Shown: one piece after another, positions 1-64,000 of the stretch
How positions within the stretch are numbered: the stretch's first letter is position 1
Layout of the letters: the number at the start of each line of letters is the position of its first letter
Assembly: GCA_001599975.1 (NCBI GenBank)
Contig: BCIO01000006.1
Location: 491,587 to 555,586 of the forward strand
Source of the DNA: Cystobasidiopsis lactophilus
Taxonomy: Eukaryota; Basidiomycota; Agaricostilbomycetes; Agaricostilbales; Chionosphaeraceae
Length of the DNA: 64,000 nucleotides
Reading direction: 5' to 3'
Notes under the pieces: generated by a model
Seen by the model: only the letters and a program-made list of their open reading frames with translations
What the model was told of the DNA's origin: nothing
Databases searched by the model: none
Program-made: the position numbers and the translations under genes

Positions 1-812
1 CTCTGAATAATTGCAATGGTGTTCTGTCAGCTTATGATTGTGGAAGCAAAGGCAAAGAAAGAGGGCGCACTTTTTCTTAGGCGCCGACTTGGACTTTGTG
101 GTGGCCTGCGACTGGACCTCCTCCCAGTCCTCCTCTTCAATAGCGGGCGCCTCTGCTTGTGCTGCGGGCGCCGTCCTTGACTGGGATGAGCTGAGGGAGC
201 GGGTGAAGAAGTAGCAGTTGGGCGAGCGCTTGCGGTGTTCGTCACTGCCCAAAACGAGATCAAAACAAATGCCCCAAAACCAGGGCGAGGAGCTCACATC
301 GGGCTGTCGTCCTTCTCCCAGCCGTCCAGCGCCAGCTCGCACCACGCGCAAGTCACCTGGTCGCTGCCAGCCGCGGCCGCGTCAAAGTAGAAGCCGGCGT
401 TGGCGAAGGCGTCGACGGAGGGCCGCTCGCTGGCGTCCCACCACTTTTGCTTCTTGGCGCCGAACGTGTCCTTGCGCATCTTGACCAGCGTCTTGCCCTC
501 GTCCAGCTCGAGCTCGAGCAGCCTGTGCTTGCCCGCCTTGAGCAAGGCGTACGGGCAGCCCTTCTTGGGGCCCGCCTTCTTGATGGTGTGCGCCACATGC
601 TCCGACAGCGCGTCGTCCGTCGGGTCCCAGCCGTCGAGCGACTTGAGGCACAGGAAGCAGGTCGCCGAGTCCAGCGCGTCAAAGGCCGGGTTGTGATAAA
701 AGCCAGCGGCGGCGAGCGCCTCTTTGGTGACCGAGTGCGGCGCTTTGTGCGGCCAGTCGGCAGTGAAGGACGCCAGGCGGCCTGCCAGGTGCTGATGTGA
801 GCTCGCTGGCAT
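1..812 (-). CDS. BIR-repeat protein (Bir1/survivin-like), partial at left edge
   Basis: Start ATG is at 812 (MPASSHQHLAGRLASF). Two baculoviral IAP repeats follow. The first has a CFLC pair, then DGWDPTDD, a His and a distal Cys (GCPY). The second begins near WWDASERPSVDAFANAGFYF and has CAWC; its His and last Cys (EHRKRSPNC) lie across an intron at 245-297, which restores the zinc site. A second intron probably begins near residue APKKK (about 22-68). The gene runs off the left end. Fungal Bir1 proteins carry two N-terminal BIR domains and act in the chromosomal passenger complex at centromeres and the spindle midzone. This housekeeping-type gene marks the left border of the glycan cluster. 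The long C-terminal tail expected for Bir1 is outside the window. Confidence 0.85.
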
Positions 813-1205
813 CGTGTGGGTTGCTGGATTGGGAGAAAGGGAGTGAAAACAACAAAGCTCGAGGGCGAATCTGGCGCGAGCTCGTGACAGGCTTGGGATC
901 TGGCAATAGATTTGCCACCAAGAATTGCCGTGGGCCGTTTCAGCCGTGCTCCGAATGCAGTTTCCGGGTTGCAGTCGCATTCCACAAGTAGGGGATCACA
1001 ATGAAGGTCGTAGCCGAGCTCCCGGACTTGTACAATGGATTTCATAACTGGTCGGCCTCGGTGTGGCCTGCAACAACAACTCATACAAGGCCTTCTGCCA
1101 CGTCTCTACTTCTTGCTCTGGTCGTGCTTTCCATGACAGAATCAGCCGATGCGAGGACTGGGACAGGTGGATCTTGGCTAGCATGGCGACCAGTTCGAGC
1201 CTTCT
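813..1205. other. Intergenic, no gene seen
   Basis: Between the 5' end of the BIR gene and the 3' end of the GT14 gene. It would hold the BIR promoter. I see no coding frame with support. Confidence 0.5.
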
Positions 1206-2867
1206 TCAGGCCATGTGGGGCCGCGGTTGATCTGCTATCGCTTGATGCAGTGGCCAGTCATGGTCTGAATGCACAAAAACTTTAGACGAAGCATTTGGAT
1301 CGAGGAGAAGTAGAACTTGCACAAGGTGCTCCAGGCATTTGCCCTGGTCCGACTCCGCCACGAACTGACTCCACAACTCCGCGCTGGGGAACTTGCGCGC
1401 AAAGAGCACGTTGGGATTCGACATGGCCGCAAAGTCAGAGTCGTGCAGGATCCGCCCGTCCTTGCGGGGCCCAATGTAGATTGAGTCCACTTTTCTCTCG
1501 AGCCGCTGCTTGAACTCGGGGATGGAGGCGACCACGGTGGCCAGGAACTGCTCGTCGGAGGCGAACAGGAAGCGCCCGTAAGCGTCGAACAGGGAGAAGA
1601 CGGCGGGCGAGGAGAGGATGTATTCGACAAAGCCGCGGGAGTAGATGGCCCACTGCGAGGCCCATCCTGTCCGGAGGGTGTAGTATGACGGATCTGTCAC
1701 ACGACTCAACCCGAATTCTATCGGGAATCCTCGAGGAAGCTCACCTGACGGGTTGAGCGACCACCCAGCGGGAGCGAGCCTTTCGGAGAGCCACCGCGTC
1801 GGATGCGAAATTGCCCCTGGGACTTTGGAGGCGGAAAAGTGATCTAGGTTGACGTGGAAGTCGTGCCGCGGCGGCGAACCCTCGCCGAAGAAGTCGATGT
1901 GAGAGACGTGCGGCTGGAGGTCTTGCAGAGCCGCCTGGCACCGATCCACGCACTTGACAGGCATGGTGGAGCCCCCGATGACCACAACGTGGTCCCAGCA
2001 AGCTCCCATGGTGTCCGACATGGTGAGAAGAGTCCGAAAACCCAGAAACTCCGCAGCCAAAAGCTCGGCTGTGCCCCACGCACTTCGGACTGGGTTGGCC
2101 ACCAGCTGAATGCGAGAGCTGCCAAAACCGGACACGATAGCTTGCATCTGGAGAACGAATGCTGGCGAGCTGCCAACATCGACGTGCACGGCAACCAAGA
2201 AGGTGGGCTGCTGGGCGAGGTAGTGGAGGGTGATGTTGACAATGTCGAGCCCTTTGAAGCCTTTCATTGAAGCATCGCTGACGAGATAGACGAACGCTTG
2301 GTAGCGGTTGTCGGCCGCTTCAGAGCAAGGGGGGCGGGCGACTTGGGCTGAGAGCAGGCGGGCATCCAAAGCTTTGCGCGCAGCGAACTTGGTGGGCCAC
2401 CCGCCCTTTTTCTCGCAAGCACCAGACCAAATCCCGCTCTTGCAAAGGGCCATGTCCACGTCCCTGAGCTGCAGGGCAAAAGTCGTGGTGCCGAGCACGC
2501 TCGCTGCTCCCGCAATACACAACTCTTGCAACCACGCTTCTCGCACAGCTGGAACTGCGTCCACATCCAGATCGTCGAAAGATCTGTATTGGAAGGTCTC
2601 CAACTCTTTCGTCGCTTGCGTCGAAATGCTATTTCTTTGCTGCGCGGTCAAGGGAAGTCCAGGGAGGTGGCGATCGCAGCTGGAGCTCAGGACCGGAGAC
2701 GATAGGTCTTCCGGTAGTAGGGGCATGTGCTGGTCAAATGGTGCCGTCGTAAACGTCGACAGGCGAGGAAAGAGGGAGACCGTGGCGAAGGTGAGCAGAA
2801 CGGCGGCCAGAGCGAAAGGGACGAAAAATTTTGGGGCCGGTGGCCCGCTTGTGCGCCAGGACGACAT
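1206..2867 (-). CDS. Core-2/I-branching-type glycosyltransferase (GT14)
   Basis: Type II membrane protein of about 536-553 aa. A short cytosolic tail (MSSWRTSGPPAPK) is followed by one hydrophobic anchor (FFVPFALAAVLLTFATVSLF) and a lumenal catalytic domain. Diagnostic of the Core-2/I-branching (xylosyl/beta-1,6-GlcNAc transferase) family are FVYLVSD near the domain start, VAVHVD, NPVRSAWGTAELLAAE, VVVIGGSTMPV and the late GWASQWAIYSRGFVEYIL plus FASDEQFLATV. A 51-nt stretch at 1694-1744 starts GTGAGC, ends GTGACAG and keeps the frame, so it is probably an intron that leaves no stop. The expected role is Golgi transfer of a sugar from a UDP-sugar to a glycan. The acceptor is unknown. It is divergent from the propeller gene at 3470. 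Confidence 0.85.
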   Translation of the reverse strand: MSSWRTSGPPAPKFFVPFALAAVLLTFATVSLFPRLSTFTTAPFDQHMPLLPEDLSSPVLSSSCDRHLPGLPLTAQQRNSISTQATKELETFQYRSFDDLDVDAVPAVREAWLQELCIAGAASVLGTTTFALQLRDVDMALCKSGIWSGACEKKGGWPTKFAARKALDARLLSAQVARPPCSEAADNRYQAFVYLVSDASMKGFKGLDIVNITLHYLAQQPTFLVAVHVDVGSSPAFVLQMQAIVSGFGSSRIQLVANPVRSAWGTAELLAAEFLGFRTLLTMSDTMGACWDHVVVIGGSTMPVKCVDRCQAALQDLQPHVSHIDFFGEGSPPRHDFHVNLDHFSASKVPGAISHPTRWLSERLAPAGWSLNPSGELPRGFPIEFGLSRVTDPSYYTLRTGWASQWAIYSRGFVEYILSSPAVFSLFDAYGRFLFASDEQFLATVVASIPEFKQRLERKVDSIYIGPRKDGRILHDSDFAAMSNPNVLFARKFPSAELWSQFVAESDQGKCLEHLVQVLLLLDPNASSKVFVHSDHDWPLHQAIADQPRPHMA

Positions 2868-3469
2868 TCTCTAGGGCAATGACAGGCGGTCAGCCATCCA
2901 GTCGCAAAGCTGGCATGCTGGACGTTTCTTCCGTAGAGGCGGCCGCCAAGTCTTGATCGCCACCTAAGACATTCAAGTTGACTCGGAGGCGATGAACAGA
3001 TCGCTCCCCTTATTAGTTCGCCAGCAGCTACTGTCTGCCGATAGACATCGAACAAGAGCTTTTAGGGGTGCAAGATTGTGGGAGGTCGACGTCGCTGATA
3101 GAGGAGCTCGGATCCAATGCCAGTGCCACTGCCTTGCTGAAGGTCGACCGTCTGATCTATTTCGTGTCTTCCCGCTCTGCCTAACCACCTCACGCGTTGC
3201 AAAAGAGTATCAAGGCGCCGCGGAGAGCTTCCTAGATCGCTTCAATCGAGTCTCGTCTCGCAACTCGAAAGCTGCCTGGATTAGATTCTGATACTGGCAG
3301 CCCCATGATATCGCGAAAGGACTGGTCGATTTTAACGGCATGCACTCTCCTTTGATGCCGACGCGTTGCTCGGGCCTACTGCGTGGCGGCAGCGAGTTTC
3401 TCTCTTTCTTCGAAGTTCTTTCTGCTCCACCACCTTTGACGCCTGTAATGCCCCCATAACGACCTAATC
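2868..3469. promoter_or_regulatory. Divergent intergenic region (GT14 / BNR_4 propeller)
   Basis: About 600 bp separate two ATGs that point away from each other, so it must hold both promoters. I do not see a clear TATA box or a coding frame. Confidence 0.4.
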
Positions 3470-5458
3470 ATGAGCCATCGATCTTTTTTGACCGTCGCCT
3501 TAGTGCTCTGCCTCGTCTTGGCATGGGGCAACGCGTCTGGCAGTCCCCCCGCAGCCAACTCTCTTCTGGCTGCCGCGCCCTTGGATTCGCCAAACCAACC
3601 ACGGCATGCACTGGGTAGAGTGGGTGCCCATCGCAACAGATTGGTAAATCAGCGCAAGGCGTCTGGTAAAAGGCACAAGAAGAAGAAGAAGAGGCGGAAA
3701 AAGAAGAAGAGTGCGAAACTTGTTCCTTGCCTCAATGCAACCACTTCTCATTGACGATACGGGCGGCAGAAATGGCCATTCCCATCAAGCATCAAAAGTG
3801 TGTTCTGTCTTGTGATTGACTCGTCGCCGAACTTACTTCGAAGAGCAGATTTTGGAAGGACGAAAGGGCGCTCTTCGGCTATAATCCCGGATTTCAGCCC
3901 AACATCGTCATGTTCGACAAGGAGGGCCGCGCATGGATCCGCGAGGGCAACGTCAAGAATTGGGCTACCGACGATATGGCGACAGACCCCGCAATCCTCA
4001 TGCTGCGCTCGGACAAGACTTGGCAGCGCTTCGCGCTTTCGCCAGCACTCAAGGCAGCATTCCCGCTCTGGGACGGCCTCTACTCGGCGGGAGCCTACCT
4101 CGATGAACGCGTTATATTCGAGACGAACGGTTCTCGCGCCTGGACACACATCATGATCCGGGCCCACATCCCTTGCCGACACTTCGTGATCATCAGCAGC
4201 AACTCTGGCATCACATGGGAGTGTGTTATTCTTCTCATATCTTTGCCACAACAGGTCTGATCCTTGCCCAACAGCCAAGTCGTGGAGCTTCCATATCCCT
4301 ACGTTATTGTCAAGCCCTCATTCGAAAGCCAAGACGGCTTCAACGAGGTCGCTCCCGTCGCATTGGTCGAGATGAACAGCTGGAATCGCGGGCCATTGAA
4401 GCTGTGTCGCTTCGCCCCCATGCAGATCGGCGACCACCATGTCGGCCCCAAGCTGACAATCGACCTCGGAGTTGAAGGCTCATCGCCAGTCATGCACAGC
4501 GGCTCGGGAAACAGTATTGTTACAAGAGGCGGGGTGTCATTCATCACTTACGTCGACTTGGTCCCATTTTCCGGGCAGCATGCCGCCAATATGGGCGATT
4601 CAACCGGAGTGCCTACGTTTATAATGGCCTACGACCACGTCAAGGAGAAGAAGACTGGGCCTGTCTTCATTGGTTTTGGTGGCAAGGGGCTTGACGGTCA
4701 TAACTCGGCGGCCATCACCCTCGACAAAGAAGGCACAATCCATGTCGTCATGGGCGCCCACCATGGGCAGTTTCTGTACACCCACTCCCTGAAACCCCTC
4801 AGCGTAACGAATGGCTTCTCAGCTCCGATCGCGCTGGGCCCGCCCGGTGCGACCTATCCAGCACTCCTGACTTCGCACGACAACGTGATGCACTTGATAA
4901 CGCGCAATTCTAACGACCAATACTACTTCTGCCTGGACTATCTGTCCAAGAAGCCGACCGATGGCTCCTGGACGAACCACGGTCACTTGGTGAAACCGTT
5001 TCGCCAATACTACGCCGTCTGGTGAGACTCTCTGGCGGGTGGCGAACCTCGCGGCTTTTTCGTCTCTTGTGTGCGGTCTAAATCTTTTACGCAGGCACCA
5101 CAGATTGACACTGTCACCTACCGGTAACCTGTTCCTGTGGTATCAGTTCCAAGCCGATCAACTCGGCTGGGACACGGGATTCAAGCTGGACAACGGCTCG
5201 ATCGCCGAAGAGGCGAGCCCAGAAGTGGTTGCCTACAGACAGCGATGGCCGCATCAAAGGCTGATTCGCACTGGCGACGACCGTCCAGTGGTGAGTAGCA
5301 TCTCCTTCAACTGTCCGCTGATCGTGCTCATGCCTGCACTGCAGAACGGCAGCGGCTGGACCACTCTGCCGCACGGCCAATGTCTGCTGAAATTCACGAG
5401 AAGCTCGCAAAAGTGGAAGCTGGCGACCACCGGGGACTTGCATGAAGAGCAAGCGTGA
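3470..5458 (+). CDS. Secreted BNR_4-type beta-propeller protein
   Basis: The first exon encodes a signal peptide (SFLTVALVLCLVLAWGNASG) and then a striking polybasic run (KKKKKRRKKKK, about 3675-3712). The body matches BNR_4 repeat proteins: NIVMFDKEGRAW, FIGFGGKGLDGHNSAAITLD, GTIHVVMGAHHGQ, GATYPALLTSHD and a last exon GNLFLWYQFQ. Introns seen: 4221-4274, 5022-5094 and 5291-5344 (54 nt, in-frame). The join between the first exon (frame closes at 3754) and the propeller exon (open from about 3860) is not resolved; an intron covering about 3740-3860, or two, is needed. BNR_4 proteins are six/seven-bladed propellers often tied to polysaccharide binding, hydrolysis or lysis. No catalytic residues can be assigned. 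The tail after LHEEQA ends at 5458. Confidence 0.7.
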
Positions 5459-5796
5459 TACAGTAGCTCAGGTTTGCCCTTCCTTCGTTTACCGCAACTC
5501 AGCATTCCGCTTCCGTGTAAATTCTGATTCTGTACCATTCTACTCGTTATGAATCGCCGTTACATAGCTTCGAGACCACACGCTGGCCTCTGACGCGCCG
5601 CTTGTCGGAGCAGACCTGCCAAGATTTTTTCCTGCGCGACTTCGCCCCATGTCTCAGCCTAGACCTTGCCCTCGAGTCGTGAGGCGTTGGTCGCTCCCAG
5701 GGTGTGGTTTGCTAACGCCAAACTGCATCCCGCAGCGACTCGTCGACAGGGTCATCAAGCACCCATTGAACGACTGGCACCCGCGGAGCTCACCCT
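5459..5796. other. Intergenic, no gene seen
   Basis: Sits between the propeller gene and the four-base first exon of the following glycosyltransferase. It presumably holds that gene's promoter. Confidence 0.4.
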
Positions 5797-8700
5797 ATGA
5801 GTAGGGGTTTCTTTTGCCTTGCTGCCACCCACTTAATCTCAATGAGCATCACCTAGGCTCCAGTTGGGATCGGTTTACATGGCGGCGGAGCCAAATCCCG
5901 CTCCTAGGATCTCGGGGACCTCGACGACGCTTCGTCCCCCAAGTCTTTCTGCCAATTGCTGGACTTGCCCTTGTGGCTCTGTTTTGGACAAGTCGGTCAA
6001 CACACCAACAGCCTTTGGTGTGCATAATCGGCAACAGCCAGTCGTCGGCGAACGCAACTCGGGTCTACGAGCAATGGGGCGGCCTCTTCCCAACAGTGTA
6101 CTTTGTTTGGGGCGATGACGCTGGACCTGCGACGCAGTCTTCCACCAAGGACCTACAATTCGTCACTTCTGAGGATGGCAACCTGCCTTTTGCCGATGGT
6201 ATGCAGAGAGCATTGGACGTCGCTTCCAGCTCGTACGGCTGCGACTACATCTTCACCCACGACGATGACTTGGTGTTCTACCCTACTTTGGCGTTACGAG
6301 ACCAGGCGGCACTTTTCATGGCCGAGCAGGGGGAGGAGGCGCCGACAGAGTGGACAGGCCTGGACGCTGGCCGCTTTCTACGAACCTTGCTGGCAGCGTA
6401 CAAGCCCGCCATCGCGAGCTTCCCTTGGGAAGTGGGGGACAATCGCTTTCCTGGTATGGTTGAGCTGCGGGAAACCTACAAGAATGCTATCGTCGCCCCC
6501 TTGACCGGTTTCGACAACGGGATGGTCATCTATCACAGGGATGTTGTGCCATTCTTTTTTGTGCGTCCCTCTCATTTCAGCGTGCGCAGCTCGTTCAAGA
6601 CCTCTCATTCTGTGTCATAGCCCTTTCATCCCCGTGGCGAGGGCGGATTTGTTGGCAAATGGACTCTTGGTGCCCATTTCCTCCAGGTGCGTGCCGACCT
6701 CGAATCCGGCTCGATTCCGAGTGAAGCTTCTGCGGCTGCAGATGTTCGGGCCCTTGGTGTTCAAAGAAAACGCCATGCGCGTCAACGCCCTTTCCTACAA
6801 CAACACTATCAATTTGGATAACCAAGTTGCAACCAAGGGCGACATAACGATCGTAAATGGTACGGCTCACGTCTCGTGGTCTCGCCACCCATACGAGTAC
6901 CCCATGAAGTAGGTAGTCTTAGTTATTTGGAGATCGTCGCTTGATCGTCGCTCACTTCGTGAACAGCGAGGCGTACATCGCGTTTCTCGAATCAGGCCTA
7001 CGTGATCGCTCGCAGCCCTATGGCCGGAACATGTTCCCACCAGACGCAGTGGTGCCTCATCCTTCTGATGGTGACGGTTTTTCGCCGGAGTGGATCGTGC
7101 GCCGACTTGCAGAGGTGTACGATGTCCGGCACGAGGCGGTAGCCAATAGTCCTCTCATTGCTGCTGCACCGCCCGCCCTCCTTGACGACCTGGCGATCAC
7201 AAGAGCAGCTTTCCGAGTCATCTTCTTCACCAAAAACCGGCCGGCGTCATTCCTACGACTCTGGCGCTCCTTCCTCTCTGCACTCAAACCCGACTTTCCT
7301 GTCCACGCCAGCATCTACGTCGATGCAGATCCAGATCTATCGGCCAAGAGTTTGCAGCACTATCGTGATATTTTCCAGGCCTTGGATCATCCTTACGCGA
7401 CCGTAAAGGTGCACAAGAGCGCAACGGAGAGGGGCCTTAAACGGGCCATTTTGTCCGCATGGGAGCCTGCCTCTAACTTCGAATATGCGATATTCTTAGT
7501 GAGCCTAGCCTTTAACTCTCACTTCGTCGTCGACTTACACATCATGGCTGCACCTACAGGAGGATGACATTGAAGTTTCACCCTTCTTTCTGAGGTGCGT
7601 GCTCGCAATCCTCTGCGTACACTTCAACTTAAAGCTTGCCTACTCGAGTCTAGATACGCTCAAGCGATGATACAGCAATACGTTCACCGCGATCGGGCCA
7701 ATTTTCGGCTTTTAGGCATTTCTCTCTACAACTTGCGCTACAACGAGCCCACGGAAGCGTTCGTGTCAGTGAATAACAATCATTCTGTCTACGCCTACCA
7801 GCAACCGCAGAGCTGGGGCTGTGTTTACTTGCCGGAACCTTGGCGGCGCTTTCTCAAATATCAAAAGGCGACGCTAAAGCAAGGGCTGGACCCTCTGGTC
7901 CCAAATTCCTTCACCAATCGATGGCCCAACACTCGCAGCTGGAAGAAGACTTTTCTGCGCTTCACTGTCGAAGAAGGCGGCTACTTCCTCTACCCAAACC
8001 TTCCTGACCACCTGTCATACTCGACCAATCACGTCGAGGTCGGCACGAACGACAAAGCCGGGACCACCGCCCAGGCTGATCTCCTTCACTCCAAGTTTAC
8101 CGTGCCACTTTTGACGCAAGAGTTTGATGATGGAAGCTGGCTCCCTAATATGCCGTCGTTGGACCAGCTGCAGGTGTACTCGATTTTGCACAAGGCACTG
8201 GATGCCCCGGTCTCCCAGCTCTCAAAAGCCACGACCGCTATCAAGACCTTCGATAAATGCACCGCCATTTTAGAAGTCGGTCCTGACAGTAGCAAGTCTA
8301 GCAGCTTTCTCAATTGGATGGCGAAACACCACGCCAACGAACAGCTCGGTCAAATTCTGCTCTTATGGGATTCAGAAGCGGTAGACCCTCCACACCTTGC
8401 GTCTAGCGACTACTCCGTTCCTGTCGAGATCGTTCACCCGCCCCAGCGCTCGCTCCATAATCGATTCTATCCCTACCCCGAGATCGTGTACGACTGTGTC
8501 ATCCAAGTGGATGAAAGTAAGCCCAGTCTTTTCTGTCCTTCCAGCCGCATCGACCTAATAAGGCCTGCAGGCTGGGAGATACCGCCCGAGGCTTTTGCCT
8601 ACGCGGTCCAGCTCTGGCGTGGCAATCATTTCAACAACCTCGTCGCCTACAGCCCCTTCGCTCGTAACCACTTGGTTCGCCCTGTCGTGGGCGCCGACCG

Positions 8701-9301
8701 CGTGCTCTACTCACCCAGCTACTTGGCGCCTGCCAACTTCACCAGGCTGGGTCGGAAGCCCTGGGCATCGATTGCTCTCACATCAAATGTCATACACCAC
8801 CGCAAATATATGGAAGCTTACACCAGTGGAGTACCTCAAGAAGCCAGAGACTTGGTCGCTCAACACGGTACAGGCGAAGACTTGCTCCTCAACTTCATCG
8901 TAGCGAACGCCACCGACCGAGGCCCAGTTTTTGTTAATCTCCCGGATGAGACTTTTGGCCAGGTTGCTCTCTCTAGAGTTTGTAAGTCCTGCACACTTAT
9001 GGTTTTAAGATGCTCTCAGTTGACAGAGAGATTAGTGGGCCGCGATGCTCCAGATGCTCTTCGCCAGCGGTCGGCGGTTCTCCAGGGGTTGTCCGACATA
9101 TTCGAGCGCATCCCCCTTCACTATACCATGACATTCTGGACGCCTCAGTCTAGTTGGGTGCCCGAAGGCCTTTCCCACCACGTCTATCAATCGGCCGAGC
9201 CGCACACCTACGCCTGCAACAAAACCGCCTTCGATCAGCACGGTGGGTGCGAAATGCTCGTTACGAAGGAGTTTATGTCGGCGGGAGCATGGGCTGGCTA
9301 G
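5797..9301 (+). CDS. Two-domain glycosyltransferase: EDDIEVSP-type GT-A domain + GT64 domain (copy 1)
   Basis: The start is a four-base exon (ATGA, 5797-5800) spliced over 5801-5856 to give MSSSWDRFTWRR; no in-frame ATG exists in the next exon. A type II anchor follows (VFLPIAGLALVALFW). Then comes an N-terminal region with YIFTHDDDLVFY, a GT-A domain with LEDDIEVSPFFL, QPQSWGCVYLPEPWRRF and NSFTNRWPNTRSWKKTF, and a C-terminal GT64 (exostosin-like) domain: SLHNRFYPYPEI, CVIQVDE, late GEDLLLNFIV. Introns: 5801-5856, 6561-6620, 6687-6741, 6909-6966, 7499-7559, 7595-7653, 8517-8570 and an ambiguous one near 8975-9023. GT64 enzymes transfer GlcNAc or GalNAc in other eukaryotes. The protein ends ACNKTAFDQHGGC...AWAG. 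It is the tandem paralogue of the next gene. The linkage formed is unknown. Confidence 0.85.
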
Positions 9302-9579
9302 GCTCTTCAAGCGCCAAGCTTTCGGACTGCTTTCTTAACTTGTTGTACGAGCATTGACGAGCACCGTACGACTTCACACGCATATACAATTGCATTTCAT
9401 CATATTTGACAGTCTAGAATTGCCCAACAGTTGCATTGCCACCGTGACCACTGCGCGAGCTTGGGCTTCAGCCCGTTCCTGTCGGACCGCCAACCTTGGT
9501 GTGCCCCTTTCGACAGCTCTGGCGTCCGCTTCGTTCCAGTTTTAGGTGGTCGGCAGGCCGTTGGGCGATTCGGCCAGAT

Positions 9580-12500
9580 ATGAGCGGCCATGCACGCAAA
9601 GCTTCAACCCAAGGCAAAGGCAGCGCAAGTGAGCTCCCTGCCGCTAGCCTCCAGATCGATCGTCTTTAAGCTCTTAATGCCACGCAAGTTGTCTACGGCA
9701 ATGAGTGGCGCAGCGTACCTCGACACTTCTGGTCCAAACAACCGCAGCCACCAGACGATGAGGAGGATGCCAAGAATTTGCCGCTAGCCAAACCGCCAAC
9801 CAAAGAAGTGGCGCCTTTTGCTTTCGACCGCCGTCGTACAAGGCACCTGAGAACCCTGATACTCGTGCTCGCTATCGGTTTCTCGCTTTGGCTGTTCTTG
9901 CGCCCCGGAGCCCGCGACGCCTCACCCGTCGACTCCCTGCGCCGCTTGCTTGTGACAATGACTGGTGGTTCTGGTCTTCCGGTCAGCGTGTGCATTGCTG
10001 GGAACGCTCAGACTCCGTCCCACGCACGCCGTGCCTTCGATCAATGGGGCGGTCTACTGCCGGCTTGCTTCTATGTGTGGGCCGACGGTGCAGAGGTGGA
10101 CGCCAGCACTGAGCGACTCTGGGCAAGTGATGGGCTGGCACTGGTTAGATATCCTCCTGGTCAAGCGTTCTCAAATGGAACCATGGCCGCACTCAGCTGT
10201 GTGCGCGCTGCGGCTCGCTGTGACTACATTTTCAGTAGGTCTCACTGTCTCGATGAACTTGCAACCTATGCAGATTCTTAAACACAGCGCATGACGATGA
10301 TCTCTCATTTTACCTTCAAGACGAAGAGTCAGGCAAACTGTCCAGCGTCGACGCAACCACGCTTCCTGTCGCCCTGACTGATATTCTGGCTTACTACCGT
10401 CCAGCTGTAGCCGGCTTTCCTTGGCTCGCTGGTATTGATCAGTACGAAGCGATGGGCGAGCAGGCTGAGCACTTTCGCAAGAGCGCAGTGGCTCCGCTGA
10501 CTGGCTTTGACAATGGCATGGTGATCTACCACGAGAGCGTTTTGGACTTTTTTTTCGTACGTCGCCCTCGAACAACCTGACACTTTTCTGACCCGTGGTC
10601 CAGCCCTATGCTCCCACGGGCGAAGGCGGGTTCACAGGCCAGTGGACGCTCGGCGCTCATTTCCTTCAGGTATGTTCGCTGCCATCAGGGCTGCTCGGGC
10701 TGACGACGGACCATTAGATGTTTGGTCCATCCATCTTTCGGGAGCACGCAATACAGATCAAGTCAATTGGTTATCACAACGCGATCAACCCGGACAATCC
10801 AATTCGCAACTCGGATGCTTCCCCCCAATACACAGCTGGCTCACGCCACCGCTACGAAAACGAGCTCAACGAAAAGTATACATCATTTCTGATGTCCGGC
10901 TTGCAAGACCGCGAGATGAACTGGGGCCGGCACCTTCGAGTTGAAGATGTGGCCTTGCCCGCTGTTGCCAGCTGGTCAAAATACTCCAAGTCATGGATCC
11001 TGGATCGCTTGGCTGCTTTTTACCGAGTTCGACACCCGGCCTTGTCTCACAACCGGATGCTTGCCACCATTCCTGCGTCTGCCTTACGCCAAAGAGATTT
11101 TAGGCCGCCCAGGTTCAAAATCAGGCTGTTGATGTTCACAATGAACCGTTTGTCCTCATTCCAACGGTGCTGGGAGTCCGTTCAACGAGCCCATCTACCG
11201 CCTGGGGTGGATGTGCACATTGATGTTTTCTATGACATGGACGCCTCGCGACCCACAAAGCTGGAAACAGACGTGAGGGTCTTTCCTGTTTTTATGAGCT
11301 CACAGAGTGTCTAAGATGCAAATTCGAGTACAACCAATTCCTTCAAAGCATACCTCTGAGGCCGCGTGTGGGCAAATCGGTGACCGTGCACAGGGCTCGG
11401 CGGAGTATGGGTCTGCGGCGGACTTTCTTGACCGCTTGGAGTCCTGCCTCAAATGACGAGTATGGTATTTTCCTGGTGCGTAAACCCCTCTCCTCGACGG
11501 AAACCCTGGGCAGCAATTTATCCGATGTCGTCAGGAGGACGACATCGAAGTGTCTCCCTACTTCCTCCTCTACGCTGAGGCTATGGTCAATGCTTACGTG
11601 TACGCCCAAGCCGCCGATCACCGCCTGTTTGGATTCTCCCTCTTTAATATGCGCTACAACGAAGCCATCGAGGACTTCATTGCCGTGGACTCTGGCTTCC
11701 AACCTTACATCTTACAGCAGCCCCAAAGCTGGGGAGCTGTCTACCTTCCAGAGCCCTGGCGGCAGTTTCTCATGTACGCCGATGAGGTCGAGGCGTTGGA
11801 CATGGACCCGCTGGTCCCAAACTCCTTCACAAACCGATGGCCTCACCACCGAGTAGGTCTCTTGCGGACTTTGATAAGGCAAATATTGACTTTGGGGGTT
11901 GTTTGGGGGCACTGAAGAGCTGGAAGAGTAAGCTTATTGGACTTTCTCTACCGGATGAACGGTATCTTACCTGCATGCGCAATCAGAAATCCTGATTCGG
12001 TTCATGGTCGAGCAAGAGGGTTATATGATATACCCAAATCTTCCGAACGGCCTTTCCTACTCGTACGCTGTCCTTCGCTCGTTTGCCAACAGTCAGCTGA
12101 CGTTGCTGGACCAGCACCAACCACGTTGAAGTGGGCACCAATGACAGGCCTGGCAGCCAATGGCAGAAAGCGAAGATGCATGCCAAGTTTAGGGTCCCAC
12201 TCTTGACAGCGTCGAACTTGTCGCCGACCGAGGCCATGGATTTCAAAACTCCACTCCTCGAGCGCATGGCTGTGTACGACATTCAACACCAGCAAGTGCC
12301 CAGCTTGCAAAGCTTTGCGCGGGGCAGGTGGGCTCTTTCGAGGATCACAGCCGAGGAAACGGACTGACGCTGAAGCTTACAGGGACTATATCAAGTCTTT
12401 CGACAAGTGCACCTTGATCATGCCCGTGTTCAGTCGTATCGCCACCTTCCTGGACCGCGTCGAGTACTACGCAGACGTGGACGTCATTGGCCAAATGCTG

Positions 12501-13717
12501 ATTCTGTGGAACAACATGAACGTGGAGCCCCCAAAGCCGCTGGTGCTCACCAACTACTCCATACCCGTCGAGATCATTCGATCCAAGAAGAACTCGCTCA
12601 ATAACCGCTTCATCCCATACCCCCAAATCAAATACTCGTGTGTGATCCAGATGGTAGGCTCTCTCCCGTCCCTATTGCCATTGCAGAGGGCTCATGCTGA
12701 CGTGCCCCTCCAGGACGATGGTCAGCTGATCAATCGACTTTCAAAAGAAAATACCTGAGACTGGCTTTCCAGATTGGAACATGCCCGCTGAGCATCTGGA
12801 GTTCGGCGTCCGCACATGGAGAGGCAACTTCTTCAACCAGATCGTCGGCTTTGCCCACCAGGGCCGAAATCACGTTGGTCGTCCCTTATTTGCCTTGTTA
12901 TAGAAGTTTTGATATATTTCTAGGTGGTCCGCGAGATCGAAGGCGTCAACGTCAATTTGTACTCTCCCACATTCATGTCGCCCCTCACTTTGGCCGCCAC
13001 CGACAAGACTCCCTTCTACTCGATGGTGCTTACGTAGGCAAATGCCAGTCTATTCTACTGAAGTTCCTTTTTAAGCCTTGCGCAGTTCCGGTATTATCAC
13101 ACACGTCAAATGGCTTCATCATTATACCAACATCTTGCCACAAGAGGCTCGCGACCTGGTCGACACCCACATGAACGGCGAAGATATCCTTTTCAACTAC
13201 ATGGTCTCGAACCTGACGAAGAAGGGCCCAGTGTGTAGGTCGCTTGCGCAATATCTGCTCGCCAGGTCTTTATTTACGGTGTCTTGAAGTGGTCGATGTT
13301 TGGGCCCCAGCCATCAAAGATCTCTCGGAGTCTGGTTTATGGGCTCAGGGACCTTCGCATACCTCCAAACGGACTGCTGTGCTGAACAGCCTCGACAAGC
13401 TCTTTGGCGGCTGTCCTCTGCGCTACTCAACGACGTCGGTATTCCTTCTTGCTGTCATTGTGAAGTCGACTACTGACAAATGCGCTGGCTAGACTGTTTA
13501 AACCGCACGAATGGCCTATTGTGAGGCGAATCCCGTGCTAATCGCGACCTCTAAACCCGTTGAACCATCGTGGCAGGCACCTGGGCTTTCCCACTTCAGC
13601 TCCCAGGAGACGATTCCCTTTGACTATGCCTGCAACAAACAAAAGTTCGACATCGACGCCGGCTGCAGCTTGGAGATGGCGAAACAGTACTGGGGCAACG
13701 CGGGAGGATGGGTCTAA
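9580..13717 (+). CDS. Two-domain glycosyltransferase: EDDIEVSP-type GT-A domain + GT64 domain (copy 2)
   Basis: Start ATG at 9580 (MSGHARKASTQGKGSA), spliced over 9629-9688 to VYGNEWRSVPRHFW, then anchor LRTLILVLAIGFSLWLFL. Domain order matches copy 1: YIFTHDDDLSFYL, APLTGFDNGMVIYH, FLEDDIEVSPYFL, PQSWGAVYLPEPWRQF, then GT64 with NSLNNRFIPYPQI, CVIQMDDDW and GEDILFNYMV, ending FDYACNKQKF...NAGGWV. I count 17 introns: 9629-9688, 10235-10287, 10557-10603, 10670-10717, 11273-11307, 11476-11534, 11853-11917, 11928-11986, 12063-12114, 12328-12382, 12654-12713, 12721-12772, 12874-12923, 13034-13085, 13235-13265, 13435-13492, 13521-13576. Exons 11918-11927 (10 nt) and 12714-12720 (7 nt, the middle of the DDD metal site) are microexons. 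The 31- and 35-nt introns are the least certain. Confidence 0.85.
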
Positions 13718-13858
13718 AGGCATGAGTTAAGTTAACTAGAGGTAAAAGTTATATAGAGGTCTACTGTTACAATAAATTACATTGTATTGAATGCCAACCA
13801 CAGCGAAATTCTCTATGCCGAAGTCTAGGGTCGTGAAATGCCATCGTTAGGTCCGTCA

Positions 13859-15411
13859 TTAACTCTGTTCTTTGCTGCTCCGTGTTGATTCGCGGCCGTA
13901 CCAAACACCTGAATGTCTACTGAGTATTGATATGGCGAAATGAGAAGCACCGTGCCTACCGCCTACGAGTGTCACCACACTGCGCACGAAAGTCAGCCTC
14001 ACGTGTAGCAGAAAGAAGAGCCGAATGGCATACATGCCCGCACAGTTGAGCGGTGTTATCGTAATCTATGGGCTCACAGTGAAGACAAGTCTACTGAGAT
14101 GGTGCAGACCCCTACATGAAAGAGCCAAGTAGCGGACACGATCTTCACCCGGTCTTAGCCTTTGAGTATCACCAGCAAGGGAAGAAATGCGCACAGTCAC
14201 AACTTGTTTGACGTTGCCTAGGACGGTCATAGTCAGCGCCGATGTCCTCTTGACTGCCGTGAAGCTGGCATAATTCTGGGTTGGGTAAAGATCTGTCAAC
14301 ATCCGCCCGACGTGAAGCACTCCAAACTCACGACGAGGAAGGCGATGGCAGCGTTCGTTACCAGCGCAACAATTGCATACGGGGTGAACAGAGTGGCGCT
14401 CCTTGCTCGTATGGCATCGATTTCGCCCGACAAAGAAGCGCACGCCAACGCTTGAAAGAACGCCAACGGTGCCATCCGAAACTGGTTTATGGCCAACCAT
14501 GCGTTACCATGCGCTATATAGGTTCAAAAATGAAAAACTATTCACCAGAAGCTCGAGGGGGTGAAGCCGGAGGCTGTAGAGATACGGTCAAGCGGTACGA
14601 CAGAGAGATCGGACGCAACTCACTCGCCGACCAAGAGGAAGTTTGTCGCCACTCCTTTCAAGCTGGCTAAAAAAGCCCCCAACAATGTCAACCACAGCCC
14701 AAGTGGCGTCCAAGTGTATTCCCCAAGAGTTGCCAAGCCAATGCCCGCTACCATGAGAACAAGGGTGCCGAATGTCGTCAAGCTGCAGTGCTTGCCCAGG
14801 AGAATGGCATTGATCGTAACGGTGAAGATAGGGAGACTGGAGCGGAGAGTCTGGTGGAAAGAGACGGAGACGAGGGCCAGCGAAATGTTGCTCATCGAAA
14901 TGTTGAGGGTGTAGATCAAGCTGAAAGCCACAAGCTTCAACCACGACCGGCTTGAGAGGCTGTGCAGCTGGAAGACGCCTTGCTTGTGCAGCAGCGCACA
15001 CCCGACGCAGGACGCCAAGCAGTGCGTGCCCGTCATCGTCCATGGGAAAGCGGACTCCATCAGGATCCATTTGTTGTGTAACGTCAACATCAAGTTGAGG
15101 GCGAAGGAGGCCACCACACAGGCTGCAGTCGTCTGAGCCTCGGTGAAAGTCGAAGTAGCTAGATCTTCTTCTTCAAGGTGAAAAGATGCTCCCTTCTCAT
15201 CGAGGCCCCCCGAGTAAAGGCGCGGCGAGGACAGAGGGGGCGGCGAACTAGAGCAAAGGGTAGCCGTATCCGAGTCCGAATCGCTCTGGTCGTCCAGATG
15301 TTGGGCTTCCTGCACGAACAAGGGGAACGGGTTTTCGAAATCCAACGGGATGTAGAGGGAGGCAGTTTTGCTGTGTGCCGGGTCACTGGGTAGCGCGGCA
15401 GCATCGTCCAT
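13859..15411 (-). CDS. TPT-family nucleotide-sugar / triose-phosphate transporter
   Basis: Start ATG at 15411 (MDDAAALPSDP), an acidic/serine-rich cytosolic tail, then about ten membrane segments. Family marks: LTLHNKWIL, YTLNISMSNISLALVSVSFHQTLRS, ASLKGVATNFLLVG, then across introns DLRLHPLELL, FRMAPLAFFQALACASLSGEI, NYASFTAVKRTSALTMTVLGN and VVTLVGG. Exons: 14634-15411, 14546-14573, 14332-14481, 14195-14275, 14078-14142 and a last exon from 13979 to a stop at 13859. The C-terminal exon is the weakest part. The SLC35/TPT superfamily moves nucleotide sugars into the Golgi in exchange for the monophosphate. The lumenal glycosyltransferases around it need such import, and GDP-fucose is an attractive but unproven substrate. 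The sequence resembles fungal TPT proteins at large, not specifically SLC35C1. Confidence 0.82.
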
Positions 15412-17274
15412 GACACAGTCGTGGACGTCGACAGGACACAAGAAAGAGCAGCACTGCCAATCGCCAACGCCTCCAGACCGAACGAGGCGCGCAGATCAAG
15501 GGCTTGGCTGTCTCGCAGCATTTCACGCGGTCGAGACAGTCGCCACATCGCGTTCAGCATCCTCATTCCTTCGTTTCCGGTGTCCTCAGTAGGTTTTGGG
15601 ACTGGAGGCCAAGAGCTGAAAGGGACGTGAAGGAAACAGGCAGCTCGGCTCTTTCATTTACAAAACCGGCGTGCTATGGCGTGCCACTCGGATCTCAACA
15701 GATGTCCAGCGTTGCCAAATTTATAGCCTCACAGGTGCGGCACATCTAAAGGGACGTGCTTAGGAAGGATGGAAGGCCCGAAGACCTTCTCAGAGCGTTG
15801 GAAGGGGCGACGTTTCAGAGCATGAAGTGGCCTTAACGTTACAATACAGTAGTCAAACACAATACCAAAATCTCTTATTGAAGTCAAAACGGGGTCTGCA
15901 GGAGAACGAAGTGGGCCCATGTCCGAGCCGACCAAGCGCGCGAGTTGCGCAACCAAAAGCGACGCGAGGTGGCAAAGAAAAGGCCCCGGCGGAGCGGCCC
16001 GGAGGTCGACGTAGCGTGGTTCCTGGACGGCAAAGGGGCCTGTACCCACTTGTAGAGAAGCAATGAGCTACATAGAGGAAGAATCTGGCCCAATAAATTC
16101 CAAGCACTGGCAACCAAAGGGCTGTGACATATTCCCAGACGCAATTTGTGACAGCGGCTGGCTGATCCCCGCCGCTCCTCTTTTCTTCGACTGAGACGGC
16201 CTGTCTAGCCTCTTAAGAGGCGCTGAGAGCTCGGATGTCTGCTAGCCGGCTCACAGAGCCGCGGTCGTTTAGGACCTGGAACTCAGCCCAAATCCTCAAT
16301 GTCTTGCCTCGCCCCGGCAAGCGACGCCCTCTTGCGCGTCTGCCTTGGCCAGCTTATTCGAGCTTGGGTTTTTTTTTCGCGCTGCGTTTGGCAAGCGCGT
16401 CCTGTGGTTAATCCCACATACAAGATAAATGGCTCTATGCTATGACAGTAGTGCAGGAACCGTCGAGGAAGGTATGGAACGCGGACCTCGCGAAAATTGC
16501 GGTTCGGCATTGGCAGGCTGGTCACCTTCGACGATCCACCAGTCGCTTGCGATGTGATAGACCGACGTCTAGCCGCTGAAACCTCTTGGATCCGGTCTGA
16601 CTTGTGGCCTGGTTGTGCCACTTCGACAAATTTGATACGCTATCTTGGGAGTGGATCATAAGTTCACCGGCGTGTGTCTCAACGAGCTCGTCGCCTACGA
16701 GACGCATCGTATGTGTGCGGCACACGTAGAGGCTCCTCTAGCCGGATGTCTCGAAGATTTCGGTCGGCTCGCCGGTCTCACGCGTTTTCGAGATTGGCTC
16801 TCAGCAGAAGATTTGGACGCGGATGGACTCAAAATAATGTCTGTCGCGGTCTCTTATGCCACAGTCCAATTCACGCTGTCTTTGATGCTCTTGACCAGCC
16901 AATCATGTCTCATGATTTCTTTTCTGATTGGGTATCTTGTGAACCGAGCACAATGGACGTTGAGAGTCTCTGCCACCCTTACCTCTGACTGTCTTGTGTT
17001 TACTCGATAGTACTCTTTTGGGGGTGGCCGTCGTGTCTCGAGAGTTTATCAACTTTGGTGTTGTCTTGCGCTGACTCCGACTGAACTTGCCGCTTTGAGC
17101 TGTCTGCTGCCTGCTAAGACAAGGTCTTCCTGCTTGCTGTTTGATCCAGAGCTCAGCGATCCCAGACACCACACAAAGGATGAAGACAATCTCAGTCGAT
17201 GTTTCCTTGGGTTTCTTTTTGGGGGTGCTTGGTCTGCTTCTTGCTTTCCTCCCACCGCCATCCAATCTCCCAGC
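15412..17274. other. 1.9-kb gene-free stretch
   Basis: Frames up to about 120 codons occur on both strands but none shows a recognisable motif or splice-supported extension. It separates the transporter (minus) from the PriA-like gene (plus) and presumably holds both promoters. No repeat or RNA gene was recognised. Confidence 0.4.
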
Positions 17275-18246
17275 ATGCTGAACGTAAGCTTTACATTGTC
17301 TTTTTGAGCTGCTCGTTAACGTTGCTGACGGTGTTGCACAGTTGCGAAATCTCCTTCTTTCTTCTCTCCTCGTCGTTCCTTTCGTCAGCGCAAACTGGGG
17401 GGCGTCTCAACAGCCCACCGGCACTTACACCCATCACCCTAAGCCCACGCCCAAGAAGTTCCACTGCATCGACCATGGAAACATGAAGATTTTGGTGGAC
17501 CCTCCTGTCTGCAAATACCACCACCGATGGTGAGCTCTCCCCCCTTTGGCTCGCACTGCGGCAGATGCCTGACTTTCGTCCTTCTCCAGCGAGCCTTCCT
17601 GCAAGCACGTCAAGGGCAAGCTGATCTGCCCCCCTCTGCGCAAGGCCGCCTCCGCCGCCGAGTTCAAGCAGTTCGAAAAGACCCAGAAGGGACGCCGTCG
17701 CTGCCTTTACTGGAAGGGCAAGCTCCACTGCCCCAAGGGTTGCAAGCTCGAGTTGAAGAAGGGCTCCAAGACCAAGTATGTGTGGAAGTGCCCCTGCGAG
17801 GGCAATGGCAAGAAGGGCAAGCGTTCGCTCGTCGAGGACTTCCCCTACCCGTCAACTGCCGACCACGTCGTCTCCATCGAGGAGCACCAAGAGCGCAGCC
17901 AGCTTCTCTGCCCTGGCGAGACCAGCGCCTGCCCCTTGTCTGCTGACATCTCTGCCGCCGCTGCTCTCGTTCCCAACGGAGCTTTCGAGTGCATCGATGT
18001 AAGCCCGGCCCTTTCCTCACTGCAACTCCTGCTGATCTTGTCCTGTCTGACTAGACCACCAACGACTACAACTCTTGCGGCGGGTGCCGGTCCATGGGCC
18101 AAGGTGCTGATTGCGAGGCCTCTGGATCCGCTGTGAGTTCGATCTCTGGTCTGGTTTGGTCAGACCCTTTGCTGACTCTGTAACTGCAGCGCTGCGAAAG
18201 CAGCCAGTGCCAACCCTCATCTTTCCGCCTCCAGCTGGAGGTCTAA
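17275..18246 (+). CDS. PriA-like secreted cysteine-rich protein
   Basis: A 9-nt first exon (MLN, 17275-17283) is spliced over 17284-17341 to a signal peptide (LRNLLLSSLLVVPFVSA). Further introns: 17530-17589, 17999-18054 and 18133-18189. The mature part has a lysine/cysteine-rich middle (CKHVKGKLICPP, CPKGCKLELKKGS) and the C-terminal PriA signature: LCPGETSACPLS, GAFECID, NDYNSCGGC, GQGADCEAS, then RCESSQCQPSSFRLQLEV. This C-terminal cysteine pattern is typical of basidiomycete PriA-like proteins (first known as a fruiting-primordium gene product of Lentinula); function is unknown but secretion to the wall is expected. It is highly basic. The family is the best taxonomic marker in the window. 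Confidence 0.85.
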
Positions 18247-18506
18247 GATGCGATGGGACATGCTAGGGACATTGGCTCTGCGCGATTATAATCACTCGTT
18301 TAGTTTAGTTTAACACACAATAGAGGAATACTGCAAAGGATGTTTTAAAGGATCTTCGTTGGAATCCTCCGACCACAAGCAAACAAGCGGACCTGGAGAG
18401 CCGCCCTGCCTCGTGAATTGCCACTTCGGTTCCTGAGAAATCTTTCCTGATACATAAAGCTGCCGACTCCGTTGTTGTCCATTATCCTTATTCATCTCAG
18501 CTCTCG

Positions 18507-19920
18507 ATGTCCCGAAAAGTAGACCGGCTTGTTCGATACACGGTTGGCTTCGCCATCTTCCTTTTCGTCCTGCAAGACGGGGTCGGGTGGGCAAGATGGC
18601 GAGTCAGTGGCCGGCCACCGCCAAAAGCACACAGGTCACAAAGGCGGCAGTGTCCTCTCCTCCCTTCGACAGCCCAGAATATCCCAGATCTGACTCCGGT
18701 CCTGCGATATGAAGGGGACTGGACCCGCCTGCAAAGGGTGCTGGACCGAGCAACTGCTGGCTCTCCGATCACTCTCAGTTTTCTGGGAGGCAGCTTGACC
18801 AGCTGTCAAGATGTTCCTACAAGCCATCCGAACGCACTGCTGGCAGAAGACTGCTACCCTCGGCAGCTGTTTCAGTGGTTGAACGAAACGATTCCAAATC
18901 GCAAGAATCGTCTCACGAACGGAGCTTGTCAGGTGCCTCACTTCCACCAAAAACATTCAGGTTCTCATTGATACAATCAGACGGCAACATGGACGTGGGG
19001 TACTACTCGTACTGCAGTTCGAACCATCTGCCCCCTCATACCGATATCATTGTCGTCGAAATGGGTCTGGAAAAGAGTCGGTAAGGAGACCTGATCACTA
19101 GCGCAGCGTTCTCTACTCAAGAAAATGCGTTCAGAGCAATCACCATCCAGTCGATGGATCTTCTATTGCGAAGTCTTTTGGGACGGTCGGACAATCCAGC
19201 CGTGATCTTAGTCGAGCAGTACTCCGAGTCCCATCAGAACGGGCCGGACATTGCCTCCGTATCGGCAGCCGCACAGTACTACAACGTGCCCTTCTTGACG
19301 TGCGTGAGATTTGGCTTGGCCGCCTTCCAGCCACTCATATACTACGAAACAGTACTCGAGGGATACCGACCGTCGATGGCGCCCACAAAAGGCTTGAAGT
19401 TCATCGCTCCATGACAGCCCTCTTCACGTCAGTCCTGCAAAACGTAGGATGCCCGACCGTGTCATTACCTTTTGCCGCTGTCGCCCCTACCGAGCAAGGA
19501 CCGCAGGTGAGAGCTTTCAATCTTGATGAGAGGTGTCACTGATAACAAATTCGTCAGTCGGATGTGCCGTTCCTTCGGATGGACGCTAGTCCCGGACAGA
19601 GCGTCGACTTCCGTGAAGTTGCACCGTATTGCGTTTACGCGGGCAATCTCGTCAACCCTCTGCCCTCTACTGTTCTGGCTGATTCTGGGTGGGAGCTTAA
19701 GCAACGAGATGTCAACGGTCACGTATTGTTCACCTGGACCAGCGAAAAAGCTGGAAGCGACTTACAACTTCCGATAACGGCCCACCACGGCGAGGTGTCT
19801 GTATACTACATGCGCCAAAACAAGCAAACGGGCCCAGAAGTGTACTGCTGGGTTGATGACAACCGCGACGGCGCTGTGTTGCTGTCGCACGCCGCCGCTG
19901 ATTCTGATCAAGGCCCTTAG
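18507..19920 (+). CDS. SGNH-type hydrolase, membrane-anchored (paralogue 1)
   Basis: ATG at 18507; anchor TVGFAIFLFVLQDGVGW. Block I is LSFLGGSLTSC (GGS in place of GDS), block II NRLTNGA, a CSSNHLPPHTDIIVVEMG core and block V VDGAHKRLEVH (D-x-x-H). Introns: 18928-18980, 19081-19134, 19300-19352 and 19507-19557. The C-terminal beta-sandwich-like half (VLADSGWELK...SVYYMRQNK, VYCWVDDN) is shared with the paralogues at 23049, 28943 and 38088, but this protein stops at DSDQGP and lacks the last 30-40 residues (TCELK-type strand) of the others. SGNH enzymes are serine esterases or acetyltransferases. In this setting deacetylation or acylation of a surface glycan is the likely role, as an inference from neighbours. 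Confidence 0.75.
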
Positions 19921-20115
19921 TCTGTTTGTCTCTCGGATTTGCGAGTGTGAAACACTGATTTTGGATGTCAAGCTTGCTTCGCATCAATAGAGGGGTTTCT
20001 GCTGGGACGCACTCCGTGACTTGCTCTCACGAGACTGCAGGGGCGGACCCCGCTGAAGTGAGTCTGCGTTAAATTTGACGGCCGGAAGCTGATATGGCTG
20101 TGCGTACGACAGATA

Positions 20116-22726
20116 CTAGGCTTCTTTGCCGATTGAGGGAGACTGGGAGGGTTCAGAGGGGGACAGGCGTGTGCTGTTGCTTTCGAGGTCTACGACCGAT
20201 GCAGAATCCATGTAGAATTTGGATATAATACTGATGGCACCCAGCTCTGTAATACTGCTAGGAAGCCTCCGGCACATCCTCCCCAGACTTGTGAGCACAT
20301 TGCTGCTTCGTAAGCTCGGCCAGGAACTCGTCATCCGTGCGTTGCCACAGTCGATTCCATTCGATTGCCAGCTAGAACACAAAAACAGTCAGCAAAAAGC
20401 TGGACGCAGAGCAAGAGGAGAGACTCGCTCGATATCCGTACACGCTGAAGATTGAGGTTAGCGATGCTAGGTAATACGAAGGATGCAGGCACGAACAGCA
20501 TATCTTCGTGCCGCCCACTTTGTTCGCGCCAAGCTTGGGCATTTGCCGCCATTCGTTGGAGCTCAACCTCCGCAGTCTCCTCTTCCTGTGAATCTTTGGC
20601 GCCCAAAAAGAAGGTGTAGATGTCGTAGATCTCGCTGAAGTGCCAACTGACAGGGATGTAGTGCACCCAAGCTGCAAAAAAAAAAACGGTCAGAAAAGCC
20701 CAAGTACCGAGAAGAGGAAGCACACGTTGAAGGTGTTCTGAGAAGAACTCTCGGTAGATGGTTGACTTCAAGACCACTGATCCGAACTGCAACAGACTTC
20801 GAAAGCGTGCCGAAGAACCCATGCCTGTTGTAAACTTAGGATGTCATCGATGCTTCGTAGCAGATATCATACCATCGAGATCCACGATCATTTTGAAGCT
20901 CGCCATCTCTGGCGACACGGCGGTTTTAAAAGATTAGCACAGGGAGGCAGGGGAGCTCACCTGAAAAGGGAACAAAATCCGCTTGTCGGTAAATGGTGCT
21001 GTTTTGTGCAGCTTGGCACGTCGCTGGCGTTCCACAACCCGCCCATGCCGTGAAGCCGACGTCAAACATTCCGTCGTTCAGCTCGGTGAGGCGTCTAGGC
21101 TTTGCCTGCCAAGTTCTCCACCCCTTCGCTCGTGAGAGCACGGTTACCGTATCGTTGGTAAACCGTGATAAAGCTTCGATGAACCTGTGGCGAGGAAAGT
21201 GAAGCTGATGGCCTGGCGGAACATTGCCACCTGGTTATCCGCGTTTAGAAGACCTACGCTCTCGGAGCCCAAAGACAGAACCAACCTCCAGTTGTAGCGC
21301 CTATATTTATGATGGATTGAGTACGAGCCTCAGGGAAGAAGGCGGCACTAACCTCTCCACACGGCTTGAGACTTTTTATGCTTCCAGGGGACCTGCTTGG
21401 ATACATCTGAAGAGGAATGAGATCCACTCAGCTTCGCGAGTAACGTGCCTCACTGAAGGTATAGGCCTTGGCGTTAAACAAATGGTAGTCTGTTGGCCAA
21501 GTCAGAGACAGATTATCCGCCAGACACAGTGAACCCACGGCTTGGTATCAATATGTCAGAGTATCCGGGAGACCAGGAAACAGAGAACACCGGCCATTTC
21601 CCGACAACGTTGCGCCAGTCTGAATAGTAAAGGCCTTGCGCTTCGACGACTTCGACATTATCACACGCTTCCTCATGGGTGTAGGAGAGATCGGAAACTT
21701 GGAAGCGGCGCTCAGTGGTTATGTTGCCGAGTGACTGACCGCTGTCCAGGGCTCGATGTCGCAAGTAGCCGGAAGTCATGGTCGCAAAGAGTCGTCGGGA
21801 GCGAGATTCCAATGGGCACGTTCTCAGAAAGCTTGCGAGCATGCTGCCATCAGAATGCCAATCGGGTCGTTCTTCAAAGGCCGTCGCTTCCAAAGAGGGA
21901 TCATCTAGAAACGCTCGCAACCACTCATCAGCCAGCCCACGTTCACGCAGGTCGTCTCGCTCACATTGCGGACTCAGGTAAGAACATGGGTCTTCCGCTC
22001 CAGAAGGAGCCAGTACCCGAGGTTCGGCGAGTTCATTGACCGCAAACGCCATTGGCCCCATACCAGGGCGCGCGAGGAAGTTTGCCAAGATGCCTTTGCC
22101 CAGCCCTCTTCCGCGATCCCCGTGTCCGGACACATATTTCAACTCGGAGAGTTTTCCGTCATCGTTGATCTCGACTAAGCTGAATGTCGATAGGTTGGAA
22201 AGCGCATAAGTGCGTCGACGCAATTCGGAAGGTAGCACCTCCCAGAATGGCTCCAGGCTGGTTGTAAGCTGGTCGAAGTCATCCGGTAGCTTGTAGCTAC
22301 AGCCTATGAGGTAGATTAGGACGATGCTGGGAGTTAGACGCGGTGACGAGACAAACTTTGTGCGTACTCAAACCATTCGTCGAAACCCAGCGGCGGATCC
22401 CTTCCGTATTTGTGGCTGTACACTGCCCGTGCTTGAGTGGCATTCTTGCTCTGTGCAGCTAAGCGTGCATCCCAGGCTTGTCGGGAAGAGCGCAAAAGGC
22501 CAGAGATGGGATGCTGGACCGCGAACGGAAACAGCCCGCCGGATCGAAACGAGAGAGATTGTGGCAGACGGCCAGCATTGAAAATTAAGACCAACAGGAC
22601 CGTCAATCCCAAGGCATACTTGAGCACTCGGATGACACGGCGACGGGGCTGAGTTTGAAAGTCTTCGAACTTGAGCAAGGCCGATTTTTGGCGCAAATGC
22701 ACTTGATGAGGCCGCTTTGCCGCCAT
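20116..22726 (-). CDS. GT90 (CAP10-like) glycosyltransferase 1
   Basis: ATG at 22726; anchor LKYALGLTVLLVLIFNAG; stem HPISGLLRSSRQAWDARL and RAVYSHKYGRDPPLGFDEWF. Catalytic signatures, joined across at least nine short introns: DILIPSHYHLFNAKAYTF, WKHKKSQAVWRGATTGG, TELNDGMFDVGFTAW, MASFKMIVDLDG, FGSVVLKSTIYREFF and WVHYIPVSWHFSEIYDIYTF. These match the CAP10/GT90 family (WRG..TG, DvDG, SvvlKST, WVHYiPv). Introns placed exactly include 22304-22356. Cryptococcus Cap10 and Cxt1 (beta-xylosyltransferase) belong to GT90; the animal member POGLUT adds glucose or xylose. The C-terminus (after RHEDMLFVPASF) diverges from gene 33776-36071. It is divergently paired with the SGNH gene at 23049. Confidence 0.87.
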
Positions 22727-23048
22727 GCTCCTTGGACGATTGTATTGTCAGGCTAGCAGGACTGCAGAGCCAGTCGCCGGCGACAGCGTTCCTGCTTGAG
22801 TGCTTGGGGTGCTCGAGCTCGCGAACAGCCGGCAGCCAGTGCAGGCGATCGCTAAGGGCGAATGTCTCAGGTACTGGGCCAATATTGGGCCTAACTGGGC
22901 ATTGATTCAGTATTCAAAAGTTTCACTGGCTGATACCGCTAATGGCAGAGCGAGTGTGAAAGTGTGCAATCTTTCGAAATGCACTCTGGCCTTCGAGTTC
23001 GCCACCGACGTCGAGTGCAAACTTGATGCTGGCATCGAATCGTCTCGT
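22727..23048. promoter_or_regulatory. Divergent promoter region (GT90-1 / SGNH-2)
   Basis: 322 bp between two ATGs facing away from each other; a GT90 and an SGNH gene could be co-controlled here. No specific operator was identified. Confidence 0.4.
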
Positions 23049-24625
23049 ATGCGTCAAACTGGTCTAGTGCTACTCGGTGCATATCTGCTATGGATGTGGC
23101 TGCGGCCAAATGCGGCTCCAGCAGATGGTCTTCTCGCAGAAGGTGCGCCTGCCCTCGCGCTCTCGATTCTTCTTCGAAGCTGATGATTGTGGAACGTCCA
23201 GATATCTACGAGACTCTGGCTGACCGCATGTGCTCCAATGCATTGCTGGAAGCCGAGCGGCACCGCCAATCTCGAGCATACGTCGGAAGCGGCACCAGGT
23301 TGAGTCGAGTCCTCAACAAAGCCAAGGCCGGCCATCCTTTGAGTATGCTCATCCCACTGTCTTCTCAAGCCTTATTGATAGCCTCTTACCAGTCGTCGGA
23401 GTCTTGGGGGGCTCCATCTCAGCTTGCCACGGCTTGGGCGACCCCGTGGTGGAGGCTTGCTACCCAGCCCGCATCCTGGACTGGCTGAATCGGCGTTTTC
23501 CGCACCCTAGTCATCGCCTGGTGAATGGCGCAGTGCGCCGAACTGGACCGTCTTACTTCGCCTACTGCTCCTCGAAGCATCTGCCGGATCTTGTGGATTT
23601 GATCGTCGTCGAGTTCCACGCGGAAGGTGACACGTAGGTGATGGCTTCACCCGAGATGCAGATGCCTGACAGCTTGGTAATACAGCGAGCCGGAGACGAC
23701 AGAGCAGTTTGAACATCTCATTCGATCTCTTCTATCGCGGCCAGACGCCCCTGCTGTCTTGGTTCTGAGCCCTTTTTCGATCCACCTGATGGCCAGACAT
23801 GGCTATGCTGGGCCCGAAATTTGGTACAATGCGGTTGCACAGCACTACGATGTCCCTCACCTTATGGCGAAGCCTCTATTATGGCAGTCCTGTCAGCGTG
23901 ATCGCGAGACTACCAAACACCAGCTTTTTTTGGACGCAATGCTGCCAAATGCGCACGGTCACGAGCTTTTGGCCACGGTTGTCACATCGTTCTTGGAACA
24001 GCAGTTGTGCGCAGCCTTGAGCGTCGGTCGATCAGCTAGTACCGCGCTCGACACCTCTAGCAACATGTCAATTTCAGCGAGAAGCCTGTCAGAACCTCAC
24101 CTGAAGACATTCCCAGATCGATTCTTACCAGCTCCTCTGTTTGCACCTACTACCGGCCAAATCCGCCCATATCGGCCCTTCTGCGGAGGAGCGCACGAGC
24201 TCATAACTCCTTCCTCAAGAGTAATGTTAATCAGCGCCGGTTGGACAGCAGAGGTGCCATTTGGTCCCGAAGCTGGTGGATTGCACTATTGGTTGGCATC
24301 GGAGGCCGGCTCGACTCTCCGCGCCCATGTCCAAGTCAGCTCTGGCGAAATCGCCATCTTATATCAACAGGACAAGGGAGATGTTGGGAGCGAAGTTGAG
24401 TGTTGGGTAGGTCAAGGAGTAGGAAAGAGGGTGACACTGGCAGCGTTCGGTGCCGACGATAGGAAAAGGTGCGTACGCCTGTTTGAATCGGTACGGTTCG
24501 CGCTGACATAAGAGATAATTAGACTGGCACGCTTAGCTGTCGACGACCAGAGCGGCAGGCAATTGGTGACTTGCGAATTGAAGCGCGAGGGAGCTTTTCG
24601 TATTTATGGCATCTTTGGGTCTTGA
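23049..24625 (+). CDS. SGNH-type hydrolase, membrane-anchored (paralogue 2), active-site His missing
   Basis: ATG at 23049; anchor MRQTGLVLLGAYLLWMWL. Introns: 23143-23201, one at about 23342-23391, one at about 23635-23684, and one at about 24470-24522. Block I VGVLGGSISACHGLGD, block II LVNGAVRRTGPSYFAYCSS, core LVDLIVVEFHAEGDTE, then AVLVLSPFSIHL and AVAQHYDVPHL. The expected D-x-x-H block V reads LDAMLPNAHGHELL: Asp is present, the third following residue is Leu instead of His, with a His four residues later. The C-terminal half carries FGPEAGGLHYWLASEAGS and VECWVGQGVG and ends TCELKREGAFRIYGIFGS, complete relative to paralogue 1. It may be catalytically altered or a glycan-binding relic. 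Confidence 0.78.
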
Positions 24626-25145
24626 GGCCAGGGGTCAACGGATAACGCCATATTGTTATTGCATAGCGCCTCACTGCATCGACCTCAGCCACGAACCATA
24701 ATTGCTTTCCAATCCAATCTTCAAAACCTTTGCGGCAGCGCGGCGCTCAGCCGATTTTCTCTGTCTTGTGTCGCGACCTTGTACCTGATGCTGAGGTAGT
24801 GCCTTGGCTGGAGCTTTACTCTTCACCGTTACTGCCGCTGTGAACTGGAAGCAAAAGTGAGCTTATCTCAACCTGTGGCCGGCACTCACCCGGGGAGCAG
24901 CTGCTGGAAACTGCAGGCGATTTGCGGCAGACTTGCCTGTCAACTTTGAATAATCACTCTCCATAACAAGACTTTGTCCTACAACCGATACGACTGCGCG
25001 TTAAAGAGGTAGCCGGCCCAGAAGGTGTGTTGATTTGCTCCGCCTGACTTTTTCGCTGCCACGGTTTCCCCTGACGATTGGCGCTTTCTGTTGTTTGCAG
25101 CTCGACCCTTCCGTTGTCTCACCACACGAACCCTTCAAAACGCCC
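24626..25145. other. Intergenic, no gene seen
   Basis: 520 bp upstream of the GT69 gene on the same strand; no coding support. Confidence 0.4.
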
Positions 25146-26937
25146 ATGTTGCGAAGGCGCGATGTGTCTAATACGACGAAACAGAGTTTGCGAAAGGAGG
25201 ATAGGAAAGCAGCGCCTTCTCTGACCCAGCGATGGACCAGAAGCACGGGGCTGTACAAACTGGTAAGTTCCAGCCCTCACCACTGTTCTTGCGACCTCTA
25301 CTCACGCGGAGTAGTACCCTGTCGTGTTCCCAGTACTGTTAGGAATAGTTTTGGGTGGTATGTTCACGATGTTGGTCAAGGCCCGGGTGAGGAAGTTGTC
25401 TCAAGTCCCGTTCTTCAGCGATCTGATGCGGGATTTAGGTTTCGTGGCAATCGTCTTCTGGAAGGCAGGCGATCGCAGAGCGGTCCAGACGCCAAATGCT
25501 CGATCTTCTGTCCGACCTCGCTCCTCATCACACTAGCCAGTGTCTGGTAGCACCTCAAAGAGTTTATGCTTCGCAATCCTATTCGAGATACCAACCACTT
25601 TTCGCATCGACTCCGACCTTTGCTGCAGGGCATCCGGCAGCATCTCTTTCGAAAGCGACCCTCCTCTTCCTTGTGTTGCCTTACAGTCTCTTACTTCGTA
25701 CGAACAGGGCCCTATCAACATCACCTCGGCCTCACAAGTACTTCTTTGCTATCAACCTCTACAATTCCTTCGATGTGATCCCCGATGTCTTCAGCACTTT
25801 GCTCAAAGTCTGTGCTATCCTGGGCTATCAAAACGTCTACGTTTCGATCTACGAGAATGGCTCTACTGATCAAACAAAAGCGCTTTTGGCGCTTTTCGAA
25901 GCTCTCACAGCTGCTGTTGGCTTACGAGGCCGAGTTCGCACTTCCTCACGGCAGCGTGGCTCGTTTGCTCATCGCATTGAGTACTTGGCCGAAGTGCGAA
26001 ACGCAGCGCTGGCGCCTTTGCACGACTTACACAACAGGCGTGACGAGGTCTTCGACTCCATCATCTTTCTCAACGACGTGCTACCTTGTGTGGACGATAT
26101 CTTGGAGCTCATTTGGCAATCTCGGCTGAACAGCGCTGGCGTCACCTGCGGCTCAGACTACATGTACCATGACGGTCTACGCCAGCCCGTCTTTTACGAC
26201 AATTGGGTCAGCCGAGACATCAATGGCACTGCGCTCCAAAATGCGCCCTTTGGCAAAGTCTTCGCGGATCCCTCGTCTTCTCAACGCTTCACATCGCACC
26301 TCCCTTTACAAGTACAGGCCTGCTGGAATGGAATCGCGGTGCTTGACCCGGCGCCGTTCTACGCTTTACCGCCCACCAAGTTCAGGATGGCCAACCTCAT
26401 GGAGGATGAATGCTCTGCTTCGGAGTGCAGCCTTCTATGCAACGACTACTGGACTGCTGGATATGGCCGCATCATGATGGTTCCTCGTGTCAAATTGGCG
26501 TACGACAAGGTTGGTGTCTTTACTTGAGATGTGATAAGGTGCTGATCGACAGTATGGCAGCGCATTTGGGACAGCATCCATCCAAGTAGGGTCAATACAT
26601 CAGCTTCGCTCCAATACGCAAGTTTTGGTGGCTTTGAAGAAGAGGAAGGCCAATCTCTTGATGTTCAAGACAAAGGCTGGTTCGGTCCGCATGATCGCAC
26701 ATTCCAGCCCGAAGAGTCGCAGCCGATCGACTTCAAATCCGGTCCATCGCATGTCTGGTGTTGGGGGTGGAGCGGTGCAGGCGACTTGGACGGCCCAGAC
26801 AGTACGCCCATATGGGAAGAGACATCGGATATCGGAAGGAATGTGGCAAATGTGAAGCACTACCGTGGTGAGTGGTGCTTGTTACACTATGGTCGTTCTG
26901 AAGCCTTAATTGATAATGCTGCTCAGGTTGGACGTAA
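25146..26937 (+). CDS. GT69 (CAP59/Cmt1-like) glycosyltransferase 1
   Basis: ATG at 25146 (MLRRRDVSNTTKQSL), intron 25263-25314, then anchor YPVVFPVLLGIVLGGMFTML. The join from about 25440 to 25740 is uncertain (several frames open). The body is a clear CAP59_mtransfer domain: KYFFAINLYNSFDVIPD, YVSIYENGSTDQTKALL, RIEYLAEVRNAALAPL, SIIFLNDVLPCVDDI, GVTCGSDYMYHDG, VQACWNGIAVLDPAPF and SECSLLCNDYW...GRIMMVPRVKLAYDK. A later intron (about 26515-26552) leads to VWQRIWDSIHPSRVN and SHVWCWGWSGAGDLDG; the last intron (about 26868-26925) gives the end HYRGWT. GT69 includes cryptococcal alpha-1,3-mannosyltransferase Cmt1 and capsule protein Cap59. Here the FLNDV motif is intact. Tail-to-tail with the second GT69 gene. 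Confidence 0.85.
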
Positions 26938-27115
26938 CCCCGAGAGGCAGTCGTGACAGAGAGTGGACGATGTCTGGCTGGATGCACCGCATAATAGTGC
27001 AAATAGAGTCCATGCATGCATATGATGGAATTGCTATAAATTATGGACAATATCATCCAGCGCCACTATCACAACTTCTTCCCCAAAAATTCAAACATTG
27101 CCGGCCCTCTAAAAA

Positions 27116-28795
27116 TCAAGTTCGACTCGTCGCTGGCTCTTGTGGGCCAGGCGTCCTCCCGTTGTCCGCATCTGATTTGGCTTGTGAGTTTTGGAAAGGT
27201 TTGAGAAGGCAACGCGAGCAAAAGAATCGAACCTCTTGACACAAGAAGCTCTTGGGGGCAGATGCCCAGTTCGCCAACGCGTGGGCGTCTTCCTCAGTGG
27301 AATGGGCTTCTTGGGACGTGGGAACTAAATGCTTTCGGAGATCAGCGGCGAGCCGGGAATGAGCCGCGCCAGCATAAGTGATAGCGCTGCGAGGGTTGAT
27401 GATCATCCTAGCTATCCTCTTGCACTGTTACGAATCAGGATTGCTGAAGGCGCATGCATGATGGTTGGATAACTCACCGACAAGGGCGAGCTTGTTGAGT
27501 TGTCGTTGACCGGGCTAGCCTTTTCGCCGGGAAGCTCGCTGGCGCCATCCCCTAAGCACTCGGACTGCCTCCACACATCGCGGCAAAAGAATCCTTGTGA
27601 TGAGTCCATACACTCTGAGTCACTCGCAGCATCCGCGCCAATGTTTTGAAGGGTAGTGGTGTTGAGAATGCTGGACGTTCGGGCGCTTCGATAGCGGATG
27701 CCAGCATAGTAAGTTTGAGCCGGGTCAACCACATGCGTTCCGGACTGGCAGCATAGCACTTGAAAAGGCTTGCCACTGCGGTAGGCTCGCTGGGCATATG
27801 GCGCCCGGGGCGGCACGTTGGTTGCGCCAGAGGTAGGTGGCGATCGATTAAAGGGGTTGCCTTCCATGTCGCGAGTGCGCCATTGGTCGTTGAAGAGGAA
27901 GAGGCCGTTGTGCTCCCGCCAGTCCATCCCGCAAGTCAGAGCAGCCTTGTTCACGATAGCTGCGTGCAGCATTCCCATCAAATCTTGATGGCAAAGGAAC
28001 CCTTTCAGCCACACGACTCTTGTGAAACGATATCCACTGGCTTGGAGTTGATCCAAAGGTTCAAGGGCTACGTTTTTGGTGTGAGCTTCTTCGGCTGGAT
28101 AGTAGGCAGCTTCTGCAGTAGCCGTCAGCGCCGGTAGATGCTTGATCTGGTAAGGCACGTCCAACATGATGAACACGAGCTCGATGAGATCGCAGAGGAA
28201 CGGAGTCGAGTCGGTGGACGCATAGTCGACCAAGGAAACGAAGATTGACTGCGCCCCATGGGTTCGGACGAAACGGACCAGCAAGGCCAGCTGGTCCAGC
28301 AGGTAGTGATCGGCGGAAGATGCCACCCACGCAAAGTAGAGGCGCTCGTCCTTGAGGAGAGCCCCATCATCGTGGTCGCTGCTCGCGCCGGCGAAAGGCA
28401 TCCCGACCGAAGGACACTCTGCCGCCGCCCATCCAGAAAACGTGAGCAGCTGGCCAACAATCTCCTTCAGCGTCCCTTCGTCTTGCCGCCAAGTGGCGCC
28501 GCCACGGGACTTTGGCAGCAGCACGTCCTTCCAGAACTCCTCGCTTCCCGCCCTCGCGACGTCGTCTAGCATTCGCTCCGATCGCGGGCGCCCAATCCTG
28601 CGCTGCAAGCTTCTTTTGCTTCGAACATCCAGGCGCTTTATAGTCTGAGGGGCACCGATAAGCCGTTCAAGTTTGCAGAAGTCCAGGAATGGAGGCACGA
28701 ACACTTGGCTCCGAAAGCCACCACGAAGTGAGCAACGAGGCGAGGAGCACCAAGGCAATACGAAACAATGCATGTCGATAGGATCTTGACACCAT
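27116..28795 (-). CDS. GT69-like glycosyltransferase 2, divergent active site
   Basis: The most plausible start is ATG 28795 (MVSRSYRHALFRIALVLLASLLTSWWL, a type II anchor), then an unresolved splice into the frame carrying KRSLQRRIGRPRSERMLDD. The domain aligns piece by piece with the previous gene: LYFAWVASSADHYLLDQL, SIFVSLVDYASTDSTPFL, HTKNVALEPLDQL, TRVVWLKGFLCHQDLM, ALTCGMDWREHNG, NDQWRTRDMEGNPF and FQVLCCQSGTHVVDPAQTYY. The C-terminus continues over an intron (about 27427-27478) to RIARMIINPRSAITYAG. The FLNDV of typical members is WLKGF here, and CWNG is CQSG, so the acidic residue at the first site is lost. It may be inactive or have changed function. The last exon end (27116) is uncertain. 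Confidence 0.72.
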
Positions 28796-28942
28796 CGCAG
28801 ACCGGAAACAAGATGCACATTGCAGAGGGAGCGCAAAAAAAAAAAAAAAAAAAAAAAGGTGCGCCCTGGCATTGATGATCTTGAGACAGGTAGGACAGGG
28901 CCATGGCAAAGGTTTGCTCCTTCTCGTCCCAGCGCTATCACC
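28796..28942. promoter_or_regulatory. Divergent promoter with A23 tract (28835-28857)
   Basis: A run of 23 A residues sits between the likely start of the GT69-2 gene (minus) and the ATG of SGNH-3 (plus), which are only 147 bp apart. Poly(dA:dT) tracts exclude nucleosomes in yeast promoters. The reading frame through the tract (a run of Phe) is an artefact. Confidence 0.55.
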
Positions 28943-30858
28943 ATGTCCTACAAAAAGCACACGCCCGACTCTTCGCTCTCTGATTTCGCTGAAGTCAATA
29001 AAGGTCTAGAGCCAGCATTGCGATTCTGGCCGGCCTCATGGCGGCAGCGTTTCAAGCTCGCTGTTCCTCGCATTCGTACGCCAACAAGCGGTTTGCTATG
29101 CTTTCTTCAGTTACATTTGCTTGAGCATTGCCCCACAGGCTCTCCGTTATTCTTGTCTCGGCCTCGGCTATTTCGACTTTCGAAACTCCTTCTTGGCATG
29201 CTGCTGCTGTGTGGCATTGCAGCTGGCCTGATCGCATCCCATCACAGTGCTTGGAAAGGTCGACTGCAATGGATGCGGTCATACGAAGTCTGTGGAATGT
29301 GCGCCTCCTCTCCAGAGCAGTGTGCCTTATATGGCAAGCAAGCGCTGGGTGTATCCATACCATTCCAAGGGACTGGTTTCCGGACGAGGCGCTTCTTGAA
29401 AGCCGTTTTGAGAGGGGACCCGATAAAGGTCGCTGTCCTTGGTGGCTCGGGTGTGCTCGCTCGCATTCCGTCGTCTAGCCAATGACACTGACCCATGCTT
29501 TGTGCTCCGCAGTATCGAATGGTTTCGAAATGGACTCAGGCAGTCGATTCCATGAACTGGTAGCAGCCTGGGTCAATATGACCTCGCCAACCCACAGCGT
29601 CTCGCATGTGAAAGGCGCGGTCCCCGGCCGGGGGTCTTCGTATTTCATGGCTTGTCACCACGTTCACATTCCTCGAGACTCCGATCTCATCCTCGTCGAA
29701 ATGGGCGTCAACGATGATATACGCAAAGACGAATATTTTTATCACTTTGATGTCCTACTACGATCTCTACTTTCACCCGAAGAGTATCCGCGCATGCCGG
29801 CTGTGTTGGTAATGGACACCTTTTCAGTTGCTCTTTTTCAGCTGTCAAATGGTCAAGACCTCCACATGGGCCCAGCAATGCATTACGATGTGCCAGTCAT
29901 TAACTTGCGAAGCTGGCTGCTCCCTCGTCTCCTCGGCAACTCTTCCCTCAAAGAAGATCTATATTGGGGTCAACGTAAAGCTAGTGCCACAAATTCTTTC
30001 AAAGGCGACTATCTCCATCTCAACTATCGGGGCCACCAAGCGTTTGCCGGTCAGTAGAACCTGCCGCGCGGTCTAAAGCCTACTAATTGCTTCGCAGACA
30101 TGGCGATCACTTTTCTGCAGCAGCAGCTCTGTATGCTTCAGACGCTGGTAGATAGCGAGCCAGCTTTGGTCGACACCCATGAGCTCAATTTGTGGGCTGC
30201 TCGCGCAGGAACGTCGGATCTGCCACGTGTAGGTCCGCCCGTATTGTAGGAAATACTGGCAATTTGATTTCATTTCTGTCTGTAGCTTCGATTGACAGAT
30301 CGATGGCAAGATGAAGGTCAAACCGAGCGATCGTCGTACCAATGCCGTTCCATTTCAGCCCCAGAACAGCAAGACCAACTCGAGATGGCACCAGGAAGCT
30401 ATGACTGGAATGTTTGGGACGACACTTCGGCGTGGAATTTCGCTAAAAGATACCTGCGCGCCGACAAAGTGGGCGCAAGGGTCAATTTTCAAAGTGACCT
30501 CGTCAAAGGCGCTTGGACGCTGTACTACCTGGTCAGCGACCGGAAGCCTCTTGGAAAAGTTGCTTGTTGGACCGACAATCAACGCCACAATGCTGTGATT
30601 ATCTCTGGACGCACCGACAAGCACGTGTAGGTTTTCGTATCATCGCCCCGAGCGCCGCTGAGCCGTATTCGCAGTCAAGTGGGCCGGTAAGATCATTGAT
30701 ACTGAAGCCAAAGAAGCCAGCTGACGATGTGCAGCGAACAAAAAATCGCCTCTGGGCTAAGTGCAGGACCTCACACCCTTTCTTGCGAAGTGGTGAACGA
30801 CACGGATGATCCGAGCGGTGGCCACCAGTTTCTTATCGTGGCCATTTTTACGGAGTAG
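28943..30858 (+). CDS. SGNH-type hydrolase, membrane-anchored (paralogue 3), full catalytic set
   Basis: ATG at 28943 (MSYKKHTPDSSLS), anchor LSKLLLGMLLLCGIAAGLIA, a Cys-containing linker (CGMCASSPEQC), then FRTRRFLKAVLRGDPIKVAVLGGS. Introns: 29451-29512, 30050-30097, 30229-30285 and 30627-30734. Block I GGSVSNGFEM, block II VKGAVPGRGSSYFMACHH, block III-like DLILVEMGVNDD and block V GDYLHLNYRGHQAF (D-x-x-H intact). The C-terminal accessory half includes FQSDLVKGAWTLYYLVSD, VACWTDNQRHNAV and the end GPHTLSCEVV...HQFLIVAIFTE. This is the most complete of the four paralogues and the best candidate for a working esterase or acyltransferase on a secreted glycan. Confidence 0.82.
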
Positions 30859-31011
30859 TTCAATGGAGGCAATCAAGGGCAATCACAGTCGGGAGAAAGC
30901 GATTGGCGCTTATTTATTGCATGTTTTAGAGTGGATGCGCTATATGCGAGATGTAGAGAAAGAGCAGAGCAAAACAACTCGGAAAGGCACGCCTCTAAGA
31001 GAGGCTGTCTG

Positions 31012-31404
31012 TTGCGGCAGCTGGAGGAAGAGGTCCAGCACGGCCAGGCGGTCAAAGGGAGCAGCCAGACAGGCCGCCGGTTTCCACTCCCAATTTGCGA
31101 CCTCGACAACTCGCTGCCGCGTGTGTTCATCATTGGTCCCATAGCAGTGAAAGTTGGACAGGGAGCTAGACTCTTGCAAACTGGCAAAGTCGGAAATAGC
31201 CTCGAAGGCGGGCTGCCGTGGCGACCAGCCGCCGACAGCGACATCCTCGAACGAGCGGCAAGGCCTGGACGAGATGAGGCCGAAAGAAGACCAGCGTGAG
31301 ATCATTTCGGAGGGCGGCGTTAGGTGGGCAAAGTACGCCAGTGACAGCAGGCTGCCGCTGGCGAGAGCCGCGCCAAACTTGAAGTGGCCACGTCGTAGGG
31401 GCAT
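31012..31404 (-). pseudogene. 5' fragment of a PC-esterase gene
   Basis: From ATG 31404: MPLRRGHFKFGAALASG, TPPSEMISRWSSFGL, FASLQESSSLSNFHCYG and VANWEWKPAACLAAPFDRLAVLDL match the first exon of the gene at 42950, then homology stops at QLPQ and unrelated sequence follows. The GDSL exon and all downstream exons are absent, so no active enzyme is possible. It was created by the segmental duplication. Confidence 0.8.
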
Positions 31405-31879
31405 GGCTGCCAGCCCGTCGGTGCGCTTCTGCTCCTGATTGCACGCTGGTTGGCCGTCGCACGACAAAGAGCAGTAAGGGGTCAAGACCGTGCGGTGTTG
31501 CCCGTCACAAAGTCTTTGTGCGAATCGGCAGAAGTGGCCGGAAGGGGTAGCAGCGGCGGGCCATGCTCGTGTACTCTTTTTAGGAGCATGAAAGGTGGCC
31601 AAAACATGGTGGTTGGCATAGAGCGAAGGGTAAATCGATTTCAGAGGCGACTTGACTTTCCGCAACCCACTGAACTATGGGAGGTGGCAAATACACAATG
31701 CCTATTGCAAGTTGGGTAACAGCTGCCATATGAGCTGATGGACCTCACGAGAAACGTAGAGGCAAAAGTGCAGGCAGTCCCGAGGAGCTTTCCGCCGACC
31801 GTCGATCCGCTGCCGGGTCATCTCCATCTGCCGCCCAATCCATCAGTTTCGTACGGCCTGAAGACAGAAGCGAAATCTC

Positions 31880-32070
31880 ACGATGTCATAGACATAAACG
31901 TTGTTTAAGTGTGCGCTTTCGCGCTTCCACGCGGCGTCTGGAGCGAGTGGCTGTACTCGGTGCTCTCGGCCACAAAGTCCGTCGGTAGGAGTGGGTGCAT
32001 CGGTGAGAAGTCGCATTGAGCTTGGACGAACGGTTTGCCTTTGTAGATGAGCCGGAGGTGGTCAATGCCG
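31880..32070 (-). pseudogene. 3' fragment of a PC-esterase gene
   Basis: Matches the last exon of the gene at 43390-44732 (region encoding KGNPFVQAQCDFSPMHPLL). The upstream codons are lost at about 32070. It lies just downstream of the last recognised exon of GT92-1, and the frame there is disturbed relative to the donor. Confidence 0.7.
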
Positions 32071-32131
32071 TCTCAGTCCCACCTTGGATACTCTTCAAGA
32101 CCTTATGCGCACCGCATGATATGACATCGAC

Positions 32132-33665
32132 TTACGAAACTTTAGCAAGCTGACGCCCCATATAAGACCAAAACTTGAGTATCCGGGGTGTCGCGACCAG
32201 AGTTTCGTTGAAAGCGACATGGAACGGATTCCGGCCGGGGTCTCGAATGTGCAGAACGCTGAGCCCGGTACAGGGTGCAGAGCCCTCAGTCAATACCGAC
32301 AGGCAATCAGTAGGATTGTAGGAGTGTGCTCGCGTCGCCATTGCCATTCTGCGGACACCATGGACCCAGACAGCCAAAACCGCATCCGCGCGATGGATAG
32401 CTTTCTGGTACCGCACGGCCCCTCCCTTGAGGAAGTAGTCTTGATACGAGTCCCACGCTTCGCTAGGGAAGTCGGGAAACCCGCTGACGGCAAGATTTGT
32501 GTTGATCCGTTTGCCGCCAATGTAGCGATGGAACAGGTGCACGCTTCCGACCTCGGCGGGCACCAAAGCCAAAGCTGCTGGTAGAGAACTGCGATCTCGG
32601 GGCCAATTTGGAAAGGTCGGTACCAAGAATTCGTCGGTGTCGATGATGGCAATCCAAGGCGCAGACCGACCAGATCGCCACAAGCAGCTGTTGGCGTAGA
32701 AGTTTTGATCGAGATATTTATGCCCTTTCCTGGAGCCTTCTATGTCGTAGTGAAAGGCGTGACTACAGCCAAGTTGAGCATGCTAGTTAATCAGCGTTAA
32801 GGCACCAACCGAAATGTGTCCGAGGTTCCGAGTTGACGGTTGACCAGCTGCACAAAGCGCGCATGTTTCGGTAGACGGCTATACCAGTGCACCCTCGCCA
32901 CTCCAAGCAAGTGATGATGAAGACGCCATTCGATGATTTTTTTGAAGTCCAACTCTTCGCCGTACATTGGCGCAACGCAAATATCCAAAGTGCTTGGTGA
33001 AGAAGTGTGGACCACCAAGTCGAACTTGAAGGTTGCCAAAAATGCTCCATCGTCGTCGAAGAGCCGAATTTGGACGTTGCGCTGCGGCTGTCTGCTTTGG
33101 ACCATCCAAGGCGGAAGGGGGCAGGTATAAACGGCATGGTGGATCTTCACAGCGGCCCCTTGCCACGAATCATGCGTCTCCCCACTTTCAAAGACACACA
33201 CCACGAGGGCACGTTCACTGAGAGACGAAGGGCGAAGTTGAGCATCACCGTAGGCAGGCTCAAAATCCTCCAGGGCCAGGCTGAGCCACAATCGGGGCTG
33301 CATCGCTTCACCGGATCTAACATCTGCTGGTTGAATGGAAAATGGCTGTCGAACTACAGCGTCGAGCAGTCGAAATCGATTGAGCTGGTTGGGCGAGATC
33401 TGCTCGAAGTGGGCCCGAAAAAAGGTTTCGTTGGGCAACGCGAGAGCCAGATATGTCGAGTTGTGACTTTTGCCATCTCTTGAGAGCATAGATCTTAAGA
33501 GGCTACAACATTTGATAAGGTCTCCAGCGAACCAGTCGTTCTAGGGACCAAACCTCACCTCCGTGCCAAAAGGAATATCCCCAAGGCTATGGCCAGTCTG
33601 GCAATGAACGCGCGACGACGCGGGAGACGTAGACGCCTAACAAGCTGACGGGCGAGCCTGAGCAT
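32132..33665 (-). CDS. GT92-like (DUF23) glycosyltransferase 1
   Basis: ATG at 33665 (MLRLARQLVRRLRLPRRR), anchor AFIARLAIALGIFLLA, intron 33503-33558, then a long lumenal domain: PRLWLSLALEDFEPAYG, LDICVAPMYGEELDFKKIIEW, LLGVARVHWYSRLPKHARFV. A very short gap (23 nt, GTGCCT...ACTAG, about 32793-32815) must be removed to keep SDTFRL joined to HAQLGCSHAFHYD. Then come WIAIIDTDEFLVPTF (D-T-D metal site), GSVHLFHRYIGG and LSVLHIRDPGRNPFHVAFNET. GT92 proteins include plant galactan synthases and nematode galactosyltransferases. The C-terminus ends near KVS at a GTAAGT donor, so a last short exon may have been disrupted by the adjoining duplication A1. Confidence 0.75.
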
Positions 33666-33775
33666 TGGAAGGGCAGCGGTCGGCCAAAGGACAGAAAAGC
33701 GACGAGTCAGTCTGAAAGAGGCCTGGCGGCTCTTGCAAGTTCAAATGTGGTAACGACACAAGGTGATTACACATA

Positions 33776-36071
33776 TTATGGCCTGTTCATGACTCTGGCA
33801 TATTCTAGGAACAATCGGAAGAGGTAGGCTTTGGCGAAATTGTGGAGAAGGTGTCAAACAATGGGATGGGTAGAATGGCGGGCCCCGGTGCTCACCTGCC
33901 ATATCTTCCTCTCTCCAAACTGCCGAAGAAATTGAGCACCACATTAAGCGTATGAAAGGCATGCGACTCTCACACTTGTTTGTCCATTCGCGGCCTTCGT
34001 GGCCGATCCTTTGAGCAAGCTCATCGTGCGCTTCCGACCCATCTTCGCGACCCAAGAAGAAACCCATGACATCGTGCCTGCTCTATATCAAACAAGACCA
34101 GAGTGAACGCATTGGCAGGACCCACAAATCCGAGTAGTCCAGCTTGATTGGGACGTAACTGATTAAGGATGTTAAGCAAGGCCCCCGCGAAGAAAAACTG
34201 CGCGCGCACTGCAACCAGGGCTGAATACGATCTTGGTACCATTCGGAAAATACTGAAGAAATTTGGACTGAGACTTGCTGGATACGGGCACTGCCACATA
34301 CTAGTTGACTTCAAGACCACGGATCTCGTGGACATCAAACGATGGAAGCGACCGCTCTGCGCTCGAGTCAGCACTTAGAGGCCCACAAGGGGACAAGACT
34401 GACCCATCCGTTCCCATCGCAATCTAAAACATACTTGTACTTGTTCGCTTCGTCAGTCCCCATCTTATCGGCGAAGCGATAAGCGGCCTTGATAGCTGCA
34501 CACGTCCCGTCACTTTGAGAGCATTGTGTGGGCTCTCCAGTGAATGCGACGTCGAAAAATTGGCGATTGAGGGAACGCATCGGCGCTTGCTCCTTTCCCA
34601 CGCCGTCGCCTTTCGCGTACATAATGTCCAAACTGCCTCTCTGGAGGTTGGTTACTAAAGACAATATCAAATCTTTGTGATAAATGACTTGAAAGGGAAG
34701 CACCTGACAGTAGTTAAGCCTTGTCCGTTGGCTGGGCTTCCACATCTTGAGGGAACTGTAACGAGCCCCGGTGGTTGACCCCCGCCACAACATGCGATTT
34801 TCCGTTTTTTGAGACCAAATGGGGTCTTTGCCGGCTGAGATGTTATACTGCTCTAGGGGAGTCAGCACTAGATCGCTGAACATATTCGTCTTGCAATTCG
34901 AAAAGATGGGGAGGAAGTCAGCAGCTGGCGGGCCAAGTCCATAGCCGGAGGTAAGAGAGTGAAGGTTGAGGTAGGAGGGATGTTGGCACATGTCCATAGC
35001 CGCGTGATGATCGACAATAAAGCTGTGGTGCGGTTCCAAGTGCACCACGCCCGCCATGCTCTCCCGTAAATTGGAAGAAGGCGGACAACAATTCTCCCAA
35101 CCGACATGGAAAGCACTACGGTAAGGATTGTCGATGAGATGTTCGGGTAGACCTGCCACTACGGCTGAGCTTCAGAGCCGGCTATGAAGCCGAGGCATCT
35201 CACGTTGATGCTTTTGGGCCAGCTGCATAAGTTCCGCCTTTTTGGTACCACTCGTGTGCAGTATTGGTGAGTCATGAGCCCAGATGGTCACATTGATATC
35301 AGGCAACAGGTGCTGAAAGCGAGAGATCAAGGTGACAAAACCTGCGGCGCGGCCCGAGGTGGCGTAAGGGCCGCTCGTCTTCACCAATTTGCCGTCGACG
35401 ACGTGCAAGGTAAAGGTCCCTTTGTGGTGGAAACTGGTTTCGTCGGTGATAAGCGTGTTAGAGCGCTCGCGCATGACGGAAGAAGGGAAGGCGAGTAGCG
35501 GTCGGATGTCCCGATCGATCTGATCGTACTCGTCGACGAGCAGAACCTCGTTGTCCATCGCATACTTGTACCTGGTCGCCCATAGATGATCAGCTTTCAA
35601 TTCGATTGGAAGGTAAGGAGGGCGCCTGCCAAGTGGCGAAACCGGTCGGCGGCGACCGACCATAGCGCTCTGTGTAAGTCGCTACGGCTTGTTCGAAGTT
35701 TTGACTCTGCCGGGCCAGCTTCGCTTTCCATTTTATCTCGGCGTCTTGGATAAGGTGGAGGATGGGATGCCGCAAGTTGGAAGAGTCCGGTTGTGCAAAC
35801 AGCAAACCGTCCTGCTCCGCAAAACTTGAGGCTACACCCGCCTCGCTGGTTGTAAGATGGGCTGGTTTCGGGTGCTGTGCCGTTTCAACGCGTTTCGGGA
35901 TTAAAAGTGGCGAACCCAAACACGCACAATCAAGTGTTTGGTGACGGCGCCCGTATAAACAAACAGGCTGACGAGGGCGACAAAGGCGAAGGCGGCCGCA
36001 GTCGTCCGTTTTCGACGTCGGATCAGCAATTTGACCAGCGTCCAAACGTTGCCCGCAGTGTTCGATGCCAT
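33776..36071 (-). CDS. GT90 (CAP10-like) glycosyltransferase 2
   Basis: ATG at 36071 (MASNTAGNVWTLVKLL), anchor TTAAAFAFVALVSLFVYTG, stem HPILHLIQDAEIKWKAKL, TYTERYGRSPPTGFATW, then YKYAMDNEVLLVDEYDQ, NVTIWAHDSPILHTSGTKK, WRGSTTGARYSSLKMW, NRQFFDVAFTGEPTQC, YKYVLDCDGNGWSGRFHRL, STRSVVLKST, EWYQDRIQPW, YVPIKLDYSDLW, FWREEDMAAYLFRLFLEYAR. It ends VMNRP at 33776. The intron after FATW appears to be GC-AG; the others are GT-AG. The model is more canonical at the C-terminus than GT90-1. Family members transfer xylose or glucose; cryptococcal Cap10 is needed for capsule. The substrate here is unknown. Confidence 0.87.
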
Positions 36072-36379
36072 TGATCGCCCTGTGCTGCCGGGGCCACACT
36101 CCCACCAATGCCGCCGAGTCTCTCCAAGAGCAAGCAATGAAGCAAGCCTTCGGCTTCAGCGTGCAGCCTATCGAATAAGTAAACCAGGCCGCCAAAACGC
36201 CTGCTGCAGGATTTGCATGCTGGACCTGGATCAGGCCGTGTTTCGATCAAGCGCAAGTCGGTAATATGAGACCAAGACAGACTCGAGGCGCGCCTCAAGG
36301 ATGCTACCACTCGTTTACTTGTATTTGCTAATAGGCAGCAAAAGCAGCAACGCCGGTGGCTCGCGGGCAACCAGTTCGG

Positions 36380-37990
36380 AACTCAGGCACTTTGCGTTTT
36401 GGAGAGGAGCGAGCACCGGTGCGAGCATGATGTCTGCCTGCTGCATCGCCGTGTTTGCGCTGTTACAACTTGCTCATCTTGAAGGCGATGCGATGGGGAT
36501 AACGACTATGGCAGACCGACAGCGAGAAGGCGAGCCTCAGGAGCCACTCGCTCCGAGTCATTCAACAGTGCTCAGTGTTCTCGCGGTTGCCTAATGCGCA
36601 GAGGGCTTCATTGACCCGACACAGGGTTGTTTGGCGAGCACCTTTTTCGCTTGGCGGGCTAGCACTGCGCCAGACTGGGACTTCGAGGGCTGCCATCAAC
36701 AAGAGCTGCAGCTTCATGAACTGGTTGCTCGCGCACAGACGGCGCCCCCAAGGCTTACACACGGGACACCTGCTTTGTCTCCACCAGTATGCCACCTAGT
36801 CCAACTGTGTATCAAGGTGGAGGCGAGAGCTGGGTTACGGATCGTGGCAATCCACCGAACGACGTTCATGTGTGCGTCCAAGCGTCCTCTCTCCCCTGCA
36901 GATATCCCTTGCTGCCTCCTTCTGGTACCCTACTATGCAAATGTCTATCACCTTCCAGTGAATTGGCTGTGCTGGCTGCTCCCTTGCTGTCCGCGCCCAT
37001 CCGCCTCTCCACCAACAGCGTTTGCCCCATTCCGCCTAACCCTTTGGTGTCGGTTCCCATGTTGAAGATAGCGTGTATCACAGAGAGCTATCGCACTATC
37101 CATGAGCCCCTCGCCCTGCCAATTATTGGGCGCGGTAGCTGAGTAGATGGCAGCGACGGTGGCGATAGCGGGTTCTGTCCTTTTCCTCTGCAAACCGACC
37201 GGCTGTGTAGACGAACCGTGCTTGCAAGGACAGTATTCTCTACCCTGAAGACAGACGCGACGGGTCTAGCTGTGTCTATGTGCATTTCCGTCCCGAACTC
37301 TCTTTCCACCACGCCTCCCTTGTATCTGAGCACTTAGAAGCGAAGGGTCAGGGTGCCTCAGAGGCGTTTCCGAGCTGCACGAATATTGCGGGCACGATGA
37401 AATGCTTTATCGAGATCTCATTGCCACCTTGTCAGGACATGCCACAGCATCGAGTGCAGCTCTTTGATAACCGGAAGGCACAGGTGGAGACAGTCGCTGA
37501 AATGAGAAGGTCAGCTCTCATTCCAGTAGAAAGATATGGGGAAGGAACAGACCCAGGTGGCCTTTGTTTGCCATCCACCCGCTGCCGAGTCGCCTCTTCC
37601 TAAAGGTAGCGACGTCAGCGGCGCTCGCGAGATCCGCCAACGCAAAGCGCTCACCATTCTAAAGATCTCAAAGTTCTTCAGGCCCCGCCCTTCCCGTTCC
37701 CAAGCCGCATCGAAGGGCCGGTGCATGGGGTAGCCATAGTTGTCGCTGGCGAACGCCGTCGGCGCGAGTGGACGCTCGCTCGTGGGAGAAGTCGCAAGGG
37801 GCTTGGACGAACGGGTTGCCTTTGTGGATGAGCCGCAGGTGGTCAAAGTGAGGCAAAGCTCGAAAGCGACCCAAAACCCAGGGGACCTATCACCCTGTGC
37901 GGGTCAGCTGCTAATGAAAAGTGAAGCGCCCCAAAAAAAAATCTCACCATTCACTCATAGAGAGCGAGCAAGTCATCGAGGCCCGTCAAA
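36380..37990. repeat. Segmental duplication B1 (copy of about 40390-41840, mosaic at right end)
   Basis: High identity to 40390-41840 across the noncoding 3' flank and last exon of PC-esterase-1. From about 37800 to 37990 the closer match switches to 43575-43760 (last intron and exon of PC-esterase-2). It lies in the gap between GT90-2 and SGNH-4. Confidence 0.8.
37511..37990 (-). pseudogene. 3' remnant of a PC-esterase gene, chimeric
   Basis: Encodes the tail HRPFDAAWEREGRGLKNF and SAAGGWQTKA as in the gene at 41508, preceded (rightward) by KGNPFVQAPCDFSHER and then by intron-like sequence that matches the other gene. No catalytic exon is present. It looks like a recombinant between the two live genes. 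Confidence 0.75.
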
Positions 37991-38087
37991 GGTGCCAGCG
38001 CTGCGAGAAATCAGCTTTGAGCTCGACGGGGGAAAGCCGTTGGTTTAGAAGACTTACCCATTGTTCAAGATATTGGCCCTATCTCCC

Positions 38088-39732
38088 CTACTGTAGCAAT
38101 AGGCCCGAGATCCTGAAGCTACTCCGTAAAGGAAACTCCCGATTCTTAATCACCTGGCACGTCAGATTGTGCTCGCCTGTCGCAATGCCCGTCCACAAGT
38201 CACCCGTTCGGTCGAAGGTGGAGGCAGTTTTCTTCTCGCTGTAAGCATCAATATACCGAACACTGGCAGGGGAGAGGTCGTTATCTATGTGACACCGCAC
38301 CGAGCCGAAGGTAGAGTCGGCAGTGTGCCAGTACCAGATTCCAACTGCTTTGGCATTCAGCTTAAATCTGGACAGGGATGGCATCTTACCCGCCCAACTC
38401 GTCTCAAACTTGAACGTAATCTCATCGCCGACTTCGCTGGCGGCGTACGACATTTTGTCATTGAAAGTGGCGTTGCGGAAGCCTTTGGCGTGAACGGGAA
38501 CGAGGGGGTGGTAGACCGAGTTGATGGCGGGGCAGCGGGGCTGCAGTTTTGGAGCTGCAGTTGCGTCAGCGTGCCAATGAGCCAACAGGCCGAGGCGCGG
38601 AAGGGCGGGCAGAGAACCGCCAGAAGGCCAGATAGGATTGGCAGGATCAACCTCTCCGATGATGTCTGAGGGCACGGATCCACCAGCACCAGCGAAGGGT
38701 TGCTCGCGCCGGATGAGACAAAGCTGCTCGTCGAGATAGGCGATGGCCATGTCACCAAGAGCCCGATGGCCATTGGCATTGACGTGTCGAACTTCGAGCT
38801 CGTCAAACTTATTTAAGAAGAGGTCCGGCAGGCGTTCGGGGTGCTCGATGAGGTGCGGGAGAAGCCAGTTGCGAATGTTGACCATAGGAATATCGTACCA
38901 ATGGGCGACCGCGATCGTGTTCTGCCATCCTAGCACCATATTCTCACTGTCGTTGAAATTCAATGAGCAACGTGCACAAAGGTCTGGGCTTGAAGGAACC
39001 AACAAAATGAGGGCAAAGGTGCTCATGGCCAAGACGGCAGGCTCGTTGGGAAGAGAAAGGAGGGCCCTGATGAGCTTCTCGGTCGCCGGAATGGTTTGGC
39101 CGGGAGAATTGATGTCGAGCTCGTAGAGGACGAGGTCGACGTCGCTTGGGAGATACTCCAGCAAGCAATAGGAGAAGAAGATGTTGGTCTGGGCTGGGAG
39201 TGCCGCATCCATATTAAGAGTGAGTTGGGAAGAGGGAAGGTGCCGCTGAAGCCAGTCGAAAACACGATGGTGCATATTGTTGGTCGCGTCGTGGGGGCGC
39301 TTGACGCCATGCCCTTTCGAAACGGAGCCTCCGACAACTCCGACATTCAGAGGCTCGCCTCTCAGCGCTTTGCGAAGCACTTTGCGAACCCGATGCCCTG
39401 ACCCTGGAGAAGGCGTCAGATATCAGCTAGAAGCCAAGACAAACAGAAAAAGTACACAAACCATCGTAAGATCTCGACAAACCCAAGTTCGTTTGTCCAT
39501 ATTCGATAGTCAAAGGGTGAGAAGCGTTGTCCGAGATTCGGCAAGACTGTAGCACTTGAAGTTGGGGGTTGGAGAACCCCAACAATGTGGCGATGGAGGA
39601 TCCGAGGGAATCTACTCGTAGCCGTCGTGAGTGAGCGAAACCAGTCGCGAACAGTAAAATGGCGGCGGCGACAGCGACCCTGGCGGCAATGCTCTTGAAC
39701 TTGCGCTGCGACGGCAGCAACAGCAAGACCAT
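38088..39732 (-). CDS. SGNH-type hydrolase, membrane-anchored (paralogue 4), Asp-to-Glu in block V
   Basis: ATG at 39732 (MVLLLLPSQRKFKSIAARVA), anchor VAVAAAILLFATGFA, intron 39404-39461, then FRGEP-type start LRKALRGEPLNVGVVGGSVS. Block II LTLNMDAALPAQTNIFFSYC, core DVDLVLYELDINSPGQ, AVLAMSTFALI, HWYDIPMVNIRNWLLPHL, and block V ELEVRHVNANGHRAL, where the usual D-x-x-H is E-V-R-H. A 51-nt in-frame segment before ENMVLGWQN is probably an intron. The C-terminal half ends NLTCQVIKNREFPLRSSFRISG as in paralogues 2 and 3. It lies between the two segmental duplications. Same inferred role: acyl-group editing of a secreted glycan. Confidence 0.78.
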
Positions 39733-40389
39733 CGAGCAGCTTGTAGTGCGCCTTCAGAGAAATCGCATCGAAACACTACACAAGCTTGTAGAAATCGGAC
39801 ACTTGACGAGCTGTAATGGCCATGGACGCAATTGTAACCTTTTTCTGGTACAATTCGTGCAAACACAAATGTCTTACGACCTGGCAGCCGCCAAAAAGGT
39901 ACTACAGTACGCCTATCAAGACACATGATCACGGCGCGCCACAGAGCACGCCACCGACTACGCTTACAGTTATTCTCTTTTGGAAATGTCGAACATCCAG
40001 CAGCAAACGACAACAAACCAGCGACATCGTTAAACACAACACGCACACAACAATGACCGTTCGGATCTACAACGGAATCCTTGCCTTCACTTGCCCCTTT
40101 GTCGTCAATCCTAGTAGCAGGCTTGCATCACGGGCAGAAGCGGAGCGATTCTCAAAGTCACGACCAACGGGAGCCATGGCAAGAGAGAGTGGCCAAGCAG
40201 ACTGGTTGTCAAGACGAACAAAGTGGTTGTGCGCCAAATCGCCGCTGCCATTGGAGGCAATCGCAGCATTGTGTTCCACAGAGCTCAGCGCGGTTCTGCC
40301 GGTATGCGTCGCTCGTAGCAGATCGTAGCATGGCGTGCGGAGTGCTTGAGCAGGAAGTGAGAGATCGGTCAAGTAGGACCGCTGCAGAT
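39733..40389. other. Intergenic, no gene seen
   Basis: Upstream of SGNH-4; presumably its promoter. No supported coding frame. Confidence 0.4.
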
Positions 40390-41840
40390 TCTCTTTTTGG
40401 AGAGGAGCGAGCATTAGACTACTGGCAAAACGTCTGGCTGCTGAATCGCCGCGTGCGCTGTTGCGACTTGCTCATTTCGGTGGGCATCGCGACGTGGGCA
40501 ATGGCCATGGCAGCGAGAGGGCGAGAAGCCACTTGGTCCTTCACTTCCGACAAAGCGCGCCGTCCCCAATGCGCAAAGGGCTTATGGCTTCATTGGCCCG
40601 ACACAGGGTTGTTTGCCCGGCGTGCTCTTGGCTTGGAGGGCCAGCACTGCGCCAGACTGGGACTTCGAGGGCTGCCATCAACAAGAGCTGCAGCTTAATG
40701 AACTGGTTGCTCGCGCACAGACGGCGCCCCCAAGGCTTACACACGGGACACCTGCTTTGTCTCCAACATTATGCCACCTAGTAAGACTGTGGATCAAGGC
40801 GCAAGGGAGAGCTGGGTTAAGGATTGTGGCCATCCACCGAACGACGTTCATGTGTGCGTCCAAGCGTCCTCTCTCCTCTGCAGATATCCCTTGCTGCCTC
40901 CTTCTGGTACCCTACTATGCAAATGTTTATCACCTTCCAGTGAATTGGCTGTGCTGGCTGCTCCCTTGCTTTCCGCGCCCATCCGCCTCTCCACCAACAG
41001 CGTTTGCCCCCATTCCGCCTATTAACCCTTTGGTGTCGGCTCCCGTGTCGAAGATAGCGTGTATCACAGAGAGCTATCGCACTATCCATGAGCTCCCCGC
41101 CCCTCCCACTCGTCGGGCACGGTAGCTGAGTAGATGGCAGCGACGGTGGCGATAGCGGGTTCTGTCCTTTTCCTCTGCAAACCGACCGGCTGTGTAGACG
41201 AACCGTGCTTGCAAGGACAGTATTCTCTACTCTGAAGACAGACGCGACGGGTCTAGCTGTGTCTATGTGCATTTCCGTCCCGAACTCTCTTTCCACCACG
41301 CCTCCCTTGTATCTGAGCACTTAGAAGCGAAGGCTCAGGGTGCCTCAGAGGCGTTCCGACCTTCACGAATGTTGCGGGCACGATGAAAAGCTTTATCGAG
41401 ATCTCATTGCCACCGTGTCAGGACATGCCACAACATCGAGTGCAGCTCTTTGATAACCGGAAGGCACAGGTGGAGACAGTCGCTGCATTGAGATGAAAAG
41501 TCAGCTCTCAACCAAGTAGAAAGGAAGGCGAAAAGGAACAGACCCAGGCGGCCTTTGTTTGCCATCCACCCGCTGCCGAGTTGCCTCTTCCTGAAAAGGG
41601 CAACGTCAATAGCGCTCTCGATATGCGCAAACCAAGATAGCGCACCATCCGAAAGATCTGGAAATTCTTCAGGCCCCGCCCTTCACGCTCCCAAGCCGCA
41701 TCGAAGGGCCGGTGCAAGGGGTAGTTGTAGTTGTCGCTGGCATTGGCGAACGCCGTCGGCGCGAGTGGACGCTCGTGGGAGAAGTCGCAAGGGGCTTGAA
41801 CGAACGGGTTCCCTTTGTATATCAGCCGCACGCGGTCAAA
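40390..41840. repeat. Segmental duplication B2 (partner of 36380-37840)
   Basis: Source-like copy: its left 1.1 kb is noncoding flank and its right end is the intact last exon of PC-esterase-1. Differences from the partner are scattered substitutions and small indels. Confidence 0.8.
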
Positions 41841-42950
41841 GTGGGTCAAGCCGCGGAACTTCTCCATCACCACCGGCACCATTCTCTCGTAGGCCGCCAA
41901 GATCTGCTCGTGCTCTTTGCCGGCAGTCAAGCCCTCGATCCGTTTGGCTGTCCAATGGGGCCCTGTGCTGAACAGAATGGGCGTGGGCGCCAAGGTGTCG
42001 TCGCTGTCGTATGCTGGGAGGATGGTCGTTTGGAGAATGTGCAGGTAATCCGGGTCGTCACCCCAGGGGTAAGAAGGTCTAGAAAGGTTGCTACCACCCA
42101 GTTGCCTCAGCTGCTCGTTGGTGATGAGAAGGTGCGAGCGCAAGTTGTGAGCGATTGGCAGATCTAGGCGAGCTTGGCTGTATTTGTTGGTCTCCCGAAG
42201 CTGTGCATAAAGTGCGCCTGGACAACCTCGTAAGACGAGATCACGAGCATGCACACATGACTCCGAGGCCTACTTCGCGGATTGAGGACAAGCGTTTGGT
42301 GCAGGTACAGCGATTGGCCATTGGCGTGCTTGGTTTCTAGAAGCGTCATGCTGTAGACAACACGGTGTCAGTGAGACATGCAGTAATGGTGAAAATAAAG
42401 GGCTGCAGACCTGAATGTGGCCGCTTCATCGGCAGTTGACAGCAAGCTTTTCAGAGCGGTGAAGTGCTCGTTGGCCAGCGAGTCTGCGCTTTGTACGTCA
42501 ATCAAAGCGTTGCAACCATTGCAGAGACGCGTGCTCACCACCGAGAATTACTATGCCTTGCGGCATCTGGAGGAGCAGGTCCAACACGGCCAGGCGGTCA
42601 AAGGGAGCAGCCAGACAGGCCGCCGGTTTCCACTCCCAATTTGCGACCTCGACAACTCGTTGCCGTGTGTCCTCATCACTAGTCCCATAGCAGTGAAAGT
42701 TGGACAGCGAGCTGGACTCTTGCAAACTGGCAAAGTCGGAAATATCCTCGAAGGCGGGCTGCCGTGGCGACCAGCCGCCGACAGCGACATCCTCGAACGA
42801 GCGGCAAGGCCTGGACGAGATGAGGCCAAAAGAAGACCAGCGTGAGATCATTTCGGAGGGCGGCGTTAGGTGGGCAAAGTACGCCAGTGACAGCAGGCTG
42901 CCGCTGGCGAGAGCCGCGCCAAACTTGAAGTGGCCACGTCGTAGGGGCAT
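41508..42950 (-). CDS. PC-esterase / Cas1p-Pmr5-type acyltransferase 1
   Basis: ATG at 42950 (MPLRRGHFKFGAALASGSLL), one anchor, SPRQPAFEDISDFASL, NFHCYGTSDEDTRQRVVEV, WKPAACLAAPFDRLAVLDLLLQMP, then over an intron GIVILGDSLANEHFTAL (GDSL catalytic block). Next exons: MTLLETKHANGQSLYLHQTL, ALYAQLRETNKYSQARL, HNLRSHLLITNEQL, PILFSTGPHWTAKRI (TG.HW block), YERMVPVVMEKFRGLTHFD, LIYKGNPFVQAPCDF and FDAAWEREGRG. PF13839-type proteins O-acetylate polysaccharides (plant TBL proteins; fungal Cas1p on cryptococcal capsule). No intron at ERM|VP, unlike the neighbour. The stop at 41508 lies inside the duplicated block B2. Confidence 0.8.
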
Positions 42951-43625
42951 GGCTGCCAGCCCGTCGGTGCGCTTCTGCTCCTGATTGCACGCTGGTTGGC
43001 CGTCGCACGACAAAGAGAAGTTTGTAAGGGGTCAAGCCCGTGCGGTGTTGCCCTTCACAAAGTCTTTGTGCGAATCGGCAGAAGTGGCCGGAAGGGGTAG
43101 CAGCGGCGGGCCATGCTCGTGTACTCTTTTTAGGAGCATGAAAGGTGGCCAAAACATAGTGGTTGGCAAAGAGCGAAGGGTAAATCGATTTCAGAGGCGA
43201 CTTGACTTTCCGCAGCCCAAACTATGGGAGGTGGCAAATACACAATGCCTATTGCAAGTTGGGCAACAGCTGCCATATGAGCTGGTGGACCTCACGAGAA
43301 ACGTAGAGGCAAAAGTGCAGGCAGTCCCGAGGAGCTTTCCGCCGACCGTCGATCCGCTGCCGGGTCATCTCCATCTGCCACCCAATCCATCAGTTTCGTA
43401 CGGCCTGAAGACAGCAGCAAAATCTCACGATGTCATAGACATAAACGTTGTTCAAGTGTGCGCTTTCGTGCTTCCAGGCAGCGTCGAAGGCGGTATGGAG
43501 TGAGTGGCTGTACTCGGTGCTCTCGGCCACAAAGTCCGCGGGTAAGAGTGGGTGCATCGGTGAGAAATCGCATTGAGCTTGGACGAACGGGTTGCCTTTG
43601 TAGATGAGCCGCAAGTGGTCAAAGT
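42557..43625. repeat. Segmental duplication A2 (partner of 31012-32070)
   Basis: Contains the intact first exon of PC-esterase-1, the intergenic region and the last exon of PC-esterase-2; probable donor of copy A1. Confidence 0.85.
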
Positions 43626-44732
43626 GAGGCAAAGCTTGAAAGCGACCCAAGACCCAGGGGACCTTTCACCGGGTGCCGGTCAGCTCCCAATGAAAAGTGA
43701 AGCACCCCATATGATCTCACCATTCGTTCATAGAGGGCGAGCAGGTCGTCGAGGCCCGTCAACGGGCCCAGTTTGATCTTTTGAGAGGACCAATGTCCGC
43801 CAGTGTCAAAGAGGACGGCAGTCGGGGCCCAGGCTTCGCCTGTATCGTACTGCATCAGGATATCCCGTAGCTTCCCCAGATAGTCAGGCTCTTGATCTGC
43901 CCAGCCATCGTAAGTGGGTCGGGAAAGATGCTGCCCAAAGTTGGCTTTGAGCTCTTCGGTGGTCATGAGGATATGGGACCTCAGGTTGTGGGCCAAAGGC
44001 GCGGCCAGGCGATCTTTTGAGTACTTCTTGGTGGCCAGAAGATGAGCGTAAAGTGAACCTGACGTAAACCAGTCAGCGCAGGATCGCCAACCTTGATGCA
44101 ACCAACTTCGCGGGTTCAGCAACAATATTTGGTGGGTATAAAGGCGAGTCCCAGAGGGATGCGTGGTTTCGGACAGCGCATGGTTGAAAAACGAGGCTTC
44201 TTGGTTGGTGCTGAGCAAGGATCTCAAGGCGGCATATTGCTCGCTCATGAGGGAGTCTGGTCCGACAAGCGTGAGCTCACGCCCTGTTTGTGGAATCAAA
44301 AAGATGCAAAGGCGGACCTCCGATGAAAACCATGCCTTCCGGCATTCGTAACAAGCGATCAATGACAGCCAACCGGTCAAACGCGGGGAGTTCGCAAGAC
44401 GCCGGCTTCCAGAAGTAGTTGGCTGCGTTGAGAACGCGAACTTTGGTGTGCTCTTCGTTCTCTCCAAAGCATTGGAACTCTGAAAGAGACGTGGACTCTT
44501 GAAGGGACGCAAATTGGTCGATGCTGTCGTACTGCGGCTGGCGCGCCTCCCAGTGGCCCTGGGAGGCTTCAGAGAAAGAGGAGCAGTACTTGTGCTCTGA
44601 AGATAAACGGAGGTGACTACTCCAAGCTCTCGAAGGGACCGCAGAGCGAGACAGGAGCGAGACAAAGAGGAAAGAGATCAACGCGCATGCTGCAAGCGCC
44701 ACACCGAAGCGCTGGGCGTGCCGGCGGATCAT
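43390..44732 (-). CDS. PC-esterase / Cas1p-Pmr5-type acyltransferase 2
   Basis: ATG at 44732 (MIRRHAQRFGVALAACALISF), anchor, QGHWEARQPQYDSIDQFASL, FQCFGENEEHTKVRVLNAAN, FWKPASCELPAFDRLAVIDRL, RMPEGMVFIG, then across an intron (GTCCGC...GGACCAG) DSLMSEQYAALRSLLSTNQ. Later: TRLYTHQILLLNPRSW, SLYAHLLATKKYSKDRL, HNLRSHILMTTEEL, AVLFDTGGHWSSQKI, YERM, an intron, VPWVLGRFQALPHFDHLRL and YKGNPFVQAQCDF. Tandem with gene 41508-42950 and about 40-50 percent alike by eye. The GDSL serine block and the DTGGHW block are intact. The likely role is O-acylation of the cluster's polysaccharide, inferred from family and context. Confidence 0.8.
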
Positions 44733-45822
44733 CAGCAGGCTTGAACGGGTCGGCGAATGGAGGAAGACGTCCAGGCTCTACAAAGAGATGGCGCGCAAAC
44801 CCTGTCGGTCCATGAAACAGGCGGCGGCTCTTGGCAAGAGAGAAGGCAAACGAAGACCACCCTCAGACCGTCAGTTCGTCGATTGCTCCTTTTCTTCAGC
44901 TTCAGCCACCAGAATGAGTGAAGCTGTGCGATGGTGGCAAGACATTCGCCGGTCAAAGTCTACCTCCAGCCCTCAAGCTTCAAGGGGACCAAAGACTCCC
45001 TTGACGCGCACAGGCCACTCGTTCTCACCTCCTCCGCCGACCATCATGAACTGCCGTTTTTTTCTCGAGATAGCGATGGCAACAGGCTTTGCTCGAGGCA
45101 TTGCCCTCGCGTCCAGGGTCTGCCAGTAGACGCGCCTTAGTAGCTAAATGAAGTGATGGCAGCCGCGAAGGATGCCACGGGCCAGGCATGGCGAAGCCCT
45201 GATGTCATTCCTTTAAGTCTGTCACAGTGTATCAATAGACGGGCGATGTCACAGTTGCTAGTAAAGATATCAATGTGTTCAGCTTCGAGGGGATTTCATC
45301 CAGCTCTTCCGCTTTCGACCGTGTTGTTTGGTCATCGGACGCGTTTTTTCTTAGCAACAAGCACTCGTTATGGTCCAACTACCTCTCAGAAAGCAGGCAG
45401 AAAACGCGCGCTTTTCGAGCGTGCAAGAGGGAAAGGGCGGCTTCGACCCTCCAAATTCGTTTAGCCCGCTGCGCTCGACCCAAGCCCAGACAGGAAATAC
45501 CTTAGAGGAGCTGGACTTGATCTTCTGATCTTGATAGACCTCTACGGTGTTCAGAAAGGGCTTGGGACGTCACGGACGACCTCAGCATCAGGGCGGCAAA
45601 CCTTGGCACAAGCATTCGGACTGGCCGCCATCGCTGAAAATCCCCACCCTGCTGCTGTTGGTTCCTTCCAACAAAGGCCTCTTCTCCTCAAACAGGCCGT
45701 ATCCATGGAGACATTAGCAAGAGACTGCCCTGTGGCTGTGTCGACTACGGACGACTTGCAGTGGCGGCGTGCATGTGTCTGGCGTGTTCGGGACGGGCTG
45801 CCTCACAGAGCTCTGAGGACAT
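44733..45822. other. Stretch without a supported intact gene; possible degraded 5' part of GT10
   Basis: Holds the promoter of PC-esterase-2 on the minus strand. On the plus strand, frames near 45275-45505 (FDRVVWSSDAFFLSNKHSL) and 45531-45896 look coding-like and could be remnants of the fucosyltransferase N-terminus, but I cannot join them. Confidence 0.3.
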
Positions 45823-46872
45823 GGCAAGAGACGGTGGGATTCAACTTGGAGCCGGCAATCAGGCAGCAATTGCCAGGTCTCAGGTCTCTCAGATGAAGAT
45901 CGTGCCGCTGGCTGGAACCAGCCTTATGGCATCCAATCACCCACGAATTGGACTCTGACGTACCTCATCCATGTGGGTTGATCGTGTGCATCGGAATTCA
46001 GGACGCCTCTGATTGAGAGAACCTTCAGATTTGTTGGGCTCCACTTCCGATCCAGCGTTTGTGAGCGTCGACACCTACGGAAGCCGCCGCTGCCCTCACA
46101 AGAGAAGATACAAGATGCAATGGGAGCGGCATGGATCAGCAACTGCGAGACCTCGGACAACCACCGGCTCGAAATCTTGCAAGAGCTTATGACGCTCGAA
46201 ATCTTGCAAGAGCTTACGACGCTGCTGCCGGGGCAAGTGAGGTTTTATGGCCAGGCAACCGGCTAGAGTCCGACGATCTAACAGAGGAGGAGCTGTGGCC
46301 GTCAGCCAACAACAAGGACCTCTTGGTGCGCAAATTCAAGTTCACGTTCGCGTTTGAGAACACCAACCTGGTCGGTGAGCTGCCTTCTCTTTTCTCTTCG
46401 ACATCTCCGCTGCTTGCTCAAACGTGCTCTACACTGGAAGACTACGTGACCGAGAAGTTGTGGGTGCCTTTGAAAGAAGGATTAATCCCTCTCTACTTGG
46501 GAGCTCCGAATCTTCGCGTTGGTCCTGCCACTCTCTTTGCTATACCTGCCACGAGCTGAAGATGCATTACAGGATCATTTCCTACCAGCCCCAAACGCCG
46601 CCATTATTCTTCTCTCCGACTTCTCGACCCTTAAGGATCTAGCGGACCACCTATCTTTCCTGGCGACGAACGACGAAGCTTACTAGAGGCGTCTTGAGTG
46701 GAAAAACATCCTTACACTGGCGCGTTCAAGCTTCCGTCGAGGACCTGATGGAAGCCAATCCGCTTCGCCGGCCCAGCTCATGCGTGGCCAATGGTGCAAC
46801 TCGTTCCTACGCGAAAGCCGCGAGAGGCCTATTACCTTTAAACGGCATCCCGGATTTGTTGCGAGGATCTGA
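45823..46872 (+). pseudogene. GT10 fucosyltransferase-like gene, apparently decayed
   Basis: Unmistakable alpha-1,3/4-fucosyltransferase motifs: IQSPTNWTLT (ESPtNWT), AAWISNCETSDNHRLEIL (aawviSNC...R), LPGQVRFYG, then RKFKFTFAFENTNLV spliced over a 75-nt intron (about 46375-46440) to DYVTEKLWVPLKEGLIPLYLGAP, another intron (about 46512-46566), DHFLPAPNAAIILLSDFSTL, LADHLSFLATNDEAY and RRLEWKN. Damage: a one-base frame change between VRFYG and GNRLESDD (about 46243-46250), and an in-frame TAG between NDEAY and RRLEWKN (46683-46685), a place where family members have a residue. A 27-bp tandem duplication repeats LEILQELMT. No convincing start was found. GT10 enzymes use GDP-fucose, so this fits the GMD and fucose synthase genes nearby. 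Upstream introns could mask some of the damage. Confidence 0.8.
46168..46221 (+). repeat. 27-bp tandem duplication inside GT10
   Basis: Two adjacent units (46168-46194 and 46195-46221) differ at one base and encode LEILQELMT then LEILQELTT, adding nine residues to a conserved helix after the SNC motif. Confidence 0.9.
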
Positions 46873-47147
46873 TCATGCTCGCAACATTGCTGTCGAGTTG
46901 AAGTCGACAGTGCCGAGCCGCAAGAGGCGGTTTCCTTTCCCCCTCACGCGCCGCAATTATCACCTTTAGTAATACCCTTGCATTTACCACCTCGCTTTCC
47001 TTCCAAAGACCGAACTAAAGTGAAATGGTTGTGCGGTTGCTTGCATAATAATTCAATCTAGAATAGGTCTATCAAAGACCGTGCCAAGCCAAAATGAATG
47101 AAGATAAGTTGATGATGGATCTGGCACACAAGAATGCAGGAGCTCGT

Positions 47148-48449
47148 CTACGACTCCGCTCCGGGCGGTGGTGGCGGGTTGACGATGCTCTCGACGGACC
47201 GCTGCAGCTCTGGGAAATAGGTGCCGTCGTTGCCGTCCTTGATCAAGCTGCCTTCGTTGCGAAGTTGGACGGAGAGCATGGGGGAGATGGAGTACGACTT
47301 GACGGCGGAAGACCGGTGAAGCTGCTGGAGGTAGAGGTCGATCGGGCACCGGTGTGAAGGAGAGAGATAGGCGTCGCGTCTTCGTAGCCTTTTCAACAAA
47401 TGACTTTCGCAAGCAAAGCGGAATAACACACAGGAGGAACAGAGCGCCCTTTTGAGAGTAAGCCACCGCGTGCGTGCACTGTTGCTCGTCGCACATTTCG
47501 ATTTCGCCCAACTGTTCATTATCGAGACACTGACCTGGGGACCGGCAGACCTGAACAGTCTGGCATGACCAGTCGGCTTGTCTTCTTCGCTCTGCGAGTT
47601 GCAGAAGCCTACAGGAACTCCGTTAGCCGGCCTTCCGCTCGCGGAGCGTATCGTGCTCACCAAGGTAGAGCATGTCCCAATCGTCGTCCATGGAGCCAAG
47701 CACCTCCTTAACGATCTTTTCCGTGTCCACCTCAAAATCGGTGTCGTCCTGTAGCACCACATCAGACACTGGGACCCATGCCGAGGCTTTTCGGGGCGGG
47801 GCGCTCACCTCAAGCACCAAGAAGCTCGAAAAGTTCCTTTGGACCGCATCTTCCAGTATCCTCCGCTGGGAGTGAATGATTGCCCACTGTCCCGGCAGGG
47901 TGTAGGAGTTGGGGTCCTTGAAGGTGTCCATGAAAGTAGTGACGAGGGGGGAGGAGCGGTCGGAAGCGAAGAAGACTTCGTAAGCCACGTTCATCTGCGC
48001 TCCCGAGTACTTCATCAAGTTGTGAGAGCAAAGATGCAGAGGAAGATCAAGCGAACATAGTTGAGCCGGCGAGCCATGTTCCGCCTCCTGCCTTCGGATT
48101 GCTCCATCGATAACAGGTAGACGTGATCGAAGCCCAGATGCGACTTGTTGGTTTCTCCGCTGCTTGTCGGCCGGTCTAAGGTTGTTCGCCATTGGTCGGC
48201 GACGGCGCTAGACGCGTGCTGGATGGATTGCGCGACAGCAGGCAAATAAGAGCGGTCGGGAGCCACGACGCCATGGATAGTTAAGAGTACCAGGCAGAAA
48301 AAGGTGACCAGGGCAGTAAAAAGCAGGGAGCGGCGGGACGAATAGCGCCCGCCTGAGCTGCCAGCCGATTGCGAGCAATTGTTGGTCGAAGAGGAGGACG
48401 CGGTCGGGAGGAGCCACTGCGAAGCGTCCTTCTCGCTGCTGTTGGCCAT
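47148..48449 (-). CDS. GT25-family glycosyltransferase
   Basis: ATG at 48449 (MANSSEKDASQWLLP), anchor RRSLLFTALVTFFCLVLLTIHG, then HLGFDHVYLLSMEQSEGRRRNM (the iNL..s..R..m start of GT25). Over introns: YSGAQMNVAYEVFFASDRSS, GQWAIIHSQRRILEDAVQ, FSSFLVLE | DDTDFEVDTEKIV (the EDD metal site is split by an intron), DDDWDMLYLGEH, CTHAVAYSQKGALFLL, CPIDLYLQQLHRSSAVKSYSISP and QLRNEGSLIKDG. At least five introns. GT25 covers bacterial LPS galactosyltransferases and eukaryotic collagen galactosyltransferases; fungal members are poorly known. It shares a 135-bp head-to-head promoter with GDP-L-fucose synthase, which suggests co-expression. Confidence 0.85.
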
Positions 48450-48584
48450 GGGTGTTTGAAAAGAGCGTGTTTTTTGGTTGAATGCAGACGAGAGGCAAAA
48501 TGAGGCCGAGAACCAGCAGCCGCTGCCAACGGGCAAAGCGCCAGTCGCGTCTCTGGAAGCCTGTCTGCAATCAACGAGAATTCC
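48450..48584. promoter_or_regulatory. Compact divergent promoter (GT25 / GDP-L-fucose synthase)
   Basis: Only 135 bp separate the two ATGs. The arrangement ties a glycosyltransferase to production of GDP-fucose. A run of T/A-rich sequence lies near 48470; no named element is assigned. Confidence 0.5.
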
Positions 48585-49995
<1,411 letters not shown>

Positions 49996-50430
49996 ATTCG
50001 TCGCCTTTGTTGTTTGTGTGGACGGCGGTGACCATGTTGAGCGGCCCTTGGTCTAATGCCCTCAAGCGGTTTCGGTTGGCCTGGTCTTGTTCGCATAACA
50101 CGCTCCTTTCTTTCTCCCGACCCCCTTGCAATAGATGCGTTTTCTCTTCTTGAACCTCAGCCCCAATATCGAGGCATCAGCAAAGGCAATACGCCAAAGG
50201 CTCCCCTTTGAGATGAGGTCGACAAAAGATGGCGATATATTGCAAGAGTAACCATAACCTGAGCAATTTAGCGTGCGGGCCACGGCACATTAGTCGTCCA
50301 AGTCATGGTGGACCGTGACGGTGAATGGCGCGCTCTCTGGTGGATCATAGCTGTCTCGCAGCCCTTCGCTGTTTGCAGTATTCAGCATCCAGCCATCTTG
50401 TACCCCGCTCGACACCCATCTAATGGGAAC
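49996..50430. other. Intergenic between convergent genes, no gene seen
   Basis: 3' flanks of the fucose synthase and the DUF1647-like gene; probable terminators on both strands, not individually resolved. Confidence 0.4.
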
Positions 50431-52807
50431 TCACACAGCATTGCGTGTTCTGCCTTCTGCCGAATCGCAGTGGCGGCCGGACATCTCCATCAAAATGGTG
50501 AGGGAGGACTGGTCTTGGCGGTGATTATCCCGACTCGAGCCTTCAGGCGCGATGCAGTCTTTGACCAGCGCGCAAGCTCTCCACTAGTCGACATCGGTGG
50601 TATGAGCAATCTCTCGACGCGAAAAGGGGGGCGGATGAGCGCACCGGTTCGGCGATGCTCAGCACGGTGTCGGCGCGAGTGGCGCTGAAGCCGATCAGAG
50701 CGCCGTTGCACATTTCCCCGTGACGGCGGTCTTCAGGGATGTCAAAATGGGCGAACTGTCCCGGGTGTACCCATCTGTTCCATCGCTTATTAGGCAAACG
50801 AGGTGGACAAAAGGTGCGGAAGAGAGCTTGCCTATCCATGCCATCAGGTGTCCACGTGGACCATGCCCCTGAGCTGGAAACTGTGCGCCAGAGCAGCGTG
50901 AGGGGCTTCCAAAGATGATCCCCTGTGGCAAAGGTGGTGAATGGCAGCTTGCCGCGAATGGCGATGAGCACTTGCCGGCATCCATCCACATCACTAGCCC
51001 CCCAACTTCTCTCAGCACATCTGTAATGATGACCTGTTGTTCTGTCAGCTTCAACGTTTCCAAAAGGAGATCTTGAAGCAGAGCTGACCGGCTTCCAAGC
51101 TAAAAGCAGTCGAAAGCAGGAATCAATTTGCGCTAAAGTGCCAATAAGGGAGACTGACACGGACCATACTCTCCAGCAGCGATTGAAATATTGAAAAAGT
51201 CGGGGTAGAGGTGCCACAGAAAAGGTCGCAGCTCGGCGCCGGGCCATTTGCTGATCTTGTCGCGCGATTCTTGGGTGAAGCCAAGGTCGTAGATGATGAT
51301 CCGGCTGTCGTCATGTATTCTGAGAGTTTGATACATGGCGTGTAAGGTCTTCTCATGGTTCGAACTAGCACCCGTCACGATGGTCCTAGGAGAGAGCGTT
51401 TATTAGTCAATCGGCTGATGGGGAGACGGACGGACTGCCATCCCACTTTGGAATATAATCGGCTCCCATAGAGGGCAAGTATCTAATAGGCTCGTCGTGC
51501 TGCAAAGGATATTGCATTGGTGGGAGTTCCGGCAACGCTAAATTGTCGTTTTCGTCCAGCCACACTGTCGAGACAGGCAAATACGCGCCTTTGAGCTGTG
51601 ACTTTGCGAAAGCACCATAAAGCAGCTGTTCAAAGATTGAAACAGGTTCACAGATTGTTACCACTAGAAGGACACGGACCGAAAGGAGCGAATGGTGCCT
51701 GCCAGCCAACGCCCAAAGCGCTCGGGCTGCGAGGGTGTCAAGCATGACAACACGAGAAGTCAAAGCGCCTTTGATAAGCAGCTGGTTGCTTCGAGTGGCT
51801 TCGAAGGTGGGCGCCACACCGCATTGGGGAGTGGCGTGGGTGATTGTCGGGGTGGTCGCACCGGTCACATCAAATGCGCAAGAGCCAGAGACGGCGATGA
51901 TATCGTTGTACACCAGAAAGGGCTGCAGCAACTGCCGGTCCCAGCCGTAGTCGAGCTGATTAAATCATTTAAATCAGCTCCTAGCCTAGGTGATGAATGT
52001 GCTCGAGGCAAAGTGCATACAACTTTCACGCGCCCATCTAAAAGCAGACAGTGGTCTTGTTCTGACAAAGACAAAGCTGTTTGCAGGAGGCTCTCGTCGC
52101 TCAGATCGGTCGACGATGCTGCTGACGAGTAGGACTGCAAGCCCCTGGCCGTAGAGGAGGCGAAATGTTCTCGTAAGACAGTACTTTGAGCGTGTTTGAT
52201 GTGACTGTCGATCAGTTGGATGACTTGGGCTGGAAGCGCCAAATCAGAGCCGCAATGAATGGCTGCGCGCGCGAAAAAGTCAATGAACGTCCTCTGTAGG
52301 CAGCCAAGGAACGCACTGATGAGATCATACGGTCCAACCGTGTTGTCCAGAACCGCTTGAATGGCCTCTAAAGCAATCGTCGCGTTGTTTGAAAGGGAGA
52401 CGACCAAGGTAATGCCTGAGGGGGCGGCGCGGCTAGCAGTGTTTCGATCCGAAAGGAGCGTGGACTCTACGCCAGCAGGTAGCTGATCGACTGCTAGAGT
52501 CAGAACGCAAAAGACGCGTTTTGCGTGAGTGCAACTTGCCGGTGGACTTTGCGAAGAGGCAGACCAGAATGTTGGCTTGGGCAAGAGTCCAGCTCCTGGA
52601 AGAGGTCGAGGAAGAGAGATATAGAGCAAGACTGCAAGACCAATCAGTCCTGCAAGCCCCTTGAGTGACCAAAGCGGGCGAGCCAAGGACGCTGCGGCCG
52701 ATGTCGAAGCTCGACGTTGACGGCCATCCAAGGACTGAAGTCGCGCACTTGTTTTGAGCTTTTTGTACCTTTTTAGCGCATAGACTCACCTTGTAATCGG
52801 CAGACAT
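50431..52807 (-). CDS. Fusion of a GT2-like domain and a DUF1647-like glycosyltransferase domain
   Basis: ATG at 52807 (MSADYK), a 66-nt intron, then SLDGRQRRAS and anchor SLKGLAGLIGLAVLLYISL. Domain 1 (GT2-like): ITLVVSLSNNATIALEAIQA, DNTVGPYDLISAFL, DHCLLLDGRVKV | LDYGWDRQLLQPFLVYND, IAVSGSCAFDVTG, WALAGRHHSL. Domain 2: VTGASSNHEKTLHAMYQTL, DDSRIIIYDLGFTQESRDKI, LWHLYPDFFNISIAAGEY, WKPVIITDVLREVGGLVMWMDAG, TWTPDGMDRQ, MCNGALIGF and EPWRACALVKDCIAPEGSS, NHRQDQSSLTIL. The last pattern (C..dCI.PeGS...HRqDQ..L) is typical of DUF1647/TOD1-like transferases. About five introns. Stop at 50431. Biochemical role unknown; two nucleotide-sugar domains in one chain suggest a bifunctional polymerising or branching enzyme. 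Confidence 0.75.
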
Positions 52808-55072
<2,265 letters not shown>

Positions 55073-56197
55073 CTTGGAAGCTTGGACACGTAGGATGGAG
55101 GAGTAGGAGAGAGCAAGGCTTTCGACGCGTCTCTCAATTTCCGCTGCTGAAGTCGCGCTTGTGGTCTTACCGGGCCCATGTCTTGCCTAGCCCCTGGCTC
55201 TTATCTCGAGACTCTGCACACTTTGGAGCCACCTTCATCATCCATAAGAATATTGCAACACCGCCGCTCCAAAACTTACACGCTCTGCCACTCTACTACT
55301 TTACCCTGCGCTTTGCGCCATGTCCCACTACTTTGACCAACTCTTAGATGAACAATGCCCTTCGAAGGCGCAGGAAGATGAGGAAACGAGCGCGCTTATC
55401 CCTCTTGTAGGAAACCTTATCGCTTGCTCTGTTGTTGTTGTTGACCTTTGCTCTCCGAGTCTACTTTATCGCCAAATAGCATTATTCAGTGTTGCGTTGT
55501 TAATGCGAACAGACAGAGCAAGCGGCAGCGGCGCACGAAAATAATATGAACCTGCAAGCGCTGGGAGGAATAAAGGATGGATAATGCAGACAATAATCGC
55601 AACAAACAAGGCGCCCGGCGCCCAAGCTCCGCGTTGGTTCGTGATGGCGAAGGGCGTACATAAAAATCAGCTCGTCGACCGCGGCGTGAAAGAGCAGTAG
55701 TACTGTAGTAGTACAGCCAACGAGAGCCAAGTACTTCGCGTCAGCCGCCAACACTACTCAAAGCAAGTTGGGCAAATTGTCGAAGCCGCCGTTGGAAGTG
55801 TCCGACATCACGCATCACGCGGCAGCCCAGGGTCTTGGTGCGCTTGAGCTTTTTGTCCCGCCGCGCCCGTTTGCTGTTGCAACTGCTGCTGATGCATCAC
55901 CGGACCGCGAGTACGGCTGCCAAAGGTTCGTCTCTGCTTCACAAGCCCTGGGCCACAGACCTTGGGCTCGCCGTAAAAAGTTTCCGAACCACGCTCAATT
56001 GTCGACCGCGTTTGTTATCCTCAACAGCTCTGGCGGCCAAATCCGGTTCGCAGCCTGCATCGCCAGAGCCGCCTAACATCACTCCCAAGCGGCGCCGGTC
56101 GTCATCGCAGCCGTCCAGGCTGCTTCTATCTTCGTTCAACCTGCAGGCGCATTCCCTGGGACCGGCGCGCAGAGGGTCTGCCTCTGGCGCGCTCTCA
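55073..56197. other. 1.1-kb stretch between divergent genes, no supported gene
   Basis: Between GMD (minus) and the GT2-GT4 fusion (plus). The fusion's frame is open from 55835 with an alternative ATG at 55892, but the Ser/Arg-rich N-terminal extension would precede the membrane anchor by 100 residues, so I treat it as 5' leader. A frame at 55320 shows no motif. Confidence 0.35.
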
Positions 56198-59152
56198 ATG
56201 AGGTCCAGCTTCTTCAAGAGACGTTGGTTGAACCTGTTGATGCTGCTGGCTCTCTGCTTCACTGCCCTGCAGCTCTTGCGCTCGTCGGCGCGGTCACAGA
56301 GCTCCTTCCTCCCGTCAGCGCCAGCCCTGCACTCCTTCCGGCGGCGGAGCGACGGCTGCAAGTTCACAGCCTCTCCGAGGCCGCTACCTGTGTTCGAAGA
56401 CTCGGCGCACATCTTGTATCAGAACCATCCTATGTCCACCCATCGCCCTTCTTTCCAGTTCGCCGACTGCTCCGCCTCCTTCTCTTTGCCTCCCCATCCC
56501 GTTCTTACCTTAATTACGGCGACCAAGAACCCTGGCGTCAACTTCCAGCTCACAGCCGCCAACATTCGCTCCCAAAGCTTGCAAAATTACCGCTGGCTTA
56601 TCATTGACGACCACTCGGACAACCGCACCAGCTTGAAGTACCTAGAAGATGCGGTAAAAGCAGACCCCCGGATAGCGATACTCAAAAACGAAGGCCAGCG
56701 CGGCCTGGCCGCCTCGCGCAACGTCGGCCTCGATGCGATTTCCGAACACCCCGAATACCAAGGCGCCTATGTGGCCATGCTAGATGACGACGACCTTTAC
56801 GAATTGACGACATTAGAAAAGACGGTGTGGATGTTGGAGAGCAACCCGCAGTGGTCGCTGGGGTCCTTCCACTTTGTCAAGTTTGGCGCACAGAACGTCA
56901 CGGAGACGCGAGGGCTGCACAGCTCTGCAGCAAACTACTTCAACGTGAGTCTTCTGTCTGCTCGTGCATTCCCATCTATCGCTTGACAGCGGGCATCTTG
57001 TAGGAAAACTACGTGGCCAATGCCGCGGTCATTCGCCGTGCATCCATCAAGGACTGTCGTTACGACGTCACATTCAGCTTGGGCGGGGAGGACTGGGACT
57101 TTTGGATGTGTCTGGCGGAGCAGGGGTCGTGGGGTGGGACTTTACCCGAGTTTGCCTACTGGTCAGCGTGCCCTCATTGTTCCTCGGTGGCGTTCGAGCT
57201 AACTTAAGACGCCAGGTACCGCGTCAACGACAAAGCGTTCCGCCGCGAGCGTTGGGGCACCACATTTGAAGGCGGCCAGGCCAGCCTGAAGAAGCGAATT
57301 CAGACCAAACACAAGAGCTTGAGTCGAACCGACCTCTCGTTCCCCAACGCCGAACCCGCAATCTCCATTGCGCTGGAGCCCATCTCATGGGATCCGCCTT
57401 TCGAGAACTCGATCCCAGACACGTCCACCGCTGGCAACATCCTTTTCATTCTGCCCTGGCTCTATATGGGCGGAGCCGACATTGGTGCTCTGCGGATGGT
57501 CGAGACCCTCACTCGACAAGGCTACCGCATCACCGTTGCCTGCACTCTCTACCAGCACGAAGGCGTCGAGCTTCGGCCTATCATGATGCAGTGGACGCAC
57601 GACATCCATGTCATTCCTTCTTTCCTCCGCTCAGCCGACTTTGCCCGCTACATCAAGTACCTTGCCGACACGCGCAAGGTCGAAACCATTCTGATGAGCA
57701 ACTCGATGCTGGCCTACGAAATGCTGCCGGCCCTGCGCGAGCAGCTTCCCCACGTCAGCTTTGTCGACTACCTGCACAACGAGGCGTACGACGGCTGGAA
57801 GTCTGGCGGCTATCCGACCTACTCCATCCTGCATCAGCGCTACCTCGACCGAACCATCTCCTGCTCGCATCACCTCCGGGAGTGGCTGGTCGAAAAGGGC
57901 CACTCTGCAGAGCGCATCGGCGTTGTCAAACTTGGGGTGGACCTGGCCAAGCTGACGCGGGTCAACGAGACCACTAAAGGAGAGCTACGACGCATTATGT
58001 TCGACCGCCTCGACCACCCCAAGGTCCTGCTCACCGTTGCCCGCCTCGACCCTCAAAAGCGGTCGCTTTTAATACCGGACATTGTCAACAATCTCATCCT
58101 TCAGCATGGCTTCGCTTGCCGACCAAAGGAAGAAGGGCCCCCGCTCATTGCAGTCATGGTCGGCACCGGCGAGCTCGAGAAGCAACTGAAAGCGCGCATC
58201 CTCCAGCTTCAACTCGAATCTTGCCTTTTTTTGGCTGGCGTCCAGTCCGATACGGCGCCATTCTATGGTGTGGCGGACGCTTTCCTGCTGCCTTCGATGT
58301 CAGAGGGCATCTCAGTGGCAGTCAGCGAAGCGATGGCGGCTGGCTTGCCAGTGGTGGCTGCTCATGCCGGTGCGCTCCCGGAGCAGATCGGGCTGCGTAC
58401 GGATCCCCAGCGAGCTGGCTTCCTCGTCCACAACACAATGTCTTCGTCGACCGACGCCCGTCTATACGCAGACCGTGTTGCCGAGCTGCTCAAGGACGAG
58501 AAGCTCATGACCTCCTTTGGCGAGAACGGCATCCACCGGGTGCAGGCCGCCGATTGGCGTTCGACGCTGCTCGACATGATCCCGGCTATGCAAGCGGCGC
58601 GCAAGGCGCACGACCACCCTCGGCGGGAATCAGAGCTTCGCCGCTTGCCTCACCCTGCGGCCCACCTAGCCGTTCAAACGCAGCTCAACGAGTTTAGGAG
58701 TATGGTTGACTTCGGCATCATCCATAACTCGCTGTCCGGTACACAACGCGAAGGCTTTGGGCGCGAGCTTCAGCTTCGGTGCGGCAACGAGGTCGAGGTG
58801 GGCCGGTGGATCGACGCTATGGAAGCGCCCCGGTCCTGCGATGGGCCCGAGCAATTGGACATCAAGGGCCTCCAAAAGAGCGGCAAATACCAATGCGGAT
58901 ACTGTGCGTTCAGTCTTCGATTGCTACTCACTGCTGTTGAAACTCATCGCTCTCCGCTCCAGGGTGCATCTGGGATTTGCGGACATCTGCTAGAGTTGGC
59001 TGGTCCTTCAAGTGTGTTCTTTGTTCCCTGGCGTTTGTCTTGTGCTCATCGATGTGCCGACTTCTCGCAGTGGCTCTTGCTTCAAGCGTCTATCCGGCAA
59101 CGAGTGCCAGGGCTTTTTCCACCTTCGGCCAGAGACCATGCTTGAAAGCTAG
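56198..59152 (+). CDS. GT2-GT4 fusion glycosyltransferase
   Basis: ATG 56198 (MRSSFFKRRWLNLLMLLALCF) gives a type II anchor; about 900 aa. Domain 1, GT2: PVLTLITATKNPGVNFQL, SLQNYRWLIIDDHSDN, GQRGLAASRNVGLDAI, AYVAMLDDDDLYELTTLEK and LGGEDWDFWMCLAEQG. Domain 2, GT4: NILFILPWLYMGGADIGALR, ILMSNSMLAYEMLPAL, SCSHHLREWLVEKG, LTVARLDPQKR, VGTGELEKQLKARI, LFLAGVQSDTAPFYGVADAF, SMSEGISVAVSEAMAAG (E-x7-E). Introns: 56945-57003, 57162-57215, 58904-58962 and 59003-59070. The C-terminus is Cys-rich (CGYWCIWDLRTSAR, CGSCFKRLSGNECQGF). GT-A and GT-B folds in one chain are typical of polysaccharide-building enzymes in bacteria and algae. Donors unknown. Confidence 0.87.
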
Positions 59153-59299
59153 ACGGGAAGAGGGGTGTACAAGCTTTGGCCGCAATTTAGAGTCGGCAAA
59201 GTTCTCCTTCAGTCCTTGTTGCCTATGATCGATTGTAAATAATCTATCAGTTTTTTGCATAATTTATACCAGCGCATGGGTATTATACAAAGTTTGTCA

Positions 59300-60799
59300 T
59301 CATTCATCCACGTGAATTAGGGTCATCAGAGATGCAGAGTTGGCGCGGCGCCGCGGTACTGCGTCCAAGGCGTGAGTGGCCGCTTTCACCCTCTTAACGT
59401 GATTGGAGCGGGCCAATCCTTGATCGCGGGTAAGGTGAAGCTCCGCCAAATAGCCTCGAGGGATGTGGGATGTGCTCTCGCACCACTGCACGTCCTCTTC
59501 AGCATTGATAAGCTGTGGAAAACGGCAGACCTTACTTTTTCCGACGCTTGACCTCGCCAATTGGCAGCGCAGACCCTCGATGCATCTCGGGATTTAAGCT
59601 TGCAGTCGTTGAGGTCCCTTTGGACGTAGTGGAAAAGAGCGGCCGGTTCGCTCTGAAACAAAACGTGGACGCCTGCGCGAACGACATTTACACTTTTCAC
59701 GGCTCTTTTGAAACAAGCAGAGCGCACCAGAGTAATGAAAGTTGCCCTCCTCATTCGGAGACGCTTTGACTGCGTTGCCAGCGGCATCCACCGCGACGCC
59801 GGTGGACCGACCAACAATTTCTAAATCGTGCGCGTATGGTATCCAGACGTGGGATTTGCCATAGTTAGTGTGAGCCAGATTCTGAATGGCTCGTTATGAA
59901 ACGTCCACGACACCTGGCTACGGTCAAAGTCAAGACGCACTTTGGTGTAAAACTCTTTCGCGCCTGGACTTGTGTGATGCGAGTCTCGCACAGTCTGACT
60001 TTCTAGAAGCGACGCAGAAACTGGAAGCTGGACGTGGCCGTCATTGTTGTAGGCATATCTCGATAGAGCGACAGCGTCGGCGTTCTTCACAGACCGACCC
60101 TTGAGAAAGTTCAGAAGGAAGGGCCGGTCGGTTCCGGCGATGTCGGAGGTGTCCACGAAGAATTCATCTATGTCGAAGCCAGTGAGCCAGTTGGTGGAGT
60201 TGGAATACGCCTTGAAGCAATGGCGGAGCGCTTCTGGCTGGTGCCAGCAACCGTGATCTGCACATCTTTAAGATTAGCGTGATAAGCCGCAGCTGAATGC
60301 GGGTCTTACCTTTTGAAAACTGATGCAAGACCACAACGCCCGCCTCTATCCAAGGCTGCAGCACTTGGAGGCTGTTGTCGCTGCTGCCTTGGTCTTGGTT
60401 CGCCGGCAAGTCTCAACGTCGTGGATCTGGCAGCAAGAGACAGCGCATACCGTAAAGATAGAACTTCTCGATGCCAGCGAGCCTATGATGCACAAGCCAT
60501 TCTTGCAGCCACCTTCCTTCGTTCAAAATCGCAGCGCAGGAGGCGATCTGGACTGAAGAGTTTGGCGGCTGCAAAAGCCGCTGCCTCCATTGCGCGTGCA
60601 TTCGACCAGCAGATTGAGCGGGCTTGAAATAACAAAGCCATGCTAGGGTCACACATGCTGCCAGCAACAGCTGAAGGACGAGTTTCGGATTGCGCGAAGG
60701 ACTTCGCCGGGAGGAGGTCTTGTCAACTGCTTGCGAAATATAACCTGGCCATTCTTGCCCGGGAGAAATGCGCAGGACCGAAGGCGCCTTTCCAGTCAT
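59300..60799 (-). CDS. GT92-like (DUF23) glycosyltransferase 2
   Basis: ATG at 60799 (MTGKAPSVLRISPGQEW), anchor PKLVLQLLLAACVTLAWLCYF, then VQIASCAAILNEGRWLQEWL, HHRLAGIEKFYLYG | DDSDNSLQVLQPWIEAGVVVLHQFSKG, an intron, and HGCWHQPEALRHCFKAY, NWLTGFDIDEFFVDTSDI (D-I-D metal site), LSRYAYNNDGHVQLPVSASL, KVRLDFDRSQVSWTFH and, in a later exon, ALFHYVQRDLNDCKLKS (GT92 HY...K motif). The 3' end is uncertain: the frame runs to 59386 unspliced, or to 59300 if a 23-nt segment (59513-59535, GTAAGG...CCACAG) is removed. Same family as the genes at 32132 and 62883, but distinctly diverged. Confidence 0.75.
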
Positions 60800-61002
60800 G
60801 GTAGAATGGAATTTAAGAGTCAGGGTCCTCGTCGTTGCGACTGATGATGAGCAAAACCAAAATGGACCCGGACGCGCCTCCTCAGATATCTAAGTGGCGA
60901 GTGCGTGTGAAAATGAAGGTAACTTCTGAATAGCATTGAACACCTCATGCCGTGTCGTTTCTATGTGCAGCGGATCGGCTCCCAGTCAGTACAAGCTTCC
61001 AG

Positions 61003-62211
61003 TCACAACGCCTCGAATGTCTGTCGCACAACATCGATGGTAGCCTGTGCCCCTTCATATACTGGCCTTAATGAATCCAGGATCAATCGTGTCGGTAAGA
61101 TCGCTAACCAGGGTTCTTGGTCGTTGAATCCAAAGGTGATGAGAACCTCGTTTTGTCGTTTGCCGAAAAAGGCGGTGCCCATAACGAATTCGAACCAGTC
61201 AACGTCTTCGTGGTGGGCAAAAAAGGCGAAGGGTTCGGAGTAGCCAACGGGGACTACAGCTTCGACGTCGAACAAGAGAAAGCGGTGCGTGTACCGATCC
61301 TTGAAAATGGCGCCCGGCGGGAAATCTTCTGGTCTTGTCCGCTGGTGGACCATTCCTAGCGCGTAGCGACTAGAACTGTTCAGATTCAGGCGAAGCAAAG
61401 GTGCAGAACCCCTCCATTCGGCAGCGCTCGATGGCAGTTGAGAGCCGTCCAGCCGGAGATATGAATGTACTGCGCAGCGTCGCCAGTCCGTAATATCTGG
61501 AAGGCCGCAATCGACTGAAGTGAAGGGATAGAAGCGAGTGATGAAGAGGAGGTTGCCGGCAGACGATTCCACAGCCATCCAATTCTTTTGCTGTTGCCAG
61601 AACCCTTGAGGTCTATCTAGAGCATCGACGTTGTCCAAAAAGTCGAAGTGGGATAGCTGCCGTCTCTTCCAGCTTCTGCCCTCCCCATCCGCGGCCCACT
61701 CCAAGAATGCTACCCCATCTCGCGGCTTGCCGTAAGCCACCACATCTGAGCCATTGTGGCCAATAAGCCGCATGTCGATTACGCGGAAATCAGGGATCTC
61801 CTGTTCATTTGAGAACGACAAGCGAAGGTGGTCGGCCCCATCGAGGCGCGAGGACGAAACGTGGAGGTTCATCGCCACATGCTTAACGGCCCAATCGAAG
61901 CCATTGTCGGAATAGTGAACGGACGAGCCATTTACTCTGGTGAAAGAGCCTGTTGCCAGTTGGATTGTTAGAAGGTAGGTCTGCTCTTGCGCTTGTTGAC
62001 CGTCAAACGCAGGGTGGGCAACAATCGCCGGATTCGAGGGGAATCGGTAGCCGTACGTGTCGTTAAGGGCAGTGAGCGATTTAAGCAGTGGAAGCCTCTG
62101 CAGGCGCCAAGCGGAGCTGGAGGGCGCGTAATTGATCCCGCGCATTCGATAGCGCAAGCCACCGGCTTCCAGGAAGCAGTCCAGCGAGCCCTGAACATCA
62201 ATAGGCTGCAA
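61003..62211 (-). CDS. Beta-propeller-like protein of glycan metabolism (5' exons unresolved)
   Basis: One long exon beginning after an acceptor near 62211 (PIDVQGSLDCFLEAGG). It has repeated blade-like segments: VNGSSVHYSDNGFDWAVKHV, FRVIDMRLIGHNGSDVVAYG, VAFLEWAADGEG, NWMAVESSAGNLLFITRFYP, ALGMVHQRTRP, YTHRFLLFDVEAVVPVGYSE, DVDWFEFVMGTAFFGKRQN, EVLITFGFNDQEPWLA. The last two resemble the closing blades of five-bladed GH43/GH130-type propellers that accompany many eukaryotic glycosyltransferases. I cannot assign a reaction. The ORF has no ATG at its 5' end; exons at about 62250-62400 (IIAAYHHLID) and 62430-62540 (CQEQNLLARRVVSDGNRI) probably precede it. Confidence 0.6.
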   Translation of the reverse strand: MQPIDVQGSLDCFLEAGGLRYRMRGINYAPSSSAWRLQRLPLLKSLTALNDTYGYRFPSNPAIVAHPAFDGQQAQEQTYLLTIQLATGSFTRVNGSSVHYSDNGFDWAVKHVAMNLHVSSSRLDGADHLRLSFSNEQEIPDFRVIDMRLIGHNGSDVVAYGKPRDGVAFLEWAADGEGRSWKRRQLSHFDFLDNVDALDRPQGFWQQQKNWMAVESSAGNLLFITRFYPFTSVDCGLPDITDWRRCAVHSYLRLDGSQLPSSAAEWRGSAPLLRLNLNSSSRYALGMVHQRTRPEDFPPGAIFKDRYTHRFLLFDVEAVVPVGYSEPFAFFAHHEDVDWFEFVMGTAFFGKRQNEVLITFGFNDQEPWLAILPTRLILDSLRPVYEGAQATIDVVRQTFEAL

Positions 62212-62399
62212 TGGAGGGGGCTGGAGAAGCGATAGGATACTGTCTTGAAGGTGAACTGCTTGACATCGATGAGATGGTGGTAAGCCGCAATGATTGGGAG
62301 AGAGTTACCATCCGAGGCCCTCGTTCGCCTGTCCGACGCGTCCCAAGACCGGATTGTGTCGGATAGGCCTAGTTTTGCTGGCACACTGGTTCCCAATGA

Positions 62400-62882
62400 T
62401 TTCAGTTCTTAACCCGGGAACAGCAGACACGGACGCCAATCTGACCTCGAGAATCCTGTTGCCATCAGAGACAACGCGCCGAGCCAGCAGATTTTGCTCT
62501 TGACACTGGAGATGCGCATTATCGTGCGCGGCACCATCGCCGGGGAGCTATCTCCAGGGAACTTCTCCTTGGACATGCTGTTCAAGAAAAGGAGAGAAAC
62601 GCAATGCTGTTCAAGAGAGAAGAGCCAAGGCCATCGCGACCCGCCGGGAAAACCAAATTTGCCAGCGCCATGATCATCAGCTTCCTATAGCTGGCATCCT
62701 GGCTCCAATCCCCGTCACAAAAGAAATTGCTTGGGCTCCTGAGCTAGATCGTCGAAGTCACTAGTGGCAAAGAACCGACAAGGTGGTAGAATAATAATAT
62801 GGCAGCTCGTAATAAGCTACAATCATGGAAGCTTTCCGGCTCTGCGTAATCACCTCTAAAGATGGACATCCTTGTAGGCATC
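62400..62882. other. Probable 5' exons of the propeller gene and intergenic sequence
   Basis: The left 150 bp may be coding on the minus strand (see the propeller gene). The rest, up to the stop of the GT92-3 gene at 62883, shows nothing recognisable. Confidence 0.3.
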
Positions 62883-64000
62883 CTAAGGCCATGTCGACCG
62901 CGCCAGATCGAATCGGCACGGCACATGGGGACATGGCCAGCCCATCTTCTTGAAAACGGCCTCTCTTCGGGTCCACAGATTCGCCACGTAACTTTGAAAG
63001 CTGGCGGACGCGTTGGTTGCCAAGTCACAGCTCGTTCCATGGTCGGTTTCGTGATAGAAACTTAGCGCGGTGATGTTGTCCTGCAAAAACTTTGCCTCAA
63101 ATCCGCGATACCAGACCTCGCCGTAACTGCAGTGACAAAACCAACGTGAGCTCTTTCGAATAGCTTGAAGCTTCAGAACGCACTGTACCGACGCCGTTTC
63201 AAGACCATCAACCCGGTGCGTGCACTTGTTGTTCCATTCTCCCGCGTTGCGCTTGTGCGTAAAGTATGCAAGCTCGGAAAGTGGACTATTTGCAACGGTC
63301 GGTTTGACCAAGTGCGAAAGATCCATCGGAGGGCCGCATTTGTAGCCCTTTTGAAAGCACAAGCTGCCATAGGAGCTAGAAGCGAATTGGGCGTAGAAAC
63401 GTGGAATGGCGGTGGCGAGGTCGGCAACATCTTCTGGGAACGGTTCCGGAAGGAACATTTCGTCGATGTCCATAAATGCCACCCAGCGGCTCGGATATGG
63501 GTATGCTGAACGGTGCTTGCAGTGCAAGAGATAAAGCACCTAAAGCCGCTCTCAGCAGGTGTTGGTGGCCTCGTTCAAGACAAGCGTACCTGGTCTGCAT
63601 ATAGGCCGGAGTGCTCCATACTGGTGCGATGGCCATACGTTTCGGGACTCAGAGGTGGTGCGTAGGTGAAGGTGTCGTGAGCCCCGGTCGCCTTTGTGTA
63701 CATCTTGACGAAGTCGCGGACACTTGCATCGCGTCCATACCAATGAACGGTCTTGACACCGAGTTCTAAATGATGGTGCCGCCAATCCAACAATCGCCGG
63801 GCTTCTGGGTGGCCATAGATCGGGCTGATGCAAATAGCGAGCTGCGAACAGGTAAGCAACGTGCATATACGACAGGCATGAGATCCGCACCTCTGTTGGA
63901 GCAGTCGGTGCTTTTTCAACCAATGAAGTCGAGAAATCAAAAGTAGTTGTTGTCCCCTTGAGGTGAAGTCGCAGGTCGACTCGTAAAGTGCCGAGTGCGA
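62883..64000 (-). CDS. GT92-like (DUF23) glycosyltransferase 3, partial at right edge
   Basis: C-terminal part only; the start is beyond 64000. Over an intron at about 63537-63590: CISPIYGHPEARRLLDWRHH, LELGVKTVHWYGRDASVRDF, AHDTFTYAPPLSPETYG, then AYPYPSRWVAFMDIDEMFLP (D-I-D metal site), FYAQFASSSYGSLCFQKGYK, RNAGEWNNKCTHRVDGLET, SFYHETDHGTSCDLATNA. It ends RFDLARSTWP at 62883. The order MYGEE/IYGHPE, VHWY, DTF, DxDE is shared with the gene at 32132, confirming a common family. Role unknown beyond transfer of a sugar in the secretory pathway. Confidence 0.75.

Follow-up and report, generated by a model that had tools for sequence, protein, structure and literature searches.

A clustered run of glycosyltransferase and sugar-modification genes as a candidate assembly locus for a fucose-containing glycan in a probably fungal genome

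The coats of basidiomycete yeasts are relevant to biofilms, lichens, biotechnology and immunity. How they are built has been hard to study because the genes involved are regarded as scattered. In Cryptococcus, GT69 and GT90 are capsule glycosyltransferase (GT) families, and the capsule genes of Cryptococcus and Tremella are mostly scattered. Bacterial capsule loci bring together nucleotide-sugar synthesis, many GTs, acyl modification, lyases and local turnover; multi-gene glycan clustering of such degree is common in bacteria and unusual in fungi. The closest described fungal cluster among the matches listed from open-licence PMC papers is the five-gene galactosaminogalactan (GAG) cluster. The GAG cluster of Aspergillus fumigatus and its relatives comprises Uge3, which is a sugar-nucleotide enzyme, the GT Gtb3, the deacetylase Agd3 and the remodelling enzymes Sph3 and Ega3, and is reported in Pezizomycotina and, among basidiomycetes, in Trichosporon asahii only (PMC4817252, PMC13202872). 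CAP59 and CAP60 are assigned to GT69 and CAP10 to GT90 in PMC8355462. The earlier note had recognised no described counterpart of the locus analysed here, and the matches listed from open-licence PMC papers agree with this.

Gene content of the window

Gene models for the window, i.e. the whole 64-kb stretch of DNA that was analysed, were obtained with a self-trained gene finder, and 28 proteins were searched against Pfam; 10 further open reading frames (ORFs) were also scanned, with non-exhaustive coverage of the intergenic spaces, and gene ends throughout are approximate. With one flanking gene excluded and two halves of a GDP-L-fucose synthase taken as one locus, these proteins represent 26 loci between 1,206 and 64,000, in intron-rich, fungus-like sequence. 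A GT domain above the Pfam cut-off was found in 13 of the 26, belonging to eight Pfam-defined kinds (GT14, two GT64 fusions, two GT90, two GT69, three GT92, GT25, GT2+GT4 and an incomplete GT10). Other sugar-related loci encode GDP-mannose 4,6-dehydratase (GMD), GDP-L-fucose synthase, a TPT-type transporter, a BNR_4 propeller, four SGNH-type and two PC-esterase-like proteins, and two loci (17275-18246 and 61003-62576) have no sugar assignment. The near-unbroken run of sugar-related genes from 1.2 to 64 kb described in the earlier note was thus borne out. The strand switches 14 times among the 26 loci, and therefore the cluster is no operon. Its left neighbour (1..812, minus strand; PF00653, E 1e-37; model open at the window edge) encodes a two-BIR, survivin/Bir1-like protein and is unrelated to the cluster. 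At the right end, a GT92 model runs off position 64000, and hence the cluster continues past the window.

The fungal origin proposed earlier is well supported, if short of proven, by the GT69/CAP59 (CAP59_mtransfer) and CPL1-like Pfam families, which we take to be fungal, and by short introns (median 56 nt) with branch-point-like motifs, the motifs being partly built into the gene finder. Animals and plants are known to have GT64, GT92 and TBL-like proteins, and a protist or alga with polysaccharide genes of its own would be compatible with any of the readings discussed below; such a source is nevertheless very improbable, given the CAP59_mtransfer match at E 2e-66, the CPL1-like domains and the intron structure.

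The GT14 protein (Core-2/I-branching type; 1206..2867, minus strand; PF02485, E 1e-11) carries one N-terminal anchor and had no PDB relative at E<=1. Two GT64 fusions, 42% identical over 869 aa, are encoded on the plus strand. The first (5649..9301; PF09258, E 3e-28) is a three-part GT with one anchor, an N-terminal part of no assigned family that bears a DDD motif, a middle part with an LEDD motif and a sub-threshold GT2 match, and a C-terminal GT64 domain, and it matched EXTL3/EXT1 at E 7e-11. Its paralogue (9700..13717, start approximate; PF09258, E 1e-47) matched EXTL3 at E 2e-28 with DDD aligned, and has the DDD motif as well as ED close to the domain's C-terminus, whereas the first copy has DES in place of this DDD, two of the three DDD acids thereby missing, and keeps GED. 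Two GT90 proteins of the CAP10 family (20258..22726, PF05686, E 2e-9; and 33776..36071, E 7e-15; both minus strand) have one anchor each. The GT69 (CAP59/CMT1) pair shows 25% identity; one copy (25232..26937, plus strand; PF11735, E 2e-66) has a hydrophobic segment at residue 91, and the 5' end of the other (27342..28872, minus strand; E 2e-28) is uncertain. All three GT92 proteins, encoded on the minus strand, contain a DxDE motif: DTDEF at 32132..33489 (PF01697, E 8e-14), DIDEF at 59300..60740 (E 2e-10; scanned model 59300-60601, anchor in the frame at about 60682) and DIDEM at 62883..64000 (E 2e-11; open at the window edge). Apart from the incomplete GT10, the remaining GTs are a GT25 (47148..48449, minus strand; PF01755, E 5e-7) with one anchor and a two-domain GT2+GT4 protein (55892..59152, plus strand; PF00535, E 3e-12; PF00534, E 1e-22) with one anchor, at residue 115 of the longer model. 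The DUF1647-like GT of the earlier note (50290..52807, minus strand; anchor in an upstream frame) does have a PF07801 match (E 0.0013), though one of 19 bits against a cut-off of 25.7; it stays a putative GT and would be the 14th GT-like locus. Of the 14 loci counted as GT or GT-like, 11 have a strong hydrophobic segment near the start, in four cases seen only in frames upstream of the modelled start; this fits the earlier note's observation of one N-terminal anchor on most GTs.

Accidental clustering of these GTs is very unlikely, even against a generous background. The binomial probability of at least 13 GTs in 26 loci, which takes no account of the window having been chosen as striking, is 1.7e-17 at an assumed GT share of 1.5%, and 1.4e-10 if the GT share is set as high as that of all CAZymes together in a basidiomycete yeast, 322 of 6095 genes (PMC8355462). 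When each GT family was counted once (8/21), the respective values were 4e-10 and 7e-6.

Modifying enzymes, GDP-fucose supply and local duplication

Four candidate SGNH-type proteins, all with a GGS motif, were identified from sub-threshold matches, paralogy and motifs. Two of them show GDSL_2 (PF13472) matches below cut-off, namely the second (23049..24569, plus strand; E 0.01 on a model starting at 22862) and the third (29100..30858, plus strand, start approximate; E 0.00095, scanned model 29297-30858). The other two, with no Pfam match, were recognised only as their paralogues: the first (18596..20136, plus strand, 5' end uncertain) by blastp to the second at E 4e-41, and the fourth (38088..39732, minus strand, one anchor) by blastp to the third at E 2e-41. 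The PC-esterase-like candidates (41404..43157, PF13839, E about 0.03 (0.032), with GDSL...DCLH in TBL/ESKIMO1 style; and its 49% paralogue at 43249..44732, E 1e-4, one anchor; both minus strand and below cut-off) both contain GDS and DCxH motifs. Their proposed Cas1p type was not upheld, as the Pfam search gave weak PC-esterase matches and no match to the Cas1_AcylT membrane domain; the resemblance is to TBL/ESKIMO1.

The BNR_4 propeller (3464..5458, plus strand; PF15892, E 9e-9; scanned model 3772-5458) is a lyase-like candidate of the GH145/PL42/PL25 group. It is probably secreted, as suggested by a signal-like hydrophobic segment in the frame at 3464, the splice to the scanned model being tentative. 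PL42/GH145 lyases are defined by a catalytic His pair and a neutralising Arg on a seven-bladed propeller; the candidate has two His 20 residues apart, the spacing of His85/His105 in FoRham1, and in the PDB it weakly matches enzymes of the GH145 group and of PL25 (best E 0.0065, for a segment). A CPL1-like cysteine-rich protein (17275..18246, plus strand; PF21671, E 1e-8) has a signal-peptide-like start by eye and no hydrophobic segment over threshold. The protein at 61003..62576 (minus strand), earlier taken for a second propeller, found no backing for this in Pfam, NCBIfam or PDB searches: it has no family match, its best PDB row (a two-pore channel, E 0.5) was taken as chance and no PDB relative is credible, and its single-sequence fold prediction reached pLDDT 32.

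Both enzymes of the GDP-fucose pathway are open, full-length proteins. GMD (53216..55057, minus strand) matched PF16363 at E 6e-157 and TIGR01472 above the equivalog cut-off, and the GDP-L-fucose synthase (GMER; 48585..49995, plus strand), a single open frame of 327 residues in eight joined exons, matched solved GDP-L-fucose synthases at E about 1e-131 and NF047922 at E 7e-54, below that model's cut-off of 500 bits. A nucleotide-sugar/triose-phosphate type transporter (13727..15411, minus strand; PF03151, E 6e-28) has an uncertain 3' end. The GT10 fucosyltransferase (46120..46686, plus strand; PF00852, E 9e-17) is the remnant that the earlier note had described: the match spans profile positions 61-132 (72 of 182) and is ended by an in-frame stop, so that the complete C-terminal donor domain is absent. 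The locus is probably degenerate and contains a 27-bp tandem repeat; its frame change is spanned by a predicted intron of 53 nt and therefore need not be a lesion. Beyond it, no recognisable fucosyltransferase was found among the scanned proteins.

Two partial copies of the PC-esterase-like genes lie on the minus strand. One of them (31012..32065) is 95% identical to 42558-43622 over 1068 nt in self-BLAST; it starts within the 3' end of one gene, runs through the spacer and takes in roughly a third of the following gene, from its 5' end. The other, a mosaic (36397..37998), resembles 40395-41849 (the 3' end of the gene at 41404-43157 with downstream DNA) at 87% over 36397-37856, and 43562-43771, within the other gene, at 86% over 37786-37998; no codon periodicity was seen in its differences. 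These recent copies (95% and 87%) and the diverged paralogue pairs show local expansion. Together with the incomplete GT10 and the lack of a shared upstream motif exceeding the matched control, they would also fit a hotspot in which GT genes accumulate by duplication and decay, with no joint pathway. We consider this improbable: complementary, non-homologous functions adjoin here (two consecutive GDP-fucose enzymes, a transporter and modifiers), for which duplication alone is an insufficient explanation, and with each of the eight GT kinds entered a single time P is still 4e-10 to 7e-6.

A proposed pathway and its alternatives

Our preferred reading, to which we give a probability of roughly 0.6, is that the fungal cluster supplies a large part of the Golgi machinery for assembling a fucose-containing, acylated heteroglycan, or a few of them, destined for the surface or for secretion. 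GMD and GDP-L-fucose synthase would convert GDP-mannose to GDP-fucose in the cytosol, and the TPT-type transporter would move a nucleotide sugar into the Golgi, where type II membrane GTs (GT69, GT90, GT92, GT64, GT14, GT25 and GT2+GT4) would extend an acceptor sugar by sugar. PC-esterase/TBL-like and SGNH proteins may attach or strip acyl groups, and the glycan, once secreted, may be trimmed by the BNR_4 propeller, much as the exopolysaccharide clusters of bacteria and Aspergillus include enzymes that modify and cleave. The locus itself would gain genes by local duplication and lose them by decay. The earlier note's capsule or exopolysaccharide cluster stands as a physical clustering of glycan-building genes from capsule-related families; a capsule or exopolysaccharide as its product is what we infer. 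Rhodotorula toruloides is a Pucciniomycotina yeast. Its measured exopolysaccharide consisted of glucose, galactose and mannose with pentose traces, and no fucose was reported (PMC12628781); therefore fucose coats are not general. The genomes of Cyphobasidium and Tremella have homologues of CAP genes together with GT64 and a putative GDP-L-fucose synthase, a set that the authors link to an acidic, fucose-containing polysaccharide (PMC8355462).

The 28 proteins and the 10 additional ORFs include no polymerase-like multi-membrane synthase and no export protein, so that the product could be a glycoprotein or glycolipid glycan. The GTs could act stepwise on bound acceptors, building elaborate N- or O-linked glycans on secreted or wall proteins, or glycolipids, and no free polysaccharide; GT10, GT14, GT25, GT90 and GT92 all have protein- or lipid-glycan members, and for the one of the two GT90s searched (33776-36071) the nearest solved structures are protein O-glucosyltransferases 2 (E 7e-8) and 1 (E 2e-7). 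We regard this as unlikely, since thirteen GTs, six acyl-modifier candidates and a lyase-like protein would seem to exceed the needs of known protein-glycan pathways, and GT69 and GT90 are Cryptococcus capsule families. GTs and acyltransferases occur in fungal glycolipid clusters as well; a cluster for a glycolipid or another secondary metabolite is, however, scarcely credible, as the Pfam matches of the 28 proteins include no PKS, NRPS, terpene, P450, fatty-acid or efflux family and GTs are far fewer in such clusters.

Comparison with known systems

With the capsule (GXM) set of Cryptococcus and Tremella (CAP10, CAP59, CAP60, CAS1), the assembly line proposed here has in common GT69 and GT90 (two each above cut-off), acyl-modifier candidates and a CPL1-like protein. 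Cryptococcus Cas1p combines PC-esterase with Cas1_AcylT, unlike the PC-esterase-like proteins here, and no enzyme of UDP-glucuronate or UDP-xylose supply was found among the scanned proteins; such enzymes could lie elsewhere in the genome. The DCxH motif is characteristic of the TBL proteins. The plant TBL/ESKIMO1 O-acetyltransferases share it with our candidates, of which that at 43249-44732 aligned with ESKIMO1 (6cci) over the N-W-P-C block and GDSL at E 0.044 only, in a fungal rather than a plant context. The GH145/PL42 propellers (BT3686, FoRham1) resemble the BNR_4 candidate in family and in the His pair, and the nearest credible PDB rows belong to this group, but the similarity is very weak (E 0.0065 at best, for a segment) and FoRham1 is absent from the matches.

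Bacterial capsule and exopolysaccharide loci (Wzx/Wzy, ABC and synthase types) are similar in nucleotide-sugar synthesis, many GTs, acyl modification, a lyase-like protein and local turnover, but differ from the spliced genes on both strands and the type II Golgi-style GTs seen here. The analogy drawn in the earlier note accordingly holds for gene content and not for mechanism, with 14 strand changes in 26 loci and no flippase, Wzx/Wzy polymerase or ABC exporter in the 28 proteins or the 10 additional ORFs. It is a tentative and rather doubtful extension that the >60 kb block is a eukaryotic counterpart of such loci, holding a nearly whole, lineage-variable surface-polysaccharide recipe in which GTs and acyl-modifiers are gained, duplicated and lost to decay like cassettes, and with the three-part GT64 fusions as chain builders replacing a polymerase; if so, this turnover could alter coat chemistry between strains.

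The GAG cluster likewise places a sugar-nucleotide enzyme, a GT and modifying enzymes side by side, the modifiers here being assigned through sub-threshold matches and motifs. A Gtb3-like, polymerase-type membrane GT was absent from the 28 proteins and the 10 additional ORFs, in a cluster that continues beyond the window. The GAG cluster has five genes with one membrane-associated polymerising GT, in contrast to 26 loci with 13 GTs and a GDP-fucose supply in the present case. If these genes act together, the pathway of a fucose-containing fungal coat and its variation could be read from a single locus. That locus would then surpass in size every other fungal cluster of glycan-building genes among the matches listed from open-licence PMC papers, the five-gene GAG cluster by far.

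Gene content of the 1206-64000 locus

The earlier note had claimed that nearly all genes between 1.2 and 64 kb are polysaccharide-related, and had read the window as a fungal gene cluster for a capsule or exopolysaccharide; the observation on gene content was confirmed with corrections. In the Pfam scan, 13 of the 26 loci in 1206-64000 carried a glycosyltransferase (GT) domain above the cut-off, one of the 13 being an incomplete GT10 (46120-46686). Matches below the cut-off only were obtained for DUF1647 (50290-52807), two GDSL_2 and two PC-esterase proteins, and no Pfam match for SGNH 1 (18596-20136), SGNH 4 (38088-39732) and the protein of 61003-62576. With an assumed GT share of 1.5%, the probability of finding 13 GT loci among 26 is 1.7e-17; with 322 CAZyme genes of all kinds among 6095, as stated for a basidiomycete yeast genome in the available part of PMC8355462, it is 1.4e-10, and with the same background and one count per GT family it is 7e-6, all three values applying to a window picked as striking. 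Most likely, these genes act in one pathway for a surface heteroglycan that carries fucose and acyl groups, with a probability of roughly 60%. CAP59/CMT1-type GT69 and CPL1-like domains are fungal families and suggest a fungal source, probably a basidiomycete. A CPL1-like cysteine-rich protein is encoded within the sugar cluster at 17275-18246; CPL1 is a secreted protein of Cryptococcus. A non-sugar gene for a two-BIR (survivin/Bir1-like) protein (1-812) adjoins the cluster and marks its left border.

Since long frames were interrupted by short introns, a self-training gene finder was written, which we used with an intron penalty, as the setting without penalty predicted too many introns. At the stricter setting, 30 models resulted; they contain 118 introns with a median length of 56 nt, and all but 8 of these (110) end in CAG or TAG. 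The branch-point-like CTRAY was present in 50 of the 118 introns (42%) as compared to 7% of exon pieces, a difference that is partly circular because the motif enters the gene-finder score. The Pfam scan covered 28 proteins, namely the BIR neighbour and the cluster models, with GDP-L-fucose synthase entered as two halves; it did not include two partial PC-esterase copies, which come in addition to the 26 loci. To look for missed genes, ten more ORFs located within gaps or spanning them were run against Pfam, which returned nothing beyond the already known GT92. Searches of the whole window, where G+C ranged from 51.5 to 60.1% (32 blocks of 2 kb), detected neither a tRNA nor an Rfam family.

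GDP-fucose genes and the glycosyltransferases

The GMD protein (53216-55057) matched the equivalog TIGR01472 with 593.6 bits against a cut-off of 415. The GDP-L-fucose synthase gene (48585-49995) fell into two pieces in the automatic model; its eight exons, two ends of which were taken from the gene-finder run without intron penalty, joined to give a single uninterrupted frame that encodes 327 residues. The best solved relatives of this protein in the PDB search were GDP-L-fucose synthases (E about 1e-131), presumably including the human enzyme, and we take its YAHGK stretch to fit the YxxxK motif. The gene stands head to head with GT25 (47148-48449), for which the NCBIfam search gave no match; the modelled starts of the pair (47148-49995) are 135 bases apart, and the two possibly share a promoter. 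The GT10 is the sole recognisable fucosyltransferase, and its Pfam match extends over 72 of the 182 positions of the profile and is terminated by an in-frame stop, with a 27-bp tandem repeat within the gene. A frameshift in GT10 was considered and dropped, as a predicted 53-nt intron can bridge the frame change. This gene beside the GDP-fucose genes is probably degenerate. Given GMD and an open GDP-L-fucose synthase, GDP-fucose can probably be made by the predicted cluster enzymes, but since GT10 is incomplete, the user of GDP-fucose is another GT of the cluster or a gene elsewhere.

Two three-part glycosyltransferases with a C-terminal GT64 domain, GT64a (5649-9301) and GT64b (9700-13717), are tandem paralogues (5649-13717) with 42% identity by blastp, and we know of no three-part enzyme like them. 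Part 1 has a THDDD motif and 45% identity between the copies, and gave no match in the Pfam search. Part 2 carries LEDDIEV and is 54% identical between the copies, with a GT2 match below the cut-off in one of them, and part 3 is the GT64 domain itself, at 42% identity. GT64b matched EXTL3 with E 2e-28, DDD being aligned with DDD; GT64a has DES at this place, so that its GT64 domain may be modified or have no activity. Profile comparison of part 1 with part 2 and of part 2 with part 3 revealed no relation, a weak comparison with two sequences per profile. A strong hydrophobic segment within about the first 135 residues was present in 11 of the 14 GT or GT-like loci, lying in a reading frame upstream of the modelled start in 4 of these 11. 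The loci that lacked it were two of the GT92 genes (32132-33489 and the one at the window edge) and the incomplete GT10. Such putative N-terminal anchors would fit Golgi type II enzymes.

Acyl-modifier candidates, the BNR_4 protein and local duplication

Both full genes of the PC-esterase-like pair (41404-43157 and 43249-44732, both on the minus strand) encode GDS and DCxH motifs, and one of the two proteins, the sole one run against PDB, matched ESKIMO1 (N-W-P-C and GDSL block, E 0.044). The label Cas1p-type is right only in part for these proteins, since Pfam placed a Cas1_AcylT domain in neither of them. The GGS motif is kept in all four SGNH proteins, among which blastp matched SGNH 1 with SGNH 2 (23049-24569; E 4e-41) and SGNH 4 with SGNH 3 (29100-30858; E 2e-41).

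The closest credible solved relatives of the BNR_4 protein (3464-5458) were propellers of the GH145 group, 5muk (E 0.0065), which we take to be BT3686, and BACCELL_00856 (E 0.055), followed by a PL25 ulvan lyase (E 0.16). Ubiquitin rows heading the same PDB searches were rejected as repeat artefacts, with less than 7 bits per single stretch. The protein has DGHN and GAHH motifs whose His residues are 20 residues apart. Provided that the 5muk match has no gap where it begins (query 24 to chain 83), this His pair would lie at chain residues 90 and 110, as the corresponding His of BT3686 are numbered. The same spacing is seen in FoRham1, a fungal lyase and BNR_4 protein with His85 and His105 (PMC8377490, available part). 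The BNR_4 protein is a plausible candidate for a trimming lyase. The protein of 61003-62576 had also been called a propeller, an impression by eye only which found no support: no match was found in Pfam or NCBIfam, and its PDB rows were at chance level (best E 0.5), with no credible relative among them. Single-sequence structure prediction of 61003-62190 gave no usable fold (mean pLDDT 32).

The stretch 31012-32065 is a 95% copy of 42558-43622, comprising the end of the 43249-44732 gene, the spacer and the start of the 41404-43157 gene. Another stretch, 36397-37856, is an 87% copy of the 3' end of the 41404-43157 gene and its downstream DNA (source 40395 onward), fused with a segment at 37786-37998 that is 86% like part of the other PC-esterase gene, to form a mosaic. 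Unequal exchange within the tandem PC-esterase pair would give the pattern of this mosaic copy (36397-37998; sources of the copies within 40395-43771). Duplication and decay inside the locus are shown by the partial PC-esterase copies, which are recent, by the paralogue pairs and by GT10, which is incomplete.

Upstream regions, relatives and described systems

The strand changes 14 times among the 26 loci. The 6-mer GCTGCC occurred in 21 of 24 upstream regions and was apparently enriched as compared to Markov-resampled sequence; its z of 3.87 lay below the 95% maximum of 4.90 from random 450-nt pieces of the window, and it was rejected as a shared promoter motif. The best upstream 7-mer (6.21 against 6.33) and 8-mer (5.46 against 7.14) were likewise below the random-piece control. 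The upstream regions used were based on approximate gene starts, that of GDP-L-fucose synthase being 50 bases off.

Among viral contigs, the GT69 query matched one locus over 48 residues at 38%, which was taken as chance, nothing else being alike in 601 bases of that locus; the GT64b query gave no match. A 700-aa stretch of the GT2+GT4 protein (55892-59152) was run against GTDB genomes, with 11 pattern matches, none of them a relative. A close bacterial donor was thus not found in GTDB by a method that detects close relatives only, with which an old transfer would still be compatible.

No fungal cluster comparable to 1206-64000 was found among the matches listed from the open-licence PMC literature, as far as the available parts of these papers go. 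A described fungal exopolysaccharide cluster is the GAG cluster, with five genes (PMC4817252), which the available part of a 2026 review treats as a well-characterised example (PMC13202872). For the exopolysaccharide of Rhodotorula toruloides as measured, fucose is not reported in the available part of the source (PMC12628781). CAP homologues, a putative GDP-L-fucose synthase and GT64 occur in the genomes of Cyphobasidium and Tremella associated with lichens (PMC8355462); in the available part of that paper no cluster is reported, and the prediction of its authors is for acidic polysaccharides, including one with fucose.
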